From Tulasnella sp. 424 (taxonomy: Eukaryota > Basidiomycota > Agaricomycetes > Cantharellales > Tulasnellaceae): DNA of 64,000 nucleotides. Below, piece by piece: positions 1-64,000 of the stretch; position 1 is the stretch's first letter; each line of letters begins with the position of its first letter. The translations under genes were made by a program, and so were the position numbers. Below the pieces are notes generated by a model, which saw only the letters and a program-made list of their open reading frames with translations, did no database searches and was not told the DNA's origin. The stretch lies in assembly GCA_019633425.1 (NCBI GenBank), contig WSUB01000104.1, positions 84,396-148,395 of the forward strand, in the 5' to 3' direction.

Positions 1-381
1 TCCAATTTGGTTGACTTGAGCCGCCGCGTTGCCGATGACCGCGTTGACCTGCGTCAGCACAGACTGGACGTATTCGGGTTCTGCGTTGAGGGTCTTATTG
101 AACACGATGGCTTCTACAAGGTGTGAGACGTTTCAAAAACGGGTGTGAGTTGTATGTAGACTTTCAAGAACCCGTTCTGCCGGTAAAGTTGCACACTCAC
201 TGCGAAGCTGGGCACTTAGCAAAGCGACTTGGGAAGTAGCGTTTTTGAATATGTCGGGTAACGTGAGGGCACTGGCACGAGCGTCGAATGGTGAAGCGTC
301 AACTGGACCGGCATATGCTAAGGACGAGCTGAGGACAGCCAGGAGGGCGAAGAGTTGGATTTTGGCGGATGATGAGAACAT
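1..381 (-). CDS. Small secreted protein, 5' part, cut by the window start
   Basis: The protein starts with a typical signal peptide: basic residue near the start, then a hydrophobic core LFALLAVLSSSLAYA ending at a likely cleavage site after AYA. The mature part is rich in small and polar residues and looks helical. A 48-nt intron (114-161) begins GTCTAC and ends TTGTAG. Splicing joins exon 1 (381-162, phase 1) to exon 2 (113 to the window edge), which stays open as ...KAIVFNKTLNAEPEY.... The exon 2 reading ends only because the window ends. I do not recognise the family; the size and the helical alternation resemble small secreted wall-associated proteins, but that is inference. A TATA box lies about 70 bp upstream of the ATG. 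Confidence 0.7.
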
Positions 382-449
382 GGAGGCAGGATGTGATGCA
401 AGTGATGAGGAATGGGGGGAATGCTGTTAGTTCCGTTGAATGGACCCGT

Positions 450-457
450 ATTTTATA
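450..457 (-). promoter_or_regulatory. TATA box of the secreted-protein gene
   Basis: Read on the minus strand the site is TATAAAAT, about 70 bp upstream of the ATG at 381, a normal distance for a fungal core promoter. Confidence 0.5.
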
Positions 458-544
458 GTCCTATGTTGACGGGAATGGATGAATGCGTGAATTGCTGTTT
501 TGACCTAAAACGACCGTAGATGGGAGAAGGAACCGCAGCTATAC

Positions 545-2800
545 ATGCGTGCCAAGAGAGCCCCCGAGGTTTGCCTAGGTAGGAAGTTGCTTCGACAGAC
601 GTGTGCACACGACCTCGAGAGACAGCATCAGTTGCCGGATGGGGAAAATCAAGCTCACAACAAAAGAATGAAGGTCCGATGGAGGCGTGCGAAGGGTTCG
701 TTGGGTTCGGGCGAACATCGGACGCCGGGGATGCTGGTGGCCGGGAAACACCGCTTCTCCCATGTTATTCCGCTACAAAAACGGTTCCGCATGGGCTTCG
801 AGGTGCAACACGGCAGAGTGAGTATTGAATGTCGCCTCTAAAAATACCATCCGATCTTCTCGGAGAGTGATTATTTCGTTCAAGCGTCAAAATGGCCAAG
901 CAATGGAATGAGACACCTACGAGGGTCTGACTCTCGGCTTCCAATACTTCAGAAATATAGGCGCGGGTGACGTACAAGCACCCGGGAGGCACACCGCCTG
1001 AGCCAACTAACCAAATTATCCGGGTCGAGGGACTCAGGTACGACGAAGTGGGGTCCGACCGGAGCGCGGTCGGGCGGGTGTTCGTCGGAGACCTCAGTTC
1101 GGGTAGCGACGTGGAACTCAACATCTCGCAATTTTAAACGGCCTTGCACCATGAACCTTATTTTACTCGTACTGGGGTGTTCGGATATGCATTCCACGGA
1201 CCCGGAATCCTGTGAACTTCGGTCCACGACATGAACCCCGCTAGGAAAGTGGTCGTCATAAGTCAATTGCATCTGGCAAAGTGTTCGTCAAAGATACATG
1301 CTTGATAATCGGGACGCACCACTGTATTGTGAACAGGTAATTCAATTTGATGTTTTGAGAACCGCGAAAGCAGTACGAATGGGAGCCCGGTTCGGTCAGG
1401 GTGTTCGTCTGAGAGCTGCATTCGGATATATGGCTCGTCTTCCGGAAGAAAGGTTACTGGAATTGCAATTCTAAATGGCCTTGAGGGGCATGCCTCTTGT
1501 TCGGTGCTTGCAGATCTGTCGAAGAAATCTCAGGCTTCGAGGGGACCCGTAGCGGTCGGACTAGGAGAAGACGCACTCTCTTCGCAGCTGCTGAGGCAAT
1601 TGAATGGCGAACCGTTCAAGAGGCAGGAGAATTGACCTTCTCCGAATACCCCAGACTTAGAGTCCAAGAGATGTGGAGGAAGTCGTGGTCATCTTGTAAA
1701 CGGATGCCATCTTAGTCCGATACGTCCAAAACGGTGTTCCGGGGGTCCTGGTAGAACTCCTCACCCAGCGCAGCGTATTGAGTGGAGGTTTGATCTAAGG
1801 GACCGCCCGTGGTAGTATTCGAAAGCAATAGTCAGGGGCACGGGAATATGGTCGGGTCGCTGGAACGCCGGAGTGATGGTCAGGAACATCCACCGGCGAC
1901 GCTCCTCTGGACGCCTTGGAGTTACAGTTCCCCCTCAGCAATAAGTATTTCGTATTGGGCTCGAGCTCACTTTAGCGAGGTTCCCTTCTCTCTCGGACCT
2001 TGGTGTAGAGGTCCAAACACTGCTGTACCGTTGTCCGAATTAGGGTTGTGCGTCAACGATACCCCTGATAGACAGGGTAGGTCGATGACACGTCATTGAT
2101 CGCGGGTCAATGACTGGTCAACGACCGGAGGACCTGAACTAGGGGTGTCAGGACTCTGAAAGGCGCTTGCTTCCCTTTTTGTCCTGCAGATAGACCTTGT
2201 GTAAGCGACGCGTATTAGGACTTGAATCGACGAGTACTTGCGGGACAAATGATGAATGGTACCCGACAGTGCACCTCGATCGGCGCCTGCCTCCGGCGCT
2301 CGTAGATCAGAACTCTTGAACGAGCACTCACTTCCCGGCTGAGGGATGTCTGTAGATCCGGAGGGCTGCGGAAGGGGAGAGAGTGTTCCTGTGGCTTGTT
2401 TGTCCGGCCAAGCTTTTGTTTGAACCACCATCGCCTGGCCAGCGCACTCTCGGGCCCACTCTTCGGCTTGGCCGTTTTGCGAATTGGCAATGTGTACATA
2501 CTACAAACACGCTTTTATCTCATGTTTAATGTTCGCCAAGCCTCAAAGGTCGGTATTGTCCGTTTCTTGGCTTATCTGGCTATGATTAACGTTTTCTTGG
2601 CGTCCCAAGCCAAGTGGAAGAAGGCTGATTTCGACGCCACAAAGCATTGTGGATGATGACCCCTCCAAAAACGGGGGGTTACATAAACGGTCTCGCACGC
2701 AATTGCGGATGACTTGCAATTGGATGAACCCACACCCGACCCTTTTGAAGACACCGAACTACTCAGCGGTCCCTAGTGAAGTGTGCCTTGCAAGACAGTC
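545..2800. other. Intergenic, no supported gene
   Basis: Short open frames occur on both strands, but none has a family signature, a convincing start or splice-consistent continuation. The only structure seen is a weak direct repeat, listed separately. Confidence 0.5.
1060..1505. repeat. Weak direct repeat, two units offset by about 330 bp
   Basis: GCAATTTTAAACGGCCTTG (1129-1147) recurs with two mismatches at 1465-1483. The upstream block GTGTTCGTCGGAG (from 1078) recurs as GTGTTCGTCTGAG from 1401. The spacing differs slightly between blocks, so the units have drifted by indels. Confidence 0.4.
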
Positions 2801-2804
2801 AACA

Positions 2805-2812
2805 TATAAAAA
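2805..2812 (+). promoter_or_regulatory. TATA-like box upstream of the Gag-like gene
   Basis: TATAAAAA lies about 200 bp before the ATG at 3012. The distance implies a long leader if this is the true core promoter. Confidence 0.35.
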
Positions 2813-3011
2813 CGCTTGAGCGCCCTTCTCGTCATTCAAAGTTGGAGTGTTTCCTGCTTGCCAACCCCCCAAACGTCGACTTATCTTGGCGTGTGAGCCT
2901 GCCTCGCCTCATCACAGCCAAAACTGCGGGGCGCTAAATTTGGCTTTGCGTTTCTTATCTTAGCTCTCACCCCTTCACGTCAACGACCACCCACCACCTC
3001 CTCCCTCCAAA

Positions 3012-4395
3012 ATGTCCACCTCAAGTCACGGTACGTTGCGTTCCTCCTCTCAGACGACCTGCACACGCTGACACGACACGTATACGCAGACTCAATGATC
3101 GTCTTCACGGGCAACGAGCCCGAAGGCTGCGCATCCTTCATCCGCTCCATCATCCGATACGCCTTCCAAGTAGGCAAGCAATACGACAGACGATGGATGG
3201 CCTACTTCGCTTCCACTTGTCTCGTCAACGAGGCGTCAAGGTGGTACACGACGCTCAATCCCGAGGAACGCATGGACTGGAAACCTTTTTGCAATGCGTT
3301 GTTGAGCCGCTTTCCTCTACCCGAAACGGACGGATCCGAGAAGAGCAGCACTCAAGGCGGGTACGTACTTCTCGTCAGCGTCCAGCGTAACCTATGCTCA
3401 TGGGCGGTCCCAAGGTCTTCCACGAGTCCCCAGACAGACACGTCTACACCAAACCCGGGCCCAGCCTCCTCTTCCTCTCATCACTTACAGCCTCCACGCC
3501 CACCACGCCCAACAGTAGGCACCAAATATAGCAACAGCTCTCCCAGGGCATCTCCGCCACCGCCTTCATCCCAAGGCCTCATCCGCCTCGACTTTTTCAA
3601 CGGCAGCATCCCAAGTCGGTACATCTCGAGTCAGCTCCGCATCGGCTACGCCACCGTCTACAAAGCGGACGTCGACGGCGTAGACGACCAAAGTAGAGCT
3701 CTCGCGCTCAACGTCTGCTTCGAGAGGAACGAGAAGGGAGCTTTTCGGATGTTCACTTCGGTGAGTGTGAATAACCGGGGAACCGGGGCCGTGAATACTC
3801 ACCCAGGCACCCCCTTCACAAGGACAACCAACGAAACTGCATAGCGGTAGACAAGAAATCAGCCGACTTTTCCTACCTCGCCTTCGTACCCCACTTGACC
3901 GACGGATGGGCCCAACCGCCCAATCCAAAGACGCTTCAGACCGACGTGTGGAACGTGCGCGAGGACGGGCTCATGCAGATCACTTGGCAGCAATCTCCTC
4001 CTACCCCTACGAACCCACAGGATCAGCGCCAACGCTTACAGTCGAATAACTCGAGAGTCCCACTGGGGGTCGTGTGTCATCTCAAGAGCGGGACGGTGGA
4101 AGTGATGCGGAATCCGGAGAACTACTGTGCAAAGTATCCTGAGTGGTTCGAAGTGGTATGTTTCTCCCTCTTCTCTCTCCTTACTATGTGTTTTTTTTTT
4201 TTTTGCTGACTCCACGCTCCATCGCAGATGATGGTCTTTGAGCCGTTCACCCGACCCGAGTGGATGGCAGCGCCCGCCGACCGAGAATCGATCATGAGCC
4301 CCACCCGGAGCCCCACCAGGAGTTCCATGCGGATAGGAAGTCAAAAGTTGAAAAAGAGAAGGTTGAGCAAGAGGATTGGTCCCGGTGGGATGTAA
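3012..4395 (+). CDS. Gag-like domain fused to a C-terminal uncharacterised domain
   Basis: Exons 3012-3030, 3090-3360, 3415-3760, 3823-4155 and 4228-4395 give 378 aa. The tiny first exon encodes MSTSSHD. Residues about 8-95 resemble a retrotransposon Gag capsid-type domain: EPEGCASFIRSIIRYAF, then WMAYFASTCLVNEASRWY and WKPFCNALLSRFP. A Ser/Pro linker follows, then a domain with LIRLDFFNGSIPSRYISSQL and WNVREDGLMQITW, and a basic end. Gag-like proteins with a second, apparently beta-rich domain are common as orphan genes in Agaricomycetes (family knowledge). No protease, reverse transcriptase or LTR is nearby, so this looks like a domesticated or solo gag gene rather than a live element. The second intron (3361-3414, 54 nt) is in frame and might be retained. 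Confidence 0.65.
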
Positions 4396-4864
4396 CAGAG
4401 TTACGCTGGGAGTATATATGTATGACGGACATGGACCTTTTCTCTCTTTCGACTCGGAATGGATATATATGGACATATAGGACAATGGAATGCTATTATG
4501 TACTACTAAACGGAGAGCAAAAGATATCGTATTACTACGACGAAGGGAAAACTATGATTAATTACTAGCCAAGCTCCTGATGAGCGCCCAACAACGAGAG
4601 AGGAGACCTATACTACTAACACCAAGGTATAAGGAAAATACACACAACGAAAGTAGATAAAAGAGCGGCGATGGATATACGGTAAGTAGATGGGAAAGTC
4701 TAGGTGAGGGGGAGGGGGTAACCATAAATCGAGCGACGAAGTCTAGAGGGAAACGATGAACAGAGGGGAATACAAATTTGTGCACGCGAAAGTAGAAAGA
4801 AATCACCCACAGTACTGAAATCCGAGTGTACAAAATGCACAAAAACACATTTACTCACAGTCCT

Positions 4865-6901
4865 TTACTCTACGTTCCTCCCCAACATCACAGCAGCAGC
4901 CCCGCTATCCAACGTCCTCGCTCGGCTCCCAGCTCTCGGTCTCCCGATACTGCTCCCGAATCCAGTAGAAGGGAACCCCGCCCCTGCCCCTGCCGCGCCC
5001 ATCCCCATCCCCATCCCAACAGAGTCGAATGAAGAAGTGTGGCTTCGCTGCGGGACGGGAGGTCGTTTCGGAGGGGTGGCGAGGTCCATCACAGACCCAG
5101 CACGAGATCGCGTGTGACGAGCATTAAGTCCCCCCGGAATCCCGTCGAATTCTTGATACGCCGGTTGCTGCTGCTGTTGGAATTGAGGGGTGGTGTACTC
5201 GGCGGGTGCGAGGACGTACTCCCCCTGGTGGTGGTACTGCGCGAACCCAGCTGAAGGTGGCCCTTGCTCAAAATCGTCCAACCCCCCAGGAACACCGTCG
5301 AATTCCACAGGTTCCACTTGGACCGGAGGAGGAGCTTGGAACTGCACCGGCGCGACGGGCTGGTAGTACACCTGCTGCCCACCACCAGCTTGGCCAGACA
5401 ACCCCGAATGGGAGGACAACGTCCCGCTCCCCGTCGCTCGATGCAAGATCGTCGGTTTTCGCGGACTTCCAAACGTGCTGGCGGGGAGAGGAACCATATT
5501 CGGACCACGAACGGAGCCGTTGGACATGCGCTCGAGTCGGTCGGAACCCGAGGCGGAGCCTGCGCCCATCAGAGCAGTCGGTGCTTTGCGTGGACGACGA
5601 GAGGCGGCGTATTCGGCTCCGTAGTCCATTAGTTCGTCGTCTGAGGGGGATAGAGGGTGTTCGTCCGGGTGGAGTTGGTGATGGAGAGGGAGACCGTGCA
5701 TGGGTGCGATGGGGATCTGCACTGCTGGTTGCGGAGGTGGTTGTTGTGGGTATTGGGAAGGATGAGACGATGCGCCGTCGCTCTCCGTCCACGCTACACC
5801 AACGCCGCCGGTATGTCCAACGACGAACTCTCCAAACTCGTGCTGCGCTTCTTGAGGCTCCTCGAATCCAAATCCACCCGCAGCAGCTTCGGCCCTCCGC
5901 TCCCTCTCTTCCTTCTTCCGACGAGCCGCGTCTTCGCGCATTCGACGACGCTGCTCTTTGGCTGCTTTTTTGATGCGGTCGGCGTGGGATTGTGGAGTGG
6001 ATGTTGCTGCTGGGGTTGAGGAGGAGGCTGGGGAGAGGGGCGTACGGGGTAAAGTTGGGGAGGACGATTCGGTAGCGGGTGTGTCGTCGGTGATGATGGT
6101 TTGGTCGTCTGCGACGGATGGTGCTGCGAGTGCTCCTTCCTCCTCTTCAGGCTCCGGTTCTTGAACAGCCGGGGTCTCGGGCTCGGGTTCTGGTTCGATG
6201 GGTGGTTCGACAGGACGTGTTGGTGGGACAGCGGGGAACGAGAACGCATAGACAGCGGCTGCTTCCTCTTGCTCCGCCAACTCCCTCTCCTCCCTCTCGA
6301 GGTCCTCGTTCGTGATTTGAGGTTCAAAGTTGGCCCGCATCAAGTCCAAGGTCTTCTTCCTATGCTCTTCCTCCGTTACGCGCGACACGATGTCGGAGCT
6401 CTCCAGGGGCGCAGCGTCCGAGTCGTTCGTCGCGTTCGACAGCGTCCTGGTCCTCCTCTCTCCTTCCCTCGGCGGTCCAGCAGCGTCTTCTTCGTCCGAC
6501 GATTCGGGTAGGGCGATGGGTTTGCCGAACGGGTACCATCCGAACATCTGCATCGATCGTCGACTGTTCATGCTCAAGTTCCTCCCCACAACTCCCCAAG
6601 CGTCCCTCTGCTTCTTCTTCCCTTTCCCTCTCCCCTTCTTCTTGTTCCTCCTACTCCCTCCGACGTTCGAGTGAAGCGACATGGCGTCGGCGTCTTCGTC
6701 TGATGACGCCGATGCAAGCAGGCCTTCGAGTTCATCACGAGCAAAGACCTGCCGGCCTCCGGTTGCCGCAGGACCGGTTGACGATGAAGACGACGACGCT
6801 CCCTGTTGACGATCCCTCTCATCGTCCGACTCTGACGTGATTTTTGAGCATAAGCAGGCGTTGAAGGTCGCTTTGACGTTGTTGGTCCAGTTCTGTGTCA
6901 T
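4865..6901 (-). CDS. Low-complexity protein, 678 aa, function unknown
   Basis: The frame is open from ATG to stop without needing introns. The N-terminus MTQNWTNNVKATFNACLCSK is followed by acidic/Ser stretches, a Lys/Arg block (KKKGRGKGKKKQRDAWG), and a compact conserved patch NLSMNSRRSMQMFGWYPFG. Next come a charged region predicted as coiled coil (HRKKTLDLMRANFEP to LAEQEEAAAVYAF), a Pro/Glu-rich part, a second Arg/Glu helix near the middle, and a Gln/Pro/Gly-rich C-terminus in which an FDGVPGGL-type motif occurs twice. I do not recognise the family. The gene is transcribed away from a truncated HIR1 exon 1, and the same head-to-head order exists at the intact HIR1 locus. Two paralogous copies are frameshifted pseudogenes, so this is probably the only working copy here. 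Confidence 0.7.
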   Translation of the reverse strand: MTQNWTNNVKATFNACLCSKITSESDDERDRQQGASSSSSSTGPAATGGRQVFARDELEGLLASASSDEDADAMSLHSNVGGSRRNKKKGRGKGKKKQRDAWGVVGRNLSMNSRRSMQMFGWYPFGKPIALPESSDEEDAAGPPREGERRTRTLSNATNDSDAAPLESSDIVSRVTEEEHRKKTLDLMRANFEPQITNEDLEREERELAEQEEAAAVYAFSFPAVPPTRPVEPPIEPEPEPETPAVQEPEPEEEEGALAAPSVADDQTIITDDTPATESSSPTLPRTPLSPASSSTPAATSTPQSHADRIKKAAKEQRRRMREDAARRKKEERERRAEAAAGGFGFEEPQEAQHEFGEFVVGHTGGVGVAWTESDGASSHPSQYPQQPPPQPAVQIPIAPMHGLPLHHQLHPDEHPLSPSDDELMDYGAEYAASRRPRKAPTALMGAGSASGSDRLERMSNGSVRGPNMVPLPASTFGSPRKPTILHRATGSGTLSSHSGLSGQAGGGQQVYYQPVAPVQFQAPPPVQVEPVEFDGVPGGLDDFEQGPPSAGFAQYHHQGEYVLAPAEYTTPQFQQQQQPAYQEFDGIPGGLNARHTRSRAGSVMDLATPPKRPPVPQRSHTSSFDSVGMGMGMGAAGAGAGFPSTGFGSSIGRPRAGSRARTLDSGAAAVMLGRNVE

Positions 6902-7222
6902 GGGAAGAGAAAAATCGTAATCTGGACGTTTTTAGTTGTGGTGTTGCTTCTAGGAGTAGCGAGTAGCGTGAGTGCTGGAGGGCGTTATGGGAGACGTAGA
7001 TGCAAGGAGAAGAGAGTCGTGTCGAGGCCAGACGTGGCCTTTTTGATTAGCTGCTGCGAACTTAGGTGCACGAGGAAAGGAGAGAACGAGATCACCGCCG
7101 AGGCCCAACTCTGGAGAAAACCGAACATTCCCACATTCTATGCAGCCCCTCGGGCGCGTCAGAAACTTTCTTGCTTCGCCCTCAGTCGAGGCAGCCAAAC
7201 CTGACAAGATTCGACCACAGAC

Positions 7223-7290
7223 ATGCGTTTCTCGAAACCAGCATGGGTCACACATTAAGGTCCGCGAAGGTGGTCTCTTTGAAATTCGTT
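7223..7290 (+). pseudogene. Truncated HIR1 first exon (copy A)
   Basis: It encodes MRFSKPAWVTH followed by a stop (TAA replaces the CAA of the intact gene), then intron-1-like sequence that ends abruptly. It is a by-product of the duplication and cannot make HIR1. Confidence 0.8.
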
Positions 7291-7372
7291 GCGGACCCAC
7301 GAGATGACATGGAGACAACAAATAGTATGAAGACAGAAGAAATAACGAAGATACAGGATTGAGAAGAAGTCG

Positions 7373-9874
7373 TCATTCCCAAAAGCGCTTGATAACCCTC
7401 CTGGCAAATGAAACAGGTTGTTTCTGCTTGGGTTCCGTAGAATCGGTGACCGGAGGATTCTCCGGGTTTGATATGGTAGGTGTGGGAGTAATGGATGATT
7501 CAACGACTGCAGCCGAGCTTGCACCTGGAGTCGGAGCTAGTGGGGTTGGGTTCGTCGAAGGGGAATCCATTACCAAGCTCATGGCTTCAACTTTATCGAC
7601 ACATTGCAGAGCATCAGGCCGTTGACCAGGCTCAAAGCTCCAGCACATCCTCATCAAGTCCAGTGTGGCAGAGGGTAGCGATGATGTGTCTGATGGTTCC
7701 GGCGTCCTGCGCTGATCTTCGGGCGCACATATTAAAAGCAGCACTTGGATATCAGTCCGAAGTTCATGATATGGAGGATTGCCGGTCATTATCTGTCATG
7801 TTTGCTTCCTTGGTTACCAACCGACGGCAGCAAATCTTAAAGTCTCGAGGTACTCGCCTCCAGAACAAGACAACCCCAGGCCCACATGTCACTTGGGCAA
7901 TCCGGTAGATTTCCGTCCAACAATTCCAGGCTGGTGTATCTGATGGGGCCTTTGAAACCGTTGCTGGTGCTTAGTCCTGTCGTTTCGTCTTCCACTGCCC
8001 TAGCGAGGTCGAGGTCGCAAAGCAGAGCCTCGCCTGCGTTTGTGACGAGCACGCTTCGCTGTTTTCGCCGCAAGATCGAATAGAAGGGATCAGCTCGAGT
8101 TAGTTCTGGTAGGACAGTGGGATGAGACTTCACAACCCATGCAGAGCTCCGAATGTAGCGAGGAGATTGGGTTGCGGTCTGGTGGTTGGAGGTGGACATA
8201 CCGATTTCAGGTCTCCGTGCACGATAGGTGGTTCTCTTGTGTGAAGATATGCGAGACCCTTGATGGTACCCAGGACCTAATACAGCATTCTTCATCATAT
8301 TGCAATACTACCACCAAAAAGTGGTCAGTTGGGTTTGACTTACCAACTTCAGCCGATGTTCTTGGGATGGTGCCTCTCGGGATAGGTAATCTTTTATATT
8401 CCCATTGGCCATGTACGGAGATATCATGTAGACTTCTCTAAAGTCCTCGCTGTTATAATATCCAGTGAGCTCGAGGATATTAGCGTGTTTGCACGACGCC
8501 CAGAGTTCGATCTCCCTTGCCAGTCTCTGAAAAAGAGTAGGAATCAACGGTCACCGTCTGTAACGAGCAAGAAACCCCGGACTAACAACAGCAATCCCCA
8601 ACGGCACTCCATCAAAATTCTCTGTATGCAATATCTTCACTGCGACGGTGGTCAGGGTATTGCCAGCCGGGAACCCGGTCTCCGTGGACAGGTCTGCCAG
8701 CTTCACTCTTCCGAACCCTCCACCGCCGAGCGTCTGTTCACGAATCCTAAGCCGGTGCTTCGGAATATAATAATCCGACAGGGACTGAAATATCTTGTTC
8801 ATGTGTGAAGATTCCAAACTAATGGCCCCAGGAGCCGGCGAATCTTGGCGGGACGGGACTGGACTGTTGGAACGGCTATTCCTGGAACCCGACTTAGAGC
8901 GAAGCCATGAGCTAGGGCTAAGTCCGCAGAAGTCATGAACATTTATGCGGATTTACTTACCCCCAATGATCGAAGTGGCATCGGAAAGTCGCGTAAAGAC
9001 CGGGGAGGTGAATGTGCGTCCGTTCGGCTAGGTTCCCAACCCATCATTATCCTTTCGATGTCTTGCTTACGCGAGTTCTAGTTGTATGGCACATCAATTC
9101 AGACTATTTTAACACGTGTAGGAGGAGTAGCACCCTCTTACGTCTTTTAGCTCTAGCAGCTTGGCTGCTGTTCGCTCCACTTCTTTGGCCAGCTCCAAAC
9201 TGCAACGTAGAGAGAATTCAAAAACAAAGAGAGCACGTGGAATATAATAATTACATACTTGCTTCCACCATTCCATATATCATGGGCTATCATGCCGACC
9301 CAAAGATGGTCGTCAACGCGAGCAACATCTTCTAGAGCTTTTTCCCAGTCGTTGGGAGGCTGATACAAAGGTGTAGTTTAGAGTCCTGACCTGCAAGCTA
9401 GCGGAAAATTCGATGACCTACGTTGAACTCGGGTGCATGAGCTTCAACCAACAAGTCATGCAATTTGTCTCGGCGCACTCCCCAGGTTGCCTTCGATTCC
9501 TCAGTATATGACGTAGGTAGTGTAGCTTCTTGCTCGATTAGACTTCGCGCCTCCATCAGTATACTGTCGGAACGTTTAGAAACGTCATCTCGCGGAATTT
9601 TCTCGTAATCTCCAAAGTTGACTTACAGTTCAAGCTTTCTCACCGATTCCATTGCCACGATCATTTCATAGAAGTCGGAGGGCCCGGGCTCGGAGAATGG
9701 TGTGCGCAGTGCCTGCAGGATTTCGACACCACGCGAAACAAGGTGAAGTATCTTTTGCGTGTTTCGGGGCGATGAAGAAGCTGTCTGGATTATAGACTTC
9801 AAAAGTTCAGCCGTATGTTCAAGTGGCGGTGGAATATCTTCGAGTATGTCATAGACAGCATCTTCAGTCTCCAT
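7373..9874 (-). CDS. H-domain pseudokinase with L-type C-terminal tail
   Basis: Ten exons (9874-9627, 9563-9422, 9359-9259, 9199-9142, 9065-8961, 8892-8587, 8526-8344, 8276-8202, 8058-7858, 7792-7373) give 612 aa. Residues 1-185 are helical and align with H2/H3 (motif LVSRGVEIL; later WEKALEDVARVDD), with the same intron phases at the first three junctions. A Ser-rich linker leads to a kinase domain (about 260-540) with GGGGFGRV, VAVK (K304), a helix-C Glu and HGDLKS. The catalytic-loop Asn is Ser408, DFG reads DLD (421-423), and APE reads SLE. Catalysis is therefore doubtful and a pseudokinase is the better reading. The last 45 residues match the tails of L1 and L3 and end SFARRVIKRFWE. The intron before IMTGNPPYHEL is GC-AG. 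The layout recalls MLKL, but that is analogy. Confidence 0.8.
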
Positions 9875-9908
9875 GCTTCTCGATGGCGGGGTTCACAGTG
9901 TAAAGTGG

Positions 9909-9915
9909 ATTTATA
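9909..9915 (-). promoter_or_regulatory. TATA box of the pseudokinase gene
   Basis: On the minus strand it reads TATAAAT, 35 bp before the ATG at 9874, inside the 173-bp intergenic shared with the divergent L0 gene. Confidence 0.5.
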
Positions 9916-10047
9916 GCTGTGGTAGAAACTGACTCCGGCTTTTATCGATCCGTGTGAAGGGGGTGAGGCTAACGCGCGCTCAGCCACCACTGATGAGGCT
10001 AAGCGTCGTCTCAACCATCGTCTCTCTTGCCCATAACTCCACTCATA

Positions 10048-11454
10048 ATGTCGCATAATCCAAGCAGAGGTTTGGCTGGTGTAGACGCACCTGTTGGATT
10101 GGTTTCGGAGCTGTTCCGCATTGTCGCCAAGCTGAGGTGGACAAGATGCCGGGACAACCTGATACAGTTCTTCCTTATGGTAGAGCTGTTCAATACACAT
10201 GCGAATGTCAAGTCAACGGAAGCTAGAAAAAAATATGGTAGCTAGTGCGCTAGTGTCTTGTTGATATCTCCAGAGAGTTGACGATCAGCTGATTGCGGCC
10301 CAAAACAAAACCCAGCAAAGGGCAAGTGAAATTGTACCTCCAGAGCATCAATGAGATCAAAGAAACGAATAGCGAGGAAGAAGCCGTTAGGTTTATGGAA
10401 GCTGCTCGGGATCAAATGAAGGTGGTGATGGAACATCTCGGGGTAAGTGGATTATAATTCGGAATTGCTGACAAGAGCACCCCGTGATGATGTCCACCGC
10501 GACCATAGCTAGATCCTGAAAAGGATAGCAGAATCAAACAACACTGGAACCAAGCTGAGGTAGACAAGGCGAAATTTAAGCAACTCTCCTCGCCTACGTC
10601 AACGACGACGACGCCAACCAAAGCAGGGCCACCGATTCGCCTCGATGTCATGATCTGCGATGGGTCGCAAGAACTAAAGATTGTGAAAACAAGAAATCTT
10701 GGTACGAGCTCTGATTCCATGAAATCAGGTTCCCAAGTTGGTTAATATCGCCGCGCTCAATCGTTACCGGCAGCTTTCTCAAAGTTATTCGAAAATTGGT
10801 ATCTGAGCGCCCTCCTCTCATACACTTTGGGTAATCCAGGGAAGCTTGGACAAATAAAAATAATGGACTCTCCTGAGGCCATCCAGCGCCAGGCTATGGA
10901 TTCGATCTACCTGATGTCACCCGACTCCGAATATGAGGCGAGGACTCGGTGGGCTCCCATTGATTATTACGATAAGAAGACGGTGAAACAGTGCGCGGAG
11001 GAGATGAAGGATCCAAGAACCCAAATTCGGTACATCAGTCGCAAGACACGCTTCGTATTGGTGTCCGCCTACGACGCAGAAAAAAAGAGCCGAGTCGAGA
11101 AAATCTTTGGTAAGCACATGTATATCGATTCGCCAGGCACCACCTGCCAACTGTCCGGTATGAGCAGATCTCGACCAGCCACCAAAGCAACTGCTGGAAG
11201 TCCTTAAGCTCTGTGAGCTTTCCAACGTTGCGTCCTCGACGGCTTTAAAATCCGTCAAGGGCAAGGGCAAGGGCAAGGGCAAGGAAAGGGCCCATGAATA
11301 TACCCAACACAATGATATCGACGAGTCTGGTGTCGTGAAATGGAAATTCGACACCGAGGCGGCTTTCAAAACCTTAGGACCACGCAGCTGCCTCCATTTA
11401 TTTAGCTCTGATCCCTTTTTCCATTCCGAACCAGCCCTAAAAGAAACCAAATAA
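10048..11454 (+). CDS. L0: divergent L-family protein with Lys-Gly repeat tail
   Basis: Exons 10048-10237, 10321-10442, 10509-10682, 10729-10798, 10840-11109 and 11168-11454 give 370 aa. The head matches the L proteins at low identity: CRDNLIQFFLMVELF against NRDELVEFCHLVVLL in L3; LDPEKDSRIKQHW against HDPREGSTDVAKAW; and the exon end KIF followed by DLDQPPKQLLEVL against FG followed by DIENPLILAEAF. The phase 0 junction before LDP and the phase 1 junction before DLD match the L genes. The Ser/Pro tail and the basic end motif are absent; instead there is a KGKGKGKGK run. It starts 173 bp from the pseudokinase gene (divergent) and ends 144 bp from TM0 (convergent), the same order as in the other cassettes. 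One 41-nt intron is short, so the fourth junction is the least certain. Confidence 0.6.
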
Positions 11455-11598
11455 ACCTGTCATCTCTGTCGCGGTAATAATTAAATGGTTATTCTTTTGG
11501 GTGAACCGAAGATTGCATGTCAGGCCATCTGGGATTAACCGCCGTGCCTTCCGATGACGCATTCAAAGCATGGAATTCTAGACCCAAGACTACTGACA

Positions 11599-12365
11599 CT
11601 AGACCCACAATACGACTATGGGTACTCCAGCAACTACAGTGGCGATTAAAGATGCCCATACAATAGGCATAGCTTCATGGAGCCATATATACATAATTAA
11701 TTGAACAAGAACGCACAGGCTCCCTAAAAGCAGACAGTAGAAAGCTTTGGCCATCGTTCGTCGGTTAGATTTCAGGAGTAAACCAGGCCACGTTGAAAGG
11801 GCAGAACCTACAATGATACATCAACCAGCGAACCTGCCCTTTAACACCGTACGTCCTCATCAGCGCATTGGGTCCTTCGAGTGTCCAGTCGTCGGGTGGG
11901 TTTGTGCCCTTTACCGCGTTCCGGTACGCTATACGTCCGATGGCATCGATGATCTTAAGAGAGCTCACAATTGATCCGACGTTGAGAATCAGAGCCACAT
12001 ATGCGAGACCCAGGACCGCGTTTTGGTACGCCGAACTAGAAAACCGTAAAGGGGGGTGGCCGTCCGGATCCGGCGTTTTGGATAGGGTGATGATGCTTGC
12101 CTCCATTGCTGCAAATAACGCCGCCTTGGGGTCCGAACGGCATTCAGGTACTGCATTGCACCATCGATAGAGCATCAACCGAGCACTCTTACCACCACGG
12201 CAATAGCTTGATACGAGGATATCCAACCTTGCCTAAGATAGTCCACGAGCTTCGGATGTTCATCTAATAAGCCGTGACATTAGACGGGAGCCGCAGATTC
12301 ATGGGCATCATGCGAAACGTACAGTTAATGGTCAAGGATGGAGTACTGTCTGCCATTGAGTCCAT
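11599..12365 (-). CDS. TM0: four-TM cassette membrane protein
   Basis: Exons 12365-12323, 12263-12193, 12124-11812 and 11744-11599 give 190 aa. The intron phases 1, 0, 1 are the same as in TM2. Hydrophobic segments lie around AIAVVAALFAAMEASIITL, VLGLAYVALILNVGSIVSSL, the stretch after the third junction (LLLGSLCVLVQLIMYIWL) and the C-terminus (ASLIATVVAGVPIVVLWV). The family motif S.LRMIDxLGK appears here as SLKIIDAIGR. The last exon is 146 nt, against 149 nt in the other members. It is convergent with L0, as TM2 and TM3 are with L2 and L3. Function is unknown; a small integral membrane protein is all the sequence shows. Confidence 0.75.
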
Positions 12366-13182
12366 CTCACTAGACATGTAAGTCGGTTATTCAATAGGGA
12401 GGTAGAAGATTAGGTGGTTGGGAGACCAGTCGCCGAGATCCATCAATGAACGTTTCCCTGCAGGATAAGGACACGTGTTTCCCGAGCTGTCGTCTGGAGG
12501 CTCCGGTCGAACTGAGAAATGAACTAGGTCAGCCATAGTATGGAGCTCTCGCCAAATCTGAGATTCGGCGCTCTCAAGTGAGTCTGACGCAACAAAGAGT
12601 CTTCCGTTGAAGACTTGTCTCCACTAGTTGGTGCGGAAGAATGTTTCGATAATGACGGAGGGTTGCTGTGGCGCTCTTAACTGTTGTTTCCCGCGGTTCG
12701 AGTTACATCAGTGATATCGGCACACTCCGCAAGCCGCAAGGTTTCGATCCTGAACCGGCTTCCATCATCTCCCTCGTTCCTCACCTTGGACTTGAACAGC
12801 GGAAGGACAATCATGGTTAGGAATTCGTCTTAGAGACGGCAGTAAATCACACCAATGAATGGTGTAAAATAATCTGATGAGATGGACGTCATATGGGTAG
12901 AACGGAACAAACAGAAAGGCACCTGCCATGTTTCCCGACCAAACATGCTGATTAATATTTCTCCCCTTGCGGGCCGCGAGGTTTCGATATAAGTAACGTT
13001 AAATCGTACAGCAAATAAAGTCATCCTATATCCGTGTGGGAATGAGAAATGAGAGTCGAGGCCTTTCTCTTCTATAATTAGTAGAGAACTGAAGAGAATG
13101 TTCGACATGGCCTGAATGGCCTTTAACACAGCCCATCACGACCGCCATTCTGCGGCCTCTGCGGTAACAAGGGGTGATATTG
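12366..13182. other. Intergenic, nothing recognised
   Basis: No open frame with family features, no terminal repeats and no clear RNA gene were seen between TM0 and duplication copy B. Confidence 0.5.
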
Positions 13183-15067
13183 CTACTAAACGGAGAGCAA
13201 AAGACCGTAATATTACTTCGACGAACGAGAGACGAAACTATGATTAAGTACTAGCCAGGCTCCATACGAGTGCCCGAACAACGAGAGAGGAGAGGTATAC
13301 TCTGACACGAAGCACCGAGATAATTAATTATACACAACGAAAGTAGGGAGGGGGGAAGAGCGGTGATGGATATATAGTGAATGGAAAGTCTGGGGGAGGG
13401 GAAATCATAAGCGAGCTACGAAGTCTGGTAGGAAAAGGTGGACAGTGGAAGCGAACGCAAAGGAGGCACGCGAAAGGAAAGAAGGGAGGAACCCACAGAG
13501 CTGAACCGAGTGTACAAGTGCACAAAAGAGCACCCACTCACATTCCTCACTCTGCGTTCCTCCCCAACATCACATCAGCGGCCCCGCTATCCAACGTCCT
13601 CGCCCAACTCCCAGCTCTAGGTCTCCCGATGCTGCTCCCAAACCCAGGAGAAAGAGACCCTACCCTTGCACCCATGTCCATCCCGACAGAGTCGATCGTC
13701 GAGGCGTGGCTTCGTTGCGCGACGGTTCGTTTCGGCGGCGTCGCGAGGTCCATCACGGATCCTGCACGAGATCGCGTGTGGCGATAGTCGAGTCCCCCTG
13801 TGATGCCGTCGAATTCTCAATACGCCGGTTGATGTTGTAATTGCGGCCGGGTGAGCGTACTCGGCAGGCGCAAGAACGTCCTCCCCTTGATGGTGGTACT
13901 GGTGGTGCGGCGGTGCAAAGCCAGCTGACGGTGGTCCCTGCTCCAAATCATCCACCCCTCCCGGAACCCCATCAAATCCCGCATGTTCCACCTAGACCGG
14001 AGGAGTGTGGAACTAAACAGGCGTTACGAGCTGCTAGTAGACCTGCCCCGCCAGCTCCTTGACCTTGCAAGTCCGAATGGGAAGCCAACGTCTCGACTCG
14101 CGCCGGAGTCATACGTGCGATGGAGGAGTGGAGTTTGCCGCTGCCGCTGGGGTCGAGGAGCATTGCTTTGTGGGAGAGAATAGAGAGAGGGCGTACGGAT
14201 AGGGTCGGGAGATTCGCGGTGATGAAAGTTTTGTCCTCTGCGATAGATGATGCTAGTAGCATTCCTTCCTCTTCCTCGGGTTCCAGCTCCTGAACAGCCG
14301 GGGCCCCGGGTTCGGGTCCTGCAGGTGGTCCGACAGGAGGCGTCGGTAGGACAGCAGGGAACGAGAACGCATAGACAGCAGCCGCTTCCTCCTGCTCCGC
14401 CGACTCCCTTTCCTCCCTCCCGAGGTCCTCGTTCGTGACTTCAGGTTCAAAGTTGGCTCGCATCAAGTCCAAGGTCTTCCTCCTCCGCTCTTCCTCCGTT
14501 ACGCGCAACACGAGGTCGGAGCTCTCGAGGGCCGCCGCGTTCGATAGCATCCTGGTCCTCCTCTCTCCTTCCCTCGGTCTACCATCTTCTTCTTCGTCCG
14601 ACGATTCGGGTAGGGTGATGGTTTGCCGAACGGGTACCATCCAACATCTGCATCGATCGTCGACTGTTCATACTCAAGTTCCTCCCCACAACTCCCCAAG
14701 CGTCCCTCTGCTTCTTCTTCCATTTCCCTCTCCCCCTTTTCTTCTTCCCCCTACTCCCTCCTTCGTTCGAATGAAGCGACACGGCGTCGACGTCCTCGTC
14801 TGATAACGCCGATGTGAGCGGCCCCTCGGGTTCATCGCGAGCCTGCCTCCGGATGCCTCGGGACCGGTTGACGACGATGACGATGACGGTCCCTGTTGAA
14901 GGTCCCTCTCATCGTCCGATTCTGACGTGGACTTTGAGCATAAGCAGGCATTGAAGGCCGCCTAGACGCCGTTAGTGTCATGGGTCATGGTCAGGAGTAT
15001 CATAGTCCGGACATTTTTGGTGGTTGGTTGCTTCCAGGAGTAGCGAGTAGCGTGAGTGCTGGAGGGC
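13183..15067. repeat. Segmental duplication copy B
   Basis: It starts with the same sequence as copies A and C (CTACTAAACGGAGAGCAAAAG) and ends in the upstream part of the protein gene (GGAGTAGCGAGTAGCGTGAGTGCTGGAGGGCG). It lacks the HIR1 exon. It shares with copy C the loss of the Pro-rich middle found in copy A. Confidence 0.8.
13547..14981 (-). pseudogene. Decayed copy B of the 678-aa low-complexity protein gene
   Basis: Fragments of the paralog are spread over several frames: KKQRDAWGVVGRNLSMNSR in one, the coiled-coil part (LDLMRANFEPEVTNEDL) in another, and the C-terminal SSIGRPRAGS in a third. An early stop interrupts the N-terminus, and a middle part is deleted. No continuous product is possible. 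Confidence 0.8.
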
Positions 15068-16519
15068 GGAGGAGGGAAGGAACCCGGTGTTGTTTGGGAC
15101 CAGTTGACATTTAAATTCAGGGACCAGAAGAACAAACAAAGGACAAGACCAGCTCATCTGACGTCAATTCAAAAGAAATCAAAGAAATCACGATATACTA
15201 AGAGTCGGAGGACCAGTGACAGCTCCTAAGGCGAAGGGCACAAACGGGGGTGCGCATGGCTCTTACCTTCACGACTGGCGAGCTAAACAGTGCGTCAATC
15301 TAAAGGATTCCTCTTGCACCCTCACAGTTCTCTCGATCATCAAACGCACACCAGAAGCAATGATTCGACACGGGACTTACTCCGCAGTCGTTTCGGGCAA
15401 TCCCACACTGCGAGCCCAGCTTGCCAGCACCAAAATCCCGGAGCCTTCTTTTCTGAGATTAATAGGCCAGTAATTCCTGTCGAGAGCAGAGCTTATGTCG
15501 TGATTCATGCATATGCAAGGAACGCGACGAGATAGAAACGTTCGGTGTTCGGTTAGGAGTGCCATCTTGTTCGGCTCCACCCGAGACCAGTACTTTCCAA
15601 AGCTTTTTACCAAATTCAACCCGAGTTGCATTATTAATAGCTCTCATTGAATGCTGCTGCTACTTACTTAACGGCCCGGCGATCGTCAACTCGTAAAACA
15701 TTCATGTCACCTTGTCCGGTACAAGTTGAGGTGCTCTGAACTCCAAAGGGTAGCTCTGAGCATGAGGCCATGATCGCATCGCAATTATCTCCTTACGGTC
15801 TCGGATCCCTCGTGCTTCGGAGCAGAATTCTCTCTGTGAAGCGGACAGGCCTGTTCATGGAGTGAGTATTCGGTCTAGACGGCCACGCCTCACCTTCTCA
15901 TAACTTGCAGAGCAATCACATGTGAACAAGTGAAATGAAGAAGTTCGTCACCCTTGTTTCGTCGACTTTTTCGTCGACTAGTGCGCTGTGAGATACGGTT
16001 TCAAGCTACTCTGAAAATCCTTGCAATTGCCCCATTCGAAATTCGCTCGACGAAATTATGATCACCGAGCGATAACGGATTCGATCTCTCGATTATAGAT
16101 GCTGCTCCGGAGATCGCGTTAATGGGTCGCATTCCTGCCTGAAAACACCATGCAGAGCAAGATTTTGGTACGCTTCATCCGAATGCCTGCTAACTAAAGA
16201 AAGTGGTTCAAAATTTTGACGGTGCTTCAGTTTGCCAGAGCGGAGGGCAGAGAGACATACTGACCCCGTAGACTTTTCCACCTATTCCCGTTTATCCTCT
16301 GTCTCGCTCTAAGTACACCATCTAGCCGTATCAACGGGTGAGTTGGGGCTCATTGGGTGCTCTGGGTGTACAACAAGCCATGTCTGATAGGGCCGATGAT
16401 TAGTGTATCGAAGGCCACACGGCTGTAACAACCTAGTGCTGGGTTAGTAGGCACACTAGCTAGACTAAGAGATCATGAGACAAGAAGTACATTGACCACT
16501 GAAGCTACAGAGAAGCGGG
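15068..16519. other. Intergenic, nothing recognised
   Basis: Short open frames around 15216-15640 on both strands have no family features and no consistent splicing. No RNA gene or repeat boundary was seen. Confidence 0.45.
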
Positions 16520-17236
16520 CTACGATGATAGGAAAAGACCGGCTGACATCGATCCGATTTGGCTATCCAGGACCGCGACAAGTTCCCAAATCTTTTCACA
16601 CATCTCACTCATCGGCCGCCCCATTTGTACGTACATTTCGCGAGCCTCCACACAGGCAGCCTTCGCATCGACAAATTTGCCTTGCAGAGCCTGTACCCCC
16701 ATCAATCGATCCAAGGCCTTCGCTTCACCCTCCACGTCGACGATCCTAGCGTATGCTACGCGCGCATCGACGAAGCATTCCTCCGCCTCGTGGTGTCGAT
16801 CCTGGAGGACATACAACATTCCAACAGTGAGCAACTCGGTGGCTTCACCGCGAACGTCGTCCATGCTTGAGAATATGGCTTGGGCGAGGCGGTAACACTC
16901 CTCAGCTTCGTCGTAGGTGCCCTGTGCGACGTGGATCTCGCCGAGCCGATCCAATGTCACTGCGCGAGTTGAATAGTGATTGTTTCGGAGAGCTAGAGCT
17001 TCGGCTTGAATAAGCGCATCCATTTCTTCGTCAACCCTTGATTGAGATCGCGGGAAGATCAGTGACAGAAACAAGAACGCGACAACTTGATCTTCCACGC
17101 GGTCAATGCTAATCCAGACGGCAAGGGCCTCAGTCAGAGCTTTCCTTTTTGATGAAGCTGCTGCGAACTTGGGTGCAACGAGGAAAGGAGAGAAGGAGAT
17201 CACCGCCGCCTTGACAGAAATCCAACATTCCCACAT
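16520..17236 (-). pseudogene. TPR protein fragment joined to duplicated HIR1 upstream DNA
   Basis: Residues from about 65 onward form tetratricopeptide repeats of about 40 aa: ALALRNNHYSTRAVTLDRLG, IHVAQGTYDEAEECYRLAQA, MLYVLQDRHHEAEECFVDAR and VQALQGKFVDAKAACVEAR. Such repeats are typical of the ligand-sensing end of fungal NB-ARC/NACHT receptors (family knowledge). No nucleotide-binding domain is present. The first 30 or so codons overlap partial duplication copy D, whose relatives upstream of HIR1 are not conserved as protein. The start is therefore accidental, and the TPR part is probably the remains of a longer gene. A short independent TPR gene starting further downstream cannot be excluded. 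Confidence 0.55.
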
Positions 17237-17457
17237 TCTACGCAGCCCCTCGTCAGGAACCTCTTCAATGTCTTGCTCTGCGCCTCTCTGCGCTCAACCG
17301 CCGCTCACCCTTCAGCGATAGAGGCAGCCACAGGACAAGGTTCGACCGCAGACATGCGTTTCTCGAAACCAGCATGCACCAAGGTCCGCGGAGGTGGTCT
17401 CTTGAAATTCGATGCACTGTCATGACATTGTGGACATTGCGACTCTTGGCTTTCACA
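17140..17457. repeat. Partial segmental duplication copy D (HIR1 promoter, exon 1, intron 1)
   Basis: It matches the sequence just upstream of the intact HIR1 gene (GCTGCGAACTTGGGTGCAACG) through exon 1 and into intron 1. At about 17457 it switches directly to sequence of the TM gene family. Confidence 0.75.
17354..17457 (+). pseudogene. Truncated HIR1 first exon (copy D)
   Basis: ATGCGTTTCTCGAAACCAGC is retained, but part of the exon (the WVTH codons) is deleted and no downstream HIR1 exon follows. Confidence 0.75.
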
Positions 17458-18108
17458 CGCTCTTCCCTCTATAATTGGTACAACGCGCGATGGTATGGTG
17501 AACTCATTCACCGCGGTGGTCGTCGCCATAAGCCCCTAACTTCTCCGCAAAGGGTTCACGGAAGACTTTTGATGCTCTAACTTTCTAGGCAACCATATTA
17601 GCAGGCAACGAATGTGCATTTCTTCCCATCATTAAAACCCCTCCAGACGATTCGTCTCTCCGTTACTCAAGTCAAGCGCTCCATGATACCGTCGTTGCTT
17701 GACATATATCGCGATCTTCCTCAATGTTAGAGCATCATGGAGTACTCTGTGAGTGGTTGACGTGCTGGGCAAAATGCCCTTCTTAAACGTGCACCACCAG
17801 GCAGACTTGATGAAAAAGAACCCACAGGATATACTTAGATTAAGTATGACCTCGGAAACTACGGTTTCCAACGCTATGACATCTCACGGGTTCAGTGGAT
17901 GGTTCAAGTTTGTCGCGTGGCATCGGGCGTGCTACCATTTCAGCAGTCGAGGATTATTCTGATTTTAACTCAATGCAGGTCTAGCATCAGGGTTTTTTGG
18001 AGGTTTATGCGCCGTCGTTCAAATATTCATGTACATCCTAATATACAAAACCTAATTATTTCGATCGTAATCACCGGTGTTGCGGTCCCCGCGCTCATTC
18101 CTATTTAG
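17458..18108 (+). pseudogene. TM1 pseudogene, relative of TM3
   Basis: It aligns base by base with the last three exons of TM3 (CTATAATTGGTACAACGCG, GCGCTCCATGATACCGTCG, GGGTTCAGTGGATGGTTCAAG). It has frameshifts in the second TM region, in-frame stops and a damaged first intron. It keeps the convergent position next to L1. Confidence 0.8.
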
Positions 18109-18327
18109 TATTATCATCTCCCGTTTCGCGTAGGGCGACTTGTATTTACGCAATTTTATGGCGTCTCTATGGATGATTCTGCTATGTTTGAGATCACTGA
18201 AAGCAACCTTCATAAAATTCTAAGCGGCTAGCGACAACGAGTGCTACTGATTCAAAGGACCCACGACGTAGAAACAGGGTGGTACAAAGATAGAAGAAGC
18301 AACGAAGATATGATTGAGAAGAAGTCG

Positions 18328-20080
18328 TCACCACCCTATCCGCCTGAAACCCCTCCTGACAAGTTGTTTCTGCTCGGGTTTCGTAGAATCGACGACAGAA
18401 GGATGCTCCGGGTTTGATATGGTGGATGTGGGAGTAACGGAGGATTCACCGACTGTGGTCGAGCTTGCGCTTGGACTCGGAGTTAGTGTGTTTCGGTTCG
18501 TCGGGGGAGGAACCTGTGGCGGACGTGCAGGCAGGCGACCCCCAGGATCGTGATGGACTTGGTAGGGAGTAGGCGGTTCCATCTCTTCTGAGGCGGCGGA
18601 GTAATGCGATTCTGTAGGGCTGGGGCTCCGAGTGTCGTCGGGACTATGCTCTACCGCCTCTGACGGCTGAGCGCCAACAACTGGAGTGGGATGACTCGGA
18701 GGTAGTGCTGATGGAGGTTGAGGCTCAGAAACTAAAGCCGGAGAGCCGAGGAGCCGTGCGTCATCCGCAAGAGAACTTGAGGAGATAGTGCCTGGAGGAG
18801 AGGAGAAGCCAGAAGATACAGTGATAGGATCTGTTTGGAGGGTGTGATTTGACGAAGGTAGCGGAATAATGGGTGGCGAACCCATTTCCTTTAGAAACGA
18901 AGTGATAAGCGAAGGCCTCAATCAAAGAGACGGAGCACTACCTCGGATGTAATCGACAGGAAACGGGTTTGGATGAAGGTATTTTGGGCCCGGTCAATGC
19001 TCTCAATGATTTCTCGCCTTTCCATAATGAACTTGAAGGCTTCGGCAAGTATCAATGGGTTCTCTATATCTGATATTCCTTATTAGATAACGGAACCTCG
19101 ATTATAAAACCCTCATACCGAACAGGAAGGGTTCCGTTAGCGCTCGCCGAGCTCGTACCACGACTGCCACTGCTGCTGTTCTAACCCTGGTGTTGACAAG
19201 TTGGAGACTAGTCGCGTCTTTAACGGCGGCTAACTTTGCGGATTTTTCTATCATGTTCCACTCTGAGTCAGCCGATACCTCGTAGAGGATAGCCCCAAAC
19301 GTTATATCCAGTTTCTTGGACTTCGGTTGACGCTGCCCAGAAACGCACGGAAAGTTGAAATTGGAAGCTGCATATCGGATAATATCATGAATATTGCTGA
19401 TCATAGCGAGGTCGGGAACCACTGCTCATCGGGAATCGTCTTAGCACGTATTCTCCGCAAGCCGATCCGCACGTACCGCATCGAATTTCGCTGCAAGGTG
19501 TGTCCAACCAGGTTCGTGTTTGCGACCAGACCTTGACCTGAATAGGAATTTTAGCCGTTACTCTCCCGCAAGGGCTTAAAGCTTGAGGTATCGGGATGTC
19601 ATCCAAGTTCTCTCCGACTCTGCCCTCTCGTAGTTTCTTCGTCTCTTGCCACGCTTTCGCAACTTGGCTTGAAGCTGTTCTCGGATCGGGCTAAATAAAA
19701 ACCGGCCTTTTCAGTGATTGGTGAAATATGTAGGCTCCGGAAAAGTACGAACGTCGAGGCCAGCTGCGTATTCCTTCAACTTGCTCACGGCCTCTTCGAC
19801 TGGACCGGTTTGGGGATCCTTCATGACATCATGAACTAGGGTGTCCAGTCTGTTTATTCGATTAGCGAGAGTTCGAGCTGCAAACAATACATGAATCTCA
19901 CCTTTGTGGAATCCGGTCGTGCTTCGAGTCCAACAATACCACCAAGTAGCAGAGCTCGACAAGGATGTCTCGGTTTGCCTTGGATTCTATCACTAAATAG
20001 TTTTTGCCGAGGAACCTTAAAACTGTTTCTGGATCGCATACGGCGATGTTGCCAGGGCTCATCTTCCACTGTTCTGCCAT
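18328..20080 (-). CDS. L1: cassette L protein with Ser/Pro tail
   Basis: Exons 20080-19902, 19849-19753, 19690-19477, 19421-19119, 19069-18942 and 18888-18328 give 493 aa, with intron phases 2, 0, 1, 1, 0. The head (1-307) is helical: DPETVLRFLGKNYLVIESKAN near the start, a DPR-type element at the third exon, then NIHDIIRYAASNFNF and SLQLVNTRVRTAAVAVVVRA. The fifth exon (DIENPLILAEAFKF) is also helical. The tail is Ser/Pro rich and unstructured, and ends ISNPEHPSV followed by VRRGFRRIGW. No known domain is recognised. Exon sizes 179, 97, 214, 303 and 128 are identical to L3. Its TM neighbour is dead and no H gene follows, so this cassette may be non-functional even though L1 itself is intact. 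Confidence 0.8.
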
Positions 20081-20460
20081 GGTGGGATTGGGGAAGTGTG
20101 GTTTGTCCGGTGGTGGAGTTGTTGAGACTGAGGACTGTGGGGGTGGGTATTAAGGGTAACGTCGACAGCGTGTCCTCCTCCGTGTGCATCGCGAGACGGC
20201 GGTGTGTTGAAGGAGATAGACGCGGGCGTGGCCAACTGAAGGTCCTTGACATCGTGGTTAGCGTGCTTGAACCGTGGACATGTGCTTACCACGTGCATCC
20301 GTGGGATTTCCGTCTCCTGCGTGTTTTGGAGAACCTTCAACTTTCCATGGCCGGAAACACGGCGTTCATTCTCTCACCACGGGACCGCCAAGCCCTTCGA
20401 CCAAACGACGTTGGAAAGAGAGCCCTAGGACGCCGGTGTGAATGCGGAGGACCTAGACTG

Positions 20461-22325
20461 GCCGCAGGACAATCGCAACGGCCGCACTCATCCGAGTCGC
20501 ACGAACCAACAACCACACCGGACCCGTTCCCGCCCTCAACGTCAACAACTCCAAGACGCATATTCTATCATCGTATGCGCTCCACGGGGAACTCTACATT
20601 TAAGACTTGAGCGACGCGCTCGAAGACCCCAGGTTCGGTGTGATCCTCCAACTCAACCCTAGATATGCCTCCTCTGCCAAACGTTCCCCAAGAGCTATTT
20701 CTACTCTGTGTCATGTTCCAAAAAGTCTCTGGAAAATGCGCCCGTGCGGATATCAGCTCCGGTTAGGCACCAGGCTTTGAGAGCAGGTATGCCGATGTCA
20801 AGCGCCGTTGACGATGTTGCATCGACATAAGGTTACGGGCCAGTGGACCAAGGCACGGAAAAATACACCCAACCCACCGCAAATCCGATTCATGTGGTTG
20901 ATCGTTCAAAAGAGGTCGTTACATAATGCGTTCGTTCGAAACGAAACTGTAAGCCTTTCACCCAGCAAATCCCCGACGTGCAGCATGTGCATCGTGATGC
21001 AGCGATCTTTTGATAAAGAGAAGTGCGCCCCGGTTTCGATGTTTGGGAATGGGTTTTATACCTCGGGGAGGTCTTCCAAGTGCGTACATACGTTCCTTGA
21101 CGTGCGGGTTGTCCGGCGTTACTGATGGAAGGACTGTCTCTCAAGATCTCATGAATACGAAGTGCACCATCACACTACCGCACTACATTGATGTATCGTG
21201 TTCTTGCTAGCAAAGCTAAGAAATTGACTCCGGCCGATCATAACTTAGCCGCTGCTCGCACTGGGTTTGATTCGGTGAGTGAAGAGCCGGAGACTGCAGT
21301 TTGACGATCGCGGTTGACCTTTTTGGCCCTTTCACCTCTATCTAGGTCCGAAGTGTTCCTGGTGGCGGTCTCACTACGACGAGCTCATCGTATATACTCT
21401 ACCTCGTCATCTACGACAGCACATAGGCGAATCTTGGAACCTCTTATCTTTCTTTGGTGGGCTTGGATTGGTACAAAACATCGTCATCTTGGCTTCTTTG
21501 TTAACTTTCTCTCTTCTGTTCCCTCCTCATCTTTGTTGTCCTTTTTTGGAGGTATCTTTATACGGTGGTTTGCATAACATTGGAGCCCACATTTTGCTGT
21601 CGTGTCCTCAGAGCTCCTAGCAAGCAATATTAATGCAAGTCGGATCATGGACGGAACCCAGATCATACAAACCACCTCACCGATGCTGGATTGTGACGAG
21701 TCCAGCAGCAAACGCCAAAAGCGCCAACATGAGCTAGACGAGTTCCACCACCCTTTTGGTCAACACTCAAGCCATGCCAACGCAATTTCCACATATCGTC
21801 ATAACGCTCGTCCCAGAGATCCCTCATTTCGGTGGTACTTGAGGATCAGCTTCGTCCACTTTCTTACCTACGAGAATGCTAGCGATGATGAGGAGACCCA
21901 TGAGCGGCCAGGCGACGTGCCTGATCCCCCCTGCTTTGACGCAGTCCCAGGAGCTGGCGCAGTGGGCTGTTTCGTGGATTGAGAAAAGAGTTTTTTCTAT
22001 TGTCGATGACATGGAATTGAAGTCTGCGAAACGTGATGTGAGGCTGTATTTCGTCCGATGGGTGTGAGCTGGGAAGTTATCAACAAGGCCCTTTCGTCGA
22101 GGGTATACGTGTGGAGTTGGATAGTAAGGTGGTGCTCAAGCTGAATATGGAAGGTCACTTGTATATTGACGCGACAGAAAAAGCCCTCTGGTTCGCTTGT
22201 TGGGTATAGGAACTACGAGGGAGAGATACACAAATTACGTCACACTATCATCCAAGGCGAAAGGCAAAATACACAAGAGCAGAAAAGAGTTGGCCGGATA
22301 CTCCCAACTTGTACTAAGAACCGGT
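20461..22325. other. No firm gene; possible coding remnant near 21.65-22.2 kb
   Basis: On the plus strand, pieces such as MDGTQIIQTTSPMLDCDESS (from 21647), AQWAVSWIEKRVFSIVDDME, and VEGIRVELDSKVVLKLNME with ALWFACW look coding but lie in different frames. I could not splice them into one model. A degraded gene is the best guess. Confidence 0.3.
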
Positions 22326-24830
22326 TCAATATCCCATTCCATTCAAATCTTCACCCCGCCAGTGACACCATCGCAACTCGGGGTCCCGGTTCCCTATCTG
22401 GGACACGATTCGAAGTAGCATGGTAAGCACAACAAATTCCACTCAAGAGTGAAAGCAATCACCTTGATCCTCCGATTGACCGCGGCCTTGAAGCCTCTAA
22501 ACAGCTTATCAAGCTCGTTTACTTCCGATACCTCGCGCTTGAGTAGGCTACGCCCACTCGGATCACACGTCATTGCTTGAAGCTGTCGTAAGATTGGGGT
22601 GAACAAATATACCAAATTGAGGTCATCTTCGTTTGAGGAAATTGTCAGCGACCCAGAAGGTGCCGCCAAGTTGGAGAACAGGCGAATCAGCTGGTCCAAG
22701 GTACGCAGCGAATGGCTAACAGAACCAATTGGGGCTCAGCGCACAACATCGATTTCAGTCCTTTCATACTGGAACTCACTTGTCCCCGTAATATAAATCG
22801 CTCCTTTCAGGTGCCGAGGCCAAAACGCTAATTAACTCTCTGCGAAGGCTTCGTCCGACCTCCATAAAATTGCTGGGCGAATCTTTGGCTCGCATAAACG
22901 TTTCGGAGAGACGCAACAGCCTTGCTACTGGGATTCCCCGACTTTCCACGCTGTCGACAGCTGCCTTGCCGGCAAACTTGAATATGGGAACGAGATATTG
23001 TTTCAGGATATCTCGGCTTTCTCGCGTAAGATCACAATCCCTGCATTTGACCATCGCTCTCTCAAGGTCCACAAGGGCTTTCATAGGATCTCTGCAACTT
23101 CCGAGTTAGAAATGGATCAGTTTTCAAACATAAGCTTAAAAGAACTAACCCGAGGTATACGTCACGCATGGCCTCTCGTATTTCATCGCGAGAGGCACTA
23201 GAATGGTCTAGCTTTGGGTATTCGACGATGACTTTGAGGACGACAGATATGCATTTCCAAGTGGGATTAAGTAGCAAATCCATACTGGAGGGGGATGGGA
23301 GGCAATCGATCCCTGGCGATCCACGATATCCGAACAAGCAATCGAACGCCACGCAACTCAAATACGCGCTGATCATATTTGGGTGCGAATTTTGGACTAG
23401 GTCTGATGGAGGGAGCATCCTTCGCTGCTCTGAACCCTCGGCTGAATGACGTATCAGATCGTAAGTACGTTCCCTGTGGTCCTCTGAAGAGGAAAGGAGA
23501 ACGTGTGCCAATGCCGCCCGATACAAACATTGAATCGCCGTAGCCAACTCCACCTGGTCACGGCCTCGAAGCTGGAGAGTTCGGTTGTACGAATTTCTCC
23601 ACAGTTCCGAGAGACGATTGGTAAATTCATCGTTGGCAGCAAGTATGTCCAAGACTTGCAAATCACTAATGGCGAGAATGTTTGAGACGCCATGCAACAG
23701 GGTTAGGGCATCATCCGATGTACATATGGCCCGTTTGATTGCAAAAGTCTGCAATTTCCCGGGGTCTTCTTCTTGCCTCTTGCCTGTACTGATCTGGGAT
23801 GCAGAACGGACTATAGAAGCGGGGGTTTCTGACAGTAGAGAGCCGTGGCCAAAGGTGTACTCCCTGAACCAGCATCCGATTACCCTCCCGAGTAGCCGCT
23901 TGACCCGAATCATTAATAGACAAGCAGCAAAAATGAGCAAAATCAGACTTACAAAAACCTGTTTTGCAAGCAGAATAAAGCCGCGCCATATCTGATCGAC
24001 AGACCAGGTAATTAGGCGTGATAGAGGGCTTTGGAACGGACAGAATTTGTCACAAGTTGCCAAAAGCGCAGTAATAATCAAAATTGCCAGCCCCGCGCAC
24101 ATAAACGTCCCGACAACGTTCGACAGCGTGGGGTGAAGTATGTTGAGATAAATAGTGAGCGAAATGCAGAAGATGATCAGGCCAGTCTGCAAAACAGAAG
24201 GTAAGAAGTTGTCGAGAGCCCATTCAAGGCCCCATTCTTCGGCTCCTAAGAAGCGTTTGAGCTGCTCCCACCTCTGACGGTCAGGCCCACCACCAGTTCG
24301 TTTGCGGTAGTAGACGAGCCATTGCCGCCCCAAGACCGCCATGAACGAAGATATCAATGCGAGCGTCAAGCTCAACGAGAACAGGACATTGACGGTAATG
24401 ATATTGCCGGCGGGTGAGAAATTCTCGGAAGGGAGAGCTTTGGCGCTTGGAAGACTGTCGTTCCTACCCAATGCTAGTTGGAGGAGAATTGCATTGTTCT
24501 CTCGGAGGAGCGCGTTAGTGTCGTCTGCTGGGTCGGGACTCATGAGAGGAAGCGTGAGCGCGAGAAAGGCGGAATTGACTCCGGCGAAGAGACCGGCCTA
24601 TAACGCATCAGCAAGTCTCCGAGTGTTGAGCGGTGATGGGGGAAAGGGCTCACAAAGATAAGAAGCCCATCAAGCTGCTCCTTGAGCCCATTAACCATAT
24701 CGTCGTCTATTTCTTCTGCGAGGGCATCGTAGCAGCGGTAGAACTTGCCGCCGTCCTGGCCGAATTCGTTGGGAGGGACAGGGACCTCGAGGACGCCTGG
24801 GTTGTAAATGTCGAAAGCTGGAGTGGTCAT
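22326..24830 (-). CDS. DUF6535-type multi-pass membrane protein
   Basis: Exons 24830-24654, 24597-23953, 23898-23150, 23091-22780, 22715-22463 and 22397-22326 give 735 aa. The N-terminal half has the order I know from DUF6535 proteins of Agaricomycetes: a cytosolic lead (CYDALAEEIDDDMVNGLKEQ), a membrane segment LLIFAGLFAGVNSAFLALTL, an LRENN loop, LFSLSLTLALISSFMAVLGRQW followed by a Tyr/Arg motif, then two further hydrophobic segments (LQTGLIIFCISLTIYLNIL and TFMCAGLAILIITALL). The C-terminal 450 residues are helical and probably cytosolic. The 54-nt intron at 23899-23952 is in frame; if retained it would add a hydrophobic stretch. The alternative upstream TTG is not used; the ATG at 24830 is chosen. 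Function is unknown in this family. Confidence 0.85.
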
Positions 24831-25061
24831 CAAGGGGAGTTGGTGAGAGGGAGTTTTAGTTCAAAATGGAACGGACAGTACTTTAAGACGAGCACAATCC
24901 TGCAATCCTAGGCCTGGGGCTTGTCGGAACACGAGGTCCGCAGACCTTTGTGGCTTGAGCGTTAAAGATGCTTGTTGCTGTTTGGCATGGCGCAGATGCT
25001 TGGAAACAATTGATAATTCTCGAGTTTCATGAGACCGTATCAGAGATCAAGGGCTTTTGCG

Positions 25062-27330
25062 ATAACAAGGAATGCTATTACTACTAAACGGAGTGCAAAT
25101 ATATCGTATTATTATGACGAAGGGGAGAGACGAAAGTATGATTACTGGCCAAGCTCCTGATGAGCGCCCGAACAACGAGAGAGGAGAGAGCTATAGTCTA
25201 ACACGAAACACCAGGATAAATCATTACACAAAGAAGGTAGGAAGGTGGGGGCAAGAGCGGTGATGGATATACGGTAAATGGAAAGTCTGGGTGAGGGGAA
25301 ACCATAAGCGAGCTACGAATTCTAGCGGGAAAAGGTGGACAGCGGAAGCGAATACAAATCATGCACGCGAGAGGAAAGAAGGAGCGAACCTACAGAACTG
25401 AACCAAGTGTAGGAAGGCACAAAAGAGCACCTACTCACATTCCTCACTCTGTGTTCCTCCCTAGCAGCGGCCCCGCTATCCAACGTCTTCGCCCAACTCC
25501 CAGCTCTCTGTCTCCCGATGCTGCTCTCAGACTCAGGAGAAGGAGACCCTGCTCTTGCTCCTGCACCCATCCCCAGCCCGACAGAGTCGATCGAAGAGGT
25601 GTGGCTCCGCTGCGGGCCGGTTCGTTTCGGCGGCGTCGCGAGGTCCATCACGCATCCTGCACGCGATCGCGTGTGGCGAGAGTCGAGTCCCCCAGTGATG
25701 TCGTCGACTTCTTGATACGCTGGTTTTTGTTGGAATTGCAGGCGGGTGAGCGTATTCGGCAGACGCAAGAACGTACTCCCCTTGATGGTGGTACTGGTGG
25801 TGCGGCGGTACAAAGCCAGCTGCTAGTGGTCCCTGCTCCAAATCATCCAACCCTCCCAGAATCCCATCAAATCCCACATGTTCCACCTGGACTGGAGGGG
25901 TGTGGAACTAAAGAGGCGTTACGAACTGCTAGTGGACCTGCCCGCCCGCTCCTTGACCTTGCAAGCCCGAATGGGAAGCGAACGTCTCGACTCGCGCCGG
26001 AGCCATACGTGAGATGGAGAAGTGGAATTTCGGCGCTGCTGTTGGGGTCGAGGAGGATTGCTTTGCGGGAGAGAATGGGGAGAGGGCGTACGGGGTGGGG
26101 TTGGGAGATTCGCGAGCGTGTCGTCGGTGATGAAAGTTTGGTCCTCTGCGACAGATGGTGCTGGTAGCGTTCCTTCCTCTTACTCAGGTTCCAGGTCCTG
26201 AACAGCCGGACCTCGGGTTCGGGTTCGGCAGCGGTTCGACCGCAGGTGTTGGTGAGACAGCAGGGAAGGATAACGCATAGACAGCGACTGCTTCCTCTTG
26301 CTCAGCCAACTCCCTTTCCTCCCTCTCGAGGTCCTCGTTCGTAATATCAGATTCAAATTGGCTCGCATCAACTCCAAGTTCTTCTTCCTTTGCTCCTCCA
26401 TCATTAGCGCGACACAATGTCGCAGCTCTCGAGCGGAGCAGCGTCCGAGTCGTTGGTCGCGTTCGATAGCGTCCTGGTCCTCCTCTCTCCTTCCCTCGGT
26501 CGAGCATCTTCTTCTCCATCCGACGATTCGGGTAGGGCGATGGGTTTGCCGAGCCGAACGGGTACCATCCGAACATCTGCATCGATCGTCGACTGTTCAT
26601 GCTCAAATTCCTCCCCACAACTCCCCAAGCGTCCCTCTGCTTCTTCTTTCCTTTCCCTCTCCGCCTTTTCTCGGACCTCTTACTCCCTCCTACGTTCGAG
26701 TGAAGCGACATCGCGTCGACGTCCTCGTCTGATAATGCCGATGCGAGCCCCTTGGGTTCATCAGGAGCCGGCCTCCGGATGCCTCGGGACTGGTTGACGA
26801 CGACGATGACGACGACGACGGTCCCTGTTGACGATCCCTCTCATCGCCCGACTCTGACGTGGTCTTTGAGCATAAGGTAGGCGTTGAAGGTCGCTTTGAC
26901 GCTGTTGGTCCAATTCTGTGCCATGGGAGGCAAAAAGAATCGTAATCTGGACGTTTTTGGTGGTTGGCGGCTTCTAGGAATAGGGGGTGGTAAGAGCTGG
27001 AGGTCTTTGAAGGAAATAAGAGAGTCGAGTCGTGGCCAGACGTGGCCTTGTGATGTAGCTGCCGCGAACTTGGGTGCAACGAGGGAAGGAGAGGAAGGCA
27101 GCCTCAAGAGAAATCCAACATTCCCACATTCTATGCAGCCCTTCGTCGTCAGAAACCTGCAACCTCTTGCTTCGCGCCCAACCGCCGACCACCCTTCAGC
27201 TATAGAGGCAGCCACTGCCCAAAACCTCTTCTTGACAAGATTCGACCGCAGACATGCGTTTCTCGAAACCGGCATGGGTCACGCATCAAGGTCCGCGGAG
27301 GTGGTTCTCTTGAAATTCGGTGCACTTTCA
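25062..27330. repeat. Segmental duplication copy C, adjoining the intact HIR1 gene
   Basis: It has the same left end as copies A and B (ATTACTACTAAACGGAG) and continues through the shared upstream region into HIR1 exon 1. Because HIR1 continues intact, this is the ancestral position of the HIR1 part of the duplication. Confidence 0.85.
25440..26924 (-). pseudogene. Decayed copy C of the 678-aa low-complexity protein gene
   Basis: The start MAQNWTNSVKATFNAY is preserved, but the frame breaks soon after. KKQRDAWGVVGRNLSMNSR, ITNEDLEREERELAEQEE and the C-terminal RHTRSRAGCVMDLATPPKR lie in different frames, and the Pro-rich middle is deleted. It is divergently placed next to the working HIR1 gene. 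Confidence 0.8.
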
Positions 27331-30300
27331 TTGACTTGCGACTCTTTGGGCTTGCTAGAGGCTCCTGACCAGAAGCGGGTAACCCTTTACTCCTGCCACG
27401 TCCATCCAGACGGCAGCAGACTCGCCACCGGTGGTCTAGGTAAACGACTCATTGACAACTCTCCCTGCAAGAAAGGAGGAATCTAACGAGCAAAGTCCTT
27501 CAGATGCCAAGATTCGAATATGGTCCACGCTACCCATCCTCAACGAAGAAGCTGAAAAGGCCGACGTACCAAAGAAACTATGCACACTATCCATGCACAG
27601 CGGACCTGTACTCTGCGTTCGATGGAGTTCTTCTGGGAAATGGCTTGCAAGTGGTTCAGACGACGCTATTGTGATGATTTGGGATCTGGATCCGTATGTC
27701 CTTTCCTCCTTCCAATCTTGGGACCGTCCGCGTCACCCCCTTCTGATACCCTTATCGCTGATTCACCTCATGGTAGTGCGGGCGCAGGGCGCGTATGGGG
27801 CAACGACGATGCAAATGTCGAAGGATGGAAGGCCTTGAAGCGATTACCAGGGCATGATAGCGGTGCGTCTTTCACGCAGTCTTTGTAACGCCAGCAGCCG
27901 ACCCTCATTTACGGAAAACCTCCCCAGACGTTACCGATTTGGCGTGGTCGCCTAAAGACCGCTTCCTCGCTTCTGTCGGACTCGATAACAAGGTTATCAT
28001 TTGGTGCGGGTATACCCTTGAGCCTCTGCGGAAGCTCGACTTGCATCATGGCTTCGTCAAGGGAGTTTGTTGGGACCCCGTTGGAGAGTTCCTTGCCACT
28101 CAGTCAGACGACAAGTCGGTCAAGGTTTGGAGAACCACGGATTGGGGGCTAGAAGCTACGATAACAAAGCCGTTTGAAGACTCTCCCGGAAGCACATTCT
28201 TCAGAAGACTGAGGTGCGTGATGGGGTTCGAGCGTCGTCATAGTCGTGATTCTTCGGGCTCATTATCCCAATTACAGCTGGTCTCCTGATGGTGCTCACA
28301 TCACTGCCTCCAATGCCATGAACAACAATGGCTATGTCTTTGTTGCCGCCGTTATCGCTCGCAATGAATGGACATCCGACATCTGCCTAGTCGGTCACGA
28401 AAACACGGTCGAGGTCGCCTCTTACAACCCCCACATCTTCCTCCGAGATCCAAAAGGCGACGTTCAATCAGCGAACATCTGCAGCGTCGTCGCTCTGGGA
28501 GCAGACGACCTTTCCATATCCATCTGGCAGACGAAATCCCCCCGACCGCTCATCGTCGCCCGGGATTGCTTCGAGTCCCAAATCTTTGATTTGAGCTGGA
28601 CTAAAGATGGGCTAACCCTCTACGGATGTTCTGCCGATGGATCGTTGGGAGTCTTCGATTTCGACCCGGCGGAGTTAGATGGGATTGTTAGCTTGGAAGA
28701 GAAGGAGCTTTACCTCAAGCGGTTTGGATTCCAACCTCCACCAGATCCTTTTGCCATGGGAGTTCAGAGACCTCAAACAAATTATCAGCAACCTGGAAAC
28801 CCGTACGCAGGCCAAGCTTTCCCGCCGGCAACCGCCGCTCCACCGAGCGCCGCTGCCCAAGCTGCCGCCGCCGCTGCGATGGATCCTGGGCCCGCGTTCG
28901 ACAAGAAGGGCAGGAAGAGGATTCGACCCGTCTTCGTTGGAGCATTGAATTCTGCACCTGCTGCGTTCCCGGCTTCAGCCGCTCCGGCTCCATTCGGCGG
29001 CGCAGTAGCCCAAGTACCAAGTGCACCACAGCCAATTGCACCGTACGGTCAACCACAGGCACCGCCACCAGCTGCGCAGCAGGGGTATCCTCCATTCGGC
29101 TCTAGACCACCGTACCCGGCTACTCAACCGCCACCACCGGGACATGCCTCGTACCCCGACCCGCGCTTCGGTCACCAATCCGCGGAATACCCGTCCTCTA
29201 CGTACCCGCACCAACAGCAAGCACCGTTTGGTGGCTACGGGGATCACTCGTACGATGCTGATGGTGACCGGATGATGGGCGGGTATGCGAACGGAATGGG
29301 AGGTCCAAAGAGAAAGTTGAGCGAGATGGAAGATGATTCAACCGCACTGAATGGAGGTCCAAGAGTACCAAAGGCTCGAACCCTCGGAGGAGACCGACCC
29401 AGAGAACCCATGGGACCTGTGCGTGAGCTTAGGCCCGCGATGCCAGGCTTTGGGTTTGGCGGAGATGTAGGACACCCCGCGCCGTCGCTCAAGATCAAGT
29501 TGGACGTTCCGCCGCTGCTGTCGTACTTGAGTGTTAAGTCCGTAGAGAGGGAGGGAGACGTAGCCGAGGCGAAGAACCCGGAACCTTCGAAGGACCCAGC
29601 GAGTGCGCAATCTCCCCTTCGACCCGACATAGCATACATCCTAACCTTTTTTTCTCCCTTACAGAACCGACGGAACCATTCGAGGTGGCAGTACTCCGCA
29701 ACAAGGAGACTCTATTCTTGGACTATCCTGCCGCTCCGGTATTGTCACTCGTCGTGACAAGTGCCTTCTGTGCGGCAGCGTTGGAAGGCGGTTCGGTGAA
29801 CGTTTACTCGCTTAACGGCCGAAGGTATGAGCTTGCGTTATTATCGCATAAGGTTTTTCGGGGCTCATAAGGCGAACGCGGACAGGTTACTTCCAACGCT
29901 AGCACTGGATTCATCATGTACGTTCTTTGACGGATCCAGAAACTCTCTAATGGCCATCACCGCGTCCGGGAAGTTGCACGTCTGGTACGTTGATTACTCG
30001 AATTGACCCCATCGGGAGGCGACCTGACGCCTTTTACGTGTTCTGTAGGAATATCCAAACGCAAAAGGCGGCCTTTGCACCCGTGTCTCTTGACACACTC
30101 ATCACCCCAAACGCGACCCTCACCTCTGCCGTCGTCCGACCTAACGGGTGCCCCGTAATCACGTTGTCTTCCGGGGTAGTCTACTCTTACGACGTCGACT
30201 TGGCATGCTTCACGAAACTTAGTGAAGCTCGGTGGGCGCAGGGTAGCGACGCATGGGAAGGCCGTCAACGGGAGCGAACCAACAAGGTGGTCAACAATCG

Positions 30301-30830
30301 GGGACCGGTTGCGACTTTGGAAAGCGAACTGCCTGGAGAGGTGCAGGACAGCGCGAGTCCGACGCCGTATTGGCGGGCAGCGTTCACTTTGGGTCATTTG
30401 GAGGCTAAGCTCCATGCAGCTGAGGTCCTTGACAGTCCTCTAGAGTACAAGACGGCACTCATGGTATACGCGAGGAGGCTGGCGGATGAGGGTTACAGGG
30501 CCAAAGCGGAGGAATTGATCAAGGAGCTGTTTGGGCCCATATACTGGTATGCCCGACGTCTACCCCATTCGTCGTCTCGTGAAACCTGATGCGGTGTCTC
30601 GAAACACAGGAAACCCGGAAAGGAGGAGACGTGGTCCCCGACCGTCCTAGGCATGCAGAAGCGGGACCTACTCAGAGACGTGCTGTCCGCGTTCGGTACG
30701 CCCCTGCTTTCTTCGATCGGTCTGAGGTTTAGCCTAACATGGAATTTTGCACCGCATAGCGAAAAGCAAAACCCTGACAAAACTGGGACAGGACTGGCAA
30801 GAAACCCTCAAGCGTGCGCTGATGGACTAG
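27254..30830 (+). CDS. HIR1: Histone chaperone HIR1 (HIRA family)
   Basis: Eleven exons (27254-27290, 27359-27439, 27504-27693, 27777-27862, 27928-28213, 28278-29602, 29665-29824, 29886-29984, 30049-30546, 30610-30695, 30760-30830) give 972 aa. The start MRFSKPAWVTHQ and then YSCHVHPDGSRLATGGL, IRIWST and ASGSDDAIVMIWDLDP are classic HIR1 N-terminus and WD repeats; the beta-propeller covers about 1-390. A Pro/Ala-rich linker contains KKGRKRIRPVFVG near residue 436, the B-domain-type motif that binds Asf1 in this family. The C-terminal Hira domain includes YWRAAFTLGHLEAKLHAAE and WSPTVLGMQKRDLL. HIR1 is a subunit of the nuclear HIR complex for replication-independent H3-H4 deposition. Intron 1 has an unusual GTCCGC donor. 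The upstream region is shared with duplication copy C. Confidence 0.95.
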
Positions 30831-31654
30831 GCATGTTGTCCATACTGTGTTCTTTGTCTGCAGGTAGTTCTGTAACTCTTCCAGGGACATGTTTTATGTG
30901 GATGTAGCTGTTGTGCGTTTATAACATTATGCCCTTTTATTGCTCCCTTTCGGAAGGCTGGGTTGGACCGCAACGAGCGGAGTACGACAAAGGTTAAAGA
31001 TTTTTACTCAAATGCGCATTGTTGTTGCCACACGTTGATCTCACGCCTCAACCGGCTGGCTCGGGCAGAGACAGTCGTCAAGTTAGCCTCCTGAATGTCG
31101 CCAGAGCGCTCGACGTCCTTTCTGCAGCAGAGCGGGACACAAGGTACCGGTTGGACTGACCAAGTGTACACAATCCTAAATCAAACCATCTTCCGGCGAT
31201 GAGACTCGGAGGCGTGTGACTCCTAGTCCCGAGCGCGACCACGCGGGTGCCTCGAGGCATGTTCGGTGCAATCCGCAGCTGTGAACCCAACAGTGCTTCT
31301 TGGAACGTAGGTTTAAACGGGCCTAAACTCATTGGGCCGAGAGATAGGGGCCGGTGGGGCGTTAAACTGGTGAGCGCCCCCATAGTTGGGTGTATTCCTC
31401 CGCCGACAAATTCTTGACGCCAGGTCTAGATTGTTATGGCCGCCGTATTTGTAAATTCTTGTTCAGTCCCTAGTTTACTTACGTTTCTCCGGGCCCGATT
31501 CATCTCATCCTAATACCGGCTAGACCGCATTTGACGTTGGAACAGCCAAAATTCAGTGCTTATTAGGTGAGCAATCCCCCTTCTAGCTTTCCCCCTTCTT
31601 CAGAGTCTTTCCCCTACTCCAAAGCACTGTACGCTCCAAGACTCTAACTAGAGA
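30831..31654. other. Intergenic, nothing recognised
   Basis: It holds the 3' flank of HIR1 and the upstream region of TM2. No coding or repeat structure was seen. Confidence 0.5.
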
Positions 31655-32436
31655 ATGGCATCTTACAACTCTCCAATACAAAGACAAATGGCGAGACCTG
31701 CTCATGGTCCGTAACCCCAACTTTGTTGTCTCTGGCTGGATTTGTTCAATATACCCTTATTTATTTATTTTCAGGAAACTACCAGTTGCCTCCTCTGGTT
31801 GGTGTAACACGAGAGGGCATGATTAGCTCCTTCGGTTCGATAGCGGTCGTTGTGAGTACAACCATACGTAAACGCTCACGTGACGCTAAGAGTTCGCTAG
31901 GCAACGCTCCTCGCCGTAACGGAAGCCATCTTCCTCTCGCTCATAAAGGTATTGCCAAACCAGCTATCAATCGATTTTCCTGGGTCGCAGCTTCAAAGAA
32001 CGACCGCGGCCCTGACATATACTGGCATTGTGCTCAATCTGGGGTCTCTCTGGAGCGCCCTCCGCATGATCGACGTTCTCGGCAAGATGCCCCTTCTCAA
32101 CGCCAAATACGAGGCAGAGTTGGACGCAAAACGTCTTTCCTTAAGGTTAGATAACGAGACGTCCGCTCAGGATGTGATGGCTTCATACGGTCTCCGCGGA
32201 ATTTGGACGTTCATGGCATGGCACTGTAAGCGCTACAGTATACGACACAACGCCAGTTGCATATCTAATTGCAGTTACACAACTTAGGTCTGATATCGCT
32301 CCTGTTCGGCAGTCTATGCATAGTGGCTCAAATAGCTATGTTTGTTTGGTTGTACGAGTCCTTGGCGGTTTCTATTTCGATAACGGTCTTGGTAGGCTTT
32401 GCATCCGTTCCTATGCTTCTCAGTTTCGTCATGTAA
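31655..32436 (+). CDS. TM2: four-TM cassette membrane protein
   Basis: Exons 31655-31706, 31775-31851, 31901-32225 and 32288-32436 give 200 aa, with intron phases 1, 0, 1. Hydrophobic segments lie at about 33-57, 76-98, 152-174 and 178-199. The cytosolic loop after the second segment carries the family motif WSALRMIDVLGKMP, and a second conserved spot is GIWTFMAWHC before the third segment. The N-terminus has no signal peptide. The stop is 149 bp from that of L2, which converges on it. No known domain is recognised; position and conservation tie it to L2 and H2. Confidence 0.85.
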
Positions 32437-32585
32437 ATATGGTAATAGGTTGATATAATGTACAATAAATGTAATAACACCCCTCAACTGTTCTCCTTCA
32501 CGCTACCATCTCTCAGTTAATAACAACAAGGAACGCTTGCGACGACCACGGATATATGGAACGAACACGCGCCATGACTAGTTCA

Positions 32586-35584
32586 TCAAATGCCCACCCA
32601 TCTTCGAACTTTCTTGAGGAACCCTTCCTTCTTTTTGGGTCGAGCTCCTGTGGTGTTCTGGTTGGTGTTCTGGGAGTCATGGCTCGTCATAGAAGGGGAC
32701 TCGAGGTTCTCGCGGCTTCCCACTACAGTTGCCCCGATGTCTCTAGGAATCGGAGAGCTGGCGACGGGGGAGTTGGTAGCAAGAGAGACTGCAGAGTTGC
32801 TGGGAGAGGGGACTGGGTGCGATGTCGAGGACACGCTGTTGACGAAACCCACAGGTCCCTCCTCGTCCGGCGTGGCAGGCATATTATTGACTGGGGTTTC
32901 CGCAACTGAAGGGGGATCCGAGCCGAGAGGCATTGAGAATGCAGGGCCTATAGGGGAACCCAAGTCGAGAGCCGCTTGAGCTGGAGTCAGATCCAGGATG
33001 GGTGCCACTGGGGGTGGACGAGGATTCGGGACTGGGGTTTCTTGGACCGAATGGGGATCTGGGTTGCGACCGTTTCTAACAGAGAGAGAATCCGGCGCGC
33101 GAAGACTAGCAACCGAAGGGAGGCCCGAGGTGCGACGGCCTGTAATAGGAGGGGTATTTGGAATTGGATTGCTCGTCACCGGACGGGAACTTGAGGAACT
33201 ACGGCTTGTACTCGACGTGGGGTCCGGTGCACGACCCCTGGGAGTAGAGGGGCGAGATGGGGCAGAGCCGCTTGTCTCCGGATGGCGATTCGAGACACGA
33301 CCACCTGGGACAGGAGAGCTCGAGCGGTGACCACTTGGCGCTGAAGGGGTGTACGGGGTGTGACCGCTTGTAATAGAAGGGCGAGAGTGGTCAGAGTTTC
33401 TTGTCCCTGAATGGGAGTCCGGCACACGACCGCCGGTGACAGGAGAGTTCGAGCGGCGACTGCTTGACACCGAATCTGGAGGACGACGGCTTGTATTGGA
33501 TATGGGGTCCGGGGCCCGATCACTTGGAGTAGAGGGGCGAGATGGGGCGGGGTCCCTTATCCCCGAATGGGGACCCGACGCACGACCGCTTGGGACAGGA
33601 GAGTTCGAGCGGCGACCGCTTGGGACTGAAGGGGAATATGGATCGTGGTTGCCTGAGACAGGAAGAATGGGAGGGGGATTCGTGGTGGGTTTGCCTGTCA
33701 CTGAATGGAGACCTGGAGCATGCCGAGAATTTGTAACCGAGGAAGAATCCGTCGCGCCAAGGCCTGGAACCGGAAAGCGACCTGGGAAGGGATTTTTTGT
33801 CACTGGATAGCGATCTGGGACTGGGATGTTTGCCACTGAAGGAGTGACATAAGAACCCGTGACCACTTCCTGGGCGGCGTCATTCGGGGTGGCGGGATCC
33901 GGAAACGCGACGAATCGTTGATCTAGAGTTTCGGCAAGACTGTGGTATGAGCTTGTAGGGCTTGTACTATTAGACCCTTCGGAGGCACTGTGGTAGACGC
34001 TAATTCGGTTCGATTCCGTAGTCTTGGATGTACTCGGCAAGGTCCCGGTGAACTGAGGGATAGGGAACTGTTGGATTAACCTTCCAAACTCCGTACTTGT
34101 CAGCGATGGAGAAGTCGCTAGGCTGGAGCCAGGACTGTTGGACGCGTTATGGTTGGATTCCGTAGTCTTGGATGTACTCGGCAAGGTCCCGGCGACCTGA
34201 GGGATAGGGAACTGTTCGATCAACCTTCCAAACTCCGTACTTGTCAGCGATGGAGAAGTCGCCACCAGGCTGGAACCATGACTCTGGGACGCGCTAGAAG
34301 GCGAATACGACGACGGCAAAACTGAATTTGGGGGCTGCCGTCTTCCAATCAGCAACACGACTAGGACGACGGTCGAATCACATGACACGCACCGACGGCA
34401 GAATTAGGGCAAATCTCTTCTCCTTGAGTATATCTTCCAAGTTTTTCGAGGTTCCATTGTATATACTCAACTGAATAGCACTTCGGAGGGCGTCATACTT
34501 CGGATCTTTCTTCTTCCTAAGGCACTCGGAGACCTTTCGAGGGTGGCGAAGACCTGCAAGTTGGTGGATCAGAGCTAGTTTCCAAAAGGAGCGAAACATC
34601 CTGACCGAAAAGAACTGGCTCCAGGGGTGGGTCTTCAGTGGTTTGCTGAATTGCTGCTATTGAGAAGGTCTCGGAAGTCGTGTTGACAAGTTGCAACCTC
34701 TCTGTATTTTCGAGGTCTTTAATGGCTATAGTTCTTCCTACATGATTCCAGTTCCACGCAGATTTTCGATCGTACAAAACAGCGCGACGTGCGATGGATA
34801 TCTTTCCATTCATCGGTCGCAGTTCACGGTCGACCGTTTGGTAGACCATGCCAGAGGTCGCAGCATACCGAACCAAGTTGTCAACTTGTCCATGCTGTGC
34901 CCGACCAGGCACGGCTGAAATAGATCCTTGAGTACTTGGTCAGTTTCGCTATAATTTCCCCTACTCACTAAAGCATATCTTGTACTTCGCAACATCCAAC
35001 TTCTTCTCATGTCTTACGTCAACGCGGAGATGGTAGTCCTTCAGCCCTTCCGACGGGTTGGTTTCGTCCGTTTCGTCCCTTCTCTGGTTTAGAAGTGCTT
35101 CCCCCATCCTCTTTGCTTCGGTACCCTCTCTTAACTTTTTAGACTTTTTCCACGCGTCTGCGATCTTGCTAGGTTTTTTCCTTGGGTCTGACTGTAGGGC
35201 CATAAGAAGTCGTCCAACCCAAGTTCCACTAGACCCACTTTGCCTAGTGATTCGAGATATTCATTCATCATCTCGACAGCTGATTTGACCTCGCTCTCGT
35301 TTTGGGGTTCATTCACTACCCGTATTACAAGCGCATCGATTCTTAAGTCCTCAATTAGACCCCGAGCAGCTCCCCAAATCGCTCTGAGGAACTCACCCCT
35401 GTCGTGCATCCTCAGACAAGTTCGCGTTATCCGCCATACCGACCAGATAAAAAAACTCGACGACCTGGTCCCTGTTCGCTTTGGACTCGATGACGAGTAT
35501 GCAGTGGCAAAGATATCGCCCCAGCTGACGAGGATCGCAGGTGGCTAAACCACTTGCGGGGAGTGTGAAAGGTATTTCGGACAT
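32586..35584 (-). CDS. L2: cassette L protein with very long repetitive tail
   Basis: Exons 35584-35397, 35341-35239, 35191-34969, 34914-34606, 34553-34393 and 34334-32586 give 910 aa, with the same intron phases as L1 and L3 (2, 0, 1, 1, 0). The head (1-328) has CHCILVIESKANRDQVVEFF, SDPRKKPSKIADAW, DNLVRYAATSGM and RLQLVNTTSE. The tail (582 aa) is almost entirely Ser, Pro, Thr, Arg and Gly and contains two kinds of tandem repeat. It ends KKKEGFLKKVRRWVGI, the same kind of basic, aromatic-ended motif as in L1, L3 and the pseudokinase. It is divergent from H2 (884 bp between start codons) and convergent with TM2. Confidence 0.8.
33180..33650 (-). repeat. About 45-aa tandem repeats inside the L2 tail
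   Basis: Three degenerate units begin RRSNSPVPSGRAS, RRSNSPVTGGRVP and RSSSPVPGGRVS and contain SRPSTP or SRPSIT elements. They lie in frame and enlarge the disordered tail. Confidence 0.7.
34010..34273 (-). repeat. Near-identical tandem repeat at the start of the L2 tail
   Basis: Two copies of about 120 bp share CCGTAGTCTTGGATGTACTC and GGGATAGGGAACTGTT with few differences. They encode SPSLTSTEFGRLI followed by QQFPIPQ or EQFPIPQ twice. The close match points to a recent event. Confidence 0.8.
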
Positions 35585-36403
35585 ATCGAAGATGGAAATC
35601 GAGGTTGCTCGGACAGAGTTTCGTCATTGTGAAGAGGGACGACGTGGTGGGCGACTCTGACACCCCCGCGGGCTCAGTAGCGGTATTCGCCGAGCTAAAG
35701 TGATCCCACAAGTTGAGGCTGTTCTCGTAGGCTTCCTCGAATTCATACAAGGAAGGCGTCTATCCTCGAATTCGGCGGTGACGACATTTGCCTGCTTGAA
35801 GAGGACAGGTTGTGGTGCGTTTGCCGTATGTATGCGTGGGAGAGCGCACACTGCCACACCACCACACCAACACAACGTTGCAAAACCCTTATACCAATCT
35901 CTATTGGACTTATACGCCGAAATATCGGTTCAACGTGTAATATACCGCTAACTGGCATGCGTATGGATCTCAGTGCACTTCGATTGTTTACCGGGCCTCT
36001 GCTGACAAGCGTCCCAGACACTAGAGTGGGTTAAACCCTCCGATCAAACTATTAATGGGAAGCTTCTTCTAGAGCTCAATATATCGGTCGGCGATTTCAT
36101 CTTCGTTATCGGTGACTGCAGGAACCCGAGCCTACCAGACGCTGTCGTATCGCACCCCAGCTTACCCGTGTTCGAGGCAAAAGCTCCTTTAAACAACGGT
36201 ATCAAATAAGGGGAACTTTTTCGTGTGCTACCAGTTAAGCCTCAAATGGGGACGGCAAGCCGAAAAGCCCGCCAATTCATCTGATATTCTCTTCAGAATC
36301 CATAGCCACAACGCCCATAAAGATTTTAATATCTCCGTCAACTCGAATAGAAAACTCTAAGCGCCACACTGACGTAAATTCTACTGAAGAATGCACATGC
36401 ACT

Positions 36404-36411
36404 TATAAATA
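36404..36411 (+). promoter_or_regulatory. TATA box of H2
   Basis: TATAAATA lies 58 bp before the ATG at 36469. Confidence 0.5.
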
Positions 36412-36468
36412 CGGGCCCGTCCAGTTGTACGACAAAGCGTCATACTGCACCGTTCATTCTCCCCTTCA

Positions 36469-38513
36469 ATGAGTTTCGCGCAGGTCTCACACCTTCCCAA
36501 TTCCACATCACCATGGAAAGTGCCCGAAGTAGATGGTGGTCTTAAACTTACGTCCAAACTTCTGGGCAATGTTCTTGACTTGGGTGTGCAGTCTCCAAAC
36601 CACTCGTTGAAGGCGCAACATCTCCTATCCAGGGGCATAGAAATCCTGATATCGGTCCAACACTACCTTCAGAGCGGAGAAAAGGACCTGCTTGGAGCCC
36701 TTCAGACATTGAACGATCTTCAAGCAACGGAAAAGTTGGTAATAACCTCGCTTTATTACTAGCGCCTGTAGACCTAATAGTCCTCTGCAGTGTCCTTACA
36801 GAGTCCATCGTAATTCTCCACGACGACGTGAAGGAGGCAGAGTCTCTCCCCTGCGATCGGGCAGTAATGTCGTCATGGCATCTGAATCGGAATACCTTTA
36901 CCGCGAAACTCGAAGAGCTGGCCGATACCAGACAGTCCAAGGTTCGCTTGCTTCCGGATTTGTCAGTCTGCATCCTTAAATGACGATGAGCACGTTCTAG
37001 AAAGATAAAAACCGATGGTCGGCAGTAATGAAAGATGTTGTGCGAGCGGATGATCTGAGCTTCGTCACCCGTCTGTCCGAAGACGTAGAGAAGAACTGCC
37101 AAGACGATAAGTGAGTTAACCATACAGGAGCGTATAATCCGTACCCTGGTATTTATTGAACCTCTATCGTCGCTAGGGCCAAGGATGCTGTGAAAAGCAT
37201 CGTTGCATCACTCGATAGTGCGCCAACTGAAGCGGACGAGGTGAGCTATTAGACCGGCGGCGCGGTGAAAACAAAAGGACGAAATCTCATACCATTGGAC
37301 ATGACCAGAAAACTCGAACGGATTCTATTCTGGGGATAATGTGCTTAGCGGATGAAGCAAATCGTCCAATGGGCGCTGGTATGGACAGTGTGGTTCGGTG
37401 AGTTGAAAAGTTGCTCGGCTTCCCAGGAGGAAACCTCTGATCCATTTCACGTGAAGAGTGGTCGGCGACATGGCAGAACGGCTGAAACAGCCCGATAAAG
37501 AAAAGTGGAAGTCTATTTCTGAACGACTGCATGGCTTACCTGTCTGTCGGAAGGTGTGGATACACACCTAGGATTTGGATTTTGACTAACGTCGCTGGAA
37601 AAGGTCGAAAAGCCTCTCTTAATACACGAGGGAAGGTATACCATACCAGCGGTTATTGAGGATGCCCAAGCGGAGGTTCTTTCAGCTGGTGCATCGATCG
37701 GAGGTTAGTGAGAGCGCTACGTGACTCGTCGCGAATCCCATTTGACGCTGAACCTGCTTGCTCTTGGCACAGAAATAGTGCCTTTGGATATCAGCGATCC
37801 GACCGTTCGGATCGACGAGGAGCTCATTGCAAAGGCTAAGAAGTACGTTGAGCAAATTGGGAAAGCGATGGCCGAAGGAACTAGGAATTTGGAGGCTCTT
37901 TCAAAGAAGAAGTCCTTCACGGAGGTGGTAGGCGAGAAGAACTACAATCAAATTTCATACGCTGCGGTGCATCTGTTTGGAGTAAGGAACTCCAGATAGT
38001 GATCAGGCCGCACAGAATATCCTTGCTAACCTCGAGCTCGTGTCCATAGAATATTGCTATGGCACTTACACCCGCCGTCGAAGTCTCTGCGCTCAGGGAG
38101 CCGGTAAATCTTGTAACGTTAGTATGCTCCTGGTTGCGCGTCTGCCTTTCCAAAACTTCTAACTCGCTTCCACGTCCAGCGCATCTGTCTCCAAGTTTAT
38201 CAACGCCTTAACTGCATTCAAGAAGAGTCCTGGTGAAAAATGGAAAGCAACGCTATTGCGCAGTCTAGAAAATACCGTAAAGGTTTTGACGGCTTTCGGG
38301 GAAGAAGCTAAGAACGAGGCTGTGACGAAAGCCGCGGCTGGAGGTGTAAATCAGGAAGGGGGTGCGGAAAGTGGTGCGGGGAGTCTGGAGACTGATCCAA
38401 CTCAACCTGCCACAGAGGAGCCAAAGAGTCCGGTTCCTCTATCGGAGACCGGAAATACTCAACCTTCCCCAACGGGTTCCGGAAGTGAGACGCCTACTAC
38501 CGGGGGCACTTAA
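36469..38513 (+). CDS. H2: all-helical cassette protein
   Basis: Ten exons (36469-36734, 36791-36941, 37001-37110, 37177-37240, 37309-37397, 37457-37553, 37604-37703, 37773-37981, 38050-38117, 38180-38513) give 495 aa. All junctions have the same phases as in H3. The N-terminal domain has HSLKAQHLLSRGIEIL, SWHLNRNTFTAKLEEL and MKDVVRADDLSFVTRL, and is shared with the pseudokinase. A middle part (DSILGIMCLADEANRP, VEKPLLIHEGRY) and a long helix (ELIAKAKKYVEQIGKAMAEG) follow. The last 55 residues are acidic, Ser/Pro/Thr-rich and disordered. There is no signal peptide and no clear TM segment, so it is probably cytosolic. A HeLo/MLKL-NTD-like four-helix fold for the first domain is a guess from helix spacing only. 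Confidence 0.85.
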
Positions 38514-40374
38514 GATAATGGAAAGGACTTGGGTTGGGCTGAAGGTCACATGCTTATTTGTATTCCTCGATGAAGGCAATATGTCTCAGCAATGTTATAT
38601 ATGGTTCTTTATGCTGCAATCGTATTCTTTCCCGCCTGTAGTTACCATAGCGACCAGCGAGCACGATCCAGGAGATATTTGGTGACATCAGTGAGCCCTA
38701 ACCTTCGTTTCTTTCCTCTTCAAACCAGATCCACCCCTATGTTATCCGTTTCAACCCAACTGCCCCCATCGTTGAGCAGCAAGGACGACGGCTTTCGGAT
38801 TGCGAAAAGGATAATCCCAAGGAAAGAGCACTTTCAGACGGTACCTGAGGAGCGATCCGGCTTTAGAGCTGCCAGATGGTAGATACTACTGTCTGGAACT
38901 GCGATTTCAATAAACGGATCTAATATTCCGAGGTTCCTTCTGTCTAACCGCGTGGCTAGTCGATAAATAAGGCAAAACAAATGTCAGAATCGGATTTCAC
39001 TGGGCCGCGCTTCCCCTCATCATGAAGACTGGCAGTGCCATCGGTCCAAAATCAGGGTCATAATACCCTTTTCAGCACTAATATTTGTCGCGAAGTGGAT
39101 ATGAATACCGAATTGCAATCCGGTGATAAGGCTTCGGAGCAGGATCGTTCTCTTGTGTCATCTCAAAGAGAAGCTCAATCCTCACACGCCAGTCGTTTCT
39201 AGATAGGAGCATGCAACAGATAGAAGCCCCGTGATGGTCTCAATAGTAGTGGAACGTGCAGGTGAAGGCGCAAAGTTGGTCACTCACGAACTAGATCCCC
39301 AGTCAGCAGGGGCATCCATACCTGCAGGCAAGGGTCGACATTCCAAAAGAAAGATCCCATAGAGTGACTACAGGAAAGGAGGTAAATATTTATCCCCCAG
39401 CGCCCACGTGCCCCTCGGTGCTGAAAGCCAGCAAGAACGAAGACAGATTGCATGGTCGCTCATATTTCTCGGCCCGAGTCGTACATAAATCGAGGCATGG
39501 CAACAGTCGATATAATGATTTCAATTGTATTATAACACCTTGGTTCGACAGTTCTTAATCTAAAGATTCCAGGCGCACACGCGATCCCTCATATGCTCGA
39601 TGACGTCATCCAGACCACGTTGCGGCCGAGAACATTCTCCCAGGTGGCTTAGGTCTATACTGTAAGAGGAAGTACAATATAAGTTTAAGGCCATCGCATC
39701 AACTCGTTGACGGTGCGACGTTGACCTCTGACCAGGGGGATGGATCTGACGTTTCAGGCGTACTCCTTTCAATCTAACGCTCAGATTAAACCTTCCACCC
39801 CAACGGCTCGTCACTCGCGGTGATGTCTCACTTCAGCTATGTCCGCACACAAAGACAGCTCCTCCTTGAGAGCTGTTGCCTTACCATCGCTGGAGTGCAG
39901 GTGCAGCCTATTATTGAACAAGGTCCATCGGCTACGGCCGAGAGAATTATAGTTAGTGTTGAGTATTGACTATGTAAAGAGCGCCCACGCATAGTGCCGA
40001 GTACTAGCAAAAATGATGGTTGTCACTCGAGTTAAGATGGGACTTGGTTGCTTCCTGGACGTCTGACCGGTACAACTGAGCTTGAAGCACACGTGATCAC
40101 ACTCTCCAACGAACTCCGGCCTTCGAAGAGCGCGGACGGCTCCGCTTCGTAGCAAACAACGAACAAAAAAACGATAACCATCAGATCATTGCAACGTGCT
40201 CCCATGCTACCCCAGGTGCGATCGAACAACCGGTTGCCTTCTCAGGAATCGGCATGAACATAGCCACTCATTATCGGTGCACCGCCCGGGCCCTCTCCCT
40301 CTATTTCTTTAGAACAAGTTCGTGATACCTCTGATATAGCTGAGGGAATTTCTGTATCACGTGGTTTTACTAGG
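38514..40374. other. Intergenic, nothing recognised
   Basis: No supported gene. The end of this stretch (from about 40.1 kb) belongs to the tandem duplication around the TM gene at 40469. Confidence 0.45.
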
Positions 40375-40382
40375 TATATAAG
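40375..40382 (+). promoter_or_regulatory. TATA box of the TM gene at 40469
   Basis: TATATAAG lies about 90 bp before the ATG. Confidence 0.5.
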
Positions 40383-40468
40383 TCGTGCATGGCCCATCTA
40401 CACAGTGCGCCAGCCAACTTTGAACCCTCTCCCCTCTTCCCTCTCAGCTTCAATTCTCCTCGTACATC

Positions 40469-41319
40469 ATGACTACAACACAGACCAACTTGGTAGCTCA
40501 AATGCAGTCTACTCAGATTCCCTGTGGAGTCGTGGGTCATAGGAGGGGTGAGTCCTCTAAGCGACTTTCCGTGCACCACGTGCAAACTCAGTCCTGACGC
40601 TGATCACCCTCAAAGACAGAAACGAACCACTCACTCCCGTTATAGATGCTACCAAAAATGGGCTGGTCACCTCATTTACTACAATCGCTGTTGTGGTGGG
40701 TAATTTGTGGTCGAATCAGTATCCTTAGGACTCGCTTGTTCAGGTATAATTATTACTATGATAGGCGACCCTTCTCGCTTCTATTGAAGGGGTCTTCCTC
40801 TCAATAATCAAAGCACAGTCCTCTTCACAGCCTTCTTCGGGACAGCCTCAACCTGAGGAGCCAAACCTCAATCAAATGAAAATGAAGATAATGGTCTCTC
40901 TGACGTACCTTGCCATCCTCTCCAATATTGGCGCTTCATGGAGTGCTCTGAGAATGATTGACATTCTCGGAAAGATGACCTTCTATGTTGCCAAGCGCAA
41001 TTCGACTTGTACTATAGAAGAAGGGGGGTCGTTCCAACTGGAAAAAGTCGGCAGCGTTGATGAGGCGATGAGGCTACATGGGGTAGCTGGAATTTGGTGC
41101 TTTTTCTCGTGGCACTGTAAGTTTTTGAAGCAAGAGTAAGCCGTATCAATCTGATGCCCATTTCAATTAGGCTGTATTTCGCTCTTCATCGGCAGCCTTT
41201 GCGTTGTCGCACAGATTTTACTATATGTTTGGATTGACGAAGCTCCAAGCGTCTCCATCGCGATGACGGTGCTGGCTTGTGCTGCTTCGATACCTATTTT
41301 CTATAGCCTAATTCATTAA
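40469..41319 (+). CDS. TM4: stand-alone member of the cassette TM family
   Basis: Exons 40469-40547, 40646-40695, 40765-41116 and 41171-41319 give 209 aa, with the same phases (1, 0, 1) and the same 149-nt last exon as TM2 and TM3. The segments are TTIAVVATLLASIEGVFLSI, SLTYLAILSNIGASWSAL with the motif LRMIDILGKM, ISLFIGSLCVVAQILLYVWI, and a C-terminal AMTVLACAASIPIFYSLI. A hydrophilic Gln/Pro/Ser insert lies between segments 1 and 2. No L or H gene adjoins it; its nearest neighbours are its own dead duplicate and the complete TM3-L3-H3 cassette. Confidence 0.85.
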
Positions 41320-41939
41320 ACGGATCCAAGTAAACTTCTAGGACTATGTGTATTTCTAGCTTTGTATATCTATGCATGTAGCCACTTCCAGACAATTTTG
41401 ACTTTGTATGGTGACCTCGACAGAATTTCACATCAGAACAGTTGCTCGGAAGCTTCAAAAACCGAAAGGGCGTGCCCTCGAATCTAATCCTCGTCGTGGG
41501 TCGTCTCTCTGAAAGACTTGGATCCCAACGAGGCTGTTCTTTGAGCTATCTTTTAAGTGAAAAGGCAGTGAGGCTGGTGTTGGCGAACTTCTTAAGCCAC
41601 CGAAGGCCTTGGCGAAGCGACCGATCGAAGTCAGCACACCATCATCTGAGGGCCCCGTGCCGCCGCATGCACACGGCTGACCTCACCACACACTGGACCT
41701 CTATTCGCGATTGTTAGATCTCTCTCTATCTCTATCGTGCACCATGGATTGAGGATGCGAATTTTCGCCTCCGCCGGACAAAGGTTCCAGCGGAACCAGA
41801 CAAAGCTCTTGGGCATGGTCCGGCCGCTAGATCGGGGGACAGCAATTTAGATATGTCAGCCAGCGACGATTAAGCGAGCTTTGAACTCCGAACTGTGCGC
41901 ATGGAGCTGTGTGAGTTGGAGCTGCGGTCTCATTACAAT

Positions 41940-41968
41940 AAGCCACATACTCCCTGCGTATGTGGCTT
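41940..41968. other. Perfect 11-bp inverted repeat (hairpin)
   Basis: AAGCCACATAC (41940-41950) and its exact complement GTATGTGGCTT (41958-41968) are separated by 7 nt. In the second tandem unit (near 43.90-43.94 kb) the arms shorten to AAGCCACA/TGTGGCTT with a longer loop. Confidence 0.7.
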
Positions 41969-42029
41969 TATCTCCACGAGGCCCCCGCACTGCGAATCTT
42001 CCAGCCAGAAGAGAGGAAGGCGGATAATA

Positions 42030-42103
42030 CTATTGGAAACCTTCACTTTCTCGGAGAACCCCGAGAAACTCCCCAAGGGGTTTCGCCCTGGGTTTCCAAA
42101 TAG
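42030..42103. other. Nested foldback element
   Basis: Outer arms TATTGGAAACC and GGTTTCCAAATA enclose a perfect inner stem, TTTCTCGG (42047-42054) with CCGAGAAA (42061-42068), and a small CCCCAAGGGG palindrome. It could be a tiny non-autonomous foldback or an RNA hairpin; no coding capacity. Confidence 0.5.
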
Positions 42104-42949
42104 TTTGATCCACTAATGTAACGCGCGACAGGCTGACTTAATGGATGAGCCCTTGCATGATATTACACTAGCCATCATTTAGTGAGTTAAATACTCTTAT
42201 TGTTTATGAAGTAAGATGATCGGAGGTTACGATTCCTCGCTTCCGGTCGTGGCCGTCTGTGGTTCCAAAAAAATGTAGATCCGACCAGGTTAATTAAGAG
42301 CCCTAACACGGGGTGGTGCGAGTGTGGGCCTAGGGCCACTCTATAAAAGACGTAGAACGTTAAGGTGAGAGTAGAACACTCCCAGCCTCCTGGCCAATGC
42401 AGCTGAGGCCTTGCGGCGAACGCGATCGATCATGTTCTCCACACAATTCCGACAGTACTGCACTACGAGTGATAAACAACTCTGGCTCACTAACCGCTTT
42501 ATCAGTATAACCCTTTTATGCACAAATTTCTATTCCAACGCTCGAGGAAGAGAACGAATGCAGCGGCTCGTCGGGTGCCTTCATTAGGCGCTAGTGGTGG
42601 ACAGGAGGATAACCATGAGATCAATGCAACGTGCTCCCTCCTGCGCCCGGTGCGATCGAACGACCGGTTGCCTACCCAGCACGTGATCAAGGTGAGCATA
42701 GCCTATCATTATCAGCGCAGAGCCCTCCCCAACGCTCTTTGAAAGAAGTGAGCATGAGCGCCGCATAATATTTTCTTGGAACTCTGAGAAAATTTCCTTC
42801 CTCACATCGAAGAAGCTTTCGTTCGGTATATAGCTCGCACAACGACCTGCCAAATCACTCCAGATATCATCTGTAAAGTCTTCATGTCGTGTGGTAACCA
42901 ACCTCAGACTCCACCTTCCTTCCCTGACTGTCGTTTATCGGCAAGCTGA

Positions 42950-43560
42950 GCCTTTGATCTGACCATCCGATTCGCTTGGAACAATCTATGAAGAAGAGGA
43001 CGTATCGGAGCTCCTCAAAGTCATCGGTGCCACAAAAAATGGAATGATTAGCTCGTTTACCACAATGGCTGCTGTGGTTGGTATCGTTGTCATCCAACCA
43101 TTCTCCGCACTAATAACCTCCCCTTCTCTCGTAGGCGACTCTGCTCGCGTCCATCGAAGGCGTCTTCCTCTCAATAATCAAATCCTCAGAAGGATCTTCA
43201 CTCAATGGGTCATTGCGAAGGAGATTGATGGTCGCTCTGACGTACTTGGTCATCGGGGCGTCATGGAGTACCCTCAGAATGATTGATAAGTACTCTGGGG
43301 AAAATAACTTTCCAAGTGGCCAAACACAAAACGACCAATATCAAAGTGAAAGAAAAGTGGATTTATTCAAGCCGAATGATTTCAAGAGCATTGCGAAGCG
43401 ATGAGTGGATACGGGCTATGATGCGAAGCTAACCCTCGTTGCGGATCGTCATGGTGAAAGCGGTGGGTCAGCGCTAGGCTGTTCCAAAAGTTATATTTCA
43501 ACTGGGAAGGGTTGTGGAGTTAGTGGTGAGAAGCTTCTTAAGCCACCGGATGTTTGACGA
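42950..43560 (+). pseudogene. TM family pseudogene (second tandem unit)
   Basis: The exon starting GCCACAAAAAATGGAATGATTAG and the next exon (ACTCTGCTCGCGTCCATCG) are preserved. A deletion then removes part of segment 2, leaving TYLVIGASWSTLRMID, and the frame is lost at KYSGENNFPSG. The third and fourth segments cannot be read. Confidence 0.75.
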
Positions 43561-44404
43561 GGCAACCGATCGAGGTCAGAACACTATCTGGGGGCCTCCG
43601 GAGATCAATTCCATAATTACCGAGAACGTTGCTGCTAGGTGAGCCTACCTGGCCCCACAGTCTGCTGGCCAGTTCTAAATCTCTTTGTCTCAGTTTCCTT
43701 TTACCACGAAGTGAGACTGTGATTTTGCGCTCCCAGTGGGTATCTGTCTGATGAGAAACCAGCGAATGCTGCACGGGACTTCAGATGCTAGAAAATCAGG
43801 GAAGCAGTCTCGATCTGTCAACGAACGGAGATCAAGCCCACTATGAATTCCGATTCGTGTGGTGGAGCTCTATGAGTTGAAGCTGCGGTCTTATCGCAAT
43901 AAGCCACATATGCAGGTTCGCTAGGGTTTGCTTGTGGCTTAATCGTTCCTCCTACCAGGCGTCCACGAGGGACCCGCGTTGCGAATCTTTCAGCTAGAAA
44001 GGAGAAACGCTGGCACGCATTTATCTGCCAGCTGGCAATTAAGTCTAAATCGGGCTACCATTTCGATCACTAGAGCTAATGTAACGTACATAGCAGCTTT
44101 GATGGCTGAGGCCTTGCATAACATTACCCTGGCGAGCATCTCTTCGGCTAAGCTACATAAATTGAATAATCCGTGGCATCGTTTAAGTGGGATGGTTGGA
44201 TCCAGCTCCGCTCCAGACTTGGGTGTCACTTTCCCAGGCAAGTATCTGTTCGATGCATTCAATGAAGTGGAGCTTTCTGCCACCACAAATGCGGCGCGGG
44301 CGTGGACCTACCGGGTCATCCTATTTAAAGATGGGAAGGTTGAGCAAGGAGATCGTAGGTGCCCACCATATTCAACAGCCCCCTCTACCGATTGTACTTC
44401 TAAG

Positions 44405-45310
44405 ATGTCGGCCAGCCCAAAGACAGAGTCCCCTCAAGATGACCGCGGTATATGTGCGTACCTGATCTTTTGCCTCATTTCACCCAAATTCATTCGATCA
44501 AAAAAGCCGAATACGCTTTTCCCTCCGTTATCTATACCAGCCCAACGACAAAGTCCACTCAAGATGACCGCGATTTATGTGCGTACCTGATTGTTGGCCT
44601 CATTTTACCCAAATTCATTCGATCCAATAAGCAAAATACGCTCTTCCCTCCATAATTGGTACAACGCGAGATGGCATGGTGAACTCATTCTCAGCGGTGG
44701 CCGTTGTCGTAAGACTCCTAGTTCTCTGCGAAAGAATTCGAGGAGGACCTCTGATGCTCTAAACCTTCTAGGCAACCTTGTTGGCCAGCATCGAATGTGC
44801 ATTTCTTTCCATCATTAAAAACCCTCCCAACAATTCGCCTCTCCGTTACTCAAGTCAAGCGCTCCAGGACACAGTCGTTACTTTGACATATATTGCAATC
44901 TTCCTCAATGTTGGAGCATCATGGAGTGCTCTGCGAGTGATTGACTTGCTGGGCAAAATGCCCTTCCTAAACGCGTGCCACGAGGCAGGCTTGAAGCAAA
45001 GGAACCCAGAGGGTAATCGTAAATTCACGATGACCTCTGACACTACAGTTACGGAAGCTATGGAATCTCACGGGTTTCGTGGACAATGGGCGTTTGTCGC
45101 GTGGCATTGTAGGTGCTACGAGCCCTGCGGTCGGGATGATGTTGACTTTGACTCATTGCAGGCCTAGGATCGGTTTTCATTGGAGCTTTATGTGTCGTCA
45201 TTCAAATATCCATGTACATATGGATGCACGAAAAATTAGTTGTTTCGATTGTGACAACTGGCTTTGCCGTCTTCGCGTCTATTCCCATTTTCATTACTTT
45301 TTTCACGTAG
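44405..45310 (+). CDS. TM3: four-TM cassette membrane protein with duplicated 5' exon
   Basis: Exons 44405-44447, 44507-44578, 44632-44708, 44772-45108 and 45162-45310 give 225 aa. The core is typical: SFSAVAVVATLLASIECAFL, TLTYIAIFLNVGASWSAL with the motif LRVIDLLGKMP, then GSVFIGALCVVIQISMYIWM and a hydrophobic end. The 5' part is unusual: exon 1 plus its intron is duplicated, giving one exon more than its paralogs. The first donor could also be GTGCGT 6 nt downstream (in frame). The stop is 183 bp from the L3 stop (convergent). The start choice is supported only by the open frame and the duplication. Confidence 0.75.
44408..44645 (+). repeat. Tandem duplication of exon 1 and intron 1 in TM3
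   Basis: Two units of about 120 bp share CTCAAGATGACCGCG, CCCAAATTCATTCGATC and TACGCT, then CTTCCCTCC or TTTTCCCTCC. In unit 2 the first GT after GACCGCG is AT, so splicing must use the downstream GTGCGT. Confidence 0.75.
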
Positions 45311-45493
45311 GTCGATTTGTACTTATAGCGTCTTTATCGATGATTATGCTATGTTTGAGATCATCGAAAGCAGCTTTCGCAGAATTCTGAGACCCTAGCG
45401 ACAACAATGACTACTCGACGAATGCGAGCTCCTGATTCAAAGGACCCACGACATGAAAACAAGTAGTATGACGAAGAACAAAAAAGAATGCCG

Positions 45494-47441
45494 TCACCAT
45501 CCTATCCGTCTGAGAACTCTCCTGACAAATGAAGTGGGTGGTTTCGGCTCGGGTTTTGAAGAATTGGCAACAGAAGGGTTGTCCGGGTTTGATATGGTCG
45601 GTATGGGAGTAACGGAGGATTCAACGACTGCGGGCGAGCTTGCACCTGAAGTCTGAGCTGATGGGAGTGGGTTCGTCGGAGTAAACTGTGGTGGACGTCC
45701 AGGGAGGCGACCCGGAGGATCGCGATGCACTTGGTGGGTAGCAGGAGGTTTGATCTCTTCTCGGGCGTCGGAGTAATGCGACTCTGTAGGGCTGGGGCTG
45801 GGAGTGTCGTTGCCACTATTTTCTATTGGTTCAGACGACGGAGCGTCAACAACTTCGGTGGGATGAGGTAGTGCTGAAGGAAGTTGAGGCCCAGAAACTA
45901 CAGCAGGAGGGCTGGGCAGCCGTGCCTTTGCGGCAAGAGAACTCGAGGAGATAGTGCTCGGCGGAGAGGGGATGCCAGAAGGTACTGCTGTAGGATTTGT
46001 CCCGAGGCTGCGATTTGACGAAGGCTGAGGCATAACGGACGGAGCGTCAACAACTTCGGTGGGATGAAGTAGTGCTGAAGGAGGTTGAGGCCTAGAAAAT
46101 ACAGCAGGAGAATTGGGCAGCCGTCCCTTTGCGGTAAGAGAACTCGGGGAGATAGTGCTCGGCGGAGCGGGGATGCCAGAAGGTACCGCCGTAGGATTTG
46201 CCTCGAGGCTGCGATTTGAGAAAGGCTGAGGCATAACAATTGGCGGATCCATCCCCTTTAGCAGCGGGGCGGTAAGCGAAGGCCGCAATGAAAAAAAGGG
46301 AACCTTACTTCGGATGTAATTGACAAGAATCGGGTTCGGATGAAGGTGTTTTGGGCCTGAGCAATGCTCTCAACGATCTCCCGCCTTCCCATAATGGCTT
46401 TGAAAGTTTCGACAAGGTTCAACGGTTTCTCTATATCTGAAATCCATGATGAGACGGCTGAACATCGATTATAAAACCCTCATACCGAATACGAAGGGTT
46501 CCGATAGCGCTTGCCGAGCTCGCACCACAACTGCTACCGCTGCTGTTTTCAACTTCGTGTTAACAAGTTGGAGACAATGTGTGTCTTTAACGGTCGCCAA
46601 CTTTGTGGATTTTTCTATCATGTTCCACACTGGTGCAGGCGATCCCACGTAGAGCATAGCCTGAGTAGTTATATCCAATTTCTTGGACTTCAGTTGACGC
46701 TGCCCACGCACGTACGGAAAGTTGAAGCCGGTAGCCGCATATCGGATAATATTATGAACATTACCAATCATAGCGAGGTCAGGAACCGCTGCGAGTCGGG
46801 AATCGTCTTAGCATGGATTCTCTGCATCCCGATCCGCACATACCGCATCGAATCTCGCTGTAAGGTGTGTCCAATTTGCCTTGCGTTTGAGACCAAACTT
46901 TGACCTGAATTGGAATATTTCCCTTGAACTCCCCGTTGGGACTTGAACCTTGGGATGTTGGCTTGTGATCCAAGTCATAAGCGACTTTGCCATCTCGGAG
47001 TTCCTTAGTCTTCCGCCATGCTTTTGCAACGTCGGTTGAGCCTTCTCTTGGGTCGTGCTAAATAACAGCGATTTCAGCGATTGATGAATATCTAAGATTC
47101 GGGAAGCTACGAACTTCAAGACTTCTTGCATAGCGCTTCAACTCCGTCACCGCCTTTTGGACTTGACCGCCTTGGGGATTATTCATGACATTAGTGACAA
47201 GGTTGTTCAGTCTGTTTATCCGATTAGCGAAATTCCATGCTTCAACAATAAATGAGTCTCACTCCGGTGAAATCGTCTTGTTCTTCAAGTCTAACAAGAC
47301 CACCAAGTGGCAAAACTCGACAAGCTCGTCCCTGTTCGCCTTGGATTCAATCACCAGATAGTTCCTGGTGAGGAACCTTGCGACATCCTTTGGATCGCAT
47401 ATGGCGATGCCGCCAGCCGGCATCGTCCATGTGTCCGCCAT
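45494..47441 (-). CDS. L3: cassette L protein with duplicated Ser/Pro tail block
   Basis: Exons 47441-47263, 47211-47115, 47057-46844, 46788-46486, 46436-46309 and 46255-45494 give 560 aa, phases 2, 0, 1, 1, 0. The head of 307 aa has ICDPKDVARFLTRNYLVIES (about 14-33), NRDELVEFCHLVVLLD, HDPREGSTDVAKAWRKTKEL, NVHNIIRYAATGFNF and CLQLVNTKLKTAAVAVVV. The tail has a 66-aa block twice, then the conserved ESSVTP...ISNPDNPSV element and the end SFVRRVLRRIGW. No enzyme or known binding domain is visible. It is divergent from H3 (857 bp between starts) and convergent with TM3, the arrangement seen for L2. Confidence 0.85.
45838..46236 (-). repeat. Tandem duplication of about 198 bp in the L3 tail
   Basis: Two units share CGAGGCTGCGATTTG, TCGGCGGAG, GATGCCAGAAGGTAC and GTCAACAACTTCGGTGGGATG. 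They encode NPTAVPSGIPAPPSTIS and NPTAVPSGIPSPPSTIS blocks. L1 has only one such block. Confidence 0.8.
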
Positions 47442-48298
47442 GGTGGAAATGGGGAAGTGTGGTTTCTCTGCTGGTCGAGTTGTTGGGACCGGACTGTGTG
47501 GGTGCTTGAAATAACGTCGACAGCGTGTTCTCTGCAATCAACCTCCGTGTGCATCGCGAGGGGACGGTGTGCGGAAGGAGATAGACGCCGGCGTGGCCAA
47601 CTGAAGGTCCTCGACATCGTGGTTAGAAAAAGGAAAACGCGTGGTCGAACCGTGGGCATGTGCTTACCACGTGCATCCGTGGGATTTCCGTTTCAACTCA
47701 ACATGCCCTAACAAGCCTCTAGCTCGGTTCGTGCACATCCTCATCTACACAATTTCGTAATACGGAGGACCTTCAACTTTCCTAATTGGACGTATACACG
47801 GCATTCATTCTCTCACCGCCGGACCGCCAATCCTTCGACCCAATGAAGTTGGAAACAGAACCCCGGTGTGACCGCCAGGAACCGACGACGCAAGTCCTTC
47901 ACTACTCAAGCCTTGCCATCACTGTGCAAAGCCGCGCAGCGTGAATGTATAACCCGGCATGGCCTCCCTCGTGCTTTCGTCTATTCTACTATTAACCGCC
48001 TTCGGCCTCGAGTCTTTGGGGAGCTTCATCTGCGAGGCGATATTAATAATCCTGAACATTATCCCCACAAGGTAAGGCTGGGCTTAAGGGGCATCAGAAC
48101 ATTCTAATGCGAATGATATCCATGATAGCTTGCATTATCGTGCATAACCTGCGCAGCTATCCTCAAATTTCCACGAAAAAAGGCGCGGACGCAGCATGGG
48201 GAGGGACCCGCATCTATATCGCGCTTGTAGTTAAACTAGGCTCATACCTCACCACTCCTCGTATTTCAATCCTTTCACCATCCTCTCTTATCCCTTAA

Positions 48299-50253
48299 AT
48301 GGCGTCCATCAACGACCTTCCATCTCTGTGGCAGAAACAGGACGTCGGAGTTGGCTTGCAGTATACATCTAATCTCCTGAATACCATAGTGGGCCTCGCC
48401 ACCCAGTCACCTAACCATTCACTCAAAGCCCAACATTTACTCTCAAGAGGAATAGAGATCCTAGCGTCAATTCAACAATACCTTACCACTGGAACAGATG
48501 ACTTTCTTGGTGCAATCAGGACTATACAGTCACTTGAAGTGACAGAAACGTGAGTAACACGAGCACAGATGACAATACTCTCGCTTACATTGTCCAAAGA
48601 GTGCTTGTTGAATCCATAACGGTATTGAGTGAAGACGTGAACAATCCCGTTCCTGCAGACCGAGCCGTCTTGTCATCCTGGCACCTCAATCGCAACACTT
48701 TCTCTAACCAGCTTAGGACGCTATCCACTACCGGTCCGAAGGTAAAGTGATATGCATTGCGTCTTCTCGAGTTTAGTCTTTACTAACGTAACCCTTGTAG
48801 CAACCCGACGCGGCGTGGACTGGCGTCCTAAGAGATGTCGTCAGAGCGGATGACCTCAACTGGGCCACTCGCCTTGTGGAAGATATGGCCTTGGAAGACC
48901 AAAAGTAAGGCAAATGCGCCCGAGGGCATTCGCTCTTTACGAAAACTTGATTTTTATCTTTCAAAGTACTAAGCAGTCCCTCGGCACCATCATCACAACA
49001 CTCGAACAACCCGAAACTTCCGCGCCAGAAGAAGCAGAGGTATGAGGGCATCTATTTCTGTGTTCACAACGATAGGCTTGGGATTCATATCCGATAACAG
49101 AAAATCCAGACGGACTCGATCCTGGCGGTTATGTGCCTAGCCGATGAAGTCGCTCGACCATCTGAAAGAGGTCGAACCGAGGTGTTTCAGTAAGACGCCG
49201 GCTCTCCTATGACGTTACTCAAAGTAACCCTAATCATAACTGAAATAGGGTGGTCAATGATATAGCCGTAGAGTTGAAAAAGAATGAAGGACGAAACTGG
49301 AAATCCCTGTCGGACCGGTTGCATAGTCTGCCAGTTTGTCGTCAGGTAAACAGCTCCTTCCATGACCGTGCAAGACTGGTCATACCACTAAGGGCTCTCA
49401 TCAGGTTGAAAAGCCGCTGCTTGTTCACCAAGGAAGTTATCCAATCCCAGACATCGTCGGCGATGTTCAGGCAGAGGTGGATCTTGCTGGTACTCGTATT
49501 ATGGGTGAGACGTTTTTCGGGGTTTAATATTCGTCTTCCAATACCGACGACCGAGTCCTTTCAGATCTCATTCCGTTTGGCAGCAAAGACGCAGACATCA
49601 ACGAGTCGAAGCGCGAAGAAGCAAAGAAAAACCTCTGGCAAGTGGAGAAGGCAATGAAAGATGCAGCAGGACACTTGAAAGCACTCAAAGCGAGGGACCA
49701 TAGCTCGGTCAAGGGAGGAAGAACTGATAGCTGGATATCTTATGCTGCGGCACGCCTGCTTACTGTAAGCAAACGTGAGTTGGGGAAGGCGGTCACTAAT
49801 TCGTCTCACGGATTTAAAGAATACCGCACTCGCCATCACACCCGCCTCTGAAATTTCGACATTCATCGACCCTCTACATACCATCGTGTAGGATTTTCCC
49901 TCGTCGTTTTGGTCTACTCTCTGACGTAGTCTACCAGATCTGCCGTCTCCGGATTTATTGATGCTCTGGGCGTATTCAACCTTGGTCCGGCCCAGAGTTG
50001 GCAGGAAGCATTTACTCGCTCGTTAGGAGGAACCGCGTCCCTGTTGACGCAATTCGGAAGGTCGAACGTCAACATTGCTAGCCCAGTTGAAGCCACCTTT
50101 GCAGGCCAGTCCAGAGCTGGTTTCAACGTGCCCACGGGCTCTAGCACACCTGAGAGGACCAGCGTGAAAGAGGAGAAGCATGGTATCCGCGAAAAGATGG
50201 CAGACTTGGCGACTACCATGAAAGATAAGTTGCCAGGTGGGAAATCTAGTTAG
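48299..50253 (+). CDS. H3: all-helical cassette protein
   Basis: Ten exons (48299-48549, 48600-48741, 48801-48904, 48967-49039, 49101-49189, 49249-49345, 49405-49504, 49565-49764, 49820-49887, 49938-50253) give 479 aa with all phases as in H2. The N-terminal domain has HSLKAQHLLSRGIEIL, VLVESITVLSED, SWHLNRNTFSNQL and VLRDVVRADDLNWATRL. Further regions are DSILAVMCLADEVARP, WKSLSDRLHSLPVCR, VEKPLLVHQGSYPIP and the helix REEAKKNLWQVEKAMKDAA. The C-terminus is basic and helical (IREKMADLATTMKDKLPGGK), unlike the acidic end of H2. No signal peptide. Probably cytosolic, possibly peripheral at membranes through the end helix; this is inference. Confidence 0.85.
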
Positions 50254-53200
50254 GATGTAAATTATCCTGGACTGGGGCTTTGCCCATCGCGGTTCACCTT
50301 GACCGCGATGGAAGCATCTTGGGGCGGATTTATTGTTGTTGGGGCGAGGAATAATAGTACTAATATTTAGACATTATTACCGTGCATGTGATACTGTGGG
50401 GCCCGCTACTGTCGATAAAAGTCGCCGCATTTGGGTAGATGACTTTTAACAAAACCAAAGCCTCGACATATGTCTAGGATGAGAAACCAAAGGTTAGGGA
50501 GGAAGATATGACGAGGGGTCGGCCCGCGAAACTAGTGTTTGCTAACTGTGCCCGTGCAAGCTGGTTTGTTATTGGGTATATTCCATTTAAGGCTAACTAT
50601 GTAGTACTCTCGATTCAAGGGACATCGTTCCAAGGTGGACTATGGTATCGGCATATTTATTTTGCGACTAGATTTTTATCAAGTGGGCATGAAGCTAGGT
50701 AGGCGCCGTTTGATAGAAAAGCCTCAACGCTCAAGGCTGTCTGTTATATCGATTTCAAAAAGCTACGGAGTTCCGCATCTCGACCCGGCTTAAAATCGCG
50801 CAAGGAAGTGTCTGGAACCAGAATATTTGATGCGTCGACTCTTCTGTTAGCTGCGAAGACCACGTATCGCCATGACTCTTTCATACCATCATCACGGCTC
50901 ATCAAACTATGCCCTACAGGTTTAACAATCAGGGTGACCACGCTACATAGCACACGTGCCACTTGTGCGACTTACTTCCATTTCTCTGAATCTCTCAGAT
51001 CAAGGTTCCATGAGTCAGGCATGCGAGGTGTTTATGCGATGCTCAGTTCCCGTTCGCCATTTGAGCATGGCGGTGCCTTAGGAGTGACTTGAAGATAAGC
51101 AAAGCCTAGAACTTGGGCCCAAACGAGGGATAGAACGGCCACCAGAGTAGGGGATGCACAGCTCTCAAACACAGTCTCCGTCAGCTTGCTTGATCGACCC
51201 AGCAACCTTCGAGCTGGGATCAACGGTGTCTCACGTAGGACCCTGAATTCAAACCCCGCCCCGTAGTTCTTCATCGTCCTCAACCCCGTCATCCTCCCAA
51301 ACCTCCTCTTCGTCCATTTCTAATGCAACGTTATCGGCCTCTTCTAGCATCAGCTCTTCATCTATGCTATCTAGCTCCGTGTCTATTTCCGCCAAAGTAG
51401 CCTCACCAGGATTCTCACTCGGCGCGCCGTCACCGCTTATGCTACTGTTATCTGTTTCTGCCTCCAACATCTCCCTTCCTAGTCGTTCTAGACATCCTTA
51501 AGATCACCATGACGAGTTGACTAAGTCATTTGAGCAGAGAGTTCCGCTTCTCCTGTCAATCTTTGGGGAGGTATCATTGCCTTCGTGAATTCCAGGCTTT
51601 TTGTGCCCAGCAACCTCCACTAAGTGCTAGCAATGTCGATTCTCTTTGGTCCCCTCAAGCACATCATGTGGCAAGCTCAGATTTGCAGATGCGCCATCAA
51701 GCTGCTCCATGTCTCACTCCCTCTCGCTCCGCCCTACGCAATTATTCACAAAACTCAGCTGCCTAACCTCCCCAAGATGGCTCAACTTGGTTCGATTGTG
51801 AATACTGTATATTGTCTCTATACCATGATTTAGTCTCTACATACATCTATGGGATGATTTGGGTTGCGTTTGGGGCATGGAACGAGACTTTTCGTGTAGC
51901 GGACGGTATGTCTTGACGAATTTTCTTAAGTCCAACTAACGCCGGGGGCGGGGTTTGAATGAAGGGTTCGAAGTGAGACCGCACCGTTGGTTCAAGTAGT
52001 TCGGAATCGGAGAGCGAACTTGTTCGGGCGGAGCTCGGAGATAAGACCGCCGTGCAGCAACCCCCAACATCCTCAGTCGATATTTCAATAGGGGGAACCA
52101 AGTCCTCCTCGATTCAGTACCCATGATATTGGGCCACGAGAGTCGTAGGTCCCGTCGCTCGAAGCCTCTCTCCTGTCGGTCCAGGGAATCAAGGTTGCTC
52201 CCACTCTCCTGAGGCGGCGAACAAACACCGGTCCCTTGTCCAACCCCCGTCTTGCCATGAAGTAGATAGGATTGAGTTGCGCTACCTGGCAGTGTTCTTC
52301 CTGTTGTCATTGTTCTAATACAATTTGTCACCCCAGATTGCGATGGTTGCGTACTAAGAAGCCAACCAATCGAAGAGTTTCTCTTCCCGTCACTCGCTCA
52401 GCGAAACAACTCCAATAGATCTCAATATACTCCCCTTTTTCTCCTTTGACATTCTCCTTATGCGTTACAACTGCCCAGAGGGGTTGCCGTGACGAGTTGA
52501 TTCCTCCCTATTCGATCGTCCCTCCCGCCCAGACCAGTACACCATAAGCCTCTGAATGCTTTTACATCGTTGCGGTATTGTCGTACAAGTGTTGCTTTTC
52601 TGAGGGAAACTAGCATTGTGTGTCGCGTTTCATATGGCCATTCCCAGTCGGGTGAATGACGCAGGTCGACTGTGTATGTTCACTAACGAAAAGACGGCAA
52701 CGACGCAGAAGATTCAGCCGCGGAGTCAAATCTTCCCCGGTACGTAATTTATCCATATTTTCAAGCCTGCTTGCAGTAACTTCAACCAACGCACGGGCTC
52801 AAAGAAAAGGCAAATAAAATATCCCCAACCCAGACTTCCGGACGTCGCGTAAGTGATTCATGGATCGCCTTGGACGCGTTGGATCCTGGCGGTTTTAATA
52901 AGTCGAGTGCTCACCAAGCCCCTACACTGGCTTATGTTTTGAACACGTCGCCCGCATTGCCTGATCGTCGCTGAAAGAGCTCGATATGGCGCAAAGTACT
53001 TCCTAGCCGCATTGTGTTATATTGTCAACTTCCACGCCCCGAGCTACTGCTGAAACGGAATGAGGGCTGGGTTCGCCAAGGAACCGATGCCGATGAAGAG
53101 CCGCGTCCATCGTGCCGTGGCTTGGGCCAACCCGCCCATTTTCGCCCCGCCAGAGATCGAATAAATCTTAGCCAGTACTGAGAAATATCTACGTCCTGGA

Positions 53201-56200
53201 TATGTTCTCAAAAGAGTATTCCTCCGACTTAGTGAGGAGCCGTTCAAGGATTGGGACGTTTGTCGAACGCCCATCTCAGGGTCCTTCAGTCGATGCTGGG
53301 CTCGTGCCATCGCCGCCGCAGTAAACAAGCGTTTTTTACCTCCCCATGTTTCACATGTCGGTGATCACAGTGATCACATGAGAGGAGTATTTCACCCCCG
53401 GAATCCGGGGTCATCACAACACGTGTCAATACCCGCCGGTCAAAGGGCCCCATCATCTGCGTCAGATGCGCGTCCGGACTTGCAGAAAAGGGTATATCTG
53501 GGCGCAGAGCGTGTTCAGGTCCAGTAACGTGTAAGGGTCACGGAAAGACGACCCGAGACGAACGGACCACGAGGCTATTGACCTCATCCACGAAGCCGTT
53601 CACAAGTCTCACAGCCTTATTTATGAGCAAAATTTCAGGATAAAACAGGAAGGCATGGAGACACGAGACTTTGAAATTTTGCTGGAAAAGCATTGCCTTC
53701 CGGTCCGAACCAGAAGCGTGAGCTACGTGATGCAGTCTAACGGTCTTCAGGTCATTTGGGAATGAAGCTATTCCCACATTGATTTCATCTTCCGACCCTC
53801 CATTCTACTGAAAGCGTTGTCTTGCAGTGACCTCTCATCGTTACTTCAGTTCTAGCAGAGTAATAAGAAACGTCGCCGTTCATATTGCCTGATATATAAA
53901 GGTACGAGACTTAATTCGGAGAATGGCTCAAGGTGAAGGATGTGAAGACTTGAGAAGTCCGCTGATGGCCAAGCTTATGTGAAGAACGACCTACGCCCTT
54001 ATTGCCGCGTCCATCTCCCTTTGAGAAAAGCGGCTATCCAGACACCAAGGCAAGCCTAAGCCGAAAATAGCTATGGTATGCCACAATGGGATTTGAGATA
54101 TGAAGCCGCCATTGAATGCCGATTCATCAGAAATGGGCGAAGTTAGGCCGACTTATGACCAAAGCGCCAGCACCAAGTTGAACACAAACACCTCTTCCAA
54201 CTCATCATAGATCGAAAAATGACGCCGAATGAGAGCCCGTCTACAGAATGCATCATCATGCGCAGAAAGTCCGCCTCCCTGAGAGCGCCGATCCTGCGGA
54301 GAAGCCGAAGCCTTCCAACAGTTGGAAAACTGACCGTCGTAGCCCAAATCGTTCATTTGAGGCCAAAGGTTTCCATAGTTCAAAAAAACGCTAAAACGAT
54401 AGTTTGACGCGAGTTGCATGGAATCTCCGCAGGCAAGACGGTTTCCGAGGCCGGCCAATCTGTAGTGAGTCTTCGAGATTTCCCTGGAGGCAGCGGTCGC
54501 GTACGAGGAGCAATCGATAGTTGCCGGGAGGAAATCGGGTGCGGAAGCGACAGTACTTCACGCCGAAAAACCTCTGGAAGAGGTCATGCTAGACATCTGC
54601 ATAGGCGTTTTTGGTATTCGGTAGCGGTGCAGCTTGTTCGTGGTAGAAACAAGCGGGTGCAAAGGAAAACCGCTCGTCCCATATTCTATTGCTTTAGCTG
54701 CTCAAGAGCGCTTCATGATCGGGCGTGAGAGAAATGGGGCATAACAGATAGCGTCTCCAATTTAGTTGAGGAGTGACTTTGCCCTTTATATACAGTACTC
54801 AATTGCTAGTCGTCAGTCTGTAGGTCAGAGAGCTAGAACGACAGGACGAATATCAAAATATTGCATCGGTGCACCCGTTTCTTAGTTACGGCAAATGCCA
54901 GGAGCAGTCCACGCCTCCATATGGGAGGGCCCCGGTCGCTTGGTGTTACAATTCTCCCGGTCCAATCGCTTTCAACCGGTACTGTACAGGTCTCGCTACT
55001 GCTGCTCCTTGTAAAGAGACGCTGGTAAGTTTGATGACAGTAGTTATGAGTATGTATCAGGGGGGTCATGTAGCCCGGCCATCCTAGTATGGATTTGGGT
55101 CCAGACTGAAAGTGAGCCTAACCTAATTCTCCGAGCAATAATTCTTGAGTCAAGATATGCATCAGCGGTATTTATGCTGTGGTCAGATCTTAGTCCCTGC
55201 ATCCCATTTAAAAGTGGCGGTGTCTTGGAGATTACCTAAGGATAAACAGAAGCTATGTCCTGACCTGACTGGGCACGGGGTCGGCGGTGGACGGCTATGA
55301 TGGCCGCTTGATTGTCAAGTCAGATGGTGCATCGACGGGTGTTGATGGGTAGGAGGACAGCCAGGGAGAGAGCGAGAGTCCTAGTCGCACCCCATAAACC
55401 AAACTGTGGGAAAATATACCCATCAGAGTGCTACGACTTTATCTGTCTTGTTCATTCTAACGTTCAATAGGAGATGGAGGATCCTCCTCTTGTCAAAGCG
55501 CATGATAACTAGTACTGTCATGGGTTATACTTGTATTGTGTAGGTTCTCCCTCCTCTCGGTCCAGGGGTTCAGAGCGCTGAATTGAGACGCCTGCTCTAC
55601 TCTCCTAGACGGCGAATGGACTCCGGCCCCTCGCACAGTTCCCATATCACCAGGGAGTAGTAAGAAACGAGCTACCCTGCCTTCCGGTATTCTTTTGGCT
55701 GTCATCACGAGTCGTTGTCGCCGTTTGCAACGGTTGGCCGATCGAAGAGCTTCTCTTCCCGTCGCTGGCGTTGCCCGGCGACTCTCATATTCAGCACATT
55801 CCCCTTATTTCCCCTTTGAAATCCTCCTTATGTGTGACAACTGCCCGAGGAGGGGGCTTGCCTCGAGGGGTTCATTCCTTACTTTTCGATCTTCCCCTCC
55901 CGCTCAGCAATGCAACTTAAGCTCCTGAATGCTTTCCATCATTGCAGCATAGTATTGGAGCCGTTACTCTCCTATGAGCCGCCTGCCCTGCGCCCCGCAT
56001 TCCAAGTGGCCATTACCAATCGAGCAACTGACGTACACTGCATCTTTAGCAACTCGAAACTATAATGACACAGAAATCTCGTGGTGACTTAGCAATTTCC
56101 AGCTATCTTTGAAGGCGAAATTTCCTAGACTGTAATACGAACCAATACCCGGCCCAAAGAAAAGGCATAATTTAATACCATCCCAAACCTAATTAGCTAA

Positions 56201-58846
56201 GCTCCCTGCGCGCTGCGCAAACGGCCCACGGACCGCTTTAGACACGTTGAAATGTTGAGATTTTAATGGTTCAAGTTGCTCACTAAGCCCCTCTACTAGC
56301 GCATGTCATGTTGGACACGCTGCACGCATCACCGAAAGAGCTCGGAAAACGAGGCACTAAGCACTTATTGCCGTTGCGATAGAATGTCGGCTGACGCACC
56401 TCTCAGCTCTTGCCGCGGCGCACTTAGGCTAGCTTCGCCAGGGTGACGGTGCCGATGGAGGCTGGAGTCCATGGACTTGGCCTGCGGTGCCGTTGCTCGG
56501 AAGTTGGAACTGCCAGTATAATTTCGCCCCGTCGAAGCTCAAATGCATTTTGACCAGAACTGGGGCGTCGATACGTCCTAGATATGCTCTCGAATAAGTA
56601 ACCCCGCGACTTAGTGACGAGACGTTTGACAATTTGAGCATTTGGCTGCAACGCGACCAGGGGGAAGGGAACTTACGGCTCACGGCACTTCAGCTCATGG
56701 CTTGGCCCTCGGCCGCCCTCACGGTAGACGTCAGCCGAAATCTCCCAAAGCGAACAAGCCCCGCCACCACTTGCGCTTGTTGCTGGTCCCACGTCGGCGG
56801 GCCGAGTGCACACGTGGGGAGGCTTCAATCTCAGAATCACTCGAGGATGAAACACGTGTACATACAAGGGAAACTAGTGCATGGCTCTGACGTTGGGTTG
56901 TGTTGTTCAAAGGTCCCCCTCGTCCCGTGTAAGATGCAACACGCACTCCGCGCATAACGTGCTCACAGATCAAGCAACTGTCAAGGTCCGAGAACGGGGA
57001 CCCGAAACGAAGCGACCCGGTGGCAATTCACCTCATCGGATTTCATCGCCTTGTTAGTCAATGGTATGGTAATGTGGACATAAGGCAAGACCGTGCGGGG
57101 CCACGAGGATTTGGACTTTTATTGGAAACTCATCGCCTTCGGTCCGGTAAGAAACCCTCCTCCACCGGGAGGATCAGAGTCAATTACCTCAAAGTTAGGC
57201 AGTCGAACAACCCCCATGACTTTTGAGAAGGAAATTATCCCCTCGCAGGTTCACTTTTCGGTGCTCCTTCCTATTGAAAGTGATCTCCTGCAATGACAAC
57301 CTGAGCATAACGTCAAGTCTGCAGAGTAATAAGGATGTTGCTGTTCATGTTGACTGAGGGATAAAGGGACAGAGCAATTTCAGAGAATGATTCAAGGTGA
57401 AGGGATGTGAAGCTTGTGAAGGACGAAGCGGGGGATCGCCCAGCTGTGACGATTGTTTGCCAGATGAAGGTACTAATTACCGCTTCGGATTCACTTAGGG
57501 ACATCCTTTGTACGGACGCCAACGGAGTCCCTGAGAGAAGGTGACTATTGGGTATGTCACCATCATGGGGACTTGTGCGTGGCCAACCGACATTGAATGG
57601 TGGGACCAGAATTGATGAAGGCAGACCCATTCGTGCCCAAAACCGCAAACACCGAGATGCACACAAACACCTCTCCGGGCCAATTGCGCACCGAAAGATG
57701 GCGTCCAGTGAGCGTCAGTCGAAGGCATCTTCCATATCCAGAAAATCCGGTTGCTGAGGAGCGCCGATCTTTCGGGGAAGTCGAAGACTTGCGGAAGGCG
57801 GAAGCGCGAAAACGTCGAGTGGGGGCAGAAAATCTTCAGGCTTTGGAAGAACCTTAATGTAATCCTTCAGCGGCACACGGGATTCTCACAGAGAAGAGGC
57901 TTTACGAGACCCAACCAATCTGTAGCAGGTCGTCTCAGAATCACGCACCAGAAAGCGAGTTGTTGGAGGAGCCTGAGCACTGAAGCAACAATAATTCGAG
58001 GCGAGAATCTCGTGAATGGGTCATGCTAAACATCTGCATAGTATTCCGTAGCGGTGCAGTTGCTTCGTGGTGGAACCAGAGTGTGCAGGTGAAGCGCTTC
58101 TCCCGTCGACTATCCGCTCGGCTCTTTCGAAGAGATTGTTACTCGAGCGCTTCTTCGTGCATATACGGAGCCTTCTAAAGAGGTGGGTGACTTTGGTCGC
58201 TTAAGGTGACCGCTCGTTGTGGATCTGGTGGTTAGAAATGAATATCGGCACCAGGAGGAAGAGCAGTGGGCTGTTTTCGGTGCTTTCGTCCCTTTGGTAA
58301 CGGCGAATGGGAGGAAGCGGAGGTTAACGCGTGATGCGTCGGCTGGTTTCACGGATCTGCCGATGCCGATCCAATCGGTTCAATCGGAGCTTTTGGCGAG
58401 TACAAGAAATGCGCGCAACTCTCGGTGCATTGAATATGGCCATGGGGGGAAAGCGAGCTCGGCATCTCTCGCTAATTGGTCAGTGTTGAAATGGACTGTG
58501 GGGCCCTGATGTGGGAGATAAAGTTACTTGTGACCGTGACATGTTTGTGTGACGAGGCAAATGTCACACGTTAAAGGTCAAGATAGGCTGAGCTGAGGGA
58601 GTTCCCCAAACCACTCGGCCTACCCCACCCCTCGCTCTCTCCCAAACATGTAAGCATTTTACGCGACTCCCCACTGCTAGTAGGGTGTAGACGATGGGCA
58701 GTGTGTGCCGAGGAACCCTGAAATAAGGTTTCCCTGAACTCCCTCAGACACGTAATCAGCCAGCTGGAGCTTCGCATGCTCACCCCCATTCCCGCTCACA
58801 GATTAAAAGGCACCAGCTCGACAATTCTACGTCTCCTCTTTCCCAA
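50254..58846. other. Long stretch without a recognisable intact gene
   Basis: It holds the tandem duplication above. The only notable reading frames are a very acidic 73-aa one (51249-51470, minus; DSIDEELMLEEADNVALEMD) and scattered minus-strand pieces in both units. No TIRs, integrase, reverse transcriptase or transposase motif was seen. Confidence 0.5.
50950..58150. repeat. Old tandem duplication, units about 50.95-54.75 and 55.1-58.15 kb
   Basis: Blocks recur in order: CTCCTGAGGCGGCGAA/CTCCTAGACGGCGAA; CGAAGAGTTTCTCTTCCCGTC/CGAAGAGCTTCTCTTCCCGTC with a run of C/T after it; GAGTAATAAGAAACGTCGCCG/GAGTAATAAGGATGTTGCTG; CACAAACACCTCT; GGTCATGCTAGACATCTGCATAG/GGTCATGCTAAACATCTGCATAG. Both units have many indels. 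Short open frames on the minus strand keep some protein-level likeness, but no product can be assembled. Confidence 0.65.
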
Positions 58847-60254
58847 ATGTTTTCTTCCTCCAGCAAGACCATTACTGCCCCTGCCGCCCATTCGACTGAT
58901 GAGCAACCCTCGTTCGTGAGTATCCTCTTTGTTCGCCCGGGCGGCTTCAATCAAGATGGCAGCGATTAACCCTATTTTATTATGTCTAGATCGATGCCAA
59001 GGACAAGGAAAACGAGATCCAAGGGACTTTCATATACGATGACAAGAGAATTCGCATCATTCGAGACCTCACCGAAATACACCAGGTTACTTGGAAAAAG
59101 TCGAACAACAAGACTGCCGCTGTAAGTAGTACACCAGCGTTGTTTGGATGTCCTTCTATCTGCCGTTTTAACTGTTGTCTTCGGTATACAGGTGTATGTC
59201 AAGTACCTCCGCTACGCCACCATCATCGAAGGCGACATCCATTTGACAAACGGGGATAAGAAGAGGGAGCTCAAGGTACGCAGTCTTTAAGTCGATCTAC
59301 TCCGCCAAACGATCCACCGCTCATACATTCTTTCCTAACAGAGGATACTCGACCAGATGAAACTATGGACGTCGCTCAAACACCCCAACATCTTGCCTTT
59401 CCTTGGTTATCAATGGAAAGAGACGCCGATCCTCGTCTTCTACTGGTATAAAAACGGAAACGTATCTCAGTACCTGAAGACTTGCCCTGATGCTGACCGT
59501 ACCAAATTGGTGTGTATCTCGTTGACGTGTTCGAACCGATTCTGAAACAACGAACAACGTGTTCCAAACAACCCACAGCTCGCCCAAGTTGCTCAAGGTC
59601 TCTCGTTCCTGCATAACAAGTCTATCGTACATGGAGATATCAAACCCAACAACGTAATTATTGCTGACGATGGTCATGCGATGCTTATGGACTTTGGGAT
59701 GGCCCCCGACTTGCGGATGGTCGAACGTAACATGACGATGGCAGACTCGGGAAGAGACAACGTTGGATACATGAGCCCTGAGCTAATCGAAGAAGGTAAT
59801 TACACTCAGGCAACTGATGTATACGCATTTGGCGCGCTGGTTTTGGAGGTCAGCAGCTCTGCATATTGCCCGTTGTGTTGTTCGCTCAGCTCTCGACCCG
59901 GAAGCAGATTCTGTCTGGTCACCCACCGTTCTATAAGCTTCCCTATATCCAAGCTATGATCCAGATCACAAAACGGGACAAACCGGTGCCGGACGACCAT
60001 CCAGAGTTGTCGTCTTCCTCACCGTTTTGGGAGCTCATGCAGCGCTGTTGGACTACAATACCGGATGATCGGCCGGGTATAGACGAAGTGCGCGGCGCGG
60101 TACGTCCACTACAACGCCTCTTCTTAGTCATCGCCAGTCTAACCTTGGATGTTTGCAGCTCGAACGCATGGTCAAAGGCAAACGTTCCGGATTGATTGGT
60201 TACTTCAGCTATCTCTGCGCCCTCCCTTTCCGTCTGGTCGGACTCTCATGGTAA
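58847..60254 (+). CDS. Protein kinase with degenerate N-lobe
   Basis: Seven exons (58847-58915, 58990-59121, 59192-59275, 59342-59509, 59579-59848, 59908-60099, 60159-60254), all junctions phase 0, give 336 aa. The C-lobe is complete: VHGDIKPNNVII (H169, D171, N176), DFG at 189-191, MSPEL in the activation segment, then DVYAFGALVLEILSGHPPFY and RPGIDEVRGA. The probable ATP-anchoring Lys is in VYVKYLR (K71). There is no Gly-rich loop; the preceding segment is QVTWKKSNNKTAA. It belongs with the many tyrosine-kinase-like fungal kinases. The last 25 residues are hydrophobic (LIGYFSYLCALPFRLVGLSW) and may bind a membrane. Catalytic residues are present, so activity is plausible. Confidence 0.85.
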
Positions 60255-61648
60255 CCACCAATCATTCGAACGTATTCTATGAGTCTAGATCAAGATATTC
60301 CAGGACTTCCTAATTGCAAGAACCCCTTTAAAGGGCAAACGGGTCGGGTTCGATGACCAGCTAATTCACGACGATCTATGCTGACTGATGCCCATGATAT
60401 TTATCCGGTCCACTTATCACCCCGCTCATCCTTGCGATGGCTGTATACGAATCCGTCCATTATGTTCTGTTATGAATATTGTGTCTAGTTATTTCTTCAT
60501 GGCCCAGGCTCTAGCTTCAAAACCTTATTTTGAGTTTAGGAAGCCGGACTGCGAGCCACCGTCGCACCTCGCCCTCAGTGTGAACCTGGAGTCGACGCCG
60601 TACGATGAGCTAACCTATAGCAGCCTGGAACTTCTTTGGTGGGGGATTGCAGCAAGTGCGTTCACCTAAGCTACCGGAGCAACGCGGGGATAGGTGCGCG
60701 TAAACCTTCGATCGATAGACTGTTTCGACCGAAACAAACTGCCTCTTTGCACGATTGCACCGACAAGCTCATTGACTCATCGAACGTAATCCGCAGAACA
60801 AATTTCTCAATGATACTATCCGTGAGATGATCATGGAGGACAAGGTTCTCGTTACAACGTCGTGACAACGTTGCAACTCCCATCCGCGGGACCTCCTTCG
60901 AAAAGTCTTGCTTCCGGATGTCCCGATTGCGTTCCCCCACTGAAACCGTGGAAGCAACGTTCTTGCTAATCAAGACCAAATCGTCCTTTCCACTCCTGAT
61001 CAGAATACTTACGCACCGTGGTGTTCGATCTCTAGCTCGATTCCAGATGGATGTCTCGATCGAGTGGGTTGGTGTGCTTGCCGCCCCGCAGCGCTGCGGA
61101 GGAATTCTAAAGATAATATCGAATGCTCCTTGATTTCCCATTATAGATCCGTGTTATTCTTGTACTTTGTCAACGGAATGATCATATCAGGACGTCGACG
61201 TCAGGTGCAAGTGATTCTGGATCCGAAGCGGGACGGATAAGCTGCGGGTCGATCTGGACGACTTCGATTGCAAATCGTGGGATGATAGGCCTCACATGAA
61301 TCGCAAAGCCAGGATGCCTTCGATTTAGGGCAAGTTTGAATATGGGGTGAGCCTACGCGTGGAGCTTGAGGGAGTCAGCACCAATGATGATGTTGTGGAG
61401 ACGGCCCGAGCGCCAGCCAGCCACCCCCACTTTCTAAGGGGATATTATTTAGGCTCCATTGCATCGCTGACTAAGTCTCCACCCTCGAAGTTTGCTAACT
61501 AATATGATATTTTTCGAAATGGAACGACGCGGTGAAACTACGATTGACGGGCCTTCTCAAAACGTGCTGGGGGCGAAACTGTTCGCGTCAATGCCGGCCC
61601 CTAGCTCAACGTTATGGCGAAGCTATGAAAAAAAAAAAACGGCAAACA
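60255..61648. other. Intergenic, nothing recognised
   Basis: Short frames on both strands (for example 60388-60669) have no family features. It includes an A-run at about 61628-61639 next to the end of the DUF6593 gene. Confidence 0.45.
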
Positions 61649-62433
61649 TTAGGTTAGGCTGAAAATAAAGGCTTCGGATGGGCTAATTAACTTTTGCGCA
61701 TTCTCTCGTTTCTTTGTATTGATAATGAAGGAAAAGAGCAGAAGCAAATATGACTCGCGACTTGAATGCTGGGAAGAGTAAAGTACTGACCTTCTCAGCC
61801 TCCTTTCTCTTTTTCTCCATCATCAAAGCGGACACCAAAATGTAGTCGAAAACAGAACTCGTACAACAGTTCGAATCAACCGAAAGAGTGGCAGGTCTGC
61901 GAGCATACGAGCACGTGAGTAAAGTTAACCTCTATAGACGCATGGTGGAAGTGGTGATAGACGGACTTGGTAGGGCGCAAAAACCTAGTACGTTTGCGGG
62001 TGTAAGAGGCGACAACTCTCTCTGAAGAGTTATAACACTAATAATCATGAGGGCGTTAACATAGCGCCAGCCACTGCGCTTAACCACTTGCCTCTTCCTT
62101 CTTCCAATAATAAGCGCCTTCCTCTTCATCACGGAAGTAGAACTTGCGAGATCCCAGAAGGTCAAGACCACCTGTCGCTCCTCCCAGAAGCTTCCCGCAA
62201 TCTTTTCCATGAATAATGGCTTTCCTTCGACTGGTCAGGCCGCCCCAGTGGACTTCGGAGATTACCTCGCCCGTGGCGGCCCGGGTTACTGTCGTGGACT
62301 TGAGATTTACTAGTACACCTCTATTCGTGCGTATATGGTACGCAGCTACACCGTAAGGATCGTTCACTCTACCCGAAAAATCGTCGGAGGAGGAGGTGAA
62401 AGTCGTAAAGGGAGTTGAGCGTAGGGACATCAT
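61649..62433 (-). CDS. DUF6593-type protein
   Basis: Exons 62433-62088, 62021-61967, 61896-61791 and 61711-61649 give 189 aa, the usual size of this Agaricomycete family. Features fitting DUF6593 are the beta-rich N-terminal part (VNDPYGVAAYHIRTN, STTVTRAATGEVISEVHW), then FYFRDEEEGAYYWKKEEA, VVASYTRKRTRFLRP, PATLSVDSN and the C-terminal strand-helix VFDYILVSALMMEKKRKEAE. The second intron has a GTCCGT donor. The last exon (21 codons) is the least certain; the protein might instead end near the AEK. Function of the family is unknown. A TATA box lies about 60 bp upstream. Confidence 0.75.
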
Positions 62434-64000
62434 CTGAGCGAGGAGAAGTGAATTGGTTGAGAGTATGTTTGCGTTAACCTTCCATCAGTTTGATATATAC
62501 ATATGGTGAATGTGGCAGGGCCGAGAAGTGAGCACAGTTCAGCGCAGCTCACAAGCGGGTGGAGCGATGGCGGCAAGAATATGCCGCCGGGTCGTCATGT
62601 GACCCTCGATGGTATTAGTCAGCCCAAGCTGGATCCCTTCCAGATCGCGCCGAAGCTTCAAACGCTCGCATCGATTCTGGATGATCAAGACAGGTTTCTC
62701 CAGTCCATTTGTTTGACACTCCCGTCGTGCCCGCAGTGTAGAATATGATTGCATCCCCCTCTCATTACCAAGATCCACCCGAACCGGTGGACGCTCGGGT
62801 TTGACGTGGGGACCGTAACCCCCGTGTCTGAGCAACGTATTTATTAGGGACGCCTCCGCTATCCGCGTTGAGAGAATATGACGTATCGTCGCCCGGCGAC
62901 GGTTGCTCGACTGTTTGCACCATGGCAATGTTCGCAGGAGACCACAAAGCACTGGTTCGCTCCAAGGATCCACACCTTGATGGCTTACCGGGCTTACGGG
63001 GGCTTACGGGTGTTTGACTTTCTCTATAGCAAGGCATTAAACAGGCTTCAGATAAATCCGCAAAGTCGAAACTCTGGAGATCCGTCAGAGTGTCGGGAGG
63101 TGGACGACCCTCGCAGTCTCGGAAAAGTTGGATGTGCCTTATAATGCCCTCCGGCTTTTAGCGGGTGGTAAGACCGTAATCACCGCCTGGCAAGCCGCGA
63201 AACTCTCCGATCAGGTCCAGTTCCACCTCGCTTGTTGGTTCTCAGGTCCACATGACATAGTCCCGCAATCTTCCGCATTTCAACTCCGTATATTGGGCGT
63301 AAAATACCTATGTACTGACCTTGCAAGGTGCTTTTCAGGCATTGGGGATTAGGAGGCGGCGTGGGAGGTAGATTTGAGTTCCATTTGGCGTTACACTACC
63401 TCGCACCCATGAAGTCCTTCGCGAGATTCGATTGGCCCTTGCTCTACACATATTCTCTTCTTAGTCGCTCCCTTCTTTCCCATTGATCCGCCGTTAGGCC
63501 CACCACGGTTTGCTGTTGTTCCCTTCATCGGTCGATCATTCCCACTCAAGGTCGTCAGTCAATCATAGTCTGCCGGTGTCAGACTGATAACAACTTGTCC
63601 AACTCGCGCCGCAGCGACCTTGTACCCCCTGTGGGACCTCGTCCATGCTCATTCATCCTTCCACAGAAAGCCACGCTGCAATGAGGTGACTGGGCAGCTG
63701 GGTTTTGCTTGGCTTCGGGTCCTATTTCGGTGTTGTGCACTGGGTCGTACTTGGGATGTAGCTGTTGTCTCTCGTGCCAGCATTGTCCGCCGTGCATCGG
63801 AAGGTGAAATCAGGATGATACTTGTCAGAGAATGCCAGTCAAATAGGTTCATATTACCGTCCTCTATCACGCGCGCTGCATGAGTCCTCTCGTCAACATT
63901 TGAGAACGGTGGAGCAATCGGCATCGGTCCTTTGTTAATGACCTCGTAGATACAACATGATCCTTCGATTAGACCCCGCCTATGTCTACAGCATTTAATT
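62434..64000. other. No supported gene to the window end
   Basis: Open frames at 62539-62973 (minus), 63128-63352 (plus) and 63579-63924 (minus) have biased, unstructured translations and no recognised motif. The right edge may contain the flank of a gene outside the window. Confidence 0.4.
62494..62499 (-). promoter_or_regulatory. TATA box of the DUF6593 gene
   Basis: The minus strand reads GTATATATCA here, about 60 bp before the ATG at 62433. Confidence 0.5.

Follow-up and report, generated by a model that had tools for sequence, protein, structure and literature searches.

A recurrent three-gene cassette of orphan families in the orchid-associated fungus Tulasnella sp. 424

In Tulasnella sp. 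424, an orchid-associated fungus, the genes for a small membrane protein (TM), a helper-like protein (L) and a helical protein (H, fused to a kinase in some copies) form a unit of fixed order that recurs on three contigs and falls into two deep clades. The recurrent order and orientation suggest that the three genes work as one unit. Judging from sequence, this may be an old, repeatedly copied Tulasnella unit that is kept together by the joint action of its products, a tentative reading that we hold with slightly less than even confidence.

Arrangement and recurrence of the cassettes

As shown in Table 1, the window (the whole 64-kb stretch of DNA that was analysed) contains three complete TM-L-H cassettes, numbered 0, 2 and 3, and a remnant consisting of a TM pseudogene and L1. 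TM and L are arranged tail to tail and L and H are divergent; in cassette 0, the H slot is filled by K0, a fusion of an H domain and a kinase. The original prediction placed two complete copies with TM forward, L reverse and H forward at 31655-38513 and 44405-50253, a third copy made of a TM pseudogene and L1 at 17458-20080, and an inverted fourth copy (TM0, L0, pseudokinase) at 7373-12365. The gene models built here fit these coordinates, with L1 intact and the inverted copy modelled as K0 reverse, L0 forward and TM0 reverse, ending at 12377. No H gene was found beside L1 within 4.6 kb of the TM remnant. The models of H3 and H2 are identical to FRC04_000711 and FRC04_000709 of NCBI, and those of L3 and L1 depart from FRC04_000710 and FRC04_000702 in two residues at a single exon boundary.

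Table 1. Cassette genes and further TM copies in the window (positions count from its first nucleotide)
Feature	Position	Strand	Description
K0	7373..9874	-	616 aa, 10 exons, one GC-AG intron; from gene model, Pfam, H3 similarity and EGFR motif comparison
L0	10048..11454	+	375 aa, 5 exons, without basic tail; from gene model and hhalign
TM0	11599..12377	-	187 aa, small multi-span membrane protein; annotated as FRC04_000699, 154 aa
TM pseudogene (pseudo-TM1) adjoining L1	~17458..18133	+	fragments in several frames
L1	18328..20080	-	493 aa, intact
TM2	31655..32436	+	200 aa
L2	32586..35584	-	910 aa; long repetitive Ser/Pro-rich tail, end KKVRRWVGI
H2	36469..38513	+	495 aa, 10 exons; FRC04_000709
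TMb, solitary intact TM gene	40469..41319	+	219 aa
Degraded TM copy	~42900..43430	+	-
TM3	44405..45310	+	201 aa
L3	45494..47441	-	560 aa, 6 exons; tail end SFVRRVLRRIGW; FRC04_000710
H3	48299..50253	+	479 aa, 10 exons; FRC04_000711; predicted all-helical

The TM and L stops, predicted to lie 144-220 bp apart, are separated by 144, 149 and 183 bp in the three complete cassettes of the window and by 194 or 219 bp in the remnant, depending on the choice of stop; the gaps of the complete cassettes elsewhere in the genome are 160, 155 and 160 bp. In addition, intron phases are kept within each family as had been proposed, being 2,0,1,1,0 in L1, L2 and L3 and 2,0,2,0,2,0,1,0,2 in H2 and H3, with the first four of K0 (2,0,2,0) in agreement.

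Outside the window, three more complete cassettes are found on two contigs (two on C212 and one on C117), as is one L-H pair without TM (A, on C212). Using window-derived queries, L0-type matches adjoin TM and H-domain matches on both contigs, and the spliced models obtained with the L0 query reached 424 for A, 297 for B, 184 for C (on C212) and 176 for D (on C117), compared to 34-56 where cassette genes are absent. The original prediction had considered that the adjacency might occur here only and result from recent local duplication; instead, order and orientation recur on C212 and C117. Among the eight L genes found, H is adjacent in seven and TM in seven, and the partnerless cases are L1 without H, pair A without TM, and an H-domain gene on C335 (E) without L and TM. 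TM is solitary at 10 of the 17 loci found.

Two old clades and the origin of the linkage

The cassettes form two old clades between which L identity is 12-21%, which points to more than recent local duplication. Complete cassettes are present in each clade, the copies within a clade are related, and the arrangement is the same in both, in line with the strong sequence divergence under a kept order that was described earlier. The profiles of clades I and II match each other (hhalign) with E values of 1.7e-38 for TM, 4.4e-13 for H and 1.8e-6 for L (probability 89.7%, 17% identity). Between different families, 11 pairs reached no better than E = 0.0036. At E ≤ 1, L0 and the remaining L genes of clade I were missed by a profile built from clade II L proteins; the L proteins of the two clades are probably homologous, as judged by the profile-profile comparison at that identity, by intron positions and by place. 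The first ~190 residues of K0 are homologous to H (26.6% identity, E = 2e-18), and thus what had been described as "H or pseudokinase" is one family.

A single ancestral block may have given rise to every copy, and the fixed order alone is thus no proof of joint action. The linkage could reflect descent only, with an ancestral three-gene block copied often and never broken up and its genes having separate functions; C and D are recent duplicates, each clade is internally related, and the solitary TMs and broken cassettes indicate that the linkage is dispensable. However, the arrangement and the 144-183 bp gap are kept in 6/6 complete cassettes in spite of the age of the clades, the C/D copy ends near the cassette edges, and a tail is common to the H-type protein K0 and L proteins. 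We regard descent only as possible but rather doubtful.

The duplicated block C/D (C212:172222-175551 and C117:6215-9527, 83%) nearly coincides with the cassette. Between C and D, dN/dS is 0.09 for TM, which indicates purifying selection, and 0.44 for L and 0.38 for H, which evolve faster. This near-unit copy on another contig, together with the multicopy, patchy occurrence and the pseudogenes, would fit a selfish cassette (a poison-antidote type drive or a mobile gene set) that spreads by copying itself. However, the copies are old, TM is under strong purifying selection, the genes occur in several species, and no sign of a transposase, terminal repeat or integration was noticed in passing, all of which make a selfish origin very improbable.

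The H domain, its variable C-terminus and the basic tail

In K0, residues 1-194 form a helical domain of the H type, which is followed by a kinase domain whose motifs are degenerate and, at the C-terminus, by a tail of the L type. By its profile matches (PK_Tyr_Ser-Thr, PF07714, E = 2.6e-39; PF00069, E = 2.1e-36), K0 is a member of the protein kinase superfamily; Pfam gave nothing else for K0 at E ≤ 5 and nothing for H3. Motif comparison with EGFR shows that K0 lacks the active-kinase hallmarks of a catalytic-loop Asn and DFG, with RN changed to RS (HGDLKSRS) and DFG to DLD, and that it keeps the Lys of VAVK and both Asp. D carries HGDIKPEN and DFG, E carries HGG, and both probably have a kinase C-terminus. 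The C-terminal halves differ between copies: H2 and H3 have a helical region, K0 has a kinase, and in A and B the sequence is of low complexity.

The basic C-terminal tail is common to K0, L1 and L3 and is present in four of six L relatives from other records. Seven tails have hydrophobic moments between the 75th and the 96th percentile of shuffles, which is only suggestive of amphipathicity. The predicted L structure has a mean pLDDT of 38 and yields no confident model. The AlphaFold2 model of H3 is all helical, with a low-confidence N-terminal part (pLDDT 34-72 in blocks over residues 1-140), and the VIA rows for residues 1-102 were assorted helical bundles.

The helical N-domain and degenerate kinase of K0 correspond to the MLKL layout, as described in PMC12881547, and L and H are paralogous, patchy and fast-evolving. 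These features would fit a necroptosis-like cell-death or allorecognition module, in which the H domain would be a membrane-permeabilising helical bundle restrained by the kinase as in MLKL, L a regulator and TM a membrane receptor. However, HeLo, Goodbye and MLKL_N matched none of the seven H-domain sequences scanned at E ≤ 1 (from eight loci, D being left out), MLKL_N gave a single, sub-threshold match in the genome, at C139 and away from the cassettes, and Foldseek gave no match at E ≤ 0.001. A Goodbye profile search of the genome, run without a positive control, gave no H-domain match. Such a module is improbable, and no result supports the role in self/non-self recognition, stress or cell death that had been suggested.

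Relatives, proposed function and known systems

With the search sensitivity applied here, the named relatives of TM, L and H were all from Tulasnella, and not from Agaricomycetes at large. No Pfam family matches TM, L or H except for the kinase part. In two other Tulasnella genomes, TM and H lie on one contig: both match contigs with a length of 42,650 bp in T. calospora, and their tags are consecutive (FS837_004887/004888) in UAMH 9824. In Tulasnella sp. 417, no contig has both L and H matches, and one of the contigs concerned is 23.8 kb. None of six locus tags tested is named in the papers searched, and the Tulasnella literature on cell death, comparative genomics and gene families/DUF6535 held nothing on the cassette among the matches listed. 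The cassette appears new in that the searches made returned no matching family or named system, a newness that would concern the families and not the function.

The proposal that the three proteins work together stands in part. The recurrence on C212 and C117, the complete cassettes in both clades and the shared TM/H contigs of two other genomes argue for it; the solitary TMs, the incomplete loci L1, A and E, and the separate contigs of the L and H matches in sp. 417 argue against it. If the products act jointly, TM would be the membrane anchor or sensor and L a cytosolic adaptor or regulator, probably co-expressed with H given their divergent arrangement. The H domain may receive the input for an output protein that varies between copies through exchange of its C-terminal half. 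In clade II L proteins and in K0, the cationic and perhaps amphipathic tail could serve as a docking or membrane-binding signal, and it would be the part of the system that was transferred from one gene type to another. L would then relay a signal arising at the membrane to the H-type output protein. We read the whole as a signalling module linked to the membrane, in which the L-H pair evolves fast and the C-terminus of H can be swapped, with a mechanism that we infer. In its fullest form, which we consider unlikely, the proposal would be an undescribed, genus-specific signalling system in which three orphan families supply a membrane protein, an adaptor and a helical output protein whose effector end is exchangeable (kinase, helical or low-complexity), and which, inherited as a diversifying cassette, would let an orchid-mycorrhizal fungus recognise itself, a partner or a parasite.

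Three orphan families in a fixed order over deep divergence offer a pointer to joint function beyond the reach of sequence similarity alone. If the module is a recognition or cell-death system, it would open a way into the somatic incompatibility of basidiomycetes, where current models are based on studies of ascomycetes (PMC8229728). Mere block inheritance would still be a clean case of cassette duplication and C-terminal module exchange.

DUF6535 (PF20153) is a fungal family of multi-span membrane proteins, like TM, with at least 150 scored matches in this genome. TM was rejected as a member, with hhalign probabilities of 9.2% and 0.4% against five DUF6535 sequences of this genome and no Pfam match to PF20153 at E ≤ 1 in six TM sequences. 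The basidiomycete HD1-HD2 mating-type genes are, like L-H, a divergent pair multiplied as a unit, but the protein families are unrelated, and Pfam scans of H and L gave no homeodomain match. MLKL and the basidiomycete MLKL-like proteins (BaMLKL; PMC9815663) resemble K0, which has a helical domain at its N-terminus and, behind it, a kinase domain with degenerate motifs, whereas the H domain has no MLKL_N profile match and H2, H3, A and B end in other C-termini. The fungal HeLo/HELL effector clusters (het-S/nwd2, the two-gene HELLP/PNT1 and the three-gene Chaetomium clusters), as presented in PMC12881547, are likewise small gene clusters of a helical protein with partners. In contrast, no cassette family is an NLR by Pfam, H has no HeLo, HELL, Goodbye or MLKL_N match, and the cassette includes a membrane protein.

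Cassette structure in the window

Intron-exon models of the cassette genes, built in this analysis, reproduced the copies of the original prediction, namely two in forward orientation (cassettes 2 and 3), one inverted (cassette 0: K0, L0 and TM0) and a remnant in which a TM pseudogene lies beside an intact L1; cassettes 0, 2 and 3 are complete. In the genome of Tulasnella sp. 424 (46.8 Mb, 448 contigs), the window spans 84396-148395 on contig C7, and its proteins match records of this strain (H3, FRC04_000711; H2, FRC04_000709; L3, FRC04_000710; L1, FRC04_000702; TM0, FRC04_000699). The claimed conservation of exon phases was seen for L and H: intron phases 2,0,1,1,0 are common to L1, L2 and L3, and 2,0,2,0,2,0,1,0,2 to H2 and H3, and the first four of K0 are those of H. 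Since H3 and K0 are homologous across their first ~190 residues (26.6% identity, E 2e-18), H and the pseudokinase belong to one family with differing C-terminal halves. L0 shares just 14-16% identity with L1-L3, in line with the strong difference noted earlier, and the fifth exons of L0 and L3 have the same start phase and a similar motif (DLDQP in L0, DIEKP in L3). The start-to-start distance between L and H is 173 bp in cassette 0, 884 bp in 2 and 857 bp in 3, and the stop-to-stop gap between TM and L is 144, 149 and 183 bp in these cassettes and 160, 155 and 160 bp in B, C and D, three cassettes outside the window.

Cassettes outside the window and features located in this analysis
Feature	Location	Strand	Description
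Cassette B	C212	TM +, L -, H +	
Cassette C	C212	TM -, L +, H -	
Cassette D	C117	TM -, L +, H -	
Pair A	C212	L -, H +	
Locus E	C335		H domain only
C/D match	C212:172222-175551 / C117:6215-9527		83%; covers TM, L and H-domain exons
Tail of K0	window 7390-7560		
Tail of L1	window 18336-18506		
Tail of L3	window 45511-45681		
Intron of K0	window 7793-7857		GC-AG
Tandem duplication	window 44412-44531, 44537-44656		120 bp, 87%; across first intron of TM3
Open frame and copies	window 4865-6931, 13342-14976, 25239-26908	- (open frame)	688 codons; with two incomplete copies that look broken, in pieces of 62-92% identity; between cassettes
DUF6535 membrane protein gene	window 23062-24597	-	PF20153, E 5e-28; at least 150 matches to the family in the genome
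WD-repeat-like gene	window 27440-30589	+	Resembles HIRA/Hir1 (histone chaperone) by eye
Second kinase-like gene	window 59339-60195	+	HGDIKPNN and DFG; outside cassettes
Repeat reading frame	C212:146950-150131		Thr/Ala/Pro/Lys; two tandem copies downstream of the pair A H domain

Recurrence in this and other genomes

As whole-genome queries, H2 alone and L3 alone matched at C7 only, and TMb, a solitary TM, matched C7 and weakly C212, C117, C323, C51, C184 and C92. The regions around the TMb matches were then searched with profiles (window genes plus homologues) and with L0 and K0, and H-domain and L0-type matches were found adjoining TMs on C212 and C117. The relative arrangement is identical in B, C and D, showing that the fixed order and orientation of the original prediction recur outside the window. 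Whole-genome searches with K0, L0 and TM0 gave pair A and locus E; there was no TM in C212:141000-144290 at pair A, and no L or TM in C335 201500-205640 at E. Queries derived from C and D found no additional L or H locus genome-wide and one weak L-like match (C323, E 0.01); weak H-like matches were seen on C1 (E 0.09, K0/L0/TM0-type search) and at C212:160562 (E 0.49). Spliced alignment of L0 scored 424 at A, 297 at B, 184 at C and 176 at D, against a background of 34-56 in regions without a cassette gene; higher scores elsewhere in the locus comparisons are partly self matches, since the queries there included some from the same locus.

At seven of the eight L loci found, a divergent H-domain gene lies on the 5' side (exception, L1), and a tail-to-tail TM lies on the 3' side at seven (exception, A), the one at L1 being a pseudogene. 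L adjoins 7/8 H-domain loci (exception, E). TM counts are lower bounds: 17 loci (two pseudogenes), with six in complete cassettes, one pseudogene with L1, and ten for which the 3.4-4.6 kb searched on each side yielded neither an L nor an H belonging to them, although a highly diverged one may have escaped detection.

Relatives at E<=0.001 numbered 11 proteins for H, 8 for L and 18 for TM (2, 2 and 1 from this window), and all with a source name were from Tulasnella, a range bounded by the sensitivity of the H and TM searches, which scored only ~8000 candidates sharing most words. T. calospora has an H (71% to H3) and two TMs (70% to TM3, 61% to TMb), each with a longest contig of 42,650 bp, presumed to be the same one, and no L was found there by the L search (E<=0.001). 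In UAMH 9824, a 4,956-bp contig carries an H (59% to H2) and a TM (60% to TMb) whose tags are consecutive, matching the neighbors H2-TMb of the window; its L contigs (4.2 and 3.4 kb) are too short to show whether L and H are linked. In sp. 417, L matches on contigs of 23,833, 15,030 and 3,538 bp and an H match on a 10,986-bp contig have no contig in common, which speaks against linkage.

Clades, duplication and selection

Identity matrices for TM, L and H separate clade I (0, A-E) from clade II (1-3, TMb), with between-clade identity of 27-38%, 12-21% and 17-24%, respectively, and the clade II L profile by itself recovered neither L0 nor any other L gene of clade I. Profile comparison joined the clades for TM (probability 100%, E 1.7e-38), H (97.9%, 4.4e-13) and L (89.7%, 1.8e-6, 202 columns). 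Of twelve other pairs compared, 11 joined different families and had E values no better than 0.0036, the value for TM clade I versus DUF6535; the twelfth overlaps by construction.

C and D are recent duplicates, and in addition to their main match they share one 240-column piece just past TM. Further matches join the solitary TM F to the TM of D (930 columns), the H domain of E to that of C (833 columns, 83%), and a 168-column piece upstream of E to DNA adjoining TM F (71%). Between C and D, dN/dS (NG86) was 0.09 for TM, 0.44 for L and 0.38 for H; it was 0.41 for the C-E H domains, 0.45 for L1-L3 (first 305 codons) and 0.14 for TM2-TM3 (dS 3.4), and dS was saturated for H2-H3 and TM3-TMb. Taken together, gene order, spacing and near unit-wise copying support the idea that the three proteins may function together.

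Protein anatomy and proposed roles

The TMs in the window are about 187-219 aa long, hydropathy indicates three to four hydrophobic spans in them, and a Pfam scan matched them to no family. The low-confidence L model has a helical N-part and a middle with sheet. Clade II L proteins carry a Ser/Pro-rich linker and a basic tail, with SFVRRVLRRIGW in L3, RRGFRRIGW in L1 and KKVRRWVGI in L2; of the six L relatives in other records, four (P0014, P0015, P0016 and P0018) end similarly. K0 has the same linker and tail (65% to L3 over 57 residues), its tail DNA being 75-81% identical to those of L1 and L3, and this linker and tail are absent from L0. Searched with a tail pattern, which misses L2, the fetched stretches gave only K0, L1 and L3. 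This apparent tail exchange joins differing gene types of neighboring cassettes, and the simplest reading is that the last exon of K0 acquired its end from a neighboring L gene.

The kinase domain of K0 has GGGGFGRV and VAVK, and is probably that of a pseudokinase because its catalytic motifs are HGDLKSRS and DLD. Kinase-like stretches also lie downstream of the H domain in D (HGDIKPEN and DFG) and E (HGG); both models cross an in-frame stop, and the joining of H domain and kinase in one transcript is putative. On C, a weak kinase match lies further downstream, and H continues into low-complexity sequence in A and B.

In the seven H-domain sequences scanned, from eight loci, there was no profile match to HeLo, Goodbye or MLKL_N at E<=1. 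In the predicted structure of H3, which is all helical, confidence is mostly good over residues about 141-400, weak over 1-140 and low over the last 70; Foldseek gave no match at E<=0.001, and the matches listed for residues 1-102 are assorted helical bundles. The layout is what suggests roles for TM, L, H and the tail, and it is the layout of K0, an H-type domain fused to a degenerate kinase domain, that would make the system analogous to MLKL.
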